This document shows positions 1-64,000 of a stretch of DNA of 64,000 bases, piece after piece (position 1 is the stretch's first letter; every line of letters starts with the position of its first letter). The notes beneath the pieces were generated by a model. It was not told where the DNA came from. It was given only the letters and a program-made list of their open reading frames with translations, and made no database searches. The stretch covers positions 407,889 through 471,888 of the forward strand of contig WFMF01000107.1 of the NCBI GenBank assembly GCA_011033025.1, in the 5' to 3' direction. A program made the position numbers and the translations under genes. This stretch comes from Beroe forskalii. Taxonomy: Eukaryota > Ctenophora > Nuda > Beroida > Beroidae.

Positions 1-78
1 CACTGCCTGGAACACTGCACACATCTTTCGATTCTAGTACATTAGGGTAAATAGTATGATATTGATACTTTGATAGTA

Positions 79-405
79 GTGTGATATGATATACAGTAGG
101 GTATACAGTATGGTATACAGTATGGTATACAGTATGATATACAGTAGGGTATACAGTATGGTATACAGTATGGTATACAGTATGATATACAGTATGGTAT
201 ACAGTATGGTATACAGTATGGTATACAGTATGGTATACAGTATGGTATACAGTATGATATACAGTATGGTATACAGTATGATATACAGTATGATATACAG
301 TATGGTATACACTATGATATACAGTATGGTATACAGTATGGTATACAGTATGGTATACACTATACACTATGATATACAGTAGGGTATACAGTATGGTATA
401 TACAT
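79..405. repeat. AT-rich minisatellite, about 12-bp unit (left arm)
   Basis: About 25 units of the type TATGGTATACAG, alternating with TATGATATACAG. The long frames here on both strands are products of the repeat. The reverse complement lies at 54442-54595 in fewer copies. Confidence 0.95.
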
Positions 406-964
406 TATACACATGATGAGTTGTCATGGTGACATTGAGTAACTGTACCCGCACTTTTTACACACATCTCACATCATCACAGCAGCAGGGTTGAATGGAG
501 GTATCAGGGCTCCTCAGTGACGTCATCATCACTGCTTAAAGTGGAGAGTTGACATCCTCACTGCGCCTCCTCTTCTGGGGAAATGAAATCTGTCGTTGAG
601 TAACGCCTCTACAGACGCAAGAGAGATCTGGTAGGAGAGCGATTCTTTCCTCCGAGTGTTAAATTATTTTTCACACTGACTATGCTTACTGATTCTCTTT
701 CTTCTTCTCAATTACTGGTATATTGGTAAATTGAGCGATCCGTCACGGACAGTATCACGCCAATACTACACCAGTACCACGCCACTACTACGCCACAATC
801 AAATTTCCTCATGGTTTCATCACCAGCACGGTGGTGATTATTTGTATTCGCTGACTTCTCCAGATCAACCATAGCTTATGAACTTCCCATTTCCAAACGA
901 ATATTGTTATTTTCAGTCCGACTTCCATTTTTGCTATGACAATTTACCTCAATTTAACATAGCT

Positions 965-1830
965 ACACCCCCCCCCCCCCATAAAAGGGGGATAAAGGGC
1001 ACAGATAAGGTAGGTACTAGGTTGCCCTAATTTCAATGATTCTGGGGGACTGGGACAGAAGGGGGAGTGAAAAACTTAGGGGGGGATTGGGACCTGGCAG
1101 AAGAATTTCAAAATTTGCGATGAAAATCCTATTTCCGTGAGAAATATTTTTCTTGGACCTTTTGATATGGGGCTGCACCCCCAGACCCCTGCTCTCCTTC
1201 AGCCTTCTGTAAGGCTGCCATATTACTTCGATACTTCAATTCCTTGCCATTTTCAAGGGATATCGGCTTAACCTGTGTTTCTTTGTTTTTATATTGTTTT
1301 TATATTATTTTTATATTATTTATATTTTGCTTTTATATTGTTTTTATATTGTGTTGACAATAGTCCTGAGGTTTCATGATTCCCTGATAAGCGTCACTTA
1401 AGCTTTATAGAACCCTCTGACGTTTTCATGCGGGTCTATAATATATAGACACTTGCCTGATCGGGTACATATTGGTTTAGACCCTCGCCCTACGGGCTCG
1501 GGCCAAAACTGGATACATCCCTCGGGCTTAGGCCCTCGGGCAGTATCCCAAAGTGGACCCGATAGGCGCGTGTCTATGCATTTTATAGATTCAAGAATTA
1601 AATGACATAAAAAGTGAACTTCATTGCAAATTTAGTCATCTTATATGTTAAAACTCAAAATTAACTATTTTTCTTCTGAATTGCTGTGTCAGCCACATTT
1701 CATGGAGTCATGGCTTTATCTTGTTAAACTTTAATCTTTTTATTAAATTTCTAGTTTCGGTTGATTCTTTTGTTAACAATTCAATGGACATATCTTGAAA
1801 TTTTGGAAGTTTTTGGTGGGACCTATGGAG
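965..1830 (+). repeat. Interspersed repeat, CCCC-start family (copy 1)
   Basis: Starts with a C run and AAAAGGGGGATAAAGGGC. It shares many blocks with 19190-19520 inside the channel gene, including CAATGATTCTGGGGG, AAGAATTTCAAAA, CTATTTCCGTGAGAAATATT and a tail with TTTTTGGTGGG. No coding capacity. It looks like a non-autonomous dispersed repeat of unknown class. Confidence 0.7.
1434..1589. mobile_element. Serial-hairpin element (left arm)
   Basis: Imperfect terminal inverted repeats of about 40 bp (TCTATAATATATAGACACTT against the complement of the right end) enclose two GC-core palindromes, CCCTCGCCCTACGGGCTCGGG and CCCTCGGGCTTAGGCCCTCGGG. No coding capacity. Same architecture as the copies at 17058-17227 and 56691-56829, with different terminal sequences. 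Confidence 0.6.
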
Positions 1831-1968
1831 AGAGCCACTTAAAAGCCTTTGTAACCTCTGGCAGCCCCCTGTAGCCTATAATCACCCCTTTTAAACCCCT
1901 AAACCCCCTTTGTACCCCCTAACAAACTCTACCAGCCTTCCTATCATCAATGTTGAAGTCGTGACGCT

Positions 1969-4900
1969 ATGGCGGAGGGTACTAATTCTATTTCTCATGG
2001 AAGCTCTTTCAAAGCGAAGAGGATTGACGCTAAAGGAAATGTTAAATACAAAGGTAATTAATATTAATTGATGATTATTCTATCGATTAGCAATAATGAG
2101 TAGTTCGTTATTATTATTATTAATTGATGTAACTGCCTACAAATTACAACGAGTCAAGGACGCTGGTGGAACGCCTTTTGGCAGACTGGAACCCCTGCTA
2201 ATGCATGCACATGCATTGATCGATAAAAACGCATTTAAAACTGTCTGCAAAAAACTTCCGACAAAAATTATATGAAATTGAATTGCGCGCACTATAAAAT
2301 GCGCGTCTTTATCAATCCCTTCAATGATCGATGCACATGGGTACTGTTCTTCGCTGTAAGTAAATCAAGTGGATATATGAATTATGAAACCCCCAATTTT
2401 CAGGTAACATTATGGTGACGATGTATGAAATTCAGTTCCTCCTACCTAAGCAAGTCAGAGAAAAGGACGGGAAAGTCATCCAAAAAGAGACATATCCTCT
2501 GAAGGTTAGAATCATTGCTTTTTTCCGAATTGAATCGCGGAGTTACGGCATTCGAGCTAATTGCTCAAATGCCGTTGATACTATACCTATCGTGGCAACT
2601 CTACGACTACTCAGATCAAAGCTTAGCTCTGACATTATGAAATGAAAAACTGGTCCAGTAAGGTTGCTAAAGATAGTAGACTGGTGCCTTTTCAACTTAC
2701 AGATCCAATAATCAGAGAATTTGCTGTCAGAAGGTGTTATTTTCAGGAGATAAAAAGTTACGGTTGCCATGAGAACGTGTTATCAATCAGAATGTGTTAT
2801 TTTCAGGAGATAAAGAGTTGCGGTTGCCATGAGAACGTGTTATCTATCAGAATGTGTTATTTTCAGGAGATAAAGAGTTACGGTTGCCATGAGAACGTCA
2901 ATTTAATCAGAAATAGGACGAGTAGAGTGGTTGCGAACATCTTCAATTGTAACAATTAAAACGTCGTGTTCTTGTGATATTTCAATGAATATATCATTCA
3001 TCATAGTCATGCATTCTGAGAAGTTTATTGGTTAGAACATACAACTGACACGCAACATATTCATATCACTAAGCTCTTATCTTAGCTAAATCTATAAATA
3101 ATTGAATTAAATTAATTTATTGGAAAATGCAATGCACTGAATATATTATACGGTAATCTACTGTCTGCTATTATGTGAAATACAATATACATTATACATT
3201 ATACACAGCAATTGGCAATGTCAAGGCACGAGCACTGTACTCAGTACACGGTGACGTAATGACGTATGTGAGCTAGTAGAGAGAGAGAGAGAGTTCCCGC
3301 TCAAACCCTATGCTTGTCAATACGTCACTGCATACCAAAACTCTGTTGCTCAGTGACTCTGTGTCTTGACCTTGTCAATAGCTGGGGAAAATTCTGCCCT
3401 TCAGTTGGTCTTGATATGTTGGTAAATTGAACACGGTTTGAAGAACACATGAAGACAAGTGGAATTGGTATGACCGAAGTTGGAAAACACTTGGCGGCAA
3501 ATCCAAGTTGCCAAATTACGTTTGAGGATTGTGATATACTAACGTTTGAAAGTAAAATGTTTAAACGCAAAATTAAAGAAAGCTTATATATACAGGAATA
3601 CGATGATGGAACATTAATTAATGATAAACTGAAATCAGTACCGTTATTCTTATTCAATTTACCAACATATCAAGACCAACTGAAGGGCAGAATTTTCCCC
3701 AGCTATTGACAAGGTCAAGACACAGAGCCACTGAGCAACAGAGTGTCGGTATGCAGTGACGTATTGACAAGCATAGGGTTTGAGCGGGAACTCTCTCTCT
3801 CTACTAGCTCACGTACGTCATTACGTCACCGTGTACTGAGTACAGTGCTCGTGCCTTGACATTGCCAATTGCTGTGTATATTGTATATTGTATATTAGTC
3901 AGGGATGAAATGGAAATCCGTTGGCTTTGAATGTTAAAAGCGATTTAGCAACTGGATATGTTATTTGAGACCCTAAGGAAGCTAACTTGACTTGTCGACA
4001 ATTTTGTATCAGCCGACCACGCCCTTTTTTGACCACGCCCATTATGCGCGTAAGAAAATAGCCATAACTTCGGTTCCTTTTGGAGTTGAGAGAAAACGTT
4101 CCACCTTAAAATGACCGCAATGGCCACATTATGCCAGGCGGATGATGGGTCCAAAGCCCTAGGACCTTCCGTTTTCGAGTTACAGCCCAAAAACTGATTT
4201 TTCATCACTCTCATGAGGCAGCGCCTTGTGAAAAATGTAACTTTGGTTCCTTTTGGAGTTGGGAGCAAAACAACCACCTTAAAATGATTGCAATCAGTAA
4301 ATTATAGGGGGTAGGTAATGGTTCTGAAGCCTTAGGATCTTCCGTCTCGGAGTAATTTCTCAATAAAAAGAATTTAAATTAGCTACAAGGCATAACACAC
4401 CCCTATCCACTCGTAGCATAACCCTATCAACTCTTAGCATACCCATCTCAACTCGTAGCATACCCCTATCAACTCATAACATATCCCTATCAATAAAAAG
4501 AATTCAAATTAGCTCAGCTATCAACTTATCAACTCATAACATACCCATATCAACTCGTAGCATACTCCTGTCAACTCGTAGCACACCCCTCTCAACTCAT
4601 AACATGCCCCTATCAATTGATAACGCACCCCTATCAAATTATCAACTCGTAGCATACTCCTATCAACTCATAACATACCCAATCCACTTATAATCCAACC
4701 CTCTCCAATCCTAAGCCACCCCTATTAACCCATAACATATCCCTATCAACTCGTAGCATTCCCCTCTCAACTCATAACATACCCCAATCAACACATAACA
4801 CACCCCTATCAACTCGTAGCATACCCCTGTCAACTCTTAGCATACCCCTCTCAACTCATAACACACCCCTCTCAACTCTCAGCACACCCCTCTCAACTCT

Positions 4901-7900
4901 TAGCATACACCTCTCAACTCATAACACAGCTCAGTCAACTCATAACATACCCCAATCAACTCATAACATACCCAAATCAACTCTTAGCATACCTCTCAAC
5001 TCATAACACACTCCAGTCAACTCATAACATGCCCCAATCAACTCATAACATACCTCAATCAATTCATAACATACCCCTGTCGTCTATCAACTCATTACAC
5101 ATCCCTATCAACTCGTAGCATGCCCCTATCAACTCATAACATGCCGCTATCAACTCATAATATGCCCTATCAACTCATAACACACCCTTGTCAACTCGTA
5201 ACACACAACCCTCTCAACTTAAAAAACAAACCCTCTCCACTCATTACCCACCCTTATTTACTCATAACATACCCCAGTCAACCCCATAACTTACCCCTAT
5301 CAACTCATAGCATACTTCTCTCGACTCATAACACACCCCTATCAGTATCAACTCATAACACACCCCTATCAACTCATAATACACCGGCCTGTTAACTCAT
5401 GCAGACGTAATTTGATTAACCAAATATGAATTCACCATGTTTCCCATATACAATTGCTTTAGGCATAAAGCAAAGCCCTTATGGATAAGGAAGATGCCTT
5501 ATGCATAAGGAAATTGCCTTATGAGTTTTGGGTTTCTCTTAAATAAGGGTTTCCCTAGTTATGCGTACCACCCAATGACTACAAGAGTACAAGCTGACAA
5601 ATGTGTTTGCACTTTAGAGTCAAATTATGCATGTATTATCAAACAGGAAATTCGCAAAGAAAAATTGCAATGTTGATATACCTAATGTGAGATGGGAATT
5701 GGGACCATTTTTACCACTGCAGAATATGCTCTCCATACAGTACCATCGAAGTAATGAATTCTTACAAGTTTCTTATCATACATCTTGTAAAGTTGTAATA
5801 CTTTGTTGGAAATCCAGGTAGATCTAATTTCAGATTTGATGGTCCATCAGTGCCTATTTTACATCAATGTAAAGTGGGTAATGTTGATATTCGCATGGTA
5901 CTTTGGTAGTTGCTTCTAACTACCTCACCTACATTTAACGTTAAAAGGTTTATGACTTCAAAAACGGAAGATCTCGAGGATTTGGCTCCATAATCTATTG
6001 TATCTAACCAAAATAATGTGGAGATTGCAATTATTTCATATTATGTGGTTGCCTGTAAGTTGCCTTGAAAAGGATGGAGAAATCAACAGCCTTGCAGCTT
6101 ACTTAATTTCGTGGTACCCCACTATAACAACTCAGATGTGGTGCATGCAATAGATAATGGACAGTTTCAGCAGCTTTTCATTTTCTTGCATAACTCACTT
6201 CGATTCGGGTGAACTGACTTAACCAAGTCACCCTCTCAGTATTATGTGGAGATCGCAGTCATCTATAATATGTGGTTGCCTGGAAGTTTGCTGCAAGGTT
6301 CAATGTCTTATAGCTGAGCTAATTTGAATTCTTTTTATTGATAGGGATAGGATATGTTATGAGTTGATAGGGGTATGCTACGAGTTGAGATGGGTATGCT
6401 AAGAGTTGATAGGGTTATGCTACGAGTGGATAGGGGTGTGTTATGCCTTGTAGCTAATTTAAATTCTTTCTATTGAGAAATTACTCCAAAACGGAAGATC
6501 CTAAGGCTTCAGAACCATTATCTACCCCCTATAATGTACTGATTGCGAACATTTTAAGGTGGTTGGTTTACTCCCAACTCCAAAAGGAACCAAAGTTACA
6601 TTTTTCACAAGGCGCTGCCTCGCGAGTGATGAAAAATCAGTTTTTGGGCTGTAACTCGAAAACGGAAGGTCCTAGGGCTTTGGAACCATCATCCGCCTGG
6701 CATAATGTGGCCATTGCGGTCATTTTAAGGTGGAACGTTTTCTCTCAACTCCAAAAGGAACCGAAGTTACGGCTATTTTCTTACGCGCAAAATGGGCGTG
6801 GTCAAAAAAGGGTGTGGTCGGCTGAAACAAAATTGTCGACAAGTCAAGTTAGCTTCCTTAGGGTCTCAAATAACATATCCAGTTGCTAAATCGCTTTTAA
6901 CATTCAAAGCCAACGGATTTAGATATTGGACCAATTCATCCCTGACTATATTGTATTTCACATTATAATAGCAGACAGTAGATTACCGTATAATATATTC
7001 AGTGCATTGCATTTTCCAATAAATTAATTTAAAAAACCGCCGAAAAACCGCGTGTGGTACACTTTGTACTGCACAATCACCCTGCCCAACTGATGACCCG
7101 TTTTTAGCCCAGAGCATCTCATACCTTTTCAGGCCTTAAATTATTATTAAACTCATATAAATTACTTGCTAGTTGAATGTATGAATGACAAAAATTGACC
7201 TATATGTAAAAATTAACTTAGATTTTTTGTTACTCTTGAATGCATGATTTTAATTTGCATATTTATACCTATATTTTAATTATAAATTTACCTTAAACCC
7301 CAAGACATGACATGGTCTATTCGCTGCAACTTTGTACTGTGTTTTATAGATTACAATAGATTTAGCTAAGATAAGAGCTTAGTGATATGAATATGTTGCG
7401 TGTCAGTTGTATGTTCTAACCAATAAACTTCTCAGAATGTATGACTATGATGAATGATATATTCATTGAAATATCACAAGAACACGACGTTTTAATTGTT
7501 ACAATTGAAGATGTTCGTAACTACTCTACTCGTCCTATTTCTGATTAAATTGACGAAGAAATCCCTATTCTACACACCACCATGAGAACGTGTTGTCTAT
7601 CAGAATGTGTTATTTTCAGGAGAAAAAGAGTTACGGTTGCCATGAGAACGTGTTATCTATCAGAATGTGTTATTTTCAGGAGATAAAGAGTTACGGCTGC
7701 CATGAGAACTTGCTGTCTATCAGAATGTGTTATTTTCAGGAGATAAAGAGTTACGGTTGCCATGAGAACGTGTTGTCTATCAGAATGTGTTATTTTCAGG
7801 AGATAAAGAGTTACGGTTGCCATGAGAACGTGTTGTCTATCAGAATGTGTTATTTTCAGGAGATAAAGAGTTACGGTTGTCATGAGAACGTGCTATCTAT

Positions 7901-10900
7901 CAGAATGTGTTATTTTCAGGAGATAAAGAGTTACGGTTGTCATGAGAACGTGTTATCTATCAGAATGTGTTATTTTCAGGAGATAAAGAGTTACGGTTGC
8001 CATGAGAACGTGTTGTCTATCAGAATGTGTTATTTTCAGGAGATAAAGAGTTACGGTTGCCATGAGAACGTGTTGTCTATCAGAATGTGTTATTTTCAGG
8101 AGATAAAGAGTTACGGTTGTCATGAGAACGTGCTATCTATCAGAATGTGTTATTTTCAGGAGATAAAGAGTTACGGTTGTCATGAGAACGTGTTATCTAT
8201 CAGAATGTGTTATTTTCAGGAGATAAAGAGTTACGGTTGCCATGAGAACGTGCTATCTATCAGAATGTGTTATTTTCAGGAGATAAAGAGTTACGGTTGT
8301 CATGAGAATGTGCTATCTATCAGAATGGGCGGTCCCTCTGTAGCTACGCAGGAAATACACTTTAAACTAAAGGAGGCACCAGTCGTCAAGGAGCTCATGG
8401 ACCAGGTGAGACATTGTCCCCTAAAGGGGGGGGGGGGTATTTTGAGAGACATTGCGCCCTAAGGGGGGGGGGGGTGAGACATTGCACACTAAGGGGGGTC
8501 AAGGAGCTCATGGACCAGGTGAGACATTCCCCCTGATTTCGCACACATATCGGGCTGCACTAATCGATACCCAGGTTATAAAGATGAACAAGAGGCCTGC
8601 CACGAGGATGCACAGCTTTGACTCTATCTCCTCCGGCTTCTACGGCATGAACATGTGAGTCATTGCTAACGTATATTTTAATTAATGACCCATTGACAAA
8701 TCAAACATGTGAGTCATTGCTTACTTGTCTTTTAATGACCCATTGTTTGGTTAATACTTTCTCCATACTTTCTACTGATCGGATAATACTTTCTAAATAC
8801 TTTCTCCCAATTGGTTAGTACTTTCTCCATAGAAGTGTGATACATTCATGATTCAACCAATGATGTAATCAGATGATTAAAATCACCATGACATGATGAG
8901 TTTATAGACCATTTTCTGACCTTCTAAAGTCCCATCATTGAACTAGAGGCGCTAGAGACGAGCAGGTCTCACAGAGGGACCACCAACTCACCGCGCTCAT
9001 GGAGAACCCTAGCTACCTCGACATGGACAAGAACAAGAGGAACGGCAATAATTACAGCAGGTCGGCAGCGTATTACCTTAACCTAAATAACCTTATAAGC
9101 AGGTCTCATCTACCGACCTGAACCTAATTAACCTTATTAACAGGACTCTCCAGGGACCTATTCCCGAATAGCCTAGTGAGCTACTAGCTTAATTAAACCA
9201 GCAGTAATTTTCCTTATCTGAACTAAACTCACTTAGCCTAATTAGCAACTCTCCTCTCAGATGTAAACCCAATTAACCTAATCAGCAACTCCTTCCGCAG
9301 CCGTAAGTTTGCCCGCTCCGTGTCAGTTGGCTCCTCTGACAGTTTCCTGACAAGCCCCACCTTCGCACCCCTCTACTCCAACTCGACTGACATGAGCAAC
9401 CCAGACAACACCAGTCCGGGGGTAAGTCTCACTTTATACTGGCGACTTTGCCCACTTCGACTTTTCCTATTTCATTGCGAGCCTTAATAGCATGTTTGTT
9501 ACCTTGACAACAATTAAAATATTCTGTTCCTTGCGCGGTAATACGTTTCTGTTCAGGCGATCCCGCCGGGATTGGATAATCCAGTGTTCCAGCTGAGCCC
9601 CCGCGACGCAACCGGCTTTCCTGTGATGAGTCCCACTTTGGTGGAGGGGGGTGTGGTGCCAGGTGAGTCCCACTTTGGTGGAGGGGGTGTGGTGCCAGGT
9701 GAGTCCCACTTTGGTGGAGGGGGGTGTGGTGCCAGGTGAGTCCCACTTTGGTGGAGGGGGTGTGGTGCCAGGTGAGTCCCACTTGGGGGGGGGGTGGTGC
9801 CAGGTGAGTCCCACTTTGGTGAAGGGGGGTGTGGTGCCAGGTGAATCCCACTTTGGTGGAGGGGGTGTGGTGCCAGGTGAGTCCCACTTTGGTGGAGGGG
9901 GTGTTGTGCCAGGTGAGTCCCACTTTGGTGGAGGGGGTGTGGTGCCAGGTGAGTCCCACTTTGGTGGAGGGGGGTGTGGTGCCAGGTGAGTGCCACTTTG
10001 GTGGAGGGGGTGTGGTGCCAGGTGAGTTCCACTTTGGTGGAGGGGGGTGTGGTGCCAGGTGAGTCCCACTTTGGTGGAGGGGTGTGTGGTGCCAGGTGAG
10101 TCCCACTTTGGTGGAGGGGGGTGTGGTGCCAGGTGAGTCCCACTTTGGTGGAGGGGGTGTGGTGCCAGGTGAGTCCCACTTTGGTCGAGGGGTGTGGTGC
10201 CAGGTGAGTCCCACTTTGGTGGAGGGGGTGTTGTGCCAGGTGAGTCCCACTTTGGTGGAGGGGGGGGTGTGGTGCCAGGTGAGTCCCACTTTGGTGGAGG
10301 GGTGTGGTGCCAGGTGAGTTCCACTTTGGTGGAGGGGGGTGTGGTGCCAGGTGAGTCCCACTTTGGTGGAGGGGGTGTGGTGCCAGGTGAGTCCCACTTT
10401 GGTTGAGGGGGTTGGTGCCAGGTGAGTCCCACTTTGGTGGAGGGGGGTGTGGTGCCAGGTGAGTCCCACTTTGGTGGAGGGGGGTGTGGTGCCAGGTGAG
10501 TCCCACTTTGGTGGAGGGGGTGTGGTGCCAGGTGAGTCCCACTTTGGTGGAGGGGGTGTGGTGCCAGGTGAGTCCCACTTTGCTGGAGGGGGGGGTGTGG
10601 TGCCAGGTGAGTCCCACTTTGCTGGAGGGGGGTGTGGTGCCAGGTGAGTCCCACTTTGGTGGAGGGGTGTGGTGCCAGGTGAGTCCCACTTTGGTGGAGG
10701 GGCGTGGTGCCAGGTGAGTCCCACTTTGGTGGAGGGGGTGGTGCCAGGTGAGTCCCACTTTGGTGGAGGGGGGTGTGGTGCCAGGTGAGTCCCACTTTGG
10801 TGGAGGGGGGTGTGGTGTCAGGTGAGTCCCACTTTGGTGGAGGGGGTGTGGTGCCAGGTGAGTCCCCCTATGGTGGAGGGGGGTGTGGTGCCAGGTGAGT

Positions 10901-12618
10901 CCTACTTTGGTGGAGGGGGGTGTGGTGCCAGGTGAGTCCCACTTTGGTTGAGGGGGGTGTGGTGCCAGGTGAGTCCCCCTTTGGTGGAGGGGGGTGTGGT
11001 GCCAGGTGAGTCCCACTTTGGTGGAGGGTGTGGTGCCAGGTGAGTCCCACTTTGGTGGAGGGGGTGTGGTGCCAGGTGAGTCACACTTTGGTGGAGGGGG
11101 TGTGGTGCCAGGTGAGTCCCACTTTGGTAGAGGGGTGTGGTGCCAGGTGAGTCCCTCTTTGGTGGAGGGGGGTGTGGTGCCAGGTGAGTCCCACTTTGGT
11201 GGAGGGGGTGTGGTGCCAGGTGAGTCCCACTTTGGTGGAGGGGGTGTGGTGCCAGGTGAGTCCCACTTTGGTGGAGGGGGTGTGGTGCCAGGTGAGTCCC
11301 ACTTTGGTTGAGGGGGGTGTGGTGCCAGGTGAGTCCCACTTTGGTGGAGGGGGGTGTGGTGCCAGGTGAGTCCCTCTTTGGTGGAGGGGTGTGGTGCCAG
11401 GTGAGTCCCACTTTGGTGGAGGGGGTGTGGTGCCAGGTGAGTTCCACTTTGGTGGAGGGGGGTTTGGTGCCAGGTGAGTCCCACTTTGGTGGAGGGGGGT
11501 GTGGTGTCAGGTGAGTCCCCCTTTGGTGGAGGGGGGTGTGGTGCCAGGTGAGTCCCACTTTGGTGGAGGGTGTGTGGTGCCAGGTGAGTCCCACTTTGGT
11601 GGAGGGGGGTGTGGTGCCAGGTGAGTCACACTTTGGTGGAGGGGGGTGTGGTGCCAGGTGAGTCCCACTTTGGTGGAGGGGGTGTGGTGCCAGATGAGTC
11701 CCACTTTGGTGGAGGGGGGTGTGGTGCCAAGTGAGTTCCACTTTGGTGGAGGGGGGTGTGGTGCCAGGTGAGTCCCACTTTGGTGGAGGGGGTGTGGTGC
11801 CAGGTGAGTCCCACTTTGGTGGAGGGGGTGTGGTGCCAGGTGAGTCCCACTTTGGTGGAGGGGGGGTGTGGTGCCAGGTGAGTCCCACTTTGGTGGAGGG
11901 GGTGTGGTGCCAGGTGAGTCCCACTTTGGTGGAGGGGGGTGTGGTGCCAGGTGAGTCCCACTTTGGTGGAGGGGTGTGGTGCCAGGTGAGTCCAACTTTG
12001 GTGGAGGGGTGTGGTGCCAGGTGAGTCCCACTTTGGTGGAGGGGGTGTGGTGCCAGGTGAGTCCCACTTTGGTGGAGGGGGGTGTGGTGCCAGGTGAGTC
12101 CCACTTTGGTGGAGGGGGGTGTGGTGCCAGGCGAGTCCCACTTTGGTGGAGGGGGTGTGGTGCCAGGTGAGTCCCACTTTGGTGGAGGGGTGTGTGGTGC
12201 CAGGTGAGTCCCACTTTGGTGGAGGGGGTGTTGTGCCAGGTGAGTCCCACTTTGGTGGAGGGGGGTGTGGTGCCAGGTGAGTCCCACTTTGGTGGAGGGG
12301 GGTGTGGTGCCAGGTGAGTCCCACTTTGGTGGAGGGGGGTGTGGTGCCAGGTGAGTCCCACTTTGGTTGAGGGGGGTGTGGTGCCAGGTGAGTTCCACTT
12401 TGGTGGAGGGGGTGTGGTGCCAGGTGAGTCCCCCTTTGGTGGAGGGGGGTGTGGTGCCAGGTCACCACTACTCGCCTTTAAACCCCCCCCTGTTTCAGGT
12501 CACCAGTATCCGCTCCCTGAGCTGATGCAGACTCAGAAGTACGCTGTGGTGGAGATATCACCGGACCAAGGATCAGGGAGCCGACCAGCAGCGCCAGTAC
12601 CACCCTTACCACCCCCAG
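1969..12618 (+). CDS. IRS-type PTB adaptor, FRS2/DOK-like (left copy), 3' end open
   Basis: Eight exons with consistent phases: 1969-2053, 2404-2504, 8280-8405, 8575-8654, 8947-9060, 9301-9421, 9557-9662, 12499-12618 (about 284 residues). Residues about 13-104 resemble an IRS-type PTB domain, with FKAKRID early, YPLKEIKSYG in the position of the FRS2/DOK (W/Y)PLxxLRRYG strand, and a C-terminal helix ending KELMDQ. The tail is Ser/Pro-rich with candidate phosphotyrosine sites YLDM (Y154, a YxxM PI3K-type motif), YSNS (Y194) and YAVVEI (Y259, similar to the FRS2 C-terminal YAVIDI). Expected role: a cytoplasmic docking protein for receptor tyrosine kinases. It starts MAEG, so the FRS2 myristoylation signal is absent. 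The final exon after the phase-1 donor at 12618 was not found; without splicing the frame stops shortly inside the array. The family call rests on motif similarity only. Confidence 0.72.
2731..2895 (+). repeat. 60-bp exon 3 acceptor array, upstream part (3 acceptors)
   Basis: Three units with the 3' splice site TTATTTTCAG followed by GAGATAAAGAGTTACGGTTG. The array is cut here by the foldback element and resumes at 7578. Confidence 0.9.
3196..3890. mobile_element. Nested foldback element with TIRs of about 235 bp
   Basis: 3196-3431 is repeated in reverse complement at 3652-3890 with few mismatches, including the TACTCAGTACACGGTGACG block, a GA-rich run and CAACTGAAGGGCAGAATTTT. The centre (3432-3651) carries a fragment of a coding frame. 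It interrupts the left limb of the larger foldback, so it inserted later. Confidence 0.85.
3449..3709 (+). pseudogene. Retroelement-like C-terminal endonuclease fragment
   Basis: An 86-codon frame whose FKRKIKESLYI, LINDKLKSV and PLFLFNL segments resemble the C-terminal tail of GIY-YIG endonucleases in retroelements such as Penelope-like elements (RKIxEaxxI....LN....VxLxLFN). No reverse transcriptase is present, and the frame runs into the right inverted repeat. I infer a captured and decaying remnant. It could also be chance. Confidence 0.4.
4400..5400. repeat. Minisatellite of about 22 bp in the centre of the foldback
   Basis: About 40 degenerate units of the type CCCCTATCAACTCATAACATA. 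A few inverted units (TATGAGTTGATAGGGGTATG) lie at 6350-6440. Confidence 0.9.
5401..6300. other. Foldback interior, no gene seen
   Basis: Holds short CTTATGCATAAGG-type repeats (5455-5560) and two degenerate copies of the terminal module with AAAACGGAAGATC and ATAATGTGGAGAT. The 64-codon frame at 5627 has no recognisable family. Confidence 0.5.
7578..8338 (+). repeat. 60-bp exon 3 acceptor array, main part (12 acceptors)
   Basis: Each 60-bp unit holds TTATTTTCAG plus the first 16 codons of adaptor exon 3 (EIKSYGCHENVLSIRM). Because 60 is a multiple of three and no unit has a stop, the whole array is one open frame joined to exon 3. Any upstream acceptor would add 20-residue repeats ending CYFQ. 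The modelled exon uses the last acceptor (8279). The right arm has only one unit, at 51859. Confidence 0.95.
8389..8530 (+). repeat. Exon 3 donor array, left arm (short)
   Basis: The last codons of exon 3 with the donor (CATGGACCAG|GTGAGACATT) are followed by CCCCTAAAGGGGGG and recur at 8501-8530. The same array is hugely expanded in the right arm. Confidence 0.85.
8650..8850 (+). repeat. Exon 4 donor duplication and AATACTTTCT repeats, left arm
   Basis: ACATGTGAGTCATTGCT with its exon 4 donor occurs at 8651 and again at 8705. It is followed by about four degenerate units of GGTTAGTACTTTCTCC. Confidence 0.7.
9610..12465 (+). repeat. Exon 7 donor array, left arm (about 80 units of 32-36 bp)
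   Basis: Each unit contains GTGCCAG|GTGAGTCCCAC, a consensus 5' splice site CAG|GTGAGT, then TTTGGTGGAGGGGG. The modelled exon 7 ends at the first such donor (9662), and its last 36 bases are themselves a unit. Variation in G-run length shifts frame between units, so the long frames on both strands here are artefacts. Confidence 0.96.
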
Positions 12619-15110
12619 GTACTAGTTTGTTAAGCTGCCAGGTACACACCAGTAGCACCATTACCACCCCCAGGTACCAGTTTGTTTAGCTGCCAGGTAC
12701 ACACCAGTACCACCCTTACCACCCCCAGGTACCAGTTTGTTTAGCTGCCAGGTACACACCAGTACCACCCTTACCACCCCCAGGTACCAGTTTGTTTAGC
12801 TGCCAGGTACACACCAGTACCACCCTTACCACCCCCAGGTACCAGTTTGTTTAGCTGCCAGGTACACACCAGTAGCACCCTTACCACCCCCAGGTACCAG
12901 TTCGTGTAGCTGCCAGGTACACACCAGTACCACCCTTACCTCACTAGATACCAGTTTCTTAGCTACCAGGTACACACCAGTACCACCCTTACCACCCCCA
13001 GGTACCAGTTTGTTTAGCTGCCAGGTACACACCAGTAGCACCCTTACCACCCCCAGTTACCAGTTTGTTTAGCTACCAGGTACACACCAGTACCACCCTT
13101 ACCACCCCCAGGTACCAGTTTGTTTAGCTGCCAGGTACACACCAGTACCACCCTTACCACCCCCAGGTACCAGTTCATATAGCTGCCAGGTACACACCAG
13201 TAGCACCCTTACCAGCCCCAGGTAACAGTTCGTATAGCTGCCAGGTACACACCAGTACCACCCTTACCACCCCCAGGTACCAGTTTATTTAGCTGTCAGG
13301 TACACACCAGTACCACCCTTACCACCCCCAGGTACCAGTTTGTTTAGCTACCAGGTACACACCAGTACCACCCTTACCACCCCCAGGTACCAGTTTGTTT
13401 AGCTGCCAGGTACACACCAGTACCACCCTTACCACCCCCAGGTACCAGTTTGTTTAGCTGCCAGGTACACACCAGTACCACCCTTACCACCCCCAGGTAC
13501 CAGTTTGTTTAGCTACCAGGTACACACCAGTACCACCCTTACCTCACTAGGTACCAGTTTGTTTAGCTACCAGGTACACACCAGTACCACCCTTACCTCA
13601 CTAGGTACCAGTTTGTTTAGCTGCCAGGTACACACCAGTACCACCCTTACCACCCCCAGGTACCAGTTTGTTTAGCTGCCAGGTACACACCAGTACCACC
13701 CTTACCACCCCCAGGTACCAGTTTGTTTAGCTACCAGGTACACACCAGTACCACCCCTTACCACCCCAGGTACCAGTTTGTTTAGCTACCAGGTACACCA
13801 GTACCACCCTTACCACCCCAGGTACCAGTTTATTTAGCTGTCAGGTACACACCAGTACCACCCCTTACCACCCCAGGTACCAGTTTATTTAGCTGTCAGG
13901 TACACACCAGTACCACCCTTACCACCCCCAGGTACCAGTTTGTTTAGCTGCCAGGTACACACCAGTACCACCCTTACCACCCCCAGGTACCAGTTTGTTT
14001 AGCTGCCAGGTACACACCAGTACCACCCTTACCACCCCAGGTACCAGTTTGTTTAGCTACCAGGTACACACCAGTACCACCCTTACCTCACTAGGTACCA
14101 GTTTGTTTAGCTACCAGGTACACACCAGTACCACCCTTACCTCACTAGGTACCAGTTTGTTTAGCTGCCAGGTACACACCAGTACCACCCTTACCACCCC
14201 CAGGTACCTGTTTGTTTAGCTGTCAGGTACACACCAGTACCACCCTTACCTCACTAGATACCAGTTTGTTTAGCTGCCAGGTACACACCAGTACCACCCT
14301 TACCACCCCCAGGTACCAGTTTGTTTAGCTGCCAGGTACACACCAGTACCACCCTTACCACCCCCAGGTACCAGTTTGTTTAGCTACCAGGTACACACCA
14401 GTACCACCCTTACCTCACTAGATACCAGTTTCTTAGCTACCAGGTACACACCAGTACCACCCTTACCTCACTAGGTACCAGTTTTTTTAGCTGCCAGGTA
14501 CACACCAGTACCACCCTTACCACCCCCAGGTACCAGTTTGTTTAGCTGCCAGGTACACACCAGTACCACCCTTACCTCACTAGGTACCAGTTTGTTTAGC
14601 TGCCAGGTACACACCAGAACCACCCTTACCGCCTCCAGGTACCAGTTTGTTTAACTACCAGGTACACACCAGTACCACCCTTAACACCCCCAGGTACCAG
14701 TTTGTTTAGCTGCCAGGTACACACCAGTACCACCCTTACCACCCCCAGGTACCAGTTTGTTTAGCTGCCAGGTACACACCAGTACCACCCTTACCACTCC
14801 AGATACCAGTTTGTTTAGCTGCCAGGTACACACCAGTACCACCCTTACCACCCCCAGGTACTAGTTTGTTTAGCTGTCAGGTACACACCAGTACCACCCT
14901 TACCACCCCCAGGTACCAGTTTGTTTAGCTGCCAGGTACACACCAGTACCACCCTTACCACCCCCAGGTACCAGTTTGTTTAGCTGCCAGGTACACACCA
15001 GTACCACCCTTACCTCACTAGATACCAGTTTGTTTAGCTTCCAGGTACAGACCAGTACCACCCTTACCTCACTAGATACCAGTTTGTTTAGCTGTCAGGT
15101 ACTCGTTCGA
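12590..15110 (+). repeat. Exon 8 donor array, left arm (about 47 units of about 53 bp)
   Basis: The unit copies the 3' end of exon 8 with its donor (CCACCCTTACCACCCCCAG|GTAC) plus CAGTTTGTTTAGCTGCCAG and a variant ending CTCACTAGGTACC. Each unit has in-frame stops soon after the donor. If exon 8 is not spliced, the adaptor would end within the first unit. Confidence 0.95.
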
Positions 15111-15114
15111 GGTA

Positions 15115-16708
15115 CACTGATTAGTGTTTGGTACCAGGTGTGCTAGCAATGACAGGTTAGATCCAAGGTAAACTGTCGCGTCAGGGACTTAGGGTTGTTT
15201 AAGACAGGCACTGGCAATCTGAATCAATGAATCATACTAATGCATGCATCCACTTCCAAAATAACTTTGCGAAGTGAATGCGCGCAAAGCACCACGCCTC
15301 ATGTTTGTGCTCCCCGGGGGCGGGCACCTTTACAATATCCTTTACGAGGGTCAAGGAGCGTAATAATATCATATGTCATCCTCAGGGAAAAAGAAGTACA
15401 CTAGTCTGGACTTGCAAACAATGAGAGCCCTTGAGTCGATTAACAATCCAAAACAAACATAAACATTCCTCATTTCTCGGGTGTGAATTTTTCGACAATT
15501 TTTTTAATATTTGTGTTGCAATGACGGCTATGAATCATAACATTCTGAAAACAATGATGCTGAAAGCTCTTAAGCTGCTAAAATGATCCAATCAAATGAT
15601 TTATTATTCCTTTCAATCTGATCAACAAAAAGCTGACAATTCGATTAATTTATTTCATCAGACTTTTTTGATTGTAAATTTTTGCCAAATGCAAAAAATG
15701 ATGCTAATTTTGTTCACGATGTTGCTTTTCACAAACGATTAAACCAAACTTACCTCAGTTTAAATCACGAACAATCGCTTTGCTGTATTGGAATACGCGC
15801 ACATTTTATTCGGTTTTTATTTCACTTCTTCATAACATCTGCCAGAGTCTTAGTTTGTCGTTGAGAGGGCGTCAAAAGTAGGGAAAATTGGTGAATTGAT
15901 GACTTCATGACGTCTTTATCATAGCTCACTCGCAGTTCTAATGTGACTCTCGTGAGCAAAAATGATTGAATTTCTCGGATTCAATGAAACGAATTTTATA
16001 ATTCATAAATATCAAATCCTCACTCCTTAAAAATATAAAAAGTAAACTGACAAAATCATGTTTTGTCAAATTGAATGTTATCTTGAAACGAAATATCTTA
16101 TCCGCGTACAATAAGTTTTCGAAATTAAAAATCACCATGTTAATCTTCCAACTTCGAATCTAACTTTTTAATTCGATAATCTTCTCTCTGACTCTGAGCG
16201 AACTTTTTCATAAAACTTATAAATTAATTCTTATTAATTCTATACCTTATCGGACATAGTTATCATGGACATAACAGTCACCCTGGGCACCTCAACGTGA
16301 ATATTAATGTCTGTGAAACAAATTTCCGTGATACTAATGTCCGTGATTTTCAGGTCGGTGAAAGTTAATTCCACTTAAAACTTCTAGGAAGACTTCATCT
16401 CTTTTATTAACATGCAAATAATAAAATTATTTAGGAGTTGTACTTCTTTTTCATGCTCTGGCTCAGTAGTTGCGATATAAAAATTTATTATCGCCAATCA
16501 ACGAAAAATGTTGTAAAATCTTCGATTCAAGTATTCAAATTTTTGTTAAAAATTTGACGTGGCTGGATCAATCGTGAACATTATAACGACTTTAAGTTTT
16601 AGGTGAAACCAAAGTCCGTGATCATTATGTCCGATGAGGTATATTTTCGTAGAATGGTGCGCTCTGATTGGTCAGCTGAGGGCGTGATAATAATGCCATA
16701 TAATAGTA
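15115..16708. other. AT-rich inner end of left arm, no gene seen
   Basis: Mirrored at 41920-44300. Frames of 60-68 codons at 15682 and 15938 recur in the other arm only as part of the duplicated DNA, with indels that break them. It contains repeated phrases such as GTGAAACAAATTTCCGTGAT and TGTCCGTGATTTTCAGG. Confidence 0.6.
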
Positions 16709-17057
16709 GTCTAACGACAGGTTTAGAGCGATTAGTACTATTTGCATAGAGTCGTGTTACGCATTTTATAACATGTGTTTCTTATGACATAGTGACATAC
16801 ACTGTATTTTAAATGCAAAACTATGCATCCTTTTGATTTGCGTTACAAAAATGCGCATATCTCCGAGGTTTTTTGAGCAAACTTAATGAAACTTTCAGGA
16901 TATTTAGACTTAGAGCTTGATGAAAGCAACATCTCAGTGAAGTTTAGATTCATTTTTGAGCTCCAGAAGCGGAGTTATGACCGGAAAGCCAGTTTTTAAG
17001 CGATAACTTTACTGGCTCGAAAATCAAAGTATTTCTCGTTCAGTTCGACTACTATAG

Positions 17058-17227
17058 TACTTTATACGCTCAAACTCACTGCAGGAATTATTTTGAGTGC
17101 TCGGCTTCGCCTCGCACTCAAAATCATTTAAATGTCACCAGCTACGCTGTCGACATTTAAATCATATGAAGCCCTGCTGTCGCAGGGTTTCATATTTTCT
17201 GCGAGTTCGTCTTACGCCTCTAAAGTA
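17058..17227. mobile_element. Serial-hairpin element downstream of the channel gene
   Basis: Imperfect ends TACTTTATACGC and its near complement at 17216-17227 enclose three consecutive palindromes: one with core CTCGGCTTCGCCTCG inside ATTTTGAGTG arms, one with ATTTAAATGTC arms, and one with ATATGAAGCCCTGC arms. A related partial copy in the opposite orientation lies at 40434-40550. Confidence 0.6.
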
Positions 17228-17339
17228 CATTTAATCGGTTAAAGAAATTAAAAATACCTCTCTTGATAAATACCATTAAATAAAACGTAAAAAATGTAAG
17301 CAAATATCTTGAAGATTACTCGTGTCTGGTCGTAAGATC

Positions 17340-17728
17340 TATTGTTACCATGGTAACAGTAGTGCAAGTGTCTCTACACCCCCCAGTTACCAGTTACCAT
17401 GGTTACTGCTTGGTAACTTGTCATAATCTCTTCAACATAGTTACCATAACAAACCATTAACCATTATTGATTTTATTTCTCAATTCCCCCATTAGATCAA
17501 CAAATCTTCCGACTTGAATCACATAACTTGGTTTATTACCTTTGTTTCTAAACAATGAATCCAGTGCGGGGTTGACATAGCTCTCCTGTTTAATCATCCG
17601 GTGGTCTCTTTCCTCCGCAATATTCCTTATCCTACAGAGAAACGGACGGTAACTATTTCATCTTGACCTGTTGTAAGAACCTCCCCAAAGAACCCTTCTT
17701 TCTGAGTTGTCAGGTCCCAAGGCTGGTC
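17340..17728 (-). other. Region just downstream of the channel stop codon
   Basis: Presumed 3' untranslated region. Directly after the stop, 33 further codons are open, and after a +1 shift another frame stays open to a stop at 17457-17459. No conserved domain seen. No clear AATAAA was assigned. Confidence 0.4.
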
Positions 17729-20700
17729 CTACATCAGTGATTCACCAGCCCAAGGGTTGTAAGCTTTAAGCTTGTGGCAGGCCTTCTTGAGTAACCAGGC
17801 TTCACTGTTTGTTACTGCTACTTTACCTTCCAGTCGCTGCCAGCACGCTTCAGCAACAGTATTACCGGGCTGGGGTTCAAAGAGTTACCATGGTAGCTAT
17901 AGTTACCATGGTAACTATAGTTACCATGGTAACTATAGATATCTTGGTAACTATAGATATCATGGTATCAATAGATATCAAGGTAACTATAGTGACCATG
18001 GTAACTATAGTTACCATGGTAACTATAGATATCATGGTAACAATAGTTATCATGGTAACAATAGATATCATGGTAACTATAGTTATCATGGTAACTTTAG
18101 CTACCATGGTAACTATAGTTACCATGGAAACTATAGTTATCATGGTAACTATAGTTACCATGGAAACTATGGTAGCTATTGTTACCATGGTAACTTTAGC
18201 TACCATGGTAACAAAAGTTGACATGGTAACTTAAGCTACCATGGTAACAATAGATATCAAGGTAACTATAGTTACCATGGTAACTATAGTTATCATGGTA
18301 ACTATAGTTACCATGGTACTATGGTAGCTTTGTTACCATGTAACTTTAGCTACCATGGTAACAAAAGTTAACATGGTAACTTAAGCTGCCATTGAAAGGG
18401 ATTGAAGCGACAAGTTTCCTAAAACTAGTGAATGGCAAATATAAGGTTGAAACTACTGAGAAACTCAAGTGATAATGGTCGCAAATCGAGAAATATCTTG
18501 ATTAATTTCAATTGAAACTTAAGATCATGTGACTACAGTGACTAGGGTGATGCTGACCTCTATTGAAACTTAAGATCATGTGACTACGGTAAGATGATGT
18601 GACTAGGGTGGTGCTCACCTCTATTGAGCGGTCTGCTAGCGGTTTCTCAAAGTGGACGTTGATAACCTCCACCTCCATCCAGGCGTTGTCAGTGTTGTAG
18701 CTGCTGTCGAAGTAGCCCCGGTAGATCTGAAACACATTGTATGTTAACAAGTCATTGTATGTTAACAAGTTATTGTATGTTATCAGTAATTTAGATCTGA
18801 AACACATTGCTGCTATCATTGTATGTTATCAGTAATTTAGATCTGAAACACATTGTATGTTAACAAGTGATGGTATGTTATCAGTAATTTAGAGGACCCA
18901 CACAGTACTTGTAACTTTCTAAAAGATAAATTGGCTGATAACTTACCATCTGATGCTTTGAGAATGCCTGATAACTCACCATCTGATGCTTTGAGAATGC
19001 CTGATTGAGGTCTGCGTCTTCTTCACTAAGCAGAGATAGCTTTCTGAACTTGGCTAGTTTTAGGTTTTGTCCGTTTTCCGGGGGAGGGGGGTTGAAACAG
19101 GTGGTCTTGAGGTGGAGTTTGTTCTGGACTTTGAGTGGGTCGCACATGTCAACTTGTACCTAGTGGTGCTCATATCAACTTACATATCTTTCATCCCCCC
19201 CTAATACTCTAATAAAAGGGGGAAGAAGATTTTGGGCCAGATAAGGTAGGTGGGGGGGTTGGCCCAATTTCAATGATTCTGGGGGGACTTGGACAGAAAG
19301 GGGAGTGAAAAAAATGATTGGGGGATAGGAATCTGGCCGAAGAATTTCAAAACTTGAGATGAAAGCCTATTTCCGTGAGAAATATTTTTATTATTTAGTG
19401 TTAAAACCCGAAATTAACTAAACTCCTTGCCTGACTTGCTCAGTCATTAAGTTTGTCATTAAGTTGATAATTTTGGTTGATTCTTCTGAAAAAAATCAAT
19501 CAAACTAAAATTTTTGGGGCTTTTGGTGGGGGTTGGTTGAATTTCTCAAATTCAGGGGTGGGGTGCCCGAAAGGGGATGGGGGATTTTGAAAATTCAGGG
19601 GGGGGGGGTTGCCTTTGGCATTCTGAATTCTCACCGAGGGGAGGTGGTATATCTGTTTCTCCTCCTCGTCTTTGTACTTCATTAGCAGCACTTCCAGCAC
19701 CGGTCTACTCTTCACATGAACCTGCTTCCCTGTCCCTGCTTTGTACCACCTGTCAAATGTCAAAACCATGTCAAAACCATGTCAAAATCATGTCAAAATC
19801 ATGTCAAAACCATGTCAAAACCATGTCAAATGTGGTGCTTGAAGTGTCAAAATCATGTCAAAACCATGTCAAAATCATGTCAAAATCATGTCAAAATCAT
19901 GTCGAATGTGGTGGTTGAAGTGTCAAAATCATGTCAAATGTGGTGGTTGAAGTGTCAAAATCATGTCAAATGTGGTGCTTGAAGTGTTAGAATGATGTCC
20001 AATGTGGTGCTTGAAGTGTTAGAATGATGTCCAATGTGGTGCTTGAAGTGTCTAAATCATGTCGAAATGTGGTGCTTGAAGTGTTAGAATCATGTCGAAA
20101 TGTGGTGCTTGAAGTGTTAGAACCATGTCGAATGTGGTGGTTGAAGTGTTAGAATCATGTCAAATGTGGTGCTTGAAGTGTCAAAATCATGTCAAAATCA
20201 TGTCAAATCATGTTAAAACCATGTCGAATGTGGTGGTTGAAGTGTCAAAATCATGTCAAATGTGGTGCTTGAAGTGTTAGAATCATGTCAAATGTGGTGC
20301 TTGAAAGTGTTAGAATGATGTCCAATGTGGTGCTTGAAGTGTTAGAATGATGTCCAATTTGGTGCTTGAAGTGTCTAAATCATGTCGAAATGTGGTGCTT
20401 GAAGTGTTAGAATCATGTCAAATGTGGTGGTTGAAGTGTCAAAATCATGTCAAAATCATGTCAAATCATGTTAAAATCATGTCAAATGTGGTGCTTGAAG
20501 TGTTAGAATGATGTCCAATGTGGTGCTTGAAGTGTTAGAATGATGTCCAATGTGGTGCTTGAAGTGTTAGAATGATGTCCAATGTGGTGCTTGAAGTGTT
20601 AGAATGATGTCTGACATGGCGTGTTATGGTGATACAATGATGTCTGATGGTGTCTTATGTTGTCAAAATTATATCTAATGGTGTCAAAAATATTGTCTGA

Positions 20701-21824
20701 TGTTGTGATTAAATATCAAGATTCAAGAAGTACTCTCATCGCGCTTCTTGTCAATCAGCTATTCAGCTGGGAGGTTTTGACAATTTCTGAATAACACAAC
20801 TTGAATGACCCCTGATAATGACGTCATCAACTCCCCACTCTAACCCCTAATAATGACGTCATCAACTCCCACTCTAACCCCTGATAATGACGTCATCAAC
20901 TCCCCACTGTAACCCCTGATAATGACGTCATCAACTCACCACTCTAACCCCTGATAATGACGTCATCAACTCACCACTCTAACCCCTGATAATGACGTCA
21001 CCAACTCCCCACTCTAACACGTCATCAACTCCCCACTCTAACCCCTGATAATGACGTCACCAACTCCCCACTCTAACACGTCATCAACTCCCCACACTAA
21101 CCCCTGATAATGACGTCATCAACTCCCCACTCTAACCCCTGATAATGACGTCATCAACTCCCCACTCTAACCCCTGACAACGACGCTGCTCACCTGGTGA
21201 CGATGGTCATGTGGAAGTGGTTGGGTCCCCACCTCTGGAAGACACCCCGCCCCTTCAGCCCCGTCCTGCCCCGGCAGTTCAGGGGGTCTGTGCAGTCCAA
21301 ATAATACGACTTGTAATAACTCAGACGATTAATCTTCCCGTCGTCCTTGTTAAACTGAATAGAGTCCGGGTAGTACGGCTCGTCTGTGGACGTGCTATCG
21401 TCCGTGTACTCGGGCGGATCGTAGAAGTCTAGAGGGGTTTCCCAGTCTATAGCGTCCGGTGGGACGGCTACGCGAGAGAAGCCTCGCTTCCCGTACTCCT
21501 CCGAGCTCAGGGAGTAGCGGTGCGGCACGGCGGGCTTGTGGAACTGGTGCACCATCATCGCCTGGGACACCGTATTCCCGAAAGAGTTTATACCGAGCCG
21601 TTTGGAAGTGAGGCTGGTGGTGAGCGTTTCCTTGTGCTGCTTGAGCGTGCTCTGTTTGATCTCGTTGGAGATAGTCTCCACGATGGCGGATATCTTCTTG
21701 TTCTGGGCCTCGAGCAGCGCCAGCCCGTCCTTCTTGTCGTCCTCCTTCTTGAGGTGCAGCACCATGCACTCCGCCTCTATCAGCTGCGCGCGCCGCGCGC
21801 TCTGCGAGCTGTCACTCCGACTAT
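17729..21824 (-). CDS. TRPM2-like exons 24-28: coiled coil and NUDT9-homology domain
   Basis: Exons 21824-21194, 19749-19635, 19159-18980, 18726-18619 and 17869-17729 (stop TAG at 17729-17731). Exon 24 has a short coiled coil (LHLKKEDDKKDG to IKQSTLKQHKE), then DWETPLDFYDPPEYTDD and GRTGLKGRG...GPNH, the entry to NUDT9-H. Exon 25 begins RWYKAGTG and ends YHLPS where TRPM2 has ALPGG. Exon 26 should hold the Nudix box but shows no GG or REXXEE. Exon 27 contains YFDSSYNTDNAW, exon 28 WQRLEG and LLKKACHKL. The domain is likely structural or ligand-binding rather than hydrolytic. Confidence 0.86.
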
Positions 21825-24800
21825 CTGGGGGTATAGGGAGCTGTCACTCCGACTATCTGAGGAGATAGGGAACTGTCACTCCGACTATCTGAGGATATAG
21901 GGAGTTGTCACTCCGACTATCTGAGGAGATAGTGTTAATGTTACCGAGGTGCAGCACCATGCACTCCGCCTCTATCAGCTGCGCGCCTATCTGCGAGCTG
22001 TCACCCGACTATCTGAGGATATAGGAGCTGTCACCCGACTATCTGAGGAGATAGAGCTGTCACTCCGACTATCTGAGGATATAGGGAGCTGTCACTCCGA
22101 CTATCTGAGGATATAGTGGTAATGTTACCGAGGTGCAGCACCATGCACTCCGCCTCTATCAGCTGCGCGCGCCGCGCGCTCTGCGAGCTGTCACTCCGAC
22201 TATCTGAGGATATAGGGAGTTGTCACTCCGACTATCTGAGGATATAGGGAGTTGTCACTCCGACTATCTGAGGATATAGGGAGCTGTCACTCCGACTATC
22301 TGAGGATATAGGGAGTTGTCACTCCGACTATCTGAGGATATAGGGAGTTGTCACTCCGACTATCTGAGGATATAGGAGTTGTCACTCCGACTATCTGAGG
22401 ATATAGGAGTTGTCACTCCGACTATCTGAGGATATAGGGAGTTGTCACTCCGACTATCTGAGGATATAGGGAGTTGTCACTCCGGCTATCTGAGGATATA
22501 GGGAGCTGTCACTCCGACTATCTGAGGATATAGGGAGCTGTCACTCCGACTATCTGAGGATATAGGGAGCTGTCACTCCGACTATCTGAGGATATAGGGA
22601 GTTGTCACTCCGACTATCTGAGGATATAGGGAGTTGTCACTCCGACTATCTGAGGATATAGGGAGTTGTCACTCCGACTATCTGAGGATATAGGGAGTTG
22701 TCACTCCGACTATCTGAGGATATAGGGAGTTGTCACTCCGACTATCTGAGGATATAGGGAGCTGTCACTCCGACTATCTGAGGATATAGGGAGCTGTCAC
22801 TCCGACTATCTGAGGATATAGGGAGTTGTCACTCCGACTATCTGAGGATATAGGGAGTTGTCACTCCGACTATCTGAGGATATAGGAGCTGTCACTCCGA
22901 CTATCTGAGGATATAGGAGTTGTCACCCGACTATCTGAGGGATATAGGGAGCTGTCACTCCGACTATCTGAGGATATAGGGAGCTGTCACTCCGACTATC
23001 TGAGGATATAGGGAGTTGTCACTCCGACTATCTGAGGATATAGGAGTTGTCACTCCGACTATCTGAGGATATAGGAGCTGTCACTCCGACTATCTGAGGA
23101 TATAGGGAGCTGTCACTCCGACTATCTGAGGATATAGGGAGCTGTCACTCCGACTATCTGAGGATATAGGGAGCTGTCACTCCGACTATCTGAGGATATA
23201 GGGAGCTGTCACTCCGACTATCTGAGGAGATAGGGAGTTGTCACTCCGACTATCTGAGGATAGTGTTAATGTTACCGTGGTGCAGCACCATGCACTCCGC
23301 CTCTATCAGCTGCGCGCGCCGCGCGCTCTGCGAGCTGTCACTCCGACTATCTGGGGGTAGTGTTAATGTTACCGTGGTGTCCCCACCTATTTACAACGCA
23401 AAATAATCAATCTAAAGCATCAAAGACTACCCACCTTTTTTGTTAGACGAGGAACTGTATTTGCGTTTCTTGACGCAGCACCCTTTGAGCACCTTGAAGG
23501 GAACACAGAAAATGAAGTAGATAAGGCTCAGAGGGTTCGGCAACCAGGGACGTTCTTCAAACTCAACAATGACACTCGCTCGCTGAGTCTTGTAGATTAT
23601 TCCTGGGATGGTGATAACACTTATTTCATTTTAAGCTTGGGAGGGGTATAATAACACTTATCACTCTGCTAATTCGGACTATTCAACTCAGAGAATATAA
23701 CCATGAATAATTAATATATGTATATTGTATTCCGGTGTATGGTGTCACCTGATTTAGCCTTAGAGTCTGCGTAGGTGTTGGAGAAGATGGCGATGAGGAG
23801 GTTGATGAGCATGATGTTCACTGTCAGCACGTACATACAGAGCATACAGAAACACATGTAGTAGTTGAGGAGCCCCACTGAGGTGCCCTCTATCATCTCC
23901 AGAGGGTCCTGCGCGTTCCCTTCCGCGTTCTCTTCACAGAATGCTGCGCAAAGTTATTTTCACAGAATGCTGCGCAAAGTTATATTCACAGAATGCTGCG
24001 CAAAGTTATATTCACAGAATGCTGCGCAAAGTTATATTCACAGAATGCTGCGCAAAGTTATATTCACAGAATGCTGCGCAAAGTTATATTCACAGAATGC
24101 TGCGCAAAGTTATATTCACAGAATGCTGCGCAAAGTTATATTCACAGAATGCTGCGCAAAGTTATATTCACAGAATGCTGCGCAAAGTTATATTCACAGA
24201 ATGCTGCGCAAAGTTATATTCACAGAATGCTGCGCAAAGTTATATTCACAGAATGCTGCGCAAAGTTATATTCACAGAATGCTGCGCAAAGTTATATTCA
24301 CAGAATGCTGCGCAAAGTTATTATTTCACAGAATGCTGCGCAAAGTTATATTCACAGAATGCTGCGCAAAGTTATATTCACAGAATGCTGCGCAAAGTTA
24401 TATTCATAATGCTGCGCAAAGTTATATTCACAGAATGCTGCGCAAAGTTATATTCACAGAATGCTGCGCAAAGTTATATTCACAGAATGCTGCGCATACA
24501 GAATGCTGCGCAAAGTTATATTCACAGAATGCTGCGCAAAGTTATATTCACAGAATGCTGCGCAAAGTTATATTCGCAGAATGCTGCGCAAAGTTATTTA
24601 CAGAATGCTGCGCAAAGTTATTCACAGAATGCTGCGCAAAGTTATATTCACAGAATGCTGCGCAAAGTTATATTCACAGAATGCTGCGCAAAGTTATATT
24701 CACAGAATGCTGCGCAAAGTTATATTCACAGAATGCTGCGCAAAGTTATTTTCACAGAATGCTGCGCAAAGTTATTTTCACAGAATGCTGCGCAAAGTTA

Positions 24801-27800
24801 TATTCACAGAATGCTGCGCAAAGTTATATTCACAGAATGCTGCGCAAAGTTATTTTCACAGAATGCTGCGCAAAGTTATATTCACAGAATGCTGCGCAAA
24901 GTTATATTCACAGAATGCTGCGCAAAGTTATATTCACAGAATGCTGCGCAAAGTTATATTCACAGAATGCTGGTGCAAAATGCTATATTCAGAATGCTGC
25001 GCAAAGTTATATTCACACAGAATGCAAAGTTGTCTCAATGCTGCGCAAAGTTATATTGCCAGAATGTGCGCGTGTGATTTATTGTCATCTTTATACGAAT
25101 TAGGAATGCTGTGCAAAGTTTGTCTGATGATGAACGCAGGTATTTGACAGGAAATGCAGGGTAGCTTCTGATTTAAACCTAACGTCATACATTTGATAAT
25201 AACCGGTAGGTCTTTACAAAACCTCGCCTTTTACCCGATGTTAAACGTCTTCCTGTTAAACTCACAGTCTTTGTAGGGTTCGGAGATGTTCCCTGTTTCC
25301 TTAAGGTAGACCTCCAGGGATTGGATATCGTTAATATTCGGCTTCGTGGGGTCCTTGAAGAGGTAGTCAAACGTAATGTAGAGGTAGGAGTTCTTGTTGC
25401 AGTGCCCTGAGACAGGGACGAATGTTAGATGGGGCGACACATCTGAGATAGCTGTCTCAAAGTCCACAAAGCAGCCATTTGTACGCGTGTGATACTGATT
25501 TAACGGTAAAAGTGTCACAAGTGTTGTGAATTTTGTCCAATGGATCAATTGTGAGATACACGTTGACTTTACCTTTCACTAGCCGAGTGCTGAGCCCGGC
25601 TATGTCCAGGTCCCCAAACACGTTGAAGTAAGCCCTCCTGAAGGCAGCGAATATGGTGTTGTTTACCGGTCTCTCGTGGAAGGGGTACAGCAGGGCTTCT
25701 GAAGCCACGCAGTACGAGAAGGTAAAACCTGAAGTGGTGACGTCACCAATAGGAATAAGGTGTGCAATAGAAGTGAAATTGACACCGTCAAACCACTTTC
25801 TGAAATAAAAGAAAGCAAGAAAAAAGGAAGGGTGTTTCATCTCATTAAAAGCCAAACCTTCACTGGAAAGTCTAAAGCATTAACATGATCCCTACCGCTA
25901 GAAGGAAGAGGAAGAAGAAGAGGTCCACTGCCATTCTCTTGAGCATGAATATCTTAGGTCCTATCTTAGCGTTCATCTCGAACATCTGTATAAACCGGAG
26001 GCTGTAGAGGATGAAGCACAGCGCTGAGAACATCCTGTACATGTGGTAATTCCTGAGGTGGTGCACTTACTAGTACTACTATACTGTAATAGTTCCTGAG
26101 GTGGAGCGTGTCAGAGGACTGCTACCTAAATATGAACAGCAAGTCAGAGTGAATTAATGATCGGATCCTGGGAAAGTTTAAAGGCAAATCACAGGGGGAA
26201 TGGACATTTCACCTCAGGACACATCACCTCTACGCAAAGGTTAGGGTCCGGGTTAGAGTTGGGAAAGGTCAGCATCAGGACTAGGAGATGGCGTGAGGTG
26301 AAATGTCTCCCAATGACTCACGAGAACTCGTTGAGTCGGTAGCGGTCCTCGTCTTCGCACCGCACGGACGCTTTGAGAGCGAAGGCCACGGAGAAGACGG
26401 CGATAGCCAGGAGGTCCACCACATTGTACATCTGCTTGAAGTAAATCTTAAACTTCTTCAGCACTGACTTCGTGTTGCCGTCTATAACCTGCAGGGGATT
26501 TGATGTCAGGACTTATTGTCATTTCAAGGAGAAGAGATGGTGAATCGACTACTGGAAAAATTGATTGCAGAAAGAAGAAATGACGACCTCTAAAGGACAT
26601 CTAAATTCTATCCAGTTTCCCCTTTTGACGAATTTTGGCACAAAATTGGCAATCAAATAATACTTAAAATCTGAAACAGATCAAATCGGAAGTTCAGAGT
26701 CAGCTCTTATCAGATTAAATAAACTCGAAAGCTATTTCTAGATGAAATCATCAATGTAAATTCTTTCAAGACACACCAGTAGGACAAGTTTTGACGAAAC
26801 ACAATTAATCAATTAATATCACAGCTCACATCAATCAATCAAACTTTATGTCGGTAAGATTACAGCACGAGTGATCAAAATATTGACGTGATAGCTCGAA
26901 ATCGTCAGTTCATTCAAACCTTCCAACCGACCAACCACACCAAAATAGTATTGTTGGTGCGATCACTGGATAAAACCAATTGTTGAACTCGATAACATAA
27001 TATTCGCATAACTTCATCAGCTCATCAATCAAAATGATTTATGAAATTGAAAGAAAATGCAACATTTTCCCAACAGTTTAGCAAATTTCTAAAACTGATG
27101 AACCTCTGGATTACTTAATCGTTGAAGTACTCTTGTAAGTTCTGAAACCTGCAAATTTATGCTTTACTGGGTTTATTTCAGGCAGTTTTACGACAGCTGT
27201 ATTCCTGATAGCAGTCTTGTTATCATGGCAACCTATTTAATAGCATATATGTGTTAGCTCCCCTTCACTTAAAAAAAGATAATAGATATCCTATAGATAT
27301 CTTAATCCTATGCAGCATGACACATTTTCATAGACTGTTGTCATAAACTTTACATGCTTTAAGTGTGAAGAAGCATTGAAAGTAAAGATGCTTTACAGGA
27401 AATATCACGGTCAAGAGTTAGCATTATAGCTTTACATGATTGCCACATTATGGCTTTACAAAATGTTCTTTCCTATACACGCCCTGCCATTATGAAGAAC
27501 AGAGTAACTGCTCCAAGTTACCTGCGAGATTTCGATGGGGATGGTGGACCCCACGAATATGATGAGGTAGTAGTCCTTCCACGCTATCATGCTGGTGGAA
27601 GCGCCGTTCTCCTTGTCACCCACACACATGTTAGCCTCCAAGAGACTGCAGATGTACAAACCTGTGGTTGAGGACTGAGGAGTGGTGTCAGGGTAAAGTG
27701 GTGTCTGTGTGGAGTGGTGTCAGTGTGGAGTGGTGTCAGGGTAAAGTGGTGTCTGTGTGGAGTGGTGTCAGTGTAGAGTGGTGTCACAGTAGAGTGGTGT

Positions 27801-30800
27801 CAGTGTGGAGTGGTGTCAGTGTAGAGTGGTGTCACAGTAGAGTGGTGTCAGTGTGGAGTGGTGTCAGGGTAGAGTGGTGTCAGGGTAGAGTGGTGTCAGG
27901 GTAGAGTGGTGTCAGTGTGGAGTGATGTCAGGGTAGAGTGGTGTCAGGGTAGAGTGGTGTCAGTGACCAGCGTGGAGTGGTGTCAGGGTAGAGTGGTGTC
28001 AGGGTAGAGTGGTGCTGCAGTGGCATTAGGGAAGAGTGGTGTCAGTATTGTGGGGTGTCAGCGTGAAGCGATGTCAGCATTTAGGGGTGTCAGTTTTGAG
28101 TGGTGTCAGTGTGGAGTGGTGTCAGTGTAGAGTAGGTTCAGGGAACAGTGGTTTCACTTTCAGAGAAGTGGTATGTCAGAGTGAAGAGGTTTGAGAGCGA
28201 ACTTCAAAATATAGATATAAAAATAGAAAGAAATATAAAAGTAGAAAGGAATTGACTACAGTTTGCATTTTCCAACACTAAACCTAAAAACATGAGGTAT
28301 GTTATCCCATTGAGGATGAATTTGACTGCAGGAGATGTGTAAAAGAACTGCAGTCTCCGGAAGGGGTTCGGTTTCTTTTCCACCAGTTCGTCCTTATCAG
28401 CTGAACTTTTTTCTGGCCTGGATGATGTGCATACATTACAATCTTATAAGAAGACACATCGAGTAGTCATTGAGACTAGCTGGAGTTGATCAGTGACATT
28501 ACCATGGTTTCTAAGGTTACCATGGTAGCTATTGTTACCATGGCTACCTGGAGTTCATGTCAGCACTCTTCTTCCCTTTCTTGGAGTTGTACTTCAGAAA
28601 CACGGGCATGGGAGGAAACACTGCACATAGCGCCAACTGATGGAGAAATCAGATTAATAATCATTCTAGAAAGAATAGCACAGCAATGTCGGAAATTTAA
28701 GCTTTATCAAAAGAAATTACAGTACAGAAGTCCTGGATATTTGGGTTTTTACACCAAATATATAGAACATACCAAGAGGAAAGGTGTGCTAGGGTGCACC
28801 TCTCCTCTATAACATACCAAGAAGAAAGGAGTGCTAGGGTGCACCTCTCCCATCCAGATATCGGTCAGATAACTCTGGTAGGCAGCGTGGGACAGGAAGT
28901 TCTTGGCGTTGGTGATCTGAGCCACTTCAAACAAAGAAAGGTTCCCCCAGTCGATCATCTTCACTTCCAGGATGTTCACCCACTCTTTCTTCTCGTAGTT
29001 GTGGTAGCACATCGTCATCAAGCCGTAGCTTAGCGACTCGAAATCACTGGTGAGAGTTGTGGTTTTACTTTTACTTGAATTAAAGTTGAATGCGTCAAAC
29101 TTTTCACTTTTGTGAGTCCTTGTAAGTTATTAGGTAGGTATTCTGGTAGTTTGATATTCATGGGTTGTTTGGAATTCAGGTGGGAAACCCCCAGTTTAGA
29201 GTCAGGGTTATGTGGAATTCAGGTGGGAAACCCCCAGTTTAGAGTGATAACCTGGCTGCCTTCTCTAACTGCTCCGTCATTTCCTCGTCCATGCGTGCCC
29301 ACTTGCTTTCCATCATGTCTAGGTAGTTGTAGATCCTGCAGAAATGCGGCCAGTTAGCCATCTGCAATCGAAAAGGTTGTAGGAATGTATAACAATGACC
29401 GGCTACTGACCCCTTACTGACCCCCTACTAACCCCCTACTAGCCCCCTGCCGACCCCATACCGACATCCTGCTGACCCCCTGCCGACCCCTTACAATTGA
29501 GTTCTAATTTTCGTGTATAATCTCTAGGATGAATTAAAAGTTAAAACAATGTCATTTGCAATGCCAACTACCTGTGCACAATGATGCCTGTTGTCATGGG
29601 GGTTCTACTCTACCTGTGCACAATGATGCCTGTTGCCAAGGGGGTTCTAATCTACCTGTGCACAATGATGTCTGTTGTCATGGGGGTTCTACTCTACCTG
29701 TGCACAATGATGCCTGTTGCCATGAGGGTTCTACTCTACCTGTGCACAATGATGTCTGTTGCCATGGGGGTTCTACTCTACCTGTGCACAATGATGCCTG
29801 TTGCCAAGGGGGTTCTAATCTACCTGTGCACAATGATGCCTGTTGTCATGGGGGTTCTACTCTACCTGTGCACAATGATGCCTGTTGCCAAGGGGGTTCT
29901 AATCTACCTGTGCACAATGATGTCTGTTGTCATGGGGGTTCTACTCTACCTGTGCACAATGATGCCTGTTGCCATGAGGGTTCTACTCTACCTGTGCACA
30001 ATGATGTCTGTTGCCATGGGGGTTCTACTCTACCTGTGCACAATGATGCCTGTTGTCATGGGGGTTCTACTCTACCTGTGCACAATGATGCCTGTTGCCA
30101 TGGGGGTTCTACTCTACCTGTGCACAATGATGTCTGTTGTCATGGGGGTTCTACTCTACCTGTGCACAATGATGCCTGTTGCCATGGGGGTTCTACTCTA
30201 CCTGTGCACAATGATGTCTGTTGTCATGGGGGTTCTACTCTACCTGTGCACAATGATGTCTGTTGCCATGGGGGTTCTACTCTACCTGTGCACAATGATG
30301 CCAGTTCCCATGGGGGTTCTACTCTACCTGTGCACTATGATGCCTGTTGCCATGGGGGTTCTACTCTTCTTCCAAAACAGGAGTGCCATATCCTGGCAGT
30401 TGTCCAGCGCGCAGTACACTGTCATCAGATCGAATGGGTTCTGAGGGATTTTATAGCAAATGTATTATAGCAAATGTATTTAACTAAATATTTGTAATCC
30501 TCCACTCATGCTAGTACTTTGCGTATACAGGAACCATGTGTGGTGAAGGAGTAATTGCTCAATTAGAAGTTGTATTCAAGCAGCAATTTTTCGTTTTTAC
30601 GATTCACGAAGGGCGCTTGTATGCCTTCGCATAATGTAATATTCCTTGGACAATCCATTCAAAACGCTATTAAGATAGGCATGAAAGCAATACAAACTTT
30701 ACTCTTTGAACTCACGTCGAAGGTGGCTGATCCGTTCTCAAACTTCTTCTTGTGGGTGTTGAATATGGACGTGTAGGAGCCCTGCATGATCCTCCCTAGC

Positions 30801-33800
30801 AAGGAACCCACGTCATGCAGCTGCACTTCCTGGGAGATGCAGGGATGCTATTTGCCTATCTAGCAGCCCTTACTTAACCAACATGGAGTGAAACCTTGAC
30901 ACGATATGAAACATTTCTTCATTCTTACCTTATCACGATATGAAACATTACTTCATTCTTACCTTATCAAGATATGAAACATTACTTCATTCTGTAAATC
31001 GTGAAAATGGCCGAAATTCAAAATTCTGAAAGCAGCATTTTCTTAGGTGGATCAAACTGTACAGACCCGCAAAATTTCATGAGTTAACTAGTAAGTTTAC
31101 CACCGAGTGAGGACCCCCCAAGATACTTTTTTAATTTCAAAAGGTTCAAATCATATAGAAACAAATCATACATTGACACTTATCTTGATATTGCATATCT
31201 GACTCATGCCATAATGACAGAGTTCCCTGCACAATCATCGAAATCAAATTATATTCCATATAAATATTCATAAAGATTGGCAATTTAGTTTGATTTGCCC
31301 AAGTCACTAACCGGAAGTCGGTTCCCACACCCATCCTCGAGCGTCTGTGTGTCCACTTTGAGCTTGTTCTGTTTCCTCTCGGCCCTTTCCATCAGAAGCC
31401 GGTATCCTCCCGACTTAGGGTCTAACGAGTTGAAGAGAATCTTCATGTTCTTAGCTGTCAGGAACTACCAAGAGCTTCATTAGTTCCCATCATTCACATT
31501 CAGATACTATGGATGTCAAATAATTTAATAGGGAAGAATTAGTCATGTCTTTATCTGACGAGGTAATGATAATTGTTCCGGTATATCATACCCCTGACCA
31601 AGGTACACCCCTGACCAAGGTACCTGTTTTAAGTCACACCCATAGTCCATGAGAAGTTTGACAAAGGCAGTCCTCTGCTTCGTTATTGCAAACAACATCA
31701 GCTGCTCCAGCTCGTCCGACTGCAAAGGATACCAGTTAGCATGATGCTTTGCTCATTGGTGGGTTTACAAAGGACACCAGTTATCATGATGCTTTGATCA
31801 TTGGTGAGTTTACAAAGGACACCAGTTAGCATGATGCTTTGATCATTGGTGAGTTTACAAAGGACACCAGTTAGCTTGATGCTTTGATCATTGGTGAGTT
31901 TACAAAGGACACCAGTTAGCTTGATGCTTTGATCATTGGTGAGTTTACAAAGGACACCAGTTAGCATGATGCTTTGCTCATTGGTGAGTTTACAAAGGAC
32001 ACCAGTTAGCATGATGCTTTGATCATTGGTGAGTTTACAAAGGACACCAGTTAGCATGATGCTTTGCTCATTGGTGAGTTTACAAAGGACACCAGTTAGC
32101 ATGATGCTTTGATCATTGGTGAGTTTACAAAGGACACCAGTTAGCATGATGCTTTGCTCATTGGTGAGTTTACAAAGGACACCAGTTAGCATGATGCTTT
32201 GCTCATTGGTGAGTTTACAAAGGACACCAGTTAGCATGATGCTTTGATCATTGGTGAGTTTACAAAGGACACCAGTTAGCATGATGCTTTGGTCAGTGGT
32301 GAGTTTGCAAAGGACACCAGTTAGCATGATGCTTTGATCATTGGTGAGTTTACAAATGACACCAGTTAGCATGATGCTTTGATCATTGGTGAGTTTACAA
32401 ATGACACCAGTTAGCATGATGCTTTGGTCATTGCTGAGTTGCCGCTTTACAGCTTATTGCCTAGACATGATATTAGAAAATAATACGGTACAGCCCTTCG
32501 ATTTCTCGTCAGATGCCTAGGTAAAGCATTTCTATTTTCTAGGATAGACTTGGTCAAAGCGGCAATGAAATCAGATGTAATTTAACCATCAAAAAGCAAA
32601 GATCTGTACAATATTTTCGAAGATGCAAGAAATCTGCGACAATTCTGCATTACCGAGAATTTGTAGAGTTTCTGACTGAAGATGAACTCCCTTGCTATCT
32701 TGGAGTGCCCCCAGGTGATGGCAAGTCTCATTTGACGCATCTTCGTTGCTGCTAAAACGTTGGCATTTGCTGAAATGTAGTTGGTTATATTTCCTTATAT
32801 TGTGACATAAGGGTAACTGGAAGAAAAGTTTCCTTAGGTTCATGATTCAAGGTTTTGTAGGTGTGTTTTTTGAAGTGATTGAGCGCTGTTACCTGAGCTT
32901 TTCATGAGGGAGGAGAGGATGTAGAAGTCGAGGGGCTCGGGGTTTTGGATGCTGTAGATAGTGACGAAGTCTCGATAAGCTGATATCTCCAGAATGAGAT
33001 CCAGCATCTGCTTTTCTATCTTATACTTCCCAAAGTCTTTCTCTATGAGCCGCTTTATTTCAGCGTCTGATTCAGCTGTTGAAAAGGAGACCTTTACTAT
33101 AGTGTGTCTTCAAGATCAATATCAAGTCAATCACAAGGGGTCATTTATCACAATATGGCAGTCATTGTACTCCAATGTAATTCTGTTTAGGTTCGGGAAT
33201 AGGTTTTTTTGAATGGTTTAAAACCTGGCATTTTTCTTTCCTTCCTCCCGTTTTTACCCTCCGACTCGATCTCCACGCTGTTCTCGAACCCGTAACACAG
33301 AATATCGCTTGCCCTGCCGCTTCCTTTTAAAACAACTAGTGTATTTCCTGTAATGAGGGGTAAATTAGGTGAGTAAGCTGGGAGAGTCGTCATTTGCATG
33401 GGTTTGGGTGGAGAATTGAGAGCGTCAAAGGGCCTACACTGCTCACCCGCAGTCTGTAAGCTGTTGACAATGTAAGCCCTTCTGTTTCGTGAAGTAGGAG
33501 GTCGGTGTTAATTCAAGTTAACGAGACTTAATTGTCATTAATTACCAATATAAGTTGCAGCACTCAGAGTTGTCTTATTACATAGAACAACAATTAGAAT
33601 ATGTTTCTGGAACAACATCTGAACACTGAACCGTGACAAAAAGTAATTGATAAGTACTAATTACCTGTTATCGGCATGGGTTTTAATATTCCGAAAAGAA
33701 ACAACTCCCTATAAAGATTATGGTACAGCTTTTGCACTAGAAGTTAAACTTTAGGATGAAACAATTTCAATACTGGAATAATTTGAAGAGAAACACCGAG

Positions 33801-36800
33801 TTTTCAGAATAAGGTCCGTATTGAGAGATCCCACCTTTTCTGATGGTGCTGATGGCTATCTCCAAACTTCTCATTCCTCCTTCAACCATGATGCATACCA
33901 TTGGCAGGGGTACCTCTGGGGGTACAGCAAGTTAATAATAATCCTTAGTATATAGATCCTAAACTAGATACTTCACTCTGGGGGGTACAGCAGCAAGGGG
34001 GTGTCACTGTCCCAATTTTCCCAAACTCAAGAAAAAGTGGATTGGGACATTTGGGACAAATGGGACAGAGAAAATGGAACAAGTGGGACTTAAAAAGTGA
34101 ATGCAATTGCAAAAGGAGACAGAGAAAAAATGGGACACTAAAACTAAAAGTGAACTCGGACAGGGACAAATGGAACATTAGGACCAATTGGGACAAAAGT
34201 GAATGAGGCAACTGGGGCTCAAATGATTGTGTTTTTGAGTGGCAGTTTAGTGTTTTTGTCTCACAGCCTGTTACATAGCGGAACTTGCTGCGTTGCAACT
34301 GCCACTGTCTTTTTCCTATCATAGGACCATAGGTTTATAAGAGAAAAATAGAGATAGTCTGTGCAAAAATTATTTACAAAGGTTTTAGTGTTGGAATGTG
34401 TTCTTATGGGTCCCATGAAGGTCTCCAAAGAGTGTTAAGGTTCTACCCCTTGAGGAAATTTCAGGAGGGCCACGCCCTTTTTTGACCGTGGGAAATTTTG
34501 GTGAAAAATCGAAAATCCAAGTTTACATTCATATAAGTCATGTGGGTACTCTAAACCTATGTTTTCTGGGACGGGGAATCGATTCCAAGCATAATCTAAG
34601 CGCTATCGATCTTTCTTGACCCATTTTCGACCACGCCCATTTTTTGCGTATGGAATTTTTGAGGCCAAAATGCGATTTCTCAATGATTCTCAATATATGG
34701 CTTGTGGGTACTCTAAACCTATGTTTTCTGAGACGGGGAATCGATTCCAAGCATTATCTAAGCGCTATAGACCTTCCTTGACCCATCCTGACCACGCCCA
34801 CTTTTTGCATAAATGAAGTTCTTGAGGTTGAAATGTCATTTCTCGATGATTCACAATATATGGCATGTGGGTACTCTAAACCTATGTTCTCCGGGACGGG
34901 GAATCGATTCCAAACATTATCTAAGTGCTATCGACCTTTCTTGACCCATTTCTGACCACGCCCACTTTTTGCATACATGAAGTTCTTTAGGCTGAAATGT
35001 CATTTCTCGATGATTCACAATATGATATGGCAATGGCATGCGGGTACTCCAAACCTATATTTTCTGGGACGGGGAATCGATTCCAAGCATTATCTAAGCG
35101 CTATTGACATTTCTTGACCCATTTCTTACCACGCCCACTTTATGCGTACATGGAATTCTTGAGGCCAAAGTGTCATAATTCTTCGATAATTTACAATTTA
35201 TATGGCTTGTGGGTACTCTAATCCTATGTTTTTGGGATGTAGAATCGATCCTTCATACATGATATAAGAGCTATTAACAATTCATGCCCAATTTCTGACA
35301 ACGCCCAGCCATTTTCGATAATTCGACTTTTTCAATGTCATGCAATCTTTACTTACTCCTTTCTATCTGAATCTGGATGCTAACAGTTCCACTGTTTTCT
35401 CCGTTAACTCTCGAGCGCTGCTGTTGAACTTTAAAAGTTTGAAGAAGCAAGTCTGGACCATCCTAGTCATTGGCCTTCTTCACTGACCTCATAGAACAAT
35501 GCCATTTCCATATTTTCATCAAGGCAATTCTGGCGAAACTCTAATCCGGATTCCGCAAACAGTCTGACCGATTCCGCAAACAGGTACATGGTCTGACTAT
35601 GCCTTTGGTCAGTCGTGAATTTCCGACTAAAGTGGAGTATTGATTTCTCTTAGGTATGGTCGAGTGGTCGACCATACCTAAGTACCTCGTTAAATTCGAA
35701 TTTCGGAAGGCCACAAATGAAAAATCCTAGACAGTTTGTATGGCTTAGTTTGACTTAGGTACATGAAACCAGGGTGGAATCTGGTTCGTCAACAAACTCA
35801 AGTTCCAAACTGTGGAATTGAAATCGAGGTAACTGCATGTAACTTACACTGTTGCAAGGTACTTCCTATCATTTTATGAGTACTTTACTCATCATACATA
35901 CAGACCAAGCCGTCTCTTCAGGCGGAAGGATGTGATTTTGTAGTCTATGGATGTCTGCTTAACTTTAACTGCAAGGTGGACACGAAGTTATAGGTGAATT
36001 TGGAGTGTCTCTTTGAATGAGTCACTGATGTTTGTGGTCCTGCTGAGTCATGTGTGTTCTAGTAAGTAGAGGTTCACTACAAGTCACGATTCAGCCATGA
36101 CGTCAGTCTAGCTGGCGATCCTTCTTTTTTAGATAGAAATCAGGCCAATTTATAAGAGAAAAATAGAGATAGTCTGTGCAAAAATTATTTACAAAGGTTT
36201 TAGTGTTGGAATGTGTTCTTATGGGTCCCATGAAGGTCTCCAAAGAGTGTTAAGGTTCTACCCCTTGAGGAAATTTCAGGAGGGCCACGCCCTTTTTTGA
36301 CCGTGGGAAATTTTGGTGAAAAATCAAAAATCCAAGTTTACATTCATATAAGTCATGTGGGTACTCTAAACCTATGTTTTCTGGGACGGGGAATCGATTC
36401 CAAGCATAATCTAAGCGCTATCGATCTTTCTTGACCCATTTTCGACCACGCCCATTTTTTTTGGCGTATGGAATTTTTGAGGCCAAAATGCGATTTCTCA
36501 ATGATTCTCAATATATGGCTTGTGGGTACTCTAAACCTATGTTTTCTGAGACGGGGAATCGATTCCAAGCATTATCTAAGCGCTATAGACCTTCCTTGAC
36601 CCATCCTGACCACGCCCACTTTTTGCATAAATGAAGTTCTTGAGGTTGAAATGTCATTTCTCGATGATTCACAATATATGGCATGTGGGTACTCTAAACC
36701 TATGTTCTCCGGGACGGGGAATCGATTCCAAACATTATCTAAGTGCTATCGACCTTTCTTGACCCATTTCTGACCACGCCCACTTTTTGCATACATGAAG

Positions 36801-39800
36801 TTCTTTAGGCTGAAATGTCATTTCTCGATGATTCACAATATGATATGGCAATGGCATGCGGGTACTCCAAACCTATATTTTCTGGGACGGGGAATCGATT
36901 CCAAGCATTATCTAAGCGCTATTGACATTTCTTGACCCATTTCTTACCACGCCCACTTTATGCGTACATGGAATTCTTGAGGCCAAAGTGTCATAATTCT
37001 TCGATAATTTACAATTTATATGGCTTGTGGGTACTCTAATCCTATGTTTTTGGGATGTAGAATCGATCCTTCATACATGATATAAGAGCTATTAACAATT
37101 CATGCCCAATTTCTGACAACGCCCAGCCATTTTCGATAATTCGACTTTTTCAATGTCATGCAATCTTTACTTACTCCTTTCTATCTGAATCTGGATGCTA
37201 ACAGTTCCACTGTTTTCTCCGTTAACTCTCGAGCGCTGCTGTTGAACTTTAAAAGTTTGAAGAAGCAAGTCTGGACCATCCTAGTCATTGGCCTTCTTCA
37301 CTGACCTCATAGAACAATGCCATTTCCATATTTTCATCAAGGCAATTCTGGCGAAACTCTAATCCGGATTCCGCAAACAGTCTGACCGATTCCGCAAACA
37401 GGTACATGGTCTGACTATGCCTTTGGTCAGTCGTGAATTTCCGACTAAAGTGGAGTACTGACTTCCTTAGGTATGGTCGAGTGGTCGACCATACCTAAGT
37501 ACCTCGTTAAATTCGAATTTCGGAAGGCCACAAATGAAAAATCCTAGACAGTTTGTATGGCTTAGTTTGACTTAGGTACATGAAACCAGGGTGGAATCTG
37601 GTTCGTCAACAAACTCAAGTTCCAAACTGTGGAATTGAAATCGAGGTAACTGCATGTAACTTACACTGTTGCAAGGTACTTCCTATCATTTTATGAGTAC
37701 TTTACTCATCATACATACAGACCAAGCCGTCTCTTCAGGCGGAAGGATGTGATTTTGTAGTCTATGGATGTCTGCTTAACTTTAACTGCAAGGTGGACAC
37801 GAAGTTATAGGTGAATTTGGAGTGTCTCTTTGAATGAGTCACTGATGTTTGTGGTCCTGCTGAGTCATGTGTGTTCTAGTAAGTAGAGGTTCACTACAAG
37901 TCACGATTCAGCCATGACGTCAGTCTAGCTGGCGATCCTTCTTTTTTAGATAGAAATCAGGCCAATGCAAAGGATGGTAGGATGGTCTAAATACATCCGA
38001 CAGTGGCAGTTGACAATTGAGGATCCAAGATGGGCTTCCAGATAGATGGAAGCATAGTTATGGGTAAGGAGGATGTAGAGAGTAGATATTTGAGAAGTAT
38101 CAGGGTCCAGGACTTGTATCAGTGTATCTGACTGATGGATTAGCTCAGCATGCAGGTAGAGTATTCGATTCCAATACTGGTGTTTACTCTCACCAGATGA
38201 TCATTTCTCTGATGATGCTGACACAGTTCACTCTCGTGTGAAGATTTCTGGACAGAACAACCATAAAGTATGAGTATTCAAGAAGACATCCACATACAAA
38301 GAAGGGCTGTCAGAAAATTTCTGACAGCCTCTTCTTTTGTATGTGGGATGTCTTCTTGAATACTTGGTCATACCATTTCGACCATTTCTGAAATGGGTCA
38401 GAAATGGTCGTCAGCGCTGGGATAGTGGGATGGCGATTGGGATCGAAATAATCATCGTCATAATATGTCTCTCGAATCATAATCAGAAAATGATATTTCG
38501 CCGGTTTCGGCCTAAATATATTCTATATGCACAATAATTGAATAATGGGCGTGACCTGGAATCGGCTTGGAAATGTTCATGGAAGTAAATAATGAATATG
38601 AAATAGATTACCCGCCTCACTGCCTCAGGAAAGGTTGGTTTCCGTTCAGATCACCCTCATGTCTTTAGATCGAACCACATGCCTTTTACAACGAGAAATG
38701 GCATTTTGGCCTCAAGAATTCCATGTACTCAAAGAGTGAGCGTGATCAGAAATTGCCAAAAAAGGTCAATAGCGCTTAGATAATGCTTGGAATCGATTCC
38801 CCGTCCCAGAAAACATGGGTTTAGAGTACTCACAAGCCATATACTGTGAATTATCGAGAAATTACATTTTGGCCTCACAGCTTCCATAAACAAAAAAGTG
38901 GGCGTGGTCAGAAATGGGTCAAGAAAGGTCGATAGCACTTAGATTATGCTTGGAATCGATTCCCCATGCCAGAAAACATGAGTTTAGAGTACCCACATGC
39001 CATACATTGTGAATCATCGAGAAATGACATTTTGGCCTCAAGAACTTCATGTACGCAAAAAGTGGGCGTGGTCAAAAATGGGTCAAGAAAGGTCTATAGC
39101 GCTTACATAATGCTTGGAATCGATTCCCCGTCCCAGAAAACATAGGTTTAGAGTACCCACAAGCCATATATTGTGAATCATTGAGAAATCGCATTTTGGC
39201 CTCAAAAATTCCATACGCAAAAAATGGGCGTGGTCGAAAATGGGTCAAGAAAGATCGATAGCGCTTAGATTATGCTTGGAATCGATTCCCCGTCCCAGAA
39301 AACATAGGTTTAGAGTACCCACATGACTTATATGAATGTAAACTTGGTTTTCGATTTTCACCAAAATTTCCCACGGTCAAAAAAGGGCGTGGTCCTCCTG
39401 AAATTTCCTCAAGGGGTAGAACCTTAACACTCTTTGGAGACCTTTATGGGACCCATTAGAACACATTCCAACACTAAAACCTTTGTAAATAATTTTTGCA
39501 CAGATGTTCCCATTTTTAGCAAATAATGACCTTATAAGGTTTTGGGATAGGGAAGTTGAAACACTTAACCACTGCAAGAAACACAACCAAAATATGTACT
39601 TAATATAGCAGCATAGATCAATGTAAAAAATTATTAAAAATTACTGATCTTTTCAAGTTTTTGTTTGTCCCAAATGTTTCAACAACCAGTCCCAAACTCA
39701 GAAAAAGTAAATTTGGACAGGGACAATCCGACAATTGGGACAGTGACACTCCCCCTATTTCTTCTCTTTGTCCTTAGCCTAACCGTGAGTCTAACGGCCT

Positions 39801-41207
39801 ACACAAACCCCAACCTTTTCTCCGAGTCGAAATACTACGAGATGATAGTGTGTTGAGATTTGAGAGGTTGACTCACTGTGCTTCATGAAGATGTCGCAGA
39901 TCAGGGTCTCCAGGGCTGCTCTGAAGCCGTACTCTATGCCGTCCGTCCCTGTGGTGCCGTCGTCCACCAGAAAATGGTGCGTGTGGTTGGGGTCCAGCGT
40001 GGCGTAGCCTTTGTCCGGCGGCTCTATCGGGTAACACGTCACCTCACGTTGCTAGGGGGGTTAACACGTCACCTCACGTTGCTAAGGGGGTTAACACGTC
40101 ACCTCACGTTGCTAGGGGGGTTAACACGTCACCTCACGTTGCTAAGGGGGTTAACACGTCACCTCACGTTGCTAGGTGGTAAGCACTTACCCCGCCAAAG
40201 TGCTGACTTACCCCGCCAAAGTGGCCTCTGTTCGCGTGGAGCAGCAGCTCATTCTTCCAAGTTTTGCCCCAGTTGCCCACGCCTATGGTAGGTATTCTGG
40301 TGGTTGAGATACTCTGACTGATTACGTCTCCCACCAGCTTCATAACACCCTGTACAAGATGTGATATAAGTTAATGACTTCGTATCACTCATACAATCAC
40401 CCTAGAATGTATAACTACTTAGGTTTTTATATGTACTTTAGAGGCGTAAGACGAACTCGCAGAAAATATAAAGCCCTGCGACAGCAGAGCTTTATATGAT
40501 TCAAATGTCGATAGCTCAGCTGAAGACATTTTAATGATTCCTTGTTCACAGCAGCTTTAATAGCCATTCAGGAAATAAATTGATATGAAAGACTTCTGTG
40601 GTAGCAGAATTGAAGGATTACTCACGCAGTGTTGTCCCCCAGTTATAATCCAGGCGTGTGTAGACTTGGCCGCGTTCAGGAGGCCTTGTTGGAAGGAGGC
40701 ACAGATGTCTTGGGGCACGTTGAAACTCTTAGCTCCCCCTGACACTGATATCAACAGATCTGGGAGTTGGGGAAAAGTTACTCGGATAATTCATAACGAG
40801 ATGGTTTCAAGCATATGCCTGCGTGGTTTCTCTTTGAAAAGAATCTGAAACACTAAGATTTTGAGTTATGAGAATGCGATCAAGTGATAGGTTGATCATC
40901 ATTTTTCTATCAAATCATTCTGACATTCTCCTGTAATTTTATTGCCTTTGTTATAAACAAAGACTCTAGATAACCACAATCTTCTGCTATGGACAAAACA
41001 GTGACAAGTTTCCAAGCAAAGTTTCAGGTATTATGACTAGTCGAGACTTACCAGGCTCCCCAAAGTTTCAGGTATTATGACTAATCAGGACTTACCAGGC
41101 TCCCCTAGCTTCCAGAAATCTGAGAACAGGGACTTCAAATACTCGATCCTCGCCTTCTCGCTGTAGTCCTTGGCAATCCTCATGTACTGAGCCTCATCCA
41201 CACACTC
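17729..41207 (-). CDS. TRPM2-like cation channel with NUDT9-homology tail, 28 exons, N-terminus missing
   Basis: Twenty-eight minus-strand exons, nearly all with GT-AG borders and matching phases, encode about 1455 residues; human TRPM2 has about 1500. Order: TRPM homology regions, six membrane segments, pore, TRP helix, coiled coil, then a NUDT9-H-like domain marked by GRTGLKGRG...GPNH, RWYK, NTDNAW and a final WQ...LLKKA segment. Expected role: a plasma-membrane, Ca2+-permeable cation channel gated by ADP-ribose and Ca2+ in known homologues. The first recognised exon starts with a 3' splice site, so at least one upstream exon is absent from 41213-41919 before the inverted arm begins. Arrays or small duplications flank many exons. 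The boundary between exons 19 and 20 (S5) is the least certain part of the model. Confidence 0.88.
17880..18395. repeat. Palindromic 18-bp array in the last channel intron
   Basis: About 28 units of TACCATGGTAACTATAGT variants. Both unit halves are self-complementary, so long frames occur on either strand. The array ends about 15 bp before the exon 28 acceptor. Confidence 0.95.
18505..18900 (-). repeat. Duplicated splice flanks around channel exon 27
   Basis: The acceptor flank GTAGATCTGAAACACATTG recurs as TTTAGATCTGAAACACATTG near 18790 and 18838. The donor flank GCTCACCTCTATTGA recurs as GCTGACCTCTATTGA near 18551. Copies lie on both sides of the exon. Confidence 0.8.
18941..19015 (-). 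repeat. 33-bp duplication of the exon 26 donor
   Basis: Two donors 33 nt apart (after 18980 and after 18947). The distal one would add 11 residues in frame, ending again in SKHQM. Confidence 0.85.
19190..19600 (+). repeat. Interspersed repeat, CCCC-start family (copy in channel intron)
   Basis: Shares blocks with 965-1830 in the same order. It fills the intron between channel exons 25 and 26 and ends about 35 bp from the exon 25 donor. Confidence 0.7.
19750..20640 (-). repeat. Composite minisatellite abutting the exon 25 acceptor
   Basis: 11-bp CATGTCAAAAC/T units and longer GTGGTGCTTGAAGTGTTAGA units. The acceptor flank on the minus strand (GGTTTTGACATTTGACAG) is made of the same 11-bp motif. 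Confidence 0.9.
20790..21190 (-). repeat. 36-bp minisatellite abutting the exon 24 donor
   Basis: About ten units of CCCCTGATAATGACGTCATC plus AACTCCCCACTCTAA. The last degenerate unit (CCCCTGACAACGACG) runs into the exon 24 donor at 21193. Confidence 0.9.
21800..23370 (-). repeat. 32-bp exon 24 acceptor array with embedded exon fragments
   Basis: About 45 units. On the minus strand each holds TATATCCTCAG|ATAGTCGGAGTGACAG, a usable 3' splice site plus the first bases of exon 24. Three longer units (about 21945, 22129 and 23275) also copy the next 65 or so bases of exon 24 (AQLIEAECMVLH) and end at a GGTAAC that could act as a donor. They would be candidate extra mini-exons. Confidence 0.93.
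23435..25799 (-). CDS. TRPM2-like exons 20-23: pore, S6 and TRP helix
   Basis: Exons 25799-25573 (YCVASEALLYPFHERP, pore helix and FGDLD filter region), 25406-25266 (extracellular turret), 23943-23749 (GLLNYYMCFCM to NLLIAIFSNTY, S6) and 23602-23435 (YKTQRASVIVEFEERPW, TRP helix region). The filter FGDLD corresponds to FGQIP of vertebrate TRPM2/4. Exon 21 may start further upstream, at about 25450, because a second in-phase acceptor keeps the same frame open. The turret is long and contains NIS as a possible N-glycosylation site. Exon 22 uses the last acceptor of a roughly 1.1 kb array of 26-bp units. Confidence 0.85.
23934..25130 (-). repeat. 26-bp exon 22 acceptor array (about 40 units)
   Basis: On the minus strand each unit is AACTTTGCGCAG|CATTCTGTGAATAT, repeating the acceptor and first bases of exon 22. 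The real exon uses the last acceptor (exon start 23943). The unit length is not a multiple of three. Degeneration is strongest at the far end (24970-25120). Confidence 0.95.
25885..28417 (-). CDS. TRPM2-like exons 16-19: S1 to start of S5
   Basis: Exons 28417-28284 (S1, VKFILNGITYLMFL), 27661-27522 (S1-S2; S2 ends in PIEISQ), 26488-26322 (S3, YNVVDLLAIAVFSVAF) and 26052-25885 (S4 to S5, GPKIFMLKRMAVDLFFFLF). The E-x-x-Q of S2 and N-x-x-D of S3 match the four residues that bind intracellular Ca2+ in TRPM2, TRPM4, TRPM5 and TRPM8. Exon 19 is modelled to end at 25885 (phase 2) because only this donor joins the next exon without a stop. A better-looking GTAGGG donor at 25895 breaks the frame. The S4/S5 linker matches the family well. 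Confidence 0.85.
26489..27521 (-). other. Channel intron 17, no feature seen
   Basis: AT-rich single-copy sequence between exons 18 and 17. No frame, repeat or RNA gene recognised. Confidence 0.6.
27664..28170 (-). repeat. Minisatellite upstream of the exon 17 acceptor
   Basis: Units of AGTGGTGTCAGTGTGG and AGTGGTGTCAGGGTAG. On the transcribed strand this is a pyrimidine-rich tract running into the acceptor at 27662. Confidence 0.9.
28548..31719 (-). CDS. TRPM2-like exons 9-15: MHR3/4 and pre-S1 linker
   Basis: Exons 31719-31624, 31464-31312, 30829-30716, 30440-30328, 29335-29252, 29046-28845 and 28636-28548. Features include DELEQLMLFAITKQRTAFVK (family pattern VALV..R..FVKLLL), EVQLHDVGSLL, NPFDLMTVYCALDN and a final FPPMPVFLKY segment before S1. 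The exon 12 donor at 30328 lies at the edge of a 42-bp array copied from that exon's own 3' end. About ten residues usual between the MGE of exon 14 and the pre-S1 FPP motif are missing, so a micro-exon may be hidden in 28637-28844. Confidence 0.83.
28750..28850 (-). repeat. Duplicated exon 14 donor (about 46-bp unit, two copies)
   Basis: GGAGAG|GTGCACCCTAGCAC and the following CTTTCTTCTTGGTATGTT occur twice. The inner copy is the modelled donor at 28844. Confidence 0.85.
29150..29252 (-). repeat. Two-unit duplication next to the exon 13 donor
   Basis: GGAATTCAGGTGGGAAACCC with CCAGTTTAGAGT occurs twice, starting six bases from the donor at 29251. Confidence 0.8.
29565..30370 (-). repeat. 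42-bp exon 12 donor array (about 19 units)
   Basis: Each unit repeats the last 38 or so bases of exon 12 (SRTPMATGIIVHR) and its donor CACAG|GTAGAG. The unit is 14 codons long, but the frame meets TAG right after the donor, so skipping the first donor would truncate the protein. Confidence 0.95.
30895..30995 (+). repeat. Short triplicated intronic sequence
   Basis: Three copies of GATATGAAACATTACTTCATTC with TTACCTTATC, in the intron between channel exons 10 and 11. Confidence 0.8.
31720..32440 (-). repeat. 45-bp array at the exon 9 acceptor (about 16 units)
   Basis: The real acceptor reads CTGGTATCCTTTGCAG. The array units read CTGGTGTCCTTTGTAA, so they copy the pyrimidine tract but lack the terminal AG. 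Confidence 0.93.
32654..41207 (-). CDS. TRPM2-like exons 1-8: N-terminal TRPM homology regions
   Basis: Exons 41207-41096, 40759-40626, 40349-40212, 40042-39877, 33915-33835, 33347-33258, 33075-32893 and 32748-32654. Recognisable TRPM signatures in order: LLISVSGGAKSF, AWIITGGQHCGVMKLVGD, IGVGNWGKT, THHFLVDDGTTG, VPLPMVCIMVEGG, VVLKGSGRASDIL and MRLAITWGHSKIAREFIF. In TRPM2 this region (MHR1/2) forms the nucleotide-binding cytosolic layer. Intron 4 (33916-39876) is inflated by the large foldback element. Exon 4 begins at one of five tandem acceptor copies, and exons 1 and 3 have duplicated donors. Confidence 0.88.
34334..37965 (+). repeat. 1.8 kb tandem direct duplication inside the foldback
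   Basis: 34334-36148 and 36149-37965 are almost identical; only a few substitutions and small indels were noticed. The duplicated block contains the perfect palindrome CTTAGGTATGGTCGAGTGG... at 35648-35681. The near identity indicates a recent event or an assembly duplication. Confidence 0.93.
38272..38367. repeat. Long hairpin within the foldback centre
   Basis: AGTATTCAAGAAGACATCCA... pairs with its complement over about 45 bp around a very short loop. Confidence 0.9.
40023..40180 (-). repeat. 30-bp array at the exon 4 acceptor (5 copies)
   Basis: On the minus strand each unit has CAACGTGAG|GTGACGTGTTA. In the real exon this continues TAC (V-T-C-Y). In the four upstream copies it reads TAA, so their use would stop translation. 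Confidence 0.9.
40181..40225 (-). repeat. 21-nt duplication of the exon 3 donor
   Basis: CTTTGGCGGG|GTAAGT occurs twice, 21 nt apart. Using the distal donor would insert VSQHFGG in frame. Confidence 0.85.
40434..40550. mobile_element. Partial serial-hairpin element in channel intron 2
   Basis: TACTTTAGAGGCGTAAGACG and the following GCAGAAAATATAAAGCCCTG match the right part of 17058-17227 in reverse complement. The third palindrome is missing. It lies between channel exons 2 and 3. Confidence 0.55.
41000..41110 (-). repeat. 44-nt duplication of the exon 1 donor
   Basis: GGGGAGCCTG|GTAAGTC occurs twice, separated by AGTTTCAGGTATTATGACTA. The distal donor is out of frame. Confidence 0.85.
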
Positions 41208-41212
41208 CTGCA

Positions 41213-41919
41213 AAGGATCAGTGTATAAGTGTCGAGCTAGCCTTCTTATTTGATTGGAACACACGACCAAAAGTCGAAACATGGAATTTCAAAAAGGTAA
41301 GAGCACTACTCCTTCTACATCAAGACAATCTTTCCGAAGGCTGTGTTTTTGGTGAGCATGTGACCTCTATCTCAAAAGGAACCCAAGATATTCCAATTTC
41401 AAATTTTCGCTTATGCGGGGGTATGAAAAAGGGGTAAAAATGGGAGTTCCTTATGGAATATCTTGGGCAACTTTTTTCTGGTGCAACTTTAGACTATAAG
41501 CAACTCAGAAACGTTTCTACAATTATGATAATGGTCAATTTGCCTGCGGTAGAGCCAAATTTAGCAGTACCACTTTTTTACCCCTTTGCGCTTAGCGAAA
41601 AAGGGGTTTTTGGGGATTATCTCGAAAACGGTTCGAGATAACGACTTGAAACCTTGACCCGCCCAACCAAATGTGACCATTGCGCACATTTTAGACTGGT
41701 CGTTGACCTCTCTATCTCAAAAGGAAGCAGAGATATGGCCTCTTAAAGTTTTACCCCACGCGTGGGTAAAAAAGGGGTAAAAAATCAAGGTTCCCCAAGG
41801 ATTTTCTTGGGCAACTTTTTTTTGGTGATTCTTGGGCCTATGGACTACCGAATTCCGTTCTAACATCTTTGGGAGGATTTAGTTCACGGGGGGTTACAGC
41901 CTGGGGCAGATACATCCCT
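41213..41919. other. Between first recognised channel exon and right arm, no exon seen
   Basis: Contains two degenerate modules with AAAAGGAA and CTTGGGCAACTTTTTT, related to the CCAAAAGGAACC modules of the 2896-7555 foldback. No initiator exon of the channel was recognised. Confidence 0.55.
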
Positions 41920-43479
41920 TACTATTATATGGCACTATTATCACGCCCTCAGCTGACCAATCAGAGCGCGCCATTCTACGAAAATATACCTCATCGGACA
42001 TAATGATCACGGACTTTGGTTTCACCTAAAACTTAAAGTACATTTTAATATTCACGATTGATCCAGCCACGTCAAATTTACAACAAAAATTTGAATACTT
42101 GAATCGAAGATTTTTCAACATTTTTCGATGATTGATGATAATAAATTTTTATATCGCAACTACTGAGCCAGAGCATGAAAAAGAACTACAATTTCCTAAA
42201 GAATTTTATAATTTGCACGTTAATAAAAGAGATGAAGTCTTCCTAGAAGTTTTAAGTGGAATTAATTTTCACCGACCTGAAAATCACGGACATTAGTATC
42301 ACGGAAATTTGTTTCACAGACATTAATTATATTCACGTTGAGGTGCCCAGGGTGACTGTTATGTCCATGATTACCATGTCCGATAAGGTATAGAATTAAT
42401 AAGAATTAATTTATAAGTTTTATGAAAAAGTTCGCTCAGAGTCAGAGAGAAGATTATCGAATTAAAAAGTTAGATTCGAAGTTGGAAGATTAATGGTGAT
42501 TTTTAATTTCGAAAACTTATTGTACGCGGATAAGATATTTCGTTTCAAGATAACATTCAATTTGACAAAACATGATTTTGTCAGTTTACTTTTTATATTT
42601 TTAAGGAGTGAGGATTTGATATTTATGAATTATAAAACTCGTTTCATTGACTCATTTAATTATTTTTGCTCATGAAAGTCACAATTCACATGAATTACAA
42701 TTACGAGTGAGCTATGATAAAGACGTCATGAAGTCATCAATTCACCAATTTTCCCTACTTTTGACGCAATCTCAACAACAAACTAAGACTCTGGCAGATG
42801 TTATGAAGAAGTGAAATATAAACCGAATAAAATGTGCGCGTATTCCAATACAGCAAAGTGATCGTTCGTGATTTAAACTGAAGTAACTGGGAAGTTTGGT
42901 TTAATCGTTTGTGAAAAGCAACATCGTGAACAAAATTAGCATCATTTTTTGCATTTGGCAAAAATTTACAATCAAAAAAGTCTGATGAAATAAATTAATC
43001 GAATTGTCAGCTTTTTGTTGATCAGATTGAAAGGAATAATAAATCATTTGATTGGATCATTTTAGCAGCTTAAGAGCTTTCAGCATCATTGTTTTCAGAA
43101 TGTTATGATTCATAGCCGTCATTGCAACACAAATATTAAAAAAATTGTCGAAAAATTCACACCCGAGAAATGAGGAATGTTTATGTTTGTTTTGGATTGT
43201 TAATCGACTCAAGGGCTCTCATTGTTTGCAAGTCCAGACTAGTGTACTTCTTTTTCCCTGGGGATGAAATATGATATTATTACGCTCCTTGTATAGGATA
43301 TTGTAAAGGTACCCGCCCCCGGGGAGCACAAACATGAGGCGTGCTACTTTGCGCGCATTCACTTCGCAAAGTTATTTTGGAAGTGGATGCATGCATTAGT
43401 ATGATTCATTGATTCAGATTGCCGTTGCCCGTCTTAAACAACCCCAAGTCCCTGCGACAGTTTACCTTGGATCTAACAA

Positions 43480-44300
43480 ACTGCTGCAATGGTACCAGTT
43501 GACATGTCATTGCTTCATCTTAGATTTCCTGTGATTCCACCTTCAATCTCTCTCATCTCAGCTTTTCACTCTTTCCGCTTTCTGCTCTTTGTTTTTCCAG
43601 CCTTGTCTGCTCTTTTCATCGTCTGAATCCTCATCACTTAGGGCCTGGATGTTGTCTAAGTGTCCCACTCAGTTTGGATCCCAGATGGCTGAGTGGAAAA
43701 GAGGGGGTGTTTCCGACTTGCGCTGGTAGTGATCCAGCCACCTGCTACATATGTGTGGGAAGCAGGTGCCTCTCCGATGCTCACCTGGCTGCGTACCGAT
43801 TTGGGCTTAACTGTGTCCCATGCGTGGGGCATGCGTAGGCCGGGGGACAACATCAACCCTATCCATTTCTTCTTTTCTAATTCTCCTTCTCCAGGTCTTC
43901 GTGAGTTCTTGTTGCTTTGCTCTTCCTGCACGATTACTCCTGTTACTTCAGCTCTTCTCATCAGTTCCTTTTTCCCTTCGGCATCAGTTCTTTTCTCTCT
44001 TCGGCATCTCTCTCTGTTGGCTCTTTGGTCTGTACGTGCCCACATTACGATCCCCAATCTCATCTAGTCACCATTATCCTTCTATTGGCCCCTTTTTTTG
44101 TATGCTTTCGTCTGCTCCCTCGAATCAGTACGCTGATGACTTTTCACCAAATCAACTCCAATCACCAAAATACATAACCAAATCACACTATCATCCCCGA
44201 TTAACATAATATTACAGACTTGTGTGCGATTTGAATGACATTGCTTTTGTCACAAATTATATTTTAAAATTCTTGTAAAATTCTTGTAAAAATTCTTGCT
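43480..44300. mobile_element. Insertion of about 820 bp present only in the right arm
   Basis: The left arm runs GTGTGCTAGC straight into ACAGGTTAGATCC, whereas the right arm has about 820 extra bases between these. The insert is pyrimidine-rich, with short overlapping frames on both strands and no recognisable domain. TGGCTGAGTGG at 43688 resembles a tRNA A box, but no convincing B box follows, so a SINE origin is only a possibility. Confidence 0.5.
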
Positions 44301-44304
44301 AGCA

Positions 44305-45215
44305 CACCTGGTACCAAACGCTAATCAGTGTACCTCGAACGAGTACCTGGCAGCTAAACAAACTGGTATCTAGTGAGGTAAGGGTGGTACTGGTCTGTAC
44401 CTGGAAGCTAAACAAACTGGTATCTAGTGAGGTAAGGGTGGTACTGGTGTGTACCTGGAAGCTAAACAAACTGGTACCTGGGGGTGGTAAGGGTGCTACT
44501 GGTGTGTACCTGGAAGCTAAACAAACTGGTACCTCGGGTGGTAAGGGTTTTACTGGTGTGTACCTGGCAGCTAAACAAACTGGTACCTGGGGGTGGTAAG
44601 GGTGGTACTGGTGTGTACCTGGCAGCTAAACAAACTGGTACCTGGGGGTGGTAAGGGTGGTACTGGTGTGCACCTGGCAGCTAAACAAATTGGTACCTGG
44701 GGGTGTTAAGGGTGCTACTGGTGTGTACCTGGCAGTTAAACAAACTGGTACCTGGGGCTGGTAAGGGTGGTACTGGTGTGTACCTGGCAGATAAACAAAC
44801 TGGTACACGGGGGTGGTAATGGTGCTACTGGTGTGTACCTGGCAGCTTAACAAACTGGTACCTGGGGGTGTTAAGGGTGCTAGTGGTGTGTACCTGGCAG
44901 CTAAACAAACTGGTACCTGGGGGTGGTAAGGGTGCTAGTGGTGTGTACCTGGCAGCTACACGAACTGGTACCTGGGGGTGGTAAGGGTGGTACTGGTGTG
45001 TACCTGGCAGCTAAACAAACTGGTACCTGGGGCTGGTAAGGGTGCTAGTGGTGTGTACCTGGCAGCTAAACAAACTGGTACCTGGGGGTGTTAAGGGTGC
45101 TAGTGGTGTGTACCTGGCAGCTAAACAAACTGGTACCTGGGGTGTTAAGGGTGCTACTGGTGTGTACCTGGCAGCTATATGAACTGGTACCTGGGGGTGG
45201 TAAGGGTGGTACTGG
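44305..45215 (-). repeat. Exon 8 donor array, right arm (about 17 units)
   Basis: Counterpart of 12590-15110, with the same 53-bp unit on the minus strand. Confidence 0.95.
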
Positions 45216-48200
45216 CGCTGCTGGTCGGCTCCCTGATCCTTGGTCCGGTGAAATCTCCACCACAGCGTACTTCTGAGCCTGCATCAGCTCAGGGAGCGGA
45301 TACTGGTGACCTGAAAAAGGGGGGAGGGTTTAAAGGCGAGTAGTGGTGACCTGGCACCACACCCCCCTCCACCAAAGTGGGACTCACCTGGCACCACACC
45401 CCCTCCACCAAAGTGGGACTCACCTGGCACCACACCCCCTCCACCAAAGTGGGGGGCTCACCTGGCACCACACCCCTCCACCAAAGTGGGACTCACCTGG
45501 CACCACACCCCTCCACCAAAGTGGGGACCTGGCACCACACCCCCTCCACCAAAGTGGGACTCCACACCTCCACCAAAGTGGGACTCACCTGGCACCACAC
45601 CCCCCCTCCACCAAAGTGGGACTCACCTGGCACCACATCCCTCCACCAAAGTGGGACTCACCTGGCACCACACCCTCCACCAAAGTGGGACCTCACCTGG
45701 CACCACACCCCTCCACCAAAGTGGGGCACCACACCCTCCACCAAAGTGGGACTCACCTGGCACCACACCCCTCCACCAAAGTTGGACTCACCTGGCACCA
45801 CACCCCCTCCACCAAAGTGGGACTCACCTGGCACCACACCCCCTCCACCAAAGTGGGACTCACCTGGCACCACACCCCTCCACCAAAGTGGGACCACCTG
45901 GCACCACCAAAGTGGGACTCACCTGGCACCACATCCCCTCCACCAAAGTGGGACTCACCTGGCACCACACCCCTCCACCAAAGTGGGGCTCACCTGGCAC
46001 CACACCCCAAAGTCCACCTGGCACCCCCCCTACACCAAAGTGGGACTCACCTGGCACCACACCCCCTCCACCAAAGTGGGACTCACCTGGCACCACACCC
46101 CCTCCACCAAAGTGGGACCTACCTGGCACCACACCCCTCCACCAAAGTGGGGACCTGGCACCACACCCCCCCCCAAAGTGGGACTCACCTGCACCCCCTC
46201 CACCAAAGTGGGACTCACCTGGCACCACACCCCCCTCCACCAAAGTTGGACTCACCTGGCACCACACCCCCTCCACCAAAAGTGGGACTCACCTGGCACC
46301 ACACCCCCTCCACCAAAGTGGGACTCACCTGGCACCACACCCCCTCCACCAAAGTGGTACCACCTGGCACCACACACCCCTCCACCAAAGTGGGACTCAC
46401 CTGGCACCACACCCCTCCACCAAAGTGGGACTCACCTGGCACCACACCCCTCCACCAAAGTGGGGACTCACCTGGCACCACACCCCCCTCCACCAAAGTG
46501 GGACCTGGCACCACACCCCCTCCACCAAAGTGGGACTCACCTGGCACCACACCCCCCTCCACCAAAGTGGGACTCACCTGGCACCACACCCCCCTCCACC
46601 AAAGAGGGACTCACCTGGCACCACACCCCCTCCACCAAAGTGGTACTCACCTGGCATCACACCCCCCTCCACCAAAGTGGGACTCACCTGGCACCACACC
46701 CCCCTCCACCAAAGTGGGACTCACCTGGCACCACACCCCCTCCACCAAAGTGGTACTCACCTGGCATCACACCCCCCTCCACCAAAGTGGGACTCACCTG
46801 GCACCACACCCCCTCCACCAAAGTACCACCTGGCATCACACCCCTCCACCAAAGTGGGACTCACCTGGCACCACCCCCCTCCACCAAAGTGGGACTCACC
46901 TGGCACCACACCCCCCTCCCCCACCAAAGTGGGACTCACCCAACCACACCCCTCCACCAAAGTGGGACTCACCTGGCACCACACCCCCTCCACCAAAGGA
47001 CTCACCTGGCACCACACCCCTCCACCAAAGTGGGACTCACCTGGCACCACACCCCCTCCACCAAAGTGGGACTCACCTGGCACCACACCCTCCACCAAAG
47101 TGGTACCACCTGGCACCACACCCCTCCACCAAAGTGGGACTCACCTGGCACCACACCCCTCCACCAAAGTGGGACTCACCTGGCACCACACCCCCTCCCC
47201 TCACCTGGCACCACACCCCTCCACCAAAGTGGGACTCACCTGGCACCACCCCTCCACCAAAGTGGGACTCACCTGGCACCACCCCCCTCCACCAAAGTGG
47301 GACTCACCTGGCACCACACCCCCTCCACCAAAGAGGGACTCACCTGGCACCACACCCCCTCCACCAAAGTGGTACTCACCTGGCATCACACCCCCCTCCA
47401 CCAAAGTGGGACTCACCTGGCACCACACCCCCTCCACCAAAGTGGGACTCACCTGGCACCACACACCCTCCACCAAAGTGGGACTCACCTGGCACCACAC
47501 CCCCTCCACCAAAGTGGGACTCACCTGGCACCACACCCCCTCCACCAAAGTGGGACTCACCTGGCACCACACCCCCCTCCACCAAAGTGGGACTCACCTG
47601 GCACCACACCCCTCCACCAAAGTGGGACTCACCTGGCACCACACCCTCCACCTAAGTGGGACTCACCTGGCACCACACCCCCCTCCACCAAAGTGGGACT
47701 CACCTGGCACCCCCTCCACCAAAGTGGGACACACCTGGCACCCCCTCCACCAAAGTAGGACTCACCTGGCACCACACCCCCCTCCACCAAAGTGGGACTC
47801 ACCTGGCACCACACCCCCCTCCACCAAAGTGGGACTCACCTGGCACCACACCCCCCTCCACCAAAGTGGGACTCATCACAGGAAAGCCGGCTGCGTCCCG
47901 GGGGCTCAGCTGGAACACGGGATTATCCAATCCCGGCGGGATCGCCTGAACAGAAACGTAGTACGGCGCAAGGAACAGCATATTTCAATCGTTGTCAAGG
48001 TAACAAACATGCTATTAGGGCTCGCAATGAAATGAAGTCGAAGTGGGCAAAGTCGGCAGTGTAAAGTGAGACTTACCCCCGGACTGGTGTTGTCTGAGTT
48101 GTTCATGTCAGTCGAGTTGGAGTAGAGGGGTGCGAAGGTGGGGCTAGTCAGGAAACTGTCAGAGGAGCCAACTGACACGGAGCGGGCAAACTTACGGCTG

Positions 48201-51200
48201 CGGAGAGAGTTGCTTATTAGGTTAATTGGGTTTAGATCTGAGAGAGTTGCTAATTAGGCTAATTGGGTTTAGGTCAGATAAGGAAAATTACTGCTGGTTT
48301 AATTACACTAGTAGCTCACTAGGCTATTCGGGTTGAGGTCGCTAGACGCTAAAAGAGAGCTGCTGATAAGGTTAATTAGGTTGAGGTCGGTAGATGAGAG
48401 CTGCTAATAAGGTTTATTGGGTTTAGGTAGAAGAGAGCTAATAATAAGGTTAATTAGGTTGAGGTCGGTAGATGAGAGCTGCTAATAAGGTTTATTGGGT
48501 TTAGGTAGAAGAGAGCTAATAATAAGGTTAATTAGGTTGAGGTCGGTAGATGAGAGCTGCTAATAAGGTTTATTGGGTTTAGGTAGAAGAGAGCTAATAA
48601 TAAGGTTAATTAGGTTGAGGTCGGTAGATGAGAGCTGCTAATAATGTTAATTGGGTTTAGGTAATACGCTGCCGACCTGCTGTAATTATTGCCGTTCCTC
48701 TTGTTCTTATCCATGTCGAGGTAGCTGGGGTTCTCCATGAGCGCGGTGAGTTGGTGGTCTCTCTGTGAGACTTGCTCGTCTCTAGCGCCTCTAAAAGGGT
48801 TCAATGAGGGGAGTTTAGAAGGTCAGAAGGTGGTCTATAAACTCATCATGTCATGGTGATTTTAATCATCTGATTACATCATTGGTTGAATGTATCGCAC
48901 TTCTATGGAGAAAGTACTTACCAAACAGGAGAAAGTACTAACCAAACAGGAGAAAGTACTAACCAAACAGGAGAAAGTACTAACCAAACAGGAGAAAGTA
49001 CTAACCAAACAGGAGAAAGTACTAACCAAACAGGAGAAAGTACTAACCAAACAGGAGAAAGTACTAACCAAACAGGAATAAGATTTAGAAAGTGTTATCC
49101 AATCAGTAGAAAGTATGGAGAAAGTATTAACCAATCAATGGGCCATTAAAAGATACGTAAGCAATGACTCACATGTTCATGCCGTAGAACCCGGAAGAGA
49201 TAGAGTCAAAGCTGTGCATCCTCGTGGCAGGCCTCTTGTTCATCTTTATAACCTGGGTATCGATTAGTGCAGCCCGATTATGTGTGCGAAATCAGGGTGA
49301 ATAGGGGCTCCTAGACCACCCCCCTCCTTTAGGGGGCAATGTCTCACCTGGTCCATAAGATCCTTGACCCCCCTTAGGGGGCAATGTCTCACCTGGTCCA
49401 TGAGCTCCTTGACCCCCCTTAGGGGGCAATGTCTCACCTGGTCCATGAGCTCCTTGACCCCCCTTAGGGGGCAATGTCTCACCTGGTCCATGAGCTCCTT
49501 GACCCCCCTTAGGGGGCAATGTCTCACCTGGTCCATGAGCTCCTTGACCCCCCCCCTTAGGGGGCAATGTCTCACCCCCACACCCTCCTTTAGGGGGCAA
49601 TGTCTCACCTGGTCCATAAGATCCTTGACCCCCCTTAGGGGGCAATGTCTCACCTGGTCCATGAGATCCTTGACCCCCCCCCCCCTTAGGGGGCAATGTC
49701 TCACCTGGTCCATAAGATCCTTGACCCCCCTTAGGGGGCAATGTCTCACCTGGTCCATGAGATCCTTGACCCCCCCACACCCCCCTTAGGGGGCAATGTC
49801 TCACCTGGTCCATGAGATCCTTGACCCCCCCCTTAGGGGGCAATGTCTCACCTGGTCCATGAGCTCCTTGACCCCCCCTAGGGGGCAACATCTCACCCCC
49901 AATGACCCCCCCCCCCTTAGGGGGCAATGTCTCACCTGGTCCATGAGCTCCTTGACCCCCCCCCCCTTAGGGGGCAATGTCTCACCTGGTCCATGAGCTC
50001 CTTGACCCCCTTAGGGGCAATGTCTCACCTGGTCCATGAGCTCCTTGACCCCCCCCTTAGGGGCAATGTCTCACCCCCACACCCTCCTTTAGGGGGCAAT
50101 GTCTCACCTGGTCCATAAGATCCTTGACCCCCCTTAGGGGGCAATGTCTCACCTGGTCCATGAGATCCTTGACCCCCCTTAGGGGGCAATGTCTCACCTG
50201 GTCCATGAGATCCTTGACCCCCATTACCCCCCTTAGGGGCAATGTCTCACCTGGTCCATGAGATCCTTGACCCCCCTTAGGGGGCAATGTCTCACCTGGT
50301 CCATAAGATCCTTGACCCCCCTTAGGGGGCAATGTCTCACCTGGTCCATGAGATCCTTGACCCCCCCACACCCCCCTTAGGGGGCAATGTCTCACCTGGT
50401 CCATGAGATCCTTGACCCCCCCCCCCCCTTAGGGGGCAATGTCTCACCTGGTCCATGAGCTCCTTGACCCCCCCTGGGGGGCAACATCTCACCCCCAATG
50501 ACCCCCCCTTAGGGGCAATGTCTCACCCCCTAGGGGGCAACATCTCACCCCACACCCCCCCTAGGGGGCAACATCTCACCCCCAATGACCCCCCCCCCCT
50601 TAGGGGGCAATGTCTCACCCCCCTAGGGGGGGCAACATCTCACCCCCACACTCCCCTTAGGGGGCAACATCTCACCCCCACACCCCCCTTAGGGGGCAAT
50701 GTCTCACCTGGTCCATGAGATCCGTGACCCCCCTTAGGGGGCAATGTCTCACCTGGTCCATGAGCTCCTTGACCCCCCCCCTTAGGGGGCAATGTCTCAC
50801 CTGGTCCATGAGCTCCTTGACCCCCCTTAGGGGGCAATGTCTCACCTGGTCCATGAGATCCTTGACCCCCCCCCCTAGGGGGCAATGCCTCACCTGGTCC
50901 ATGAGCTCCTTGACCCCCCTTAGGGGGGCAATGTCTCACCCCCCCCCCTAGGGGGGCAACATCTCACCCCCACACCCCCTAGGGGGCAACATCTCACCCC
51001 CCTTAGGGGGCAATGTCTCACCCCCCTAGGGGGGCAACATCTCACCCCCCACACCCCCCTTAGGGGGCAATGTTTCACCTGGTCCATGAGATCCGTGACC
51101 CCCCCCTTAGGGGGCAATGTCTCACCTGGTCCATGAGCTCCTTGACCCCCCCCCCCCTTAGGGGGCAATGTCTCACCTGGTCCATGAGCTCCTTGACCCC

Positions 51201-52811
51201 CCTTAGGGGGCAATGTCTCACCTGGTCCATGAGATCCTTGACCCCCCCCCCTTAGGGGGCAATGTCTCACCTGGTCCATGAGCTCCTTGACCCCCCTTAG
51301 GGGGCAATGTCTCACCTGGTCCATGAGATCCTCGACCCCCCCCCCTAGGGGGCAATGCCTCACCTGGTCCATGAGCTCCTTGACCCCCCCCCTTAGGGGG
51401 CAATGTCTCACCCCCCCCCCCCCCCTAGGGGGGCAACATCTCACCCCCACACCCCCTAGGGGGCAACATCTCACCCCCCCCTTAGGGGGCAATGTCTCAC
51501 CCCCCCCCCCTAGGGGGGCAACATCTCACCCCCACACCCCCTAGGGGGCAACATCTCACCCCCCCCCCCCCCTTAGGGGGCAATGTCTCACCCCCCCCCC
51601 TAGGGGGGCAACATCTCACCCCCCACACCCCCCTTAGGGGGCAACATCTCACCCCCCCTTAGGGGGCAATGTCTCACCCCCCTAGGGGGGCAACATCTCA
51701 CCCCCACACCCCCCTTAGGGGGCAATGTCTCACCTGGTCCATGAGCTCCTTGACGACTGGTGCCTCCTTTAGTTTGAAGTGTATTTCCTGCGTAGCTACA
51801 GAGGGGCCGCCCATTCTGATAGATAGCACGTTCTCATGACAACCGTAACTCTTTATCTCCTGAAAATAACACATTCTAACAGCAAATTCTCAGATTATTG
51901 GATCTGTAAGTTGAAAAGGCACCAGCTAAAATGCCGTTGATACTATACCTATCGTGGCAACTGTAGTCGTAGAGTTGCCACGATAGGTATAGTATCAACG
52001 GCATTTGAGCAATTAGCTCGAATGCCGTAACTCCGCGATACAATTCGGAAAAAAGCAATGATTCTAACCTTCAGAGGATATGTCTCTTTTTGGATGACTT
52101 TCCCGTCCTTTTCTCTGACTTGCTTAGGTAGGAGGAACTGAATTTCATACATCGTCACCATAATGTTACCTGAAAATTGGGGTTTCATAATTCATATATC
52201 CACTTGATTTACTTACTATACAGCGAAGACTCTAAGGATCTAAAGCAAATATTTCCAGAGGAGCCAGGATGAAAAAGTGAAAAATTTGCAAAAAGGGACG
52301 GTTTTCCAATCTGGGACATCCGTGTTCACTTCCACTGCCTGTCACTGTTCTCCCCCTTAACTCCTTATAAGGGTACACAATACACATCATGTGCATCGAT
52401 CATTGAAGGGATTGATAAAGACGCGCATTTTATAGTGCGCGCAATTCAATTTCATAGAATTTTTGTCGACAGTTTTTAAATGCGCTTTTATCGATCAGTC
52501 CATGTGCATGCATTAGCGAGGGTTCCAGTCTGCCAAAAGGCGTTCCACCAGCGTCCTTGACTCGTAAGCACATTGACTATCAGTAAAGTAATTTGTAGGC
52601 AGTCACATTTGTAATTTGTAGGCAGTCACATCAATTAATAATAATAATAACGAATCACTCATTTATAATTGCTAATCGATAGAATAACCATCAATCAATA
52701 TTAAGCAATTAATATTAAGTAATTACCTTTGTATTTAACATTTCCTTTAGCATCAATCCGCTTCGCTTTGAAAGAGCTCCCATGAGAAATAGAGTTAGTG
52801 CCTTCCGCCAT
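45191..52811 (-). CDS. IRS-type PTB adaptor, FRS2/DOK-like (right copy), 3' end open
   Basis: Same eight-exon structure on the minus strand: 52811-52727, 52169-52069, 51859-51734, 49252-49173, 48790-48677, 48197-48077, 47945-47840, 45310-45191, with lengths and phases identical to the left copy. Exon 1 differs at six of 85 bases and all six are synonymous. Later exons carry a few replacements (MNNSDN for MSNPDN in exon 6, AAGF for ATGF in exon 7, MQAQ for MQTQ in exon 8). This pattern suggests both copies have been kept under protein-level constraint. Intron 2 is 209 bp here but 5.8 kb in the left copy because of the foldback insertion and the 60-bp array. As in the left copy, no terminal exon beyond exon 8 could be identified. 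Confidence 0.72.
45345..47880 (-). repeat. Exon 7 donor array, right arm
   Basis: Counterpart of 9610-12465, read on the minus strand. Many units are truncated (donor or GTCCCAC portion missing), unlike the regular left array. This is either decay or consensus error. Confidence 0.96.
48200..48675 (-). repeat. Intron 5 acceptor-side repeat array, right arm
   Basis: Degenerate units of about 33-35 bp (GGTTAATTAGGTTGAGGTCGG, AGAGAGCTGCTAATAA). On the minus strand they carry AG-ending pyrimidine tracts like the real exon 6 acceptor, and the array lies directly against that acceptor. The left arm has a shorter version at 9060-9300. Confidence 0.8.
48900..49135 (+). repeat. 21-bp minisatellite in intron 4, right arm
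   Basis: About eight near-identical units of GAGAAAGTACTAACCAAACAG, the expanded counterpart of the degenerate units at 8750-8850. Confidence 0.95.
49318..51760 (-). repeat. Exon 3 donor array, right arm (about 2.4 kb)
   Basis: More than 30 full units read on the minus strand as GAGCTCATGGACCAG|GTGAGACATTG plus a C/G-rich hairpin CCCCCTAAGGGGGG, mixed with shorter units. Each full unit copies the last 15-16 bases of exon 3 and its 5' splice site. Exon 3 itself ends at 51734. Confidence 0.93.
51928..52006. repeat. Hairpin in adaptor intron 2, right arm only
   Basis: AATGCCGTTGATACTATACC through TGGCAACT is followed after about 8 bases by its exact complement. The left arm has one copy (2570-2602), followed by about 90 bases absent here. 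Confidence 0.9.
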
Positions 52812-52959
52812 AGCGTCACGACTTCAACATTGGTGATAGGAAGGCTGGTAGAGTTTGTTAGGGGGTACAAAGGGGTTTTAGGGGTTTAAAAGGGGTGATT
52901 ATAGGCTACAGGGGGCTGCCAGGGGTTACAAAGGCTTTTAAGTGGCTCTCTCCAAAAAC

Positions 52960-53820
52960 TTCCAAAATTTCAAGATCTGTCCATTGAATTGTTAACAAAA
53001 GAATCAATCGAAACAAGAAATTTAATAACAAGATTAAAGTTTAACAAGATAAAACCATGAAATGTGGTTGACACAGCAATTCAGAAGAAAAATAGTTAAT
53101 TTTGAGTTTTAACATATAACATGACTAAATTGGTAATGAACTTCGATTTTTATGTCACTTAATTCTTGAATCTATAAAATGCATAGACACGCGCCTATCG
53201 GGTCCACTTTGGGATACTGCCCGAGGGCCTAAGCCCGAGGGATGTATCCGGTTTCGCCCGAGCCCGTAGGGCGAGGGTCTAAACCAATATGGACCCGATC
53301 AAGCAAGTGTCTATATATTATCTTATTATAGACCCGCATGAAAACGTCAGAGGGTTCTATAAAGCTATGAAGTGACGCTTATCAGGGAATCATGAAATCA
53401 AGCCTCAGGACTATTGTCAACACAATATCAAAACAATATAAAAGCAATATAAAAATAATATAAAAAACAATATAAAAACAAAGAAACACAGGTTTAGCCG
53501 ATATCCCTTGAAAATGGCAAGGATTTGAAGTATCGAAGTAATATGGCAGCCTTACAGAAGGCTGAAGGAGAGCAGGGGTCTGGGGTTGCAGCCCCCAGAG
53601 CCAGAGGGTCCGAGAAAAATATTTCTCACGGAAATAGGATTTTCATCGCAAATTTTGAAATTCTTCTGCCAGATCCCAACCCCCCTCCCCCCTAATTTTT
53701 TCAATTCCCCTTTTGTCCCAGTCCCCTCAGAGTCAACCCCCAAACCAACCTTACCTGGCCCCTTCACCCCCCACCTTTTTTATTGAGGGGGGTGATGGGA
53801 TGAAGCTATGTTAAATTGGG
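52960..53820 (-). repeat. Interspersed repeat, CCCC-start family (right-arm copy)
   Basis: Mirror copy of 965-1830, carried by the inverted duplication. The hairpin element lies within it at 53171-53331. Confidence 0.7.
53171..53331. mobile_element. Serial-hairpin element (right arm)
   Basis: Mirror copy of 1434-1589 with a few substitutions. The GC-core palindromes are preserved. Confidence 0.6.
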
Positions 53821-54441
53821 GAATATTGTGACAGCAATAATGGAAGTCGGACTGAAAATAACAATATTCTTTTGGAACTGGGAATTTCATACGCTATGCT
53901 TTGAGATTCCTTACAACGGTCAGGAAAGGCAGCGAATACAAATAATCACCACCGTGCTGCTGATGAAACCCACGGGGAAATTTGATTGTGGCGTGGTACT
54001 GGCGTAGTACAGGCGTAGTAGTGGCGTGGTACTGGCGTAGTAGTGGCGTGATACTGGCGTAGTATTGGCGTGGTATTGGCGTGATACTGTCCTTGACGGA
54101 TAGCTCAATTTACCGATTTACCAATATACCAGTAATTGAGAAATAAGAAAAAAGAGAAGCAGTAAGCATAGTCAGTGTGAAAAATAATTTAACAAACACC
54201 ATTCGGAGGAAAGAATCGCTCTCCTAGCAGATCTCTCTTGCGTCTGTAGAGGCGTTACTCAACGACAGATTTCATTTCCCCAGAAGAGGAGGCGCAGTGA
54301 GGAAGTCAACTCTCCACTTTAAGCCGTGATAATGACGTCACTAGGGAGCCCTGATACCTCCATTCAACCCTGCTGCTGTGATGATGTGAGATGTGTGTAA
54401 AAAGTGCGGGTACAGTTACTCAATGTCACCATGACAACTCA

Positions 54442-54595
54442 TCATGTGTACAATGTATATTGTATATACCATACTGTATATCATACTGTATACCATACTG
54501 TATACCATACTGTATATCATACTGTATAGTGTATACCATACTGTATAATATACAGTATGGTATACACTATACAGTATGATATACAGTGTATATCA
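54442..54595. repeat. AT-rich minisatellite (right arm)
   Basis: Units of TATACCATACTG in both orientations, giving a local palindrome around 54530-54572. Counterpart of 79-405. Confidence 0.9.
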
Positions 54596-54899
54596 TATCA
54601 CACTACTATCAAAGTATCAATATCTTACTACTAACCTTACTGTACTTATTGAAAGATGTGCGCAGTGTTCCAGGCAGTGACCGCAGCCCCAGTTCGAGAA
54701 GAGTTCAATTTTTCTACGATGTAAAAATCACTTTTACTGCGATGTTTGTACATGTCTCTGCTGATATTATCAGCACAAGGGTGCTGTTACTCTGTTAGCC
54801 AGTAGCTATCTGTCACTTATTACTAACTCTGAAAATCATTTTTCAGGGATGCAATGACTTCGCTGCAGCCTCATGAAAGTCAAGATACTGAAGCAGCTG

Positions 54900-55560
54900 G
54901 CTTATATTATGTTACCGTCAATTAACCTGCTTCCAATTAACCTATATAGATTAATTAACCTGCTTCCAATTAACCTATAGGTTAATTAACCTGCTTCCAA
55001 TTAACCTATATAGATTAATTAACCTGCTTCCAATTAACCTATATAGATTAATTAACCTGCTTCCAATTAACCTATATAGATTAATTAACCTGCTTCCAAT
55101 TAACCTATATAGATTAATTAACCTGCTTCCAATTAACCTATATAGATTAATTAACCTGCTTCCAATTAACCTATAGGTTAATTAACCTGCTTCCAATTAA
55201 CCTATATAGATTAATTAACCTGCTTCCAATTAACCTATATAGATTAATTAACCTGCTTCCAATTAACCTATATAGATTAATTAACCTGCTTCCAATTAAC
55301 CTATATAGATTAATTAACCTGCTTCCAATTAACCTTTATAGATTAATTAACCTGCTTCCAATTAACCTATATAGATTAATTAACCTGCTTCCAATTAACC
55401 TATATAGATTAATTAACCTGCTTCCAATTAACCTATATAGATTAATTAACCTGCTTCCAATTAACCTATAGGTTAATTTACCTGCTTCCAATTAACCTAT
55501 ATAGATTAATTAACCTGCTTCCAATTAACCTATAGGTTAATTAACCTGCTTCCAATTAAA
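54900..55560. repeat. 33-bp minisatellite, about 20 units
   Basis: Unit AATTAACCTGCTTCCAATTA plus ACCTATATAGATT; some units are shortened to CCTATAGGTT. It lies outside the inverted duplication, with no exon identified next to it. Confidence 0.95.
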
Positions 55561-55734
55561 CTGTGTGCAGTGAGCACATGGATCCAGAAAACTATAAATA
55601 TCACAACATACTGTAACTTGATAAATAACTTTTATTAGAAATTCTATGAAAAGTAAATTGCCCGTACTGTCTTTTACACATATGTGAAACATCATCGGAG
55701 CATCAGTGTATGCCACAGTATTACCAACTGTTAT

Positions 55735-55850
55735 ATAGCAACTATATTGCAACTATATAGCAACTATATAGCAACTATATAGCAACTATATAGCAACTTT
55801 ATAGCAACTATATAGCAACCTGCAACTATATAGCAACTTTATAGCAACTA
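55735..55850. repeat. Short GCAACTATATA array
   Basis: About ten units of AGCAACTATAT, with TTTAT variants. Confidence 0.9.
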
Positions 55851-56690
55851 TGACGTTACAGTTCCTAAGAACTAGTTTGGTAACTTGATTTCCCCGAATT
55901 GAAATAGAATTTGCATGCCTAAAATACATTAGTAATGTACATGAAACTTCACAACTTCTACCTTGTGAAACAAGTGATAATGCCACTTAACCTACCTCGT
56001 ACGTTCCTCTTACGTAGCCCATTATATTCATCAGAATTCTATTTTCCATTTTCCATTTTCTATTTTCCATTTTCTATTTTCAATTTTCCATTTTTCAGAC
56101 TTGATTTCGATAATTTATAAAGATTCATGTGCTGTAAGTGTATGTAGTAAATGGCTAATTAAATGCCATCAATAGCCGTATCAAGGACTTAGAGGGTCAG
56201 CATTTCTTATTTTTACGACTGTCATGATGTGTGGGCAGATGGAAATCTTACTAAGGAGTCTTGTCGTATCGACAATTAACTTAGTCCTTGTGCTGCAACT
56301 AAACTGCATAACTGATAAATAATCATTATGCAACTTCTAAGGAGATTTACGCAGTGTTCCTTTATACCCATTATGCACGCTAAAACAGTTACACTTTTTA
56401 AAAAGTGCAACTACAGTGCCAAAAAAGTGGAACTACAGTTGATAATAAAACCATTTTGGCATTGTACTCTGGTGTTTTTCAAAACGTGACCTTACTATAA
56501 GAGGGAGAGGTGTTAGAAATGAACACTGGGGTGAGAGACCGCAGATTTCACACTGAAGGATACAGTAGCTGCACTTTTTACAATAGCTCAAATACTAGAC
56601 AAGTCAATAACACTACATATTCTCATATTCTTGCTTGAATTATACATAATTACGAAATATATACCTTCATGTATTGTCGTTGCATAATTC

Positions 56691-56829
56691 GGTTTTGTAA
56701 CTCGCAAAAACTGCAAACCTTCCATTAAAACCTCGGCCTTCGGCCTCGGTCTTAATGTGTTATTATGCCCTCGCGCTTCGCGCTCGGTGCATAATATCGC
56801 GGTTTGCAATTTTTGCTAGTTACAAAACC
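56691..56829. mobile_element. Serial-hairpin element upstream of the galactosyltransferase
   Basis: Terminal inverted repeats of about 29 bp begin GGTTTTGTAACT, with two mismatches between ends. Inside are two palindromes with cores CCTCGGCCTTCGGCCTCGG and CCCTCGCGCTTCGCGCTCGG. It ends 53 bp before the start codon at 56883. Confidence 0.65.
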
Positions 56830-56882
56830 TCTCAACCTGCAATCCGTATGTAAAACACTCAAATCTTCAGGTATTCTGTAAA

Positions 56883-58082
56883 ATGAGAAATGTAACGCCC
56901 TGTGTCTCGCGACCCCGCCTCCTTTGGGTTGCCATCCTAGCAGGGTTGATGTATGTGACTTATAACATTTCATACCGAGACTACGTTGCTCACCCCACCG
57001 ACTCTATCTACGGGAACATGGCAGCTGACAGGCAACCTAATTATAACAATACAGACAGTAATCAAAATGCAGACAGTCAAATTAATGTTCATAGTCACAG
57101 TACAGACAGTAAAACAGATAGAGGAAGCAAAGATTGTGAAATACTTGGTAAAATAGCAGACTTGTTTTGGAACGGCTGCCAGAACGACAAGACTGCTAAG
57201 AACAACCACACCGTCAAAATACTGTCAAATAGTCGTCATGATGATGAAGTTGCTATGGAAACTAGCACATCAGATAGTCGTCATGAAGTTGCTATGGAAA
57301 CGAACAGTACAAAGAAGAAGAAAAACAAAAAAACTCGGTATAAGTTCATAATATTCATTGTCAGTGACCCTAGGCACGCAGAAAGACGGGCGTTGCTGCG
57401 GGAGAGGAGTTGGGCGGGCTACGAGTGGGCGGAGTCCGGGAGCCCGGTGCGGGACTGGAAGTACTTCTTCGTGATAGGGCGTAGACCTAACATGACAGCA
57501 GTGCGGGAGGAGTCCAACCTGCACAAGGATATCCTGTTCTCAGACCAGGTGGACAGCTACAAGAACCTGGTTTACAAGGTGCTGTGGGCGCTCACCAACA
57601 TACCCCAGCACTTTACTTTCCAGTACCTGGTAAAGACAGACGACGACTCCTTCATCAACATCTCCCTGCTGGACCGCTACCTGGACACTCTGCACCACGA
57701 CACCTTGTTCTACGGGGGCAGGCTGTTTGTAGGGAAGCACGTACTGCGGGAGGGCCCCCTGGCAGTATCGTACGAAGCTGTGCCCACCCCGCACTACCCC
57801 CTATTCTGCGGGGGCGGGGGCTACGTGCTGGGGCGGGGTGCAGTGCAGGAGCTGCTCCGTGTCTACAACACCGGGGTGCAGCCCCTCTTCTACGTGGAGG
57901 ATGCCTTCCTGGGGGCCCTTGCCAAGCAGTCAGGCAGCGTGCAGCCCCAGCAGATAGACGGCTTCTACTGGCACTTCGCTGCGGGATGCGGGGACCGGGA
58001 CACTATCCTACTGCACCACCTCAACGCTACCTTGCTAGAGGGATACATGAGGAGGTGGTCTGAAGGATATGCTTACTGCTAG
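56883..58082 (+). CDS. GT31 beta-1,3-galactosyltransferase, B3GALT6-like, single exon
   Basis: An intact 399-residue frame. Residues 13-29 form one hydrophobic signal-anchor, giving a type II Golgi membrane topology, followed by a hydrophilic, Ser/Asn-rich stem to about residue 150. The catalytic domain begins with FIIFIVSD and has the GT31 landmarks: ERRALLRERSW, FFVIG, VDSYKNLVYKVLWAL, the metal-binding DDD (253-255, KTDDDSF), FCGGGGYVLGRGAVQELL and VEDAFLG (339 onward). The C-terminal AGCGDRD...LLEGYM segment resembles B3GALT6, which adds a galactose in the proteoglycan linker tetrasaccharide and is also intronless in mammals. GC content is much higher than in the flanks. The last codons are the source of the array that follows. 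Family confident, subfamily tentative. Confidence 0.88.
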   Translation: MRNVTPCVSRPRLLWVAILAGLMYVTYNISYRDYVAHPTDSIYGNMAADRQPNYNNTDSNQNADSQINVHSHSTDSKTDRGSKDCEILGKIADLFWNGCQNDKTAKNNHTVKILSNSRHDDEVAMETSTSDSRHEVAMETNSTKKKKNKKTRYKFIIFIVSDPRHAERRALLRERSWAGYEWAESGSPVRDWKYFFVIGRRPNMTAVREESNLHKDILFSDQVDSYKNLVYKVLWALTNIPQHFTFQYLVKTDDDSFINISLLDRYLDTLHHDTLFYGGRLFVGKHVLREGPLAVSYEAVPTPHYPLFCGGGGYVLGRGAVQELLRVYNTGVQPLFYVEDAFLGALAKQSGSVQPQQIDGFYWHFAAGCGDRDTILLHHLNATLLEGYMRRWSEGYAYC

Positions 58083-61000
58083 TGGGGGCACCATACCTTG
58101 CTAGAGGGATACATGAGGAGATGGACTGAGGGACATGCTTACTGCTAGTGGGGGCACCATACCTTGCTAGAGGGATACATGAGGAGATGGACTGAGGGAC
58201 ATGCTTACTGCTAGTGGGGGCACCATACCTTGCTAGAGGGATACATGAGGAGGTGGACTGAGGGACATGCTTACTGCTAGTGGGGGCACCATACCTTGCT
58301 AGAGGGATACATGAGGAGGTGGACAGAGGGACATACCTACTGCTAGTGGGGGCACCATACCTTGCTAGAGGGATACATGAGGAGATGGGCTGAGGGACAT
58401 GCTTACTGCTAGTGGGGGCACCATACCTTGCTAGAGGGATACATGAGGAGGTGGACTGAGGGACATGCTTACTGCTAGTGGGGGCACCATACCTTGCTAG
58501 AGGGATACATGAGGAGGTGGACAGAGGGACATACCTACTGCTAGTGGGGCACCATACCTTGCTAGAGGGATACATGAGGAGATGGACTGAGGGACATGCT
58601 TACTGCTAGTGGGGGCACCATACCTTGCTAGAGGATACATGAGGAGGTGGACTGAGGGACATGCTTACTGCTAGTGGGGGCACCATACCTTGCTAGAGGG
58701 ATACATGAGGAGGTGGACAGAGGGACATACCTACTGCTAGTGGGGGCACCATACCTTGCTAGAGGGATACATGAGGAGATGGACTGAGGGACATGCTTAC
58801 TGCTAACTTGCTAGAGGGATACATGAAGAGGTGGAGTGAGGGACATGCTTACTGCTAACTTGCTAGAGGGATACATGAGGAGGTGGAGTGAGGGACATGC
58901 TTACTGCTAACTTGCTAGAGGGATACATGAGGAGATGGACTGAGGGACATGCTTACTGCTAGTGGGGGCACCATACCTTGCTAGAGGGATACATGAGGAG
59001 GTGGAGTGAGGGACATGCTTACTGCTAGTGGGGGCACCATACCTTGCTAGAGGGATACACATGGAGTGGAGGGACATGCTTACTGCTAGCTTGCTAGAGG
59101 GATACATGAGGAGATGGACTGAGGGACATGCTTACTGCTAGCTTGCTAGAGGGATACATGAGGATGTGGAGTGAGGGACATGCTTACTGCTAACTTGCTA
59201 GAGGGATACATGAGGAGATGGACTGAGGGACATGCTTACTGCTAGTGGGGGCACCATACCTTGCTAGAGGGATACATGAGGAGGTGGACTGAGGGACATG
59301 CTTACTGCTAGTGGGGGCACCATACCTTGCTAGAGGGATACATGAGGAGATGGACTGAGGGACATGCTTACTGCTAGCTTGCTAGAGGGATACATGAGGA
59401 GGTGGAGTGAGGGACATGCTTACTGCTAACTTGCTAGAGGGATACATGAGGAGGTGGACTGAGGGACATGCTTACTGCTAACTTGCTAGAGGGATACATG
59501 AGGAGATGGACTGAGGGACATGCTTACTGCTAGCTTGCTAGAGGGATACATGAGGAGGTGGAGTGAGGGACATGCTTACTGCTAGTGGGGGCACCATGCT
59601 GCTAGAGGGATACATGAGGAGGTGGAGTGAGGGACATACATAGTGGGGCACCATACCTTGCTAGAGGGATACATGAGGAGATGGACTGAGGGACATGCTT
59701 ACTGCTAGCTTGCTAGAGGGATACATGAGGAGGTGGAGTGAGGGACATGCTTACTGCTAGTGGGGGCACCATACCTTGCTAGAGGGATACATGAGGAGAT
59801 GGACTGAGGGACATGCTTACTGCTAGCTTGCTAGAGGGATACATGAGGAGGTGGAGTGAGGGACATGCTTACTGCTAGTGGGGGCACCATACCTTGCTAG
59901 AGGGATACATGAGGAGGTGGAGTGAGGGACATGCTTACTGCTAACTTGCTAGAGGGATACATGAGGAGATGGACTGAGGGACATGCTTACTGCTAACTTG
60001 CTAGAGGGATACATGAGGAGGTGGAGTGAGGGACATGCTTACTGCTAACTTGCTAGAGGGATATATGAGGAGGTGGACTGAGGGACATGCTTACTGCTAG
60101 CTTGCTAGAGGGATACATGAGGAGATGGACTGAGGGACATGCTTACTGCTAACTTGCTAGAGGGATACATGAGGAGGTGGAGTGAGGGACATGCTTACTG
60201 CTAACTTGCTAGAGGGATACATGAGGAGATGGACTGAGGGACATGCTTACTGCTAGTGGGGGCACCATACCTTGCTAGAGGGATACATGAGGAGGTGGAC
60301 AGAGGGACATACCTACTGCTAGTGGGGGCACCATACCTTGCTAGAGGGATACATGAGGAGGTGGAGTGAGGGACATGCTTACTGCTAACTTGCTAGAGGG
60401 ATATATGAGGAGGTGGACTGAGGGACATGCTTACTGCTAGCTTGCTAGAGGGATACATGAGGAGATGGACTGAGGGACATGCTTACTGCTAACTTGCTAG
60501 AGGGATACATGAGGAGGTGGAGTGAGGGACATGCTTACTGCTAACTTGCTAGAGGGATACATGAGGAGGTGGAGTGAGGGACATGCTTACTGCTAACTTG
60601 CTAGAGGGATACATGAGGAGGTGGAGTGAGGGACATGCTTACTGCTAACTTGCTAGAGGGATACATGAGGAGGTGGACTGAGGGACATGCTTACTGCTAG
60701 TGGGGGCACCATACCTTGCTAGAGGGATACATGAGGAGATGGACTGAGGGACATGCTTACTGCTAACTTGCTAGAGGGATACATGAGGAGATGGACTGAG
60801 GGACATGCTTACTGCTAACTTGCTAGAGGGATACATGAGGAGGTGGAGTGAGGGACATGCTTACCGCTAACTTGCTAGAGGGATACATGAGGAGATGGAC
60901 TGAGGGACATGCTTTACTGCTAACTTGCTAGAGGGATACATGAGGAGATGGACTGAGGGACATGCCTGCTAACTTGCTAGAGGGATACATGAGGAGGTGG

Positions 61001-64000
61001 AGTGAGGGACATGCTTACTGCTAACTTGCTAGAGGGATACATGAGGAGGTGGAGTGAGGGACATGCTTACTGCTAGCTTGCTAGAGGGATACATGAGGAG
61101 ATGGACTGAGGGACATGCTTACTGCTAACTTGCTAGAGGGATACATGAGGAGGTGGAGTGAGGGACATGCTTACTGCTAACTTGCTAGAGGGATATATGA
61201 GGAGATGGACTGAGGGACATGCTTACTGCTAACTTGCTAGAGGGATACATGAGGAGGTGGAGTGAGGGACATGCTTACTGCTAACTTGCTAGAGGGATTC
61301 ATGAGGAGATGGACTGAGGGACATGCTTACTGCTAACTTGCTAGAGGGATACATGAGGAGGTGGAGTGAGGGACATGCTTACTGCCAACTTGCTAGAGGG
61401 ATACATGAGGAGGTGGAGTGAGGACATGCTTTACTGCTAGTGGGGGCACCATACCTTGCTAGAGGGGATACATGAGGGAGATGGACTGAGGGACATGCTT
61501 ACTGCTAGTGGGGGCACCATACCTTGCTAGAGGGATACATGAGGAGATGGACTGAGGGACATGCTTACTGCTAACTTGCTAGAGGGATACATGAGGAGGT
61601 GGAGTGAGGGACATGCTTACTGCTAACTTGCTAGAGGGATACATGAGGAGGTGGAGTGAGGGACATGCTTACTGCTAGTGGGGGCACCATACCTTGCTAG
61701 AGGGATACATGAGGAGGTGGACTGAAGGATATGCTTACTGCTAGTGGGGGCACCATACCTTGCTAGAGGGATATATGAGGAGGTGGACTGAGGGACATGC
61801 TTACTGCTAGTGGGGGGGCACCATACCTTGCTAGAGGATACATGAGGAGATGGACTGAGGGACATGCTTACTGTAGCTTGCTAGAGGGATACATGAGGAG
61901 GTGGAGGGACATGCTTACTGCTAGGTGGGGGCACCATACCTTGCTAGAGGGATACATGAGGAGATGGACTGAGGGACATGCTTACTGCTAGTGGGGCACC
62001 ATACCTTGCTAGAGGGATACATGAGGAGGTGGACTGAGGGACATGCTTACTGCTAGTGGGGGCACCATACCTTGCTAGAGGGATACATGAAGAGGTGGAG
62101 TGAGGGACATGCTTACTGCTAACTTGCTAGAGGGATACATGAGGAGATGGACTGAGGGACATGCTTGCTATTAGCTTGCTAGAGGGATACATGAGGAGGT
62201 GGAGTGAGGGACATGCTTACTGCTAACTTGCTAGAGGATACATGAGGAGGTGGACTGAGGGACATGCTTACTGCTAGTGGGGGCACCATACCTTGCTTTA
62301 GAGGGATACATGAGAGGTGGATACATGAGGAGGTGGAGTGAGGGACATGCTTACTGCTAACTTACTAGAGGGATACATGAGGAGGTGGACTGAGGGACAT
62401 GCTTACTGGGTTAGTGGGGGCACCATACCTGCTAGAGGATACATGAGGAGGTGGACAGAGGGACATACCTACTGCTAGTGGGGGCACCATACCTTGCTAG
62501 AGGGATACATGAGGAGATGGACTGAGGGACACACCTACTTTTACTAGTGAGGGATACATGAGGAGTGGGGGCACCATACCTTGCTAGAGGGACATGAGGA
62601 GATGGACTGAGGGACATGCCTACTGCTAGTGGGGGCACCATACCTTGCTAGAGGGACATGAGGAGGTGGACTGAGGACATGCTTACTAGACCATACTGAG
62701 GTGGGAGGGACATACCTTGCTAGCACCCACCATACCTTGCAGGGACATGAGGAGATGGACTGAGGACATGCTATGCTAGTGGGGCACCATACCTTGCTAG
62801 AGGATACATGAGGAGATGGACTGAGGGACAGCGCACTGCTAATCCTTGCTAGAGGACACATGAGGAGGTGGACTGAGGGACATGCTTTACTGCTAGTGGG
62901 GGCACCATACCTTGCTAGGGGATACATGAGGAGGAGATGGACTGAGGGACATGCTTACTGCTAGTGGGGGCAACCTTGCTAGAGGGATACATGAGGAGGT
63001 GGACAGAGGGACATGTTTACTGCCAACTGCTAGAGAGGGATAAAGCGAGGAGGTGATTGAGGGACATGTTTACTGCTAGTGGGGGGCACCATACCTTGCT
63101 AGAGGGATACATGAGGAGATGGACTGAGGACATGCTTACTGCTAACTTGCTAGAGGGATACATGAGGAGGTGGAGTGAGGGACATGCTTACTGCTAACTT
63201 GCTAGAGGGATATATGAGGAGGTGGACTGAGGGACATGCTTACTGCTAGTGGGGCAACCATACCTTGCTAGAGGGATGCTAATGAGTGAGTGAGGGACAT
63301 GCTTACTGCTAACTTGCTAGAGGATACATGAGGAGATGGAGTGAGGGACATGCTTTACTAGTGGGGCTAACTTGCTAGAGGGATACATGAGGAGATGGAC
63401 TGAGGGACATGCTTACTGCTAGTGGGGCACCATACCTTGGGTTAGAGGATACATGAGGAGATGGACTGAGGACATGCTTACTGCTAGTGGGGGCACCATA
63501 CCTTGCTAGAGGGATACATGAGGAGATGGACTGAGGGACATACTGAGGACATGGGACTGGCAACTTGCTAGAGGACATGAGGACTGAGGGACATGCTTAC
63601 TGCTAGTGGGGCACCATACCTTGCTAGAGGGATACATGAGGAGATGGACTGAGGGACATGCTTACTGCTTAGTGGGGGCACCATACCTTGCTAGAGGGAT
63701 ACATGAGGAGATGGACTGAGGGACATGCTTACTGTTAACTTGCTAGAGGGATACATGAGGAGGTGATACATGAGGGAGGGGATGAGGAAAAGTTTTCTGC
63801 TAGTGGGGGACCATACCTGCTAGAGGGAAGGATGGAGGGGATGGACCCAGGACAGCTATTTTAAGGGGGACCATACCTTTAGAGGGACATGGGGGAGGTG
63901 GGGTGAGGGGCATTAATTTAAAAAGGGGGGGGAAACAATTTTGCTAGAGGGATGTTACGAGGAGGTGGATGAGGGAAACCCCTGCTTAATTTGGAGGTAA
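58029..64000 (+). repeat. Array of about 100 units grown from the galactosyltransferase 3' end
   Basis: Units copy the last 17 codons and stop of the gene (ACCTTGCTAGAGGGATACAT ... TACTGCTAG). Long units of 66 bp add TGGGGGCACCAT; short units of about 52 bp run TGCTAA directly into CTTGCTAGAG. The array reaches the window end. Units become irregular after about 62200 and nearly unreadable after 63750. Confidence 0.96.

Follow-up and report, generated by a model that had tools for sequence, protein, structure and literature searches.

In the general model of minisatellite birth, a short tandem duplication arises and then expands. The loci described here resemble this model in showing two-, few- and many-copy states and in the presence or length of arrays differing between related copies, but they depart from it in what is repeated, frequently an exon-intron border together with coding nucleotides and a splice motif that is still intact. 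In the intron-gain model, of which a case in potato RdRp has been described (PMC4974935), a segment holding a splice signal is likewise duplicated in tandem, and the protein is unchanged in the model; judged by the accessible part of that article, our loci differ in that pre-existing introns lengthen and a new intron is absent. Duplicated human genes with variable internal tandem repeats, as presented in the accessible part of PMC2812944, are similar in that minisatellite expansion differs between paralogs. In the ctenophore Hormiphora californensis, Tandem Repeats Finder assigned 14 Mb, or 13% of the genome, to tandem repeats (PMC8527503, accessible part), and the load in our 174-kb sample, 10.9%, resembles this. 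Border arrays characterise the loci studied here and are not among the H. californensis results in the accessible part of that paper. Below, the window is the whole 64,000-nucleotide stretch of Beroe forskalii DNA that was analysed.

Exon borders carried in tandem arrays

An earlier note on this DNA had described arrays at exon borders of two genes, with units carrying the splice site and exon-edge codons, and such arrays are present as it stated in a TRPM gene and an adaptor gene. The 1450-aa TRPM model matches Nematostella TRPM2 (6co7) with E 2.4e-110, and Mnemiopsis P0001 shows 75% identity to it at 98% query coverage. In sequence comparison the match runs along the protein and includes the NUDT9H-like C-terminus, as for a TRPM2-type channel. 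Eight tandem duplications or arrays in this gene extend across an exon border and include both the splice site and exon-edge codons; they are listed below with the gene and one abutting array.

17740..41288, minus strand: TRPM2-like channel gene, 28 exons, NUDT9H-like part at the C-terminus
41017..41105, minus strand: exon 1 donor, 44-bp tandem duplication, 2.0 copies, 10 nt of exon; single copy in the paralog
40185..40223, minus strand: exon 3 donor, 21-bp duplication, 1.9 copies, 12 nt of exon; 30 bp, 10.9 copies in the paralog
40032..40176, minus strand: exon 4 acceptor array, 30 bp, 4.8 copies, 20 nt of exon; 6.0 copies in the paralog
31723..32440, minus strand: exon 9 acceptor, 45 bp, 16 copies, ending 3 nt before the exon; abutting, non-spanning
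29568..30367, minus strand: exon 12 donor array, 42 bp, 19 copies, 40 nt of exon
28766..28850, minus strand: exon 14 donor, 45-bp imperfect duplication, 1.9 copies, 33 nt of exon
23933..25017, minus strand: exon 22 acceptor array, 26 bp (26/52 bp), ~42 copies, 11 nt of exon
21806..23262, minus strand: exon 24 acceptor array, 32 bp, 40-46 copies, 19 nt of exon
18935..19005, minus strand: exon 26 donor, 33 bp, 2.2 copies, 26 nt of exon

Among the channel cases named earlier, acceptors 4, 22 and 24 and donor 12 thus span the border, whereas acceptor 9 falls short of it, and the units of its array read TTTGTAA where the real site reads TTTGCAG. The two- and three-copy starts proposed at donors 1, 3, 14 and 26 also span, while the arrays around exon 27 abut the border and do not span it. 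In the exon 24 array, longer pieces of the exon start are copied as well, both inside the array and just upstream. The exon 12 array has ~2.7 kb of matches at the TRPM paralog.

We compared 27 TRPM junctions with the Mnemiopsis and Bolinopsis relatives. All eight array-spanned borders are aligned across by the relatives, and these alignments therefore indicate that the units are exon edges copied into introns; the reading of the arrays as exonised sequence is rejected on the same ground. Residues are conserved at donors 1, 3, 12 and 14 and at acceptor 4, whereas the spanned borders of exons 22, 24 and 26 align with divergent edge residues, and Bolinopsis has no residues at junctions 24-27. The first TRPM model lacked residues or frame relative to the relatives at junctions 5, 6, 9, 19 and 25. 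Junctions 6 and 9 were corrected, junction and intron 19 were excluded from later tests except the gene-wide exonic-seed null, and the positions of the exon 6 donor, exon 10 acceptor and exon 20 acceptor shifted between successive test versions.

The adaptor gene is present in two inverted copies, L and R. We read it as FRS2/Dok-like from a YLDM motif and a match to PF02174 (IRS-type PTB) of 15.8 bits (E 0.014), below the curated cut-off of 22. Its border arrays are as follows.

2727..2898, plus strand: copy L, exon 3 acceptor array (60 bp), upstream piece
7580..8327, plus strand: copy L, exon 3 acceptor array, 60 bp, 12.5 copies
51820..51885, minus strand: copy R, exon 3 acceptor unit, single copy
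8385-8534, plus strand: copy L, exon 3 donor, 2 copies with exon part
49329..51734, minus strand: copy R, exon 3 donor array, 45 bp, ~55 copies, full unit with 20 nt of exon
9627..12462, plus strand: copy L, exon 7 donor array, 36-37 bp, 78 copies, consensus unit with CAG|GTGAGT
45349..47875, minus strand: copy R, exon 7 donor array, ~71 copies
12594..15102, plus strand: copy L, exon 8 donor array, 55 bp, 46 copies
44343..45215, minus strand: copy R, exon 8 donor array, 55 bp, 16 copies

The exon 3 acceptor array has ~15 copies in L and 1 in R; in L it is interrupted by an inserted 4.66-kb stretch with ~200-bp inverted ends (2896-7555), which itself contains 21-bp arrays. The proposed arrays were all found in the sequence at the stated places, with a 60-bp unit at the acceptor and a 45-bp unit at the donor of exon 3, and with arrays at the exon 7 and 8 donors. 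Two unit sizes needed revision: the 53-bp unit is 55 bp, and the 32-36-bp unit is 36-37 bp.

Copy states in related genes and other loci

The arrays are recurrent, and border-spanning ones also occur in other genes, namely the TRPM paralog, CCT-like genes and myosin genes. Copy states differ at matching borders in the TRPM paralog and in an inverted CCT-like pair, as they do in the adaptor pair: a CCT-like donor carries a 37-bp unit at 2.9 copies in copy b and one copy in a, and a CCT-like acceptor carries a 31-bp unit at 3.7 copies in copy a and one copy in b. At TRPM donor 1, where the paralog has one copy and the window two, our reading of the alignment gives at most 1 nt of junction microhomology. 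With head-to-tail units of ~10-100 bp and copy numbers that differ between related loci, the arrays are minisatellites; the unit of one myosin array, C1, is 138 bp, above the usual 10-100 bp. The C1 array abuts its border in one scoring and spans it when both detectors are united. At C29, a clear acceptor array (69 bp, 32 copies, including ~44 nt of exon) was left out, as the score of its junction lay below threshold; with it, the spanning total at the independent loci would become 6. Splice motifs within arrays are mostly intact, with conservation of 0.88-1.00 in those scored compared with unit means of 0.86-0.98, so that inactivation of the decoy splice sites is rejected.

Placement of arrays relative to exon borders

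The earlier note had held that arrays meet exon borders too often for chance. Its proposed comparison with shuffled introns, run on TRPM, gave the predicted enrichment: with whole arrays shuffled within introns, 13 of 24 edges lie within 10 nt of a border and 2.6 are expected, a five-fold excess. We also used a null in which a single seed unit, not the whole array, is placed at random. Because the introns are short, a seed unit dropped at random will frequently cross a border, and under this null 7.5 edges are expected for the 13 found, a 1.7-fold excess. Caution is thus needed with the whole-array shuffle, which overstates the TRPM border excess.

In TRPM, the 8 spanning cases compare with 4.1-7.0 expected under the seed null (P 0.04-0.39) and with 2.9-3.8 under a gene-wide null that allows exonic seeds (P 0.005-0.016). 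At the independent myosin and CCT-like loci (87 introns), 5 of 48 arrays span against 2.6-4.0 expected (P 0.11-0.37). Counting the edges that touch a border or lie no more than 10 nt from it gives 16 in TRPM, with 6.1-9.9 expected (P 2e-5 to 0.008), and 9 at the independent loci, with 4.6-6.4 expected (P 0.03-0.15). The claim of excess thus finds partial support: for edges the excess is modest, strong in TRPM and marginal outside it, and for spanning it is weak. In the first independent set, at a TRF score of at least 70, 7 of 22 edges lie near a border against 3.4 expected (P 0.02). Pooling TRPM with this set gives 22-23 of 45 edges against 13.4-15.2 (P 0.002-0.007), although such pooled tests mix two array densities and were given less weight. 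With the self-alignment detector alone, which splits large arrays and so inflates counts, spanning was 8 of 46 in TRPM (7.8 expected) and 3 of 22 in the first independent set (1.8 expected). An adaptor-L test (2 of 9 spanning, 1.1-1.4 expected) was set aside, several adaptor borders being misplaced by at least 1 nt.

The independent set is small. Junctions were dropped if they scored under 0 in the first list or under 2 in the lists added later, as were pairs in which no junction was found, and several tests covered introns shorter than 1.7 kb (2.3 kb in one version of the independent-loci test). The number of arrays in TRPM is independent of intron length, at 1.0 per intron (LR p 0.001), whereas in the first independent set longer introns hold proportionally more arrays and an extra border term is absent (p 0.90 with introns shorter than 1.7 kb, 0.34 with all introns). 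A break fixed to the splice site, as had also been suggested, is not borne out: exonic extents fit a uniform distribution on 0-1 (KS P 0.72, n=16, a set without the later-found C29 donor and C785 cases), as they do for 12 TRPM and myosin/CCT cases (KS P 0.49).

We conclude that the border pattern is real and that most of it is expected by chance given short introns. A birth bias towards splice sites is only suggested, and a weak border bias is possible.

Origin of the border arrays

Random tandem duplication filtered by selection, followed by expansion, probably explains the border arrays. DNA stretches of ~20-140 bp would be duplicated in tandem at many places in the ctenophore genome, and the units observed at borders, with exon edges that relatives align across, are of this kind. 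A copy lying wholly inside an exon would usually harm the protein and be lost; purely exonic duplications are in deficit in TRPM (2 of 30 against 6.4 expected, P 0.03). A copy in an intron or astride a border would leave one intact border beside the exon body, at the first donor or last acceptor, and would be tolerated, and with short introns a fair share of tolerated duplications would straddle a border by chance. The placement found is near random. Unequal exchange or slippage would then expand some duplications into arrays, each with several splice sites or even tens of them, and related gene copies would stay single-copy or lose the array; both single-copy and expanded states are seen at matching borders. 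In this scheme we infer the chemistry of duplication and expansion, the direction of change (gain over loss) and the splice-site copy that is used.

Alternatively, duplications may be born preferentially at or beside borders, through the splice-site sequence, the exon-intron composition step or co-transcriptional RNA-DNA hybrids, which we regard as possible but doubtful. The excess of border-touching edges over the seed null, clear in TRPM and mild in the independent set, argues for such a bias, as do the roughly one array per TRPM intron at any length, as expected from border seeding, and the several two-copy, thus probably young, border cases in that gene. Yet spanning alone is non-significant in the independent set, array number there (first set, introns below 1.7 kb) tracks intron length without an extra border term, exonic extents fit uniformity, and the gene where the pattern was first noticed supplies the strongest data. 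We only tentatively entertain the more specific proposal that ctenophore tandem duplications arise at ~1.5-2 times the random rate at exon-intron borders by a transcription- or splicing-linked process, some maturing into arrays in which intact splice sites number in the tens. If true, biased birth would make borders continuing nurseries of minisatellites and spare splice sites. It is unlikely that retention rather than birth gives the excess, with border arrays kept or favoured because spare splice sites alter splicing (length variants, robustness). The largely intact motifs are consistent with it, and a C. elegans intronic minisatellite has been linked to regions of multiple alternative splicing (PMC4039745, accessible part). 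However, young arrays conserve everything, so that intact sites say little here, and copy numbers of ~15 and 1, or ~55 and 2, in related copies do not look constrained.

Two further explanations fare worse than random duplication with selection and expansion. That the arrays are a dispersed satellite or transposon-borne repeat inserted at splice sites is very improbable: other repeats in the window, the 163-173-bp and 21-bp arrays, do sit in repeated elements, but the border units hold the local exon's own codons. For the exon 12 array this origin is rejected, as a search that skipped very common words matched two places only, the window and the paralog, both on this contig. The Rogers model, in which introns are gained when exon segments containing AGGT are duplicated, and to which the earlier note had linked the arrays, has next to no probability. 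Several units do contain AGGT or CAGGT, but the intron is present in both related copies with or without the array, units straddle an existing border and are not wholly exonic, and relatives align across the junctions. Rogers-type gain is rejected at the compared loci, where neither a new intron nor a wholly exonic AGGT segment was found.

With one border present in one-, two- and many-copy states in related copies, it can be tested whether tandem duplication falls at random over gene structure. Equally testable is how the spliceosome handles a run of near-identical donors numbering in the tens (one adaptor copy has ~78). Elsewhere in the window, at 34.5-39.3 kb, 163-173-bp arrays sit in three related copies of a repeated element.

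Gene models and duplications at TRPM borders

The genes lie as follows in the window (C77:407889-471888), whose 3' end is the contig end.

1-16.7 kb (1-16708), + strand: adaptor gene copy L
41.3-17.7 kb, - strand: TRPM2-like channel gene (TRPM)
54.7-41.9 kb (41920-54679), - strand: adaptor gene copy R
56.8-58.1 kb: galactosyltransferase gene (PF01762)

The spliced TRPM product was matched to proteins of Mnemiopsis leidyi (75% identity, 98% of query covered) and Bolinopsis (77% identity, 77% covered) and to solved structures, with 6co7 as the top, TRPM2-like match (E 2.4e-110). The Mnemiopsis and Bolinopsis identities make a ctenophore the most probable source. The adaptor's PTB match (PF02174) is below threshold, at 15.8 bits for a cut-off of 22, and its two copies are ~80-99% identical in aligned blocks outside arrays. 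The channel gene is flanked by these inverted copies, and a similar inverted CCT-like pair, ~40 kb apart, lies on contig C558. Both pairs may be real palindromic duplications or two haplotypes joined in assembly.

The arrays named in the earlier note are present in the sequence. We modelled 28 TRPM exons with GT-AG junctions and compared the 27 junctions with Mnemiopsis and Bolinopsis. Spanning duplications, whose unit straddles an exon border and carries the splice site with exon-edge nucleotides, occur at eight borders (donors 1, 3, 12, 14 and 26; acceptors 4, 22 and 24), all of which align with the relatives. Donors 1, 3, 12 and 14 and acceptor 4 sit among conserved residues. At acceptors 22 and 24, and likewise at donor 26, the residues right at the edge diverge; the Bolinopsis protein is without residues at junctions 24-27. 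At junctions 5, 6, 9, 19 and 25, residues or frame are missing against relatives; junctions 6 and 9 were relocated, and 19 was excluded from the chance tests that followed the TRF-alone TRPM seed null, apart from the gene-wide null with exonic seeds. Because the spanned borders align with relatives, the exon-edge codons that the earlier note had seen in the units are coding sequence copied into introns, not repeat recruited into exons, most surely at the five conserved edges.

Border arrays compared with random placement

The earlier note held that arrays lie at borders beyond chance, and proposed shuffling whole arrays within introns as a check. This shuffle yields far more array edges at 10 nt or less from a border than expected: 13/24 against 2.56 in TRPM and 7/39 against 1.85 in a first set of independent genes. 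The null is unfair because array length builds up after birth and the seed may be partly exonic. Therefore, each array was reduced to one unit (seed), which was placed randomly. The independent loci were matches to myosin heads and CCT in which junctions were located; gaps in the myosin models were filled by relaxed searches, run on 17 gaps at nine loci, the donor case on contig C29 having been seen beforehand. The median intron is 306 nt in TRPM and 231 nt in the first set.

Seed-null tests (class and null; observed; expected; P). TRF, Tandem Repeats Finder; both, TRF and a self-alignment detector.
TRPM, spanning, per-intron, TRF alone; 6/24; 4.75; 0.33
TRPM, spanning, per-intron, both; 8/25; 5.3-7.0; 0.13-0.39
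TRPM, spanning, gene-wide; 8; 4.1-5.9; 0.04-0.20
TRPM, spanning, gene-wide, exonic seeds permitted; 8; 2.9-3.8; 0.005-0.016
TRPM, purely exonic, gene-wide, exonic seeds permitted; 2; 6.4-8.8; 0.03-0.002
TRPM, spanning or <=10 nt, TRF alone; 13/24; 7.5; 0.010
TRPM, spanning or <=10 nt, both; 15/25; 8.7; 0.005
TRPM, spanning or <=10 nt, further seed nulls; 16/25 (16/28 with long intron); 6.1-9.9; 2e-5 to 0.008
First set (73 introns), spanning; 3/44; 2.4-3.2; -
First set, <=10 nt; 7; 4.1-4.9; -
First set, <=10 nt, TRF score >=70; 7/22; 3.4; 0.02
Completed set (87 introns), spanning; 5/48; 2.6-4.0; 0.11-0.37
Completed set, <=10 nt; 9; 4.6-6.4; 0.03-0.15
TRPM + first set, spanning; 10-11/45; 8.1-10.4; 0.20-0.48
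TRPM + first set, <=10 nt; 22-23/45; 13.4-15.2; 0.002-0.007
TRPM + first set, spanning, units >=20 bp; 10/25; 6.7; 0.095

Across these tests a modest border excess keeps the same direction; it is strong in TRPM, which prompted the observation, and marginal in the other genes. Array number is independent of intron length in TRPM (p 0.001 or less). In the first set longer introns hold proportionally more arrays and no border term is needed (introns below 1.7 kb, p 0.90; all introns, p 0.34). The five independent spanning cases are on contigs C1, C225, C29 and C785, the last only just at the 4-nt limit, and in CCT-like copy b; a sixth, an acceptor array on C29 (69 bp x32, ~44 nt exon), is visible and was left out by the junction-score rule.

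The same border in related gene copies

Three further features enter this comparison.

Window 2896-7555: 4.66-kb stretch with inverted ends of ~200 bp, 98.5% identical, interrupting adaptor L's array of 60-bp units at the exon-3 acceptor
C77:372465-362881 (G000): partial TRPM-like paralog; similarity ends in exon 14
C558: CCT-like gene, inverted copies a and b (PF00118 matches)

Related pairs reveal change at the same border, and alone cannot separate gain from loss. The adaptor exon 3 acceptor region (20 nt intron, 40 nt exon) has 2.9 + 12.5 copies in L, in two pieces, versus one in R. Of the 45-bp donor region, R carries ~55 copies and L two that include its exon part. Between the TRPM paralog and the window, donor 1 is single versus two copies, donor 3 is 30 bp x10.9 versus 21 bp x1.9, acceptor 4 is x6.0 versus x4.8, and donor-12 array matches extend ~2.7 kb versus 0.8 kb. 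Of the 96 nt of paralog exon 9, the slice examined contained just the first 38. In the CCT-like pair, a donor-spanning 37-bp array is x2.9 in b and one copy in a, and a 31-bp acceptor array (2 nt of exon) is x3.7 in a and one copy in b.

Two other repeated stretches were seen. The paralog's exon-2 acceptor region (~50 bp) is duplicated either side of a ~480-bp insertion. In the CCT-like gene (slice L051 549-790), a 16-nt stretch near one exon's end repeats at the next exon's start across a short intron; by eye, no GT-AG borders removing one copy could be placed there.

Origin and extent of the arrays

Exonic shares of units fit a uniform distribution (KS P 0.72, 16 cases; P 0.49 for the 12 TRPM and myosin/CCT cases; fractions entered by hand, with the C29 donor case and the C785 case left out), donors and acceptors both carry duplications, and comparison with the paralog shows, on our reading, no more than 1 nt of microhomology at the donor-1 duplication. 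Together these argue against a lesion fixed at splice sites. In the favoured reading, random tandem duplications would arise by end joining or local re-replication, selection on exons would then filter them, and expansion into arrays would follow. Random duplication with exon selection and expansion would account for most of the pattern; its chemistry we infer.

Splice motifs within arrays are largely intact (0.88-1.00), so each array-bearing border presents many candidate splice sites. A 52/66-bp array (window 58028-63913) begins within the final codons of the galactosyltransferase reading frame and reaches to <100 bases from the contig end. Its unit is a copy of the last part of that coding sequence, so coding ends that are not known splice sites also seed arrays.

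Among the open-licence matches listed, and in the portions accessible, the intron-gain and minisatellite literature reports no exon-border-built arrays as a recurrent class, which is weak evidence of novelty. One source (PMC4974935) describes the Rogers model of intron gain with one potato case, where, unlike at our borders, a new intron arises, and fission-yeast exons with multiplied 24-bp AGGT segments.

TRF arrays take up 10.9% of 174 kb near myosin loci, at 5.2 arrays per 10 kb; in the window their share is 48%, at 9.4 per 10 kb. The window is array-rich even against that sample and the 13% given for the ctenophore Hormiphora californensis genome in PMC8527503. TRPM intron 4 also holds three related element copies with internal 163-173-bp repeats (window 34531-39325).
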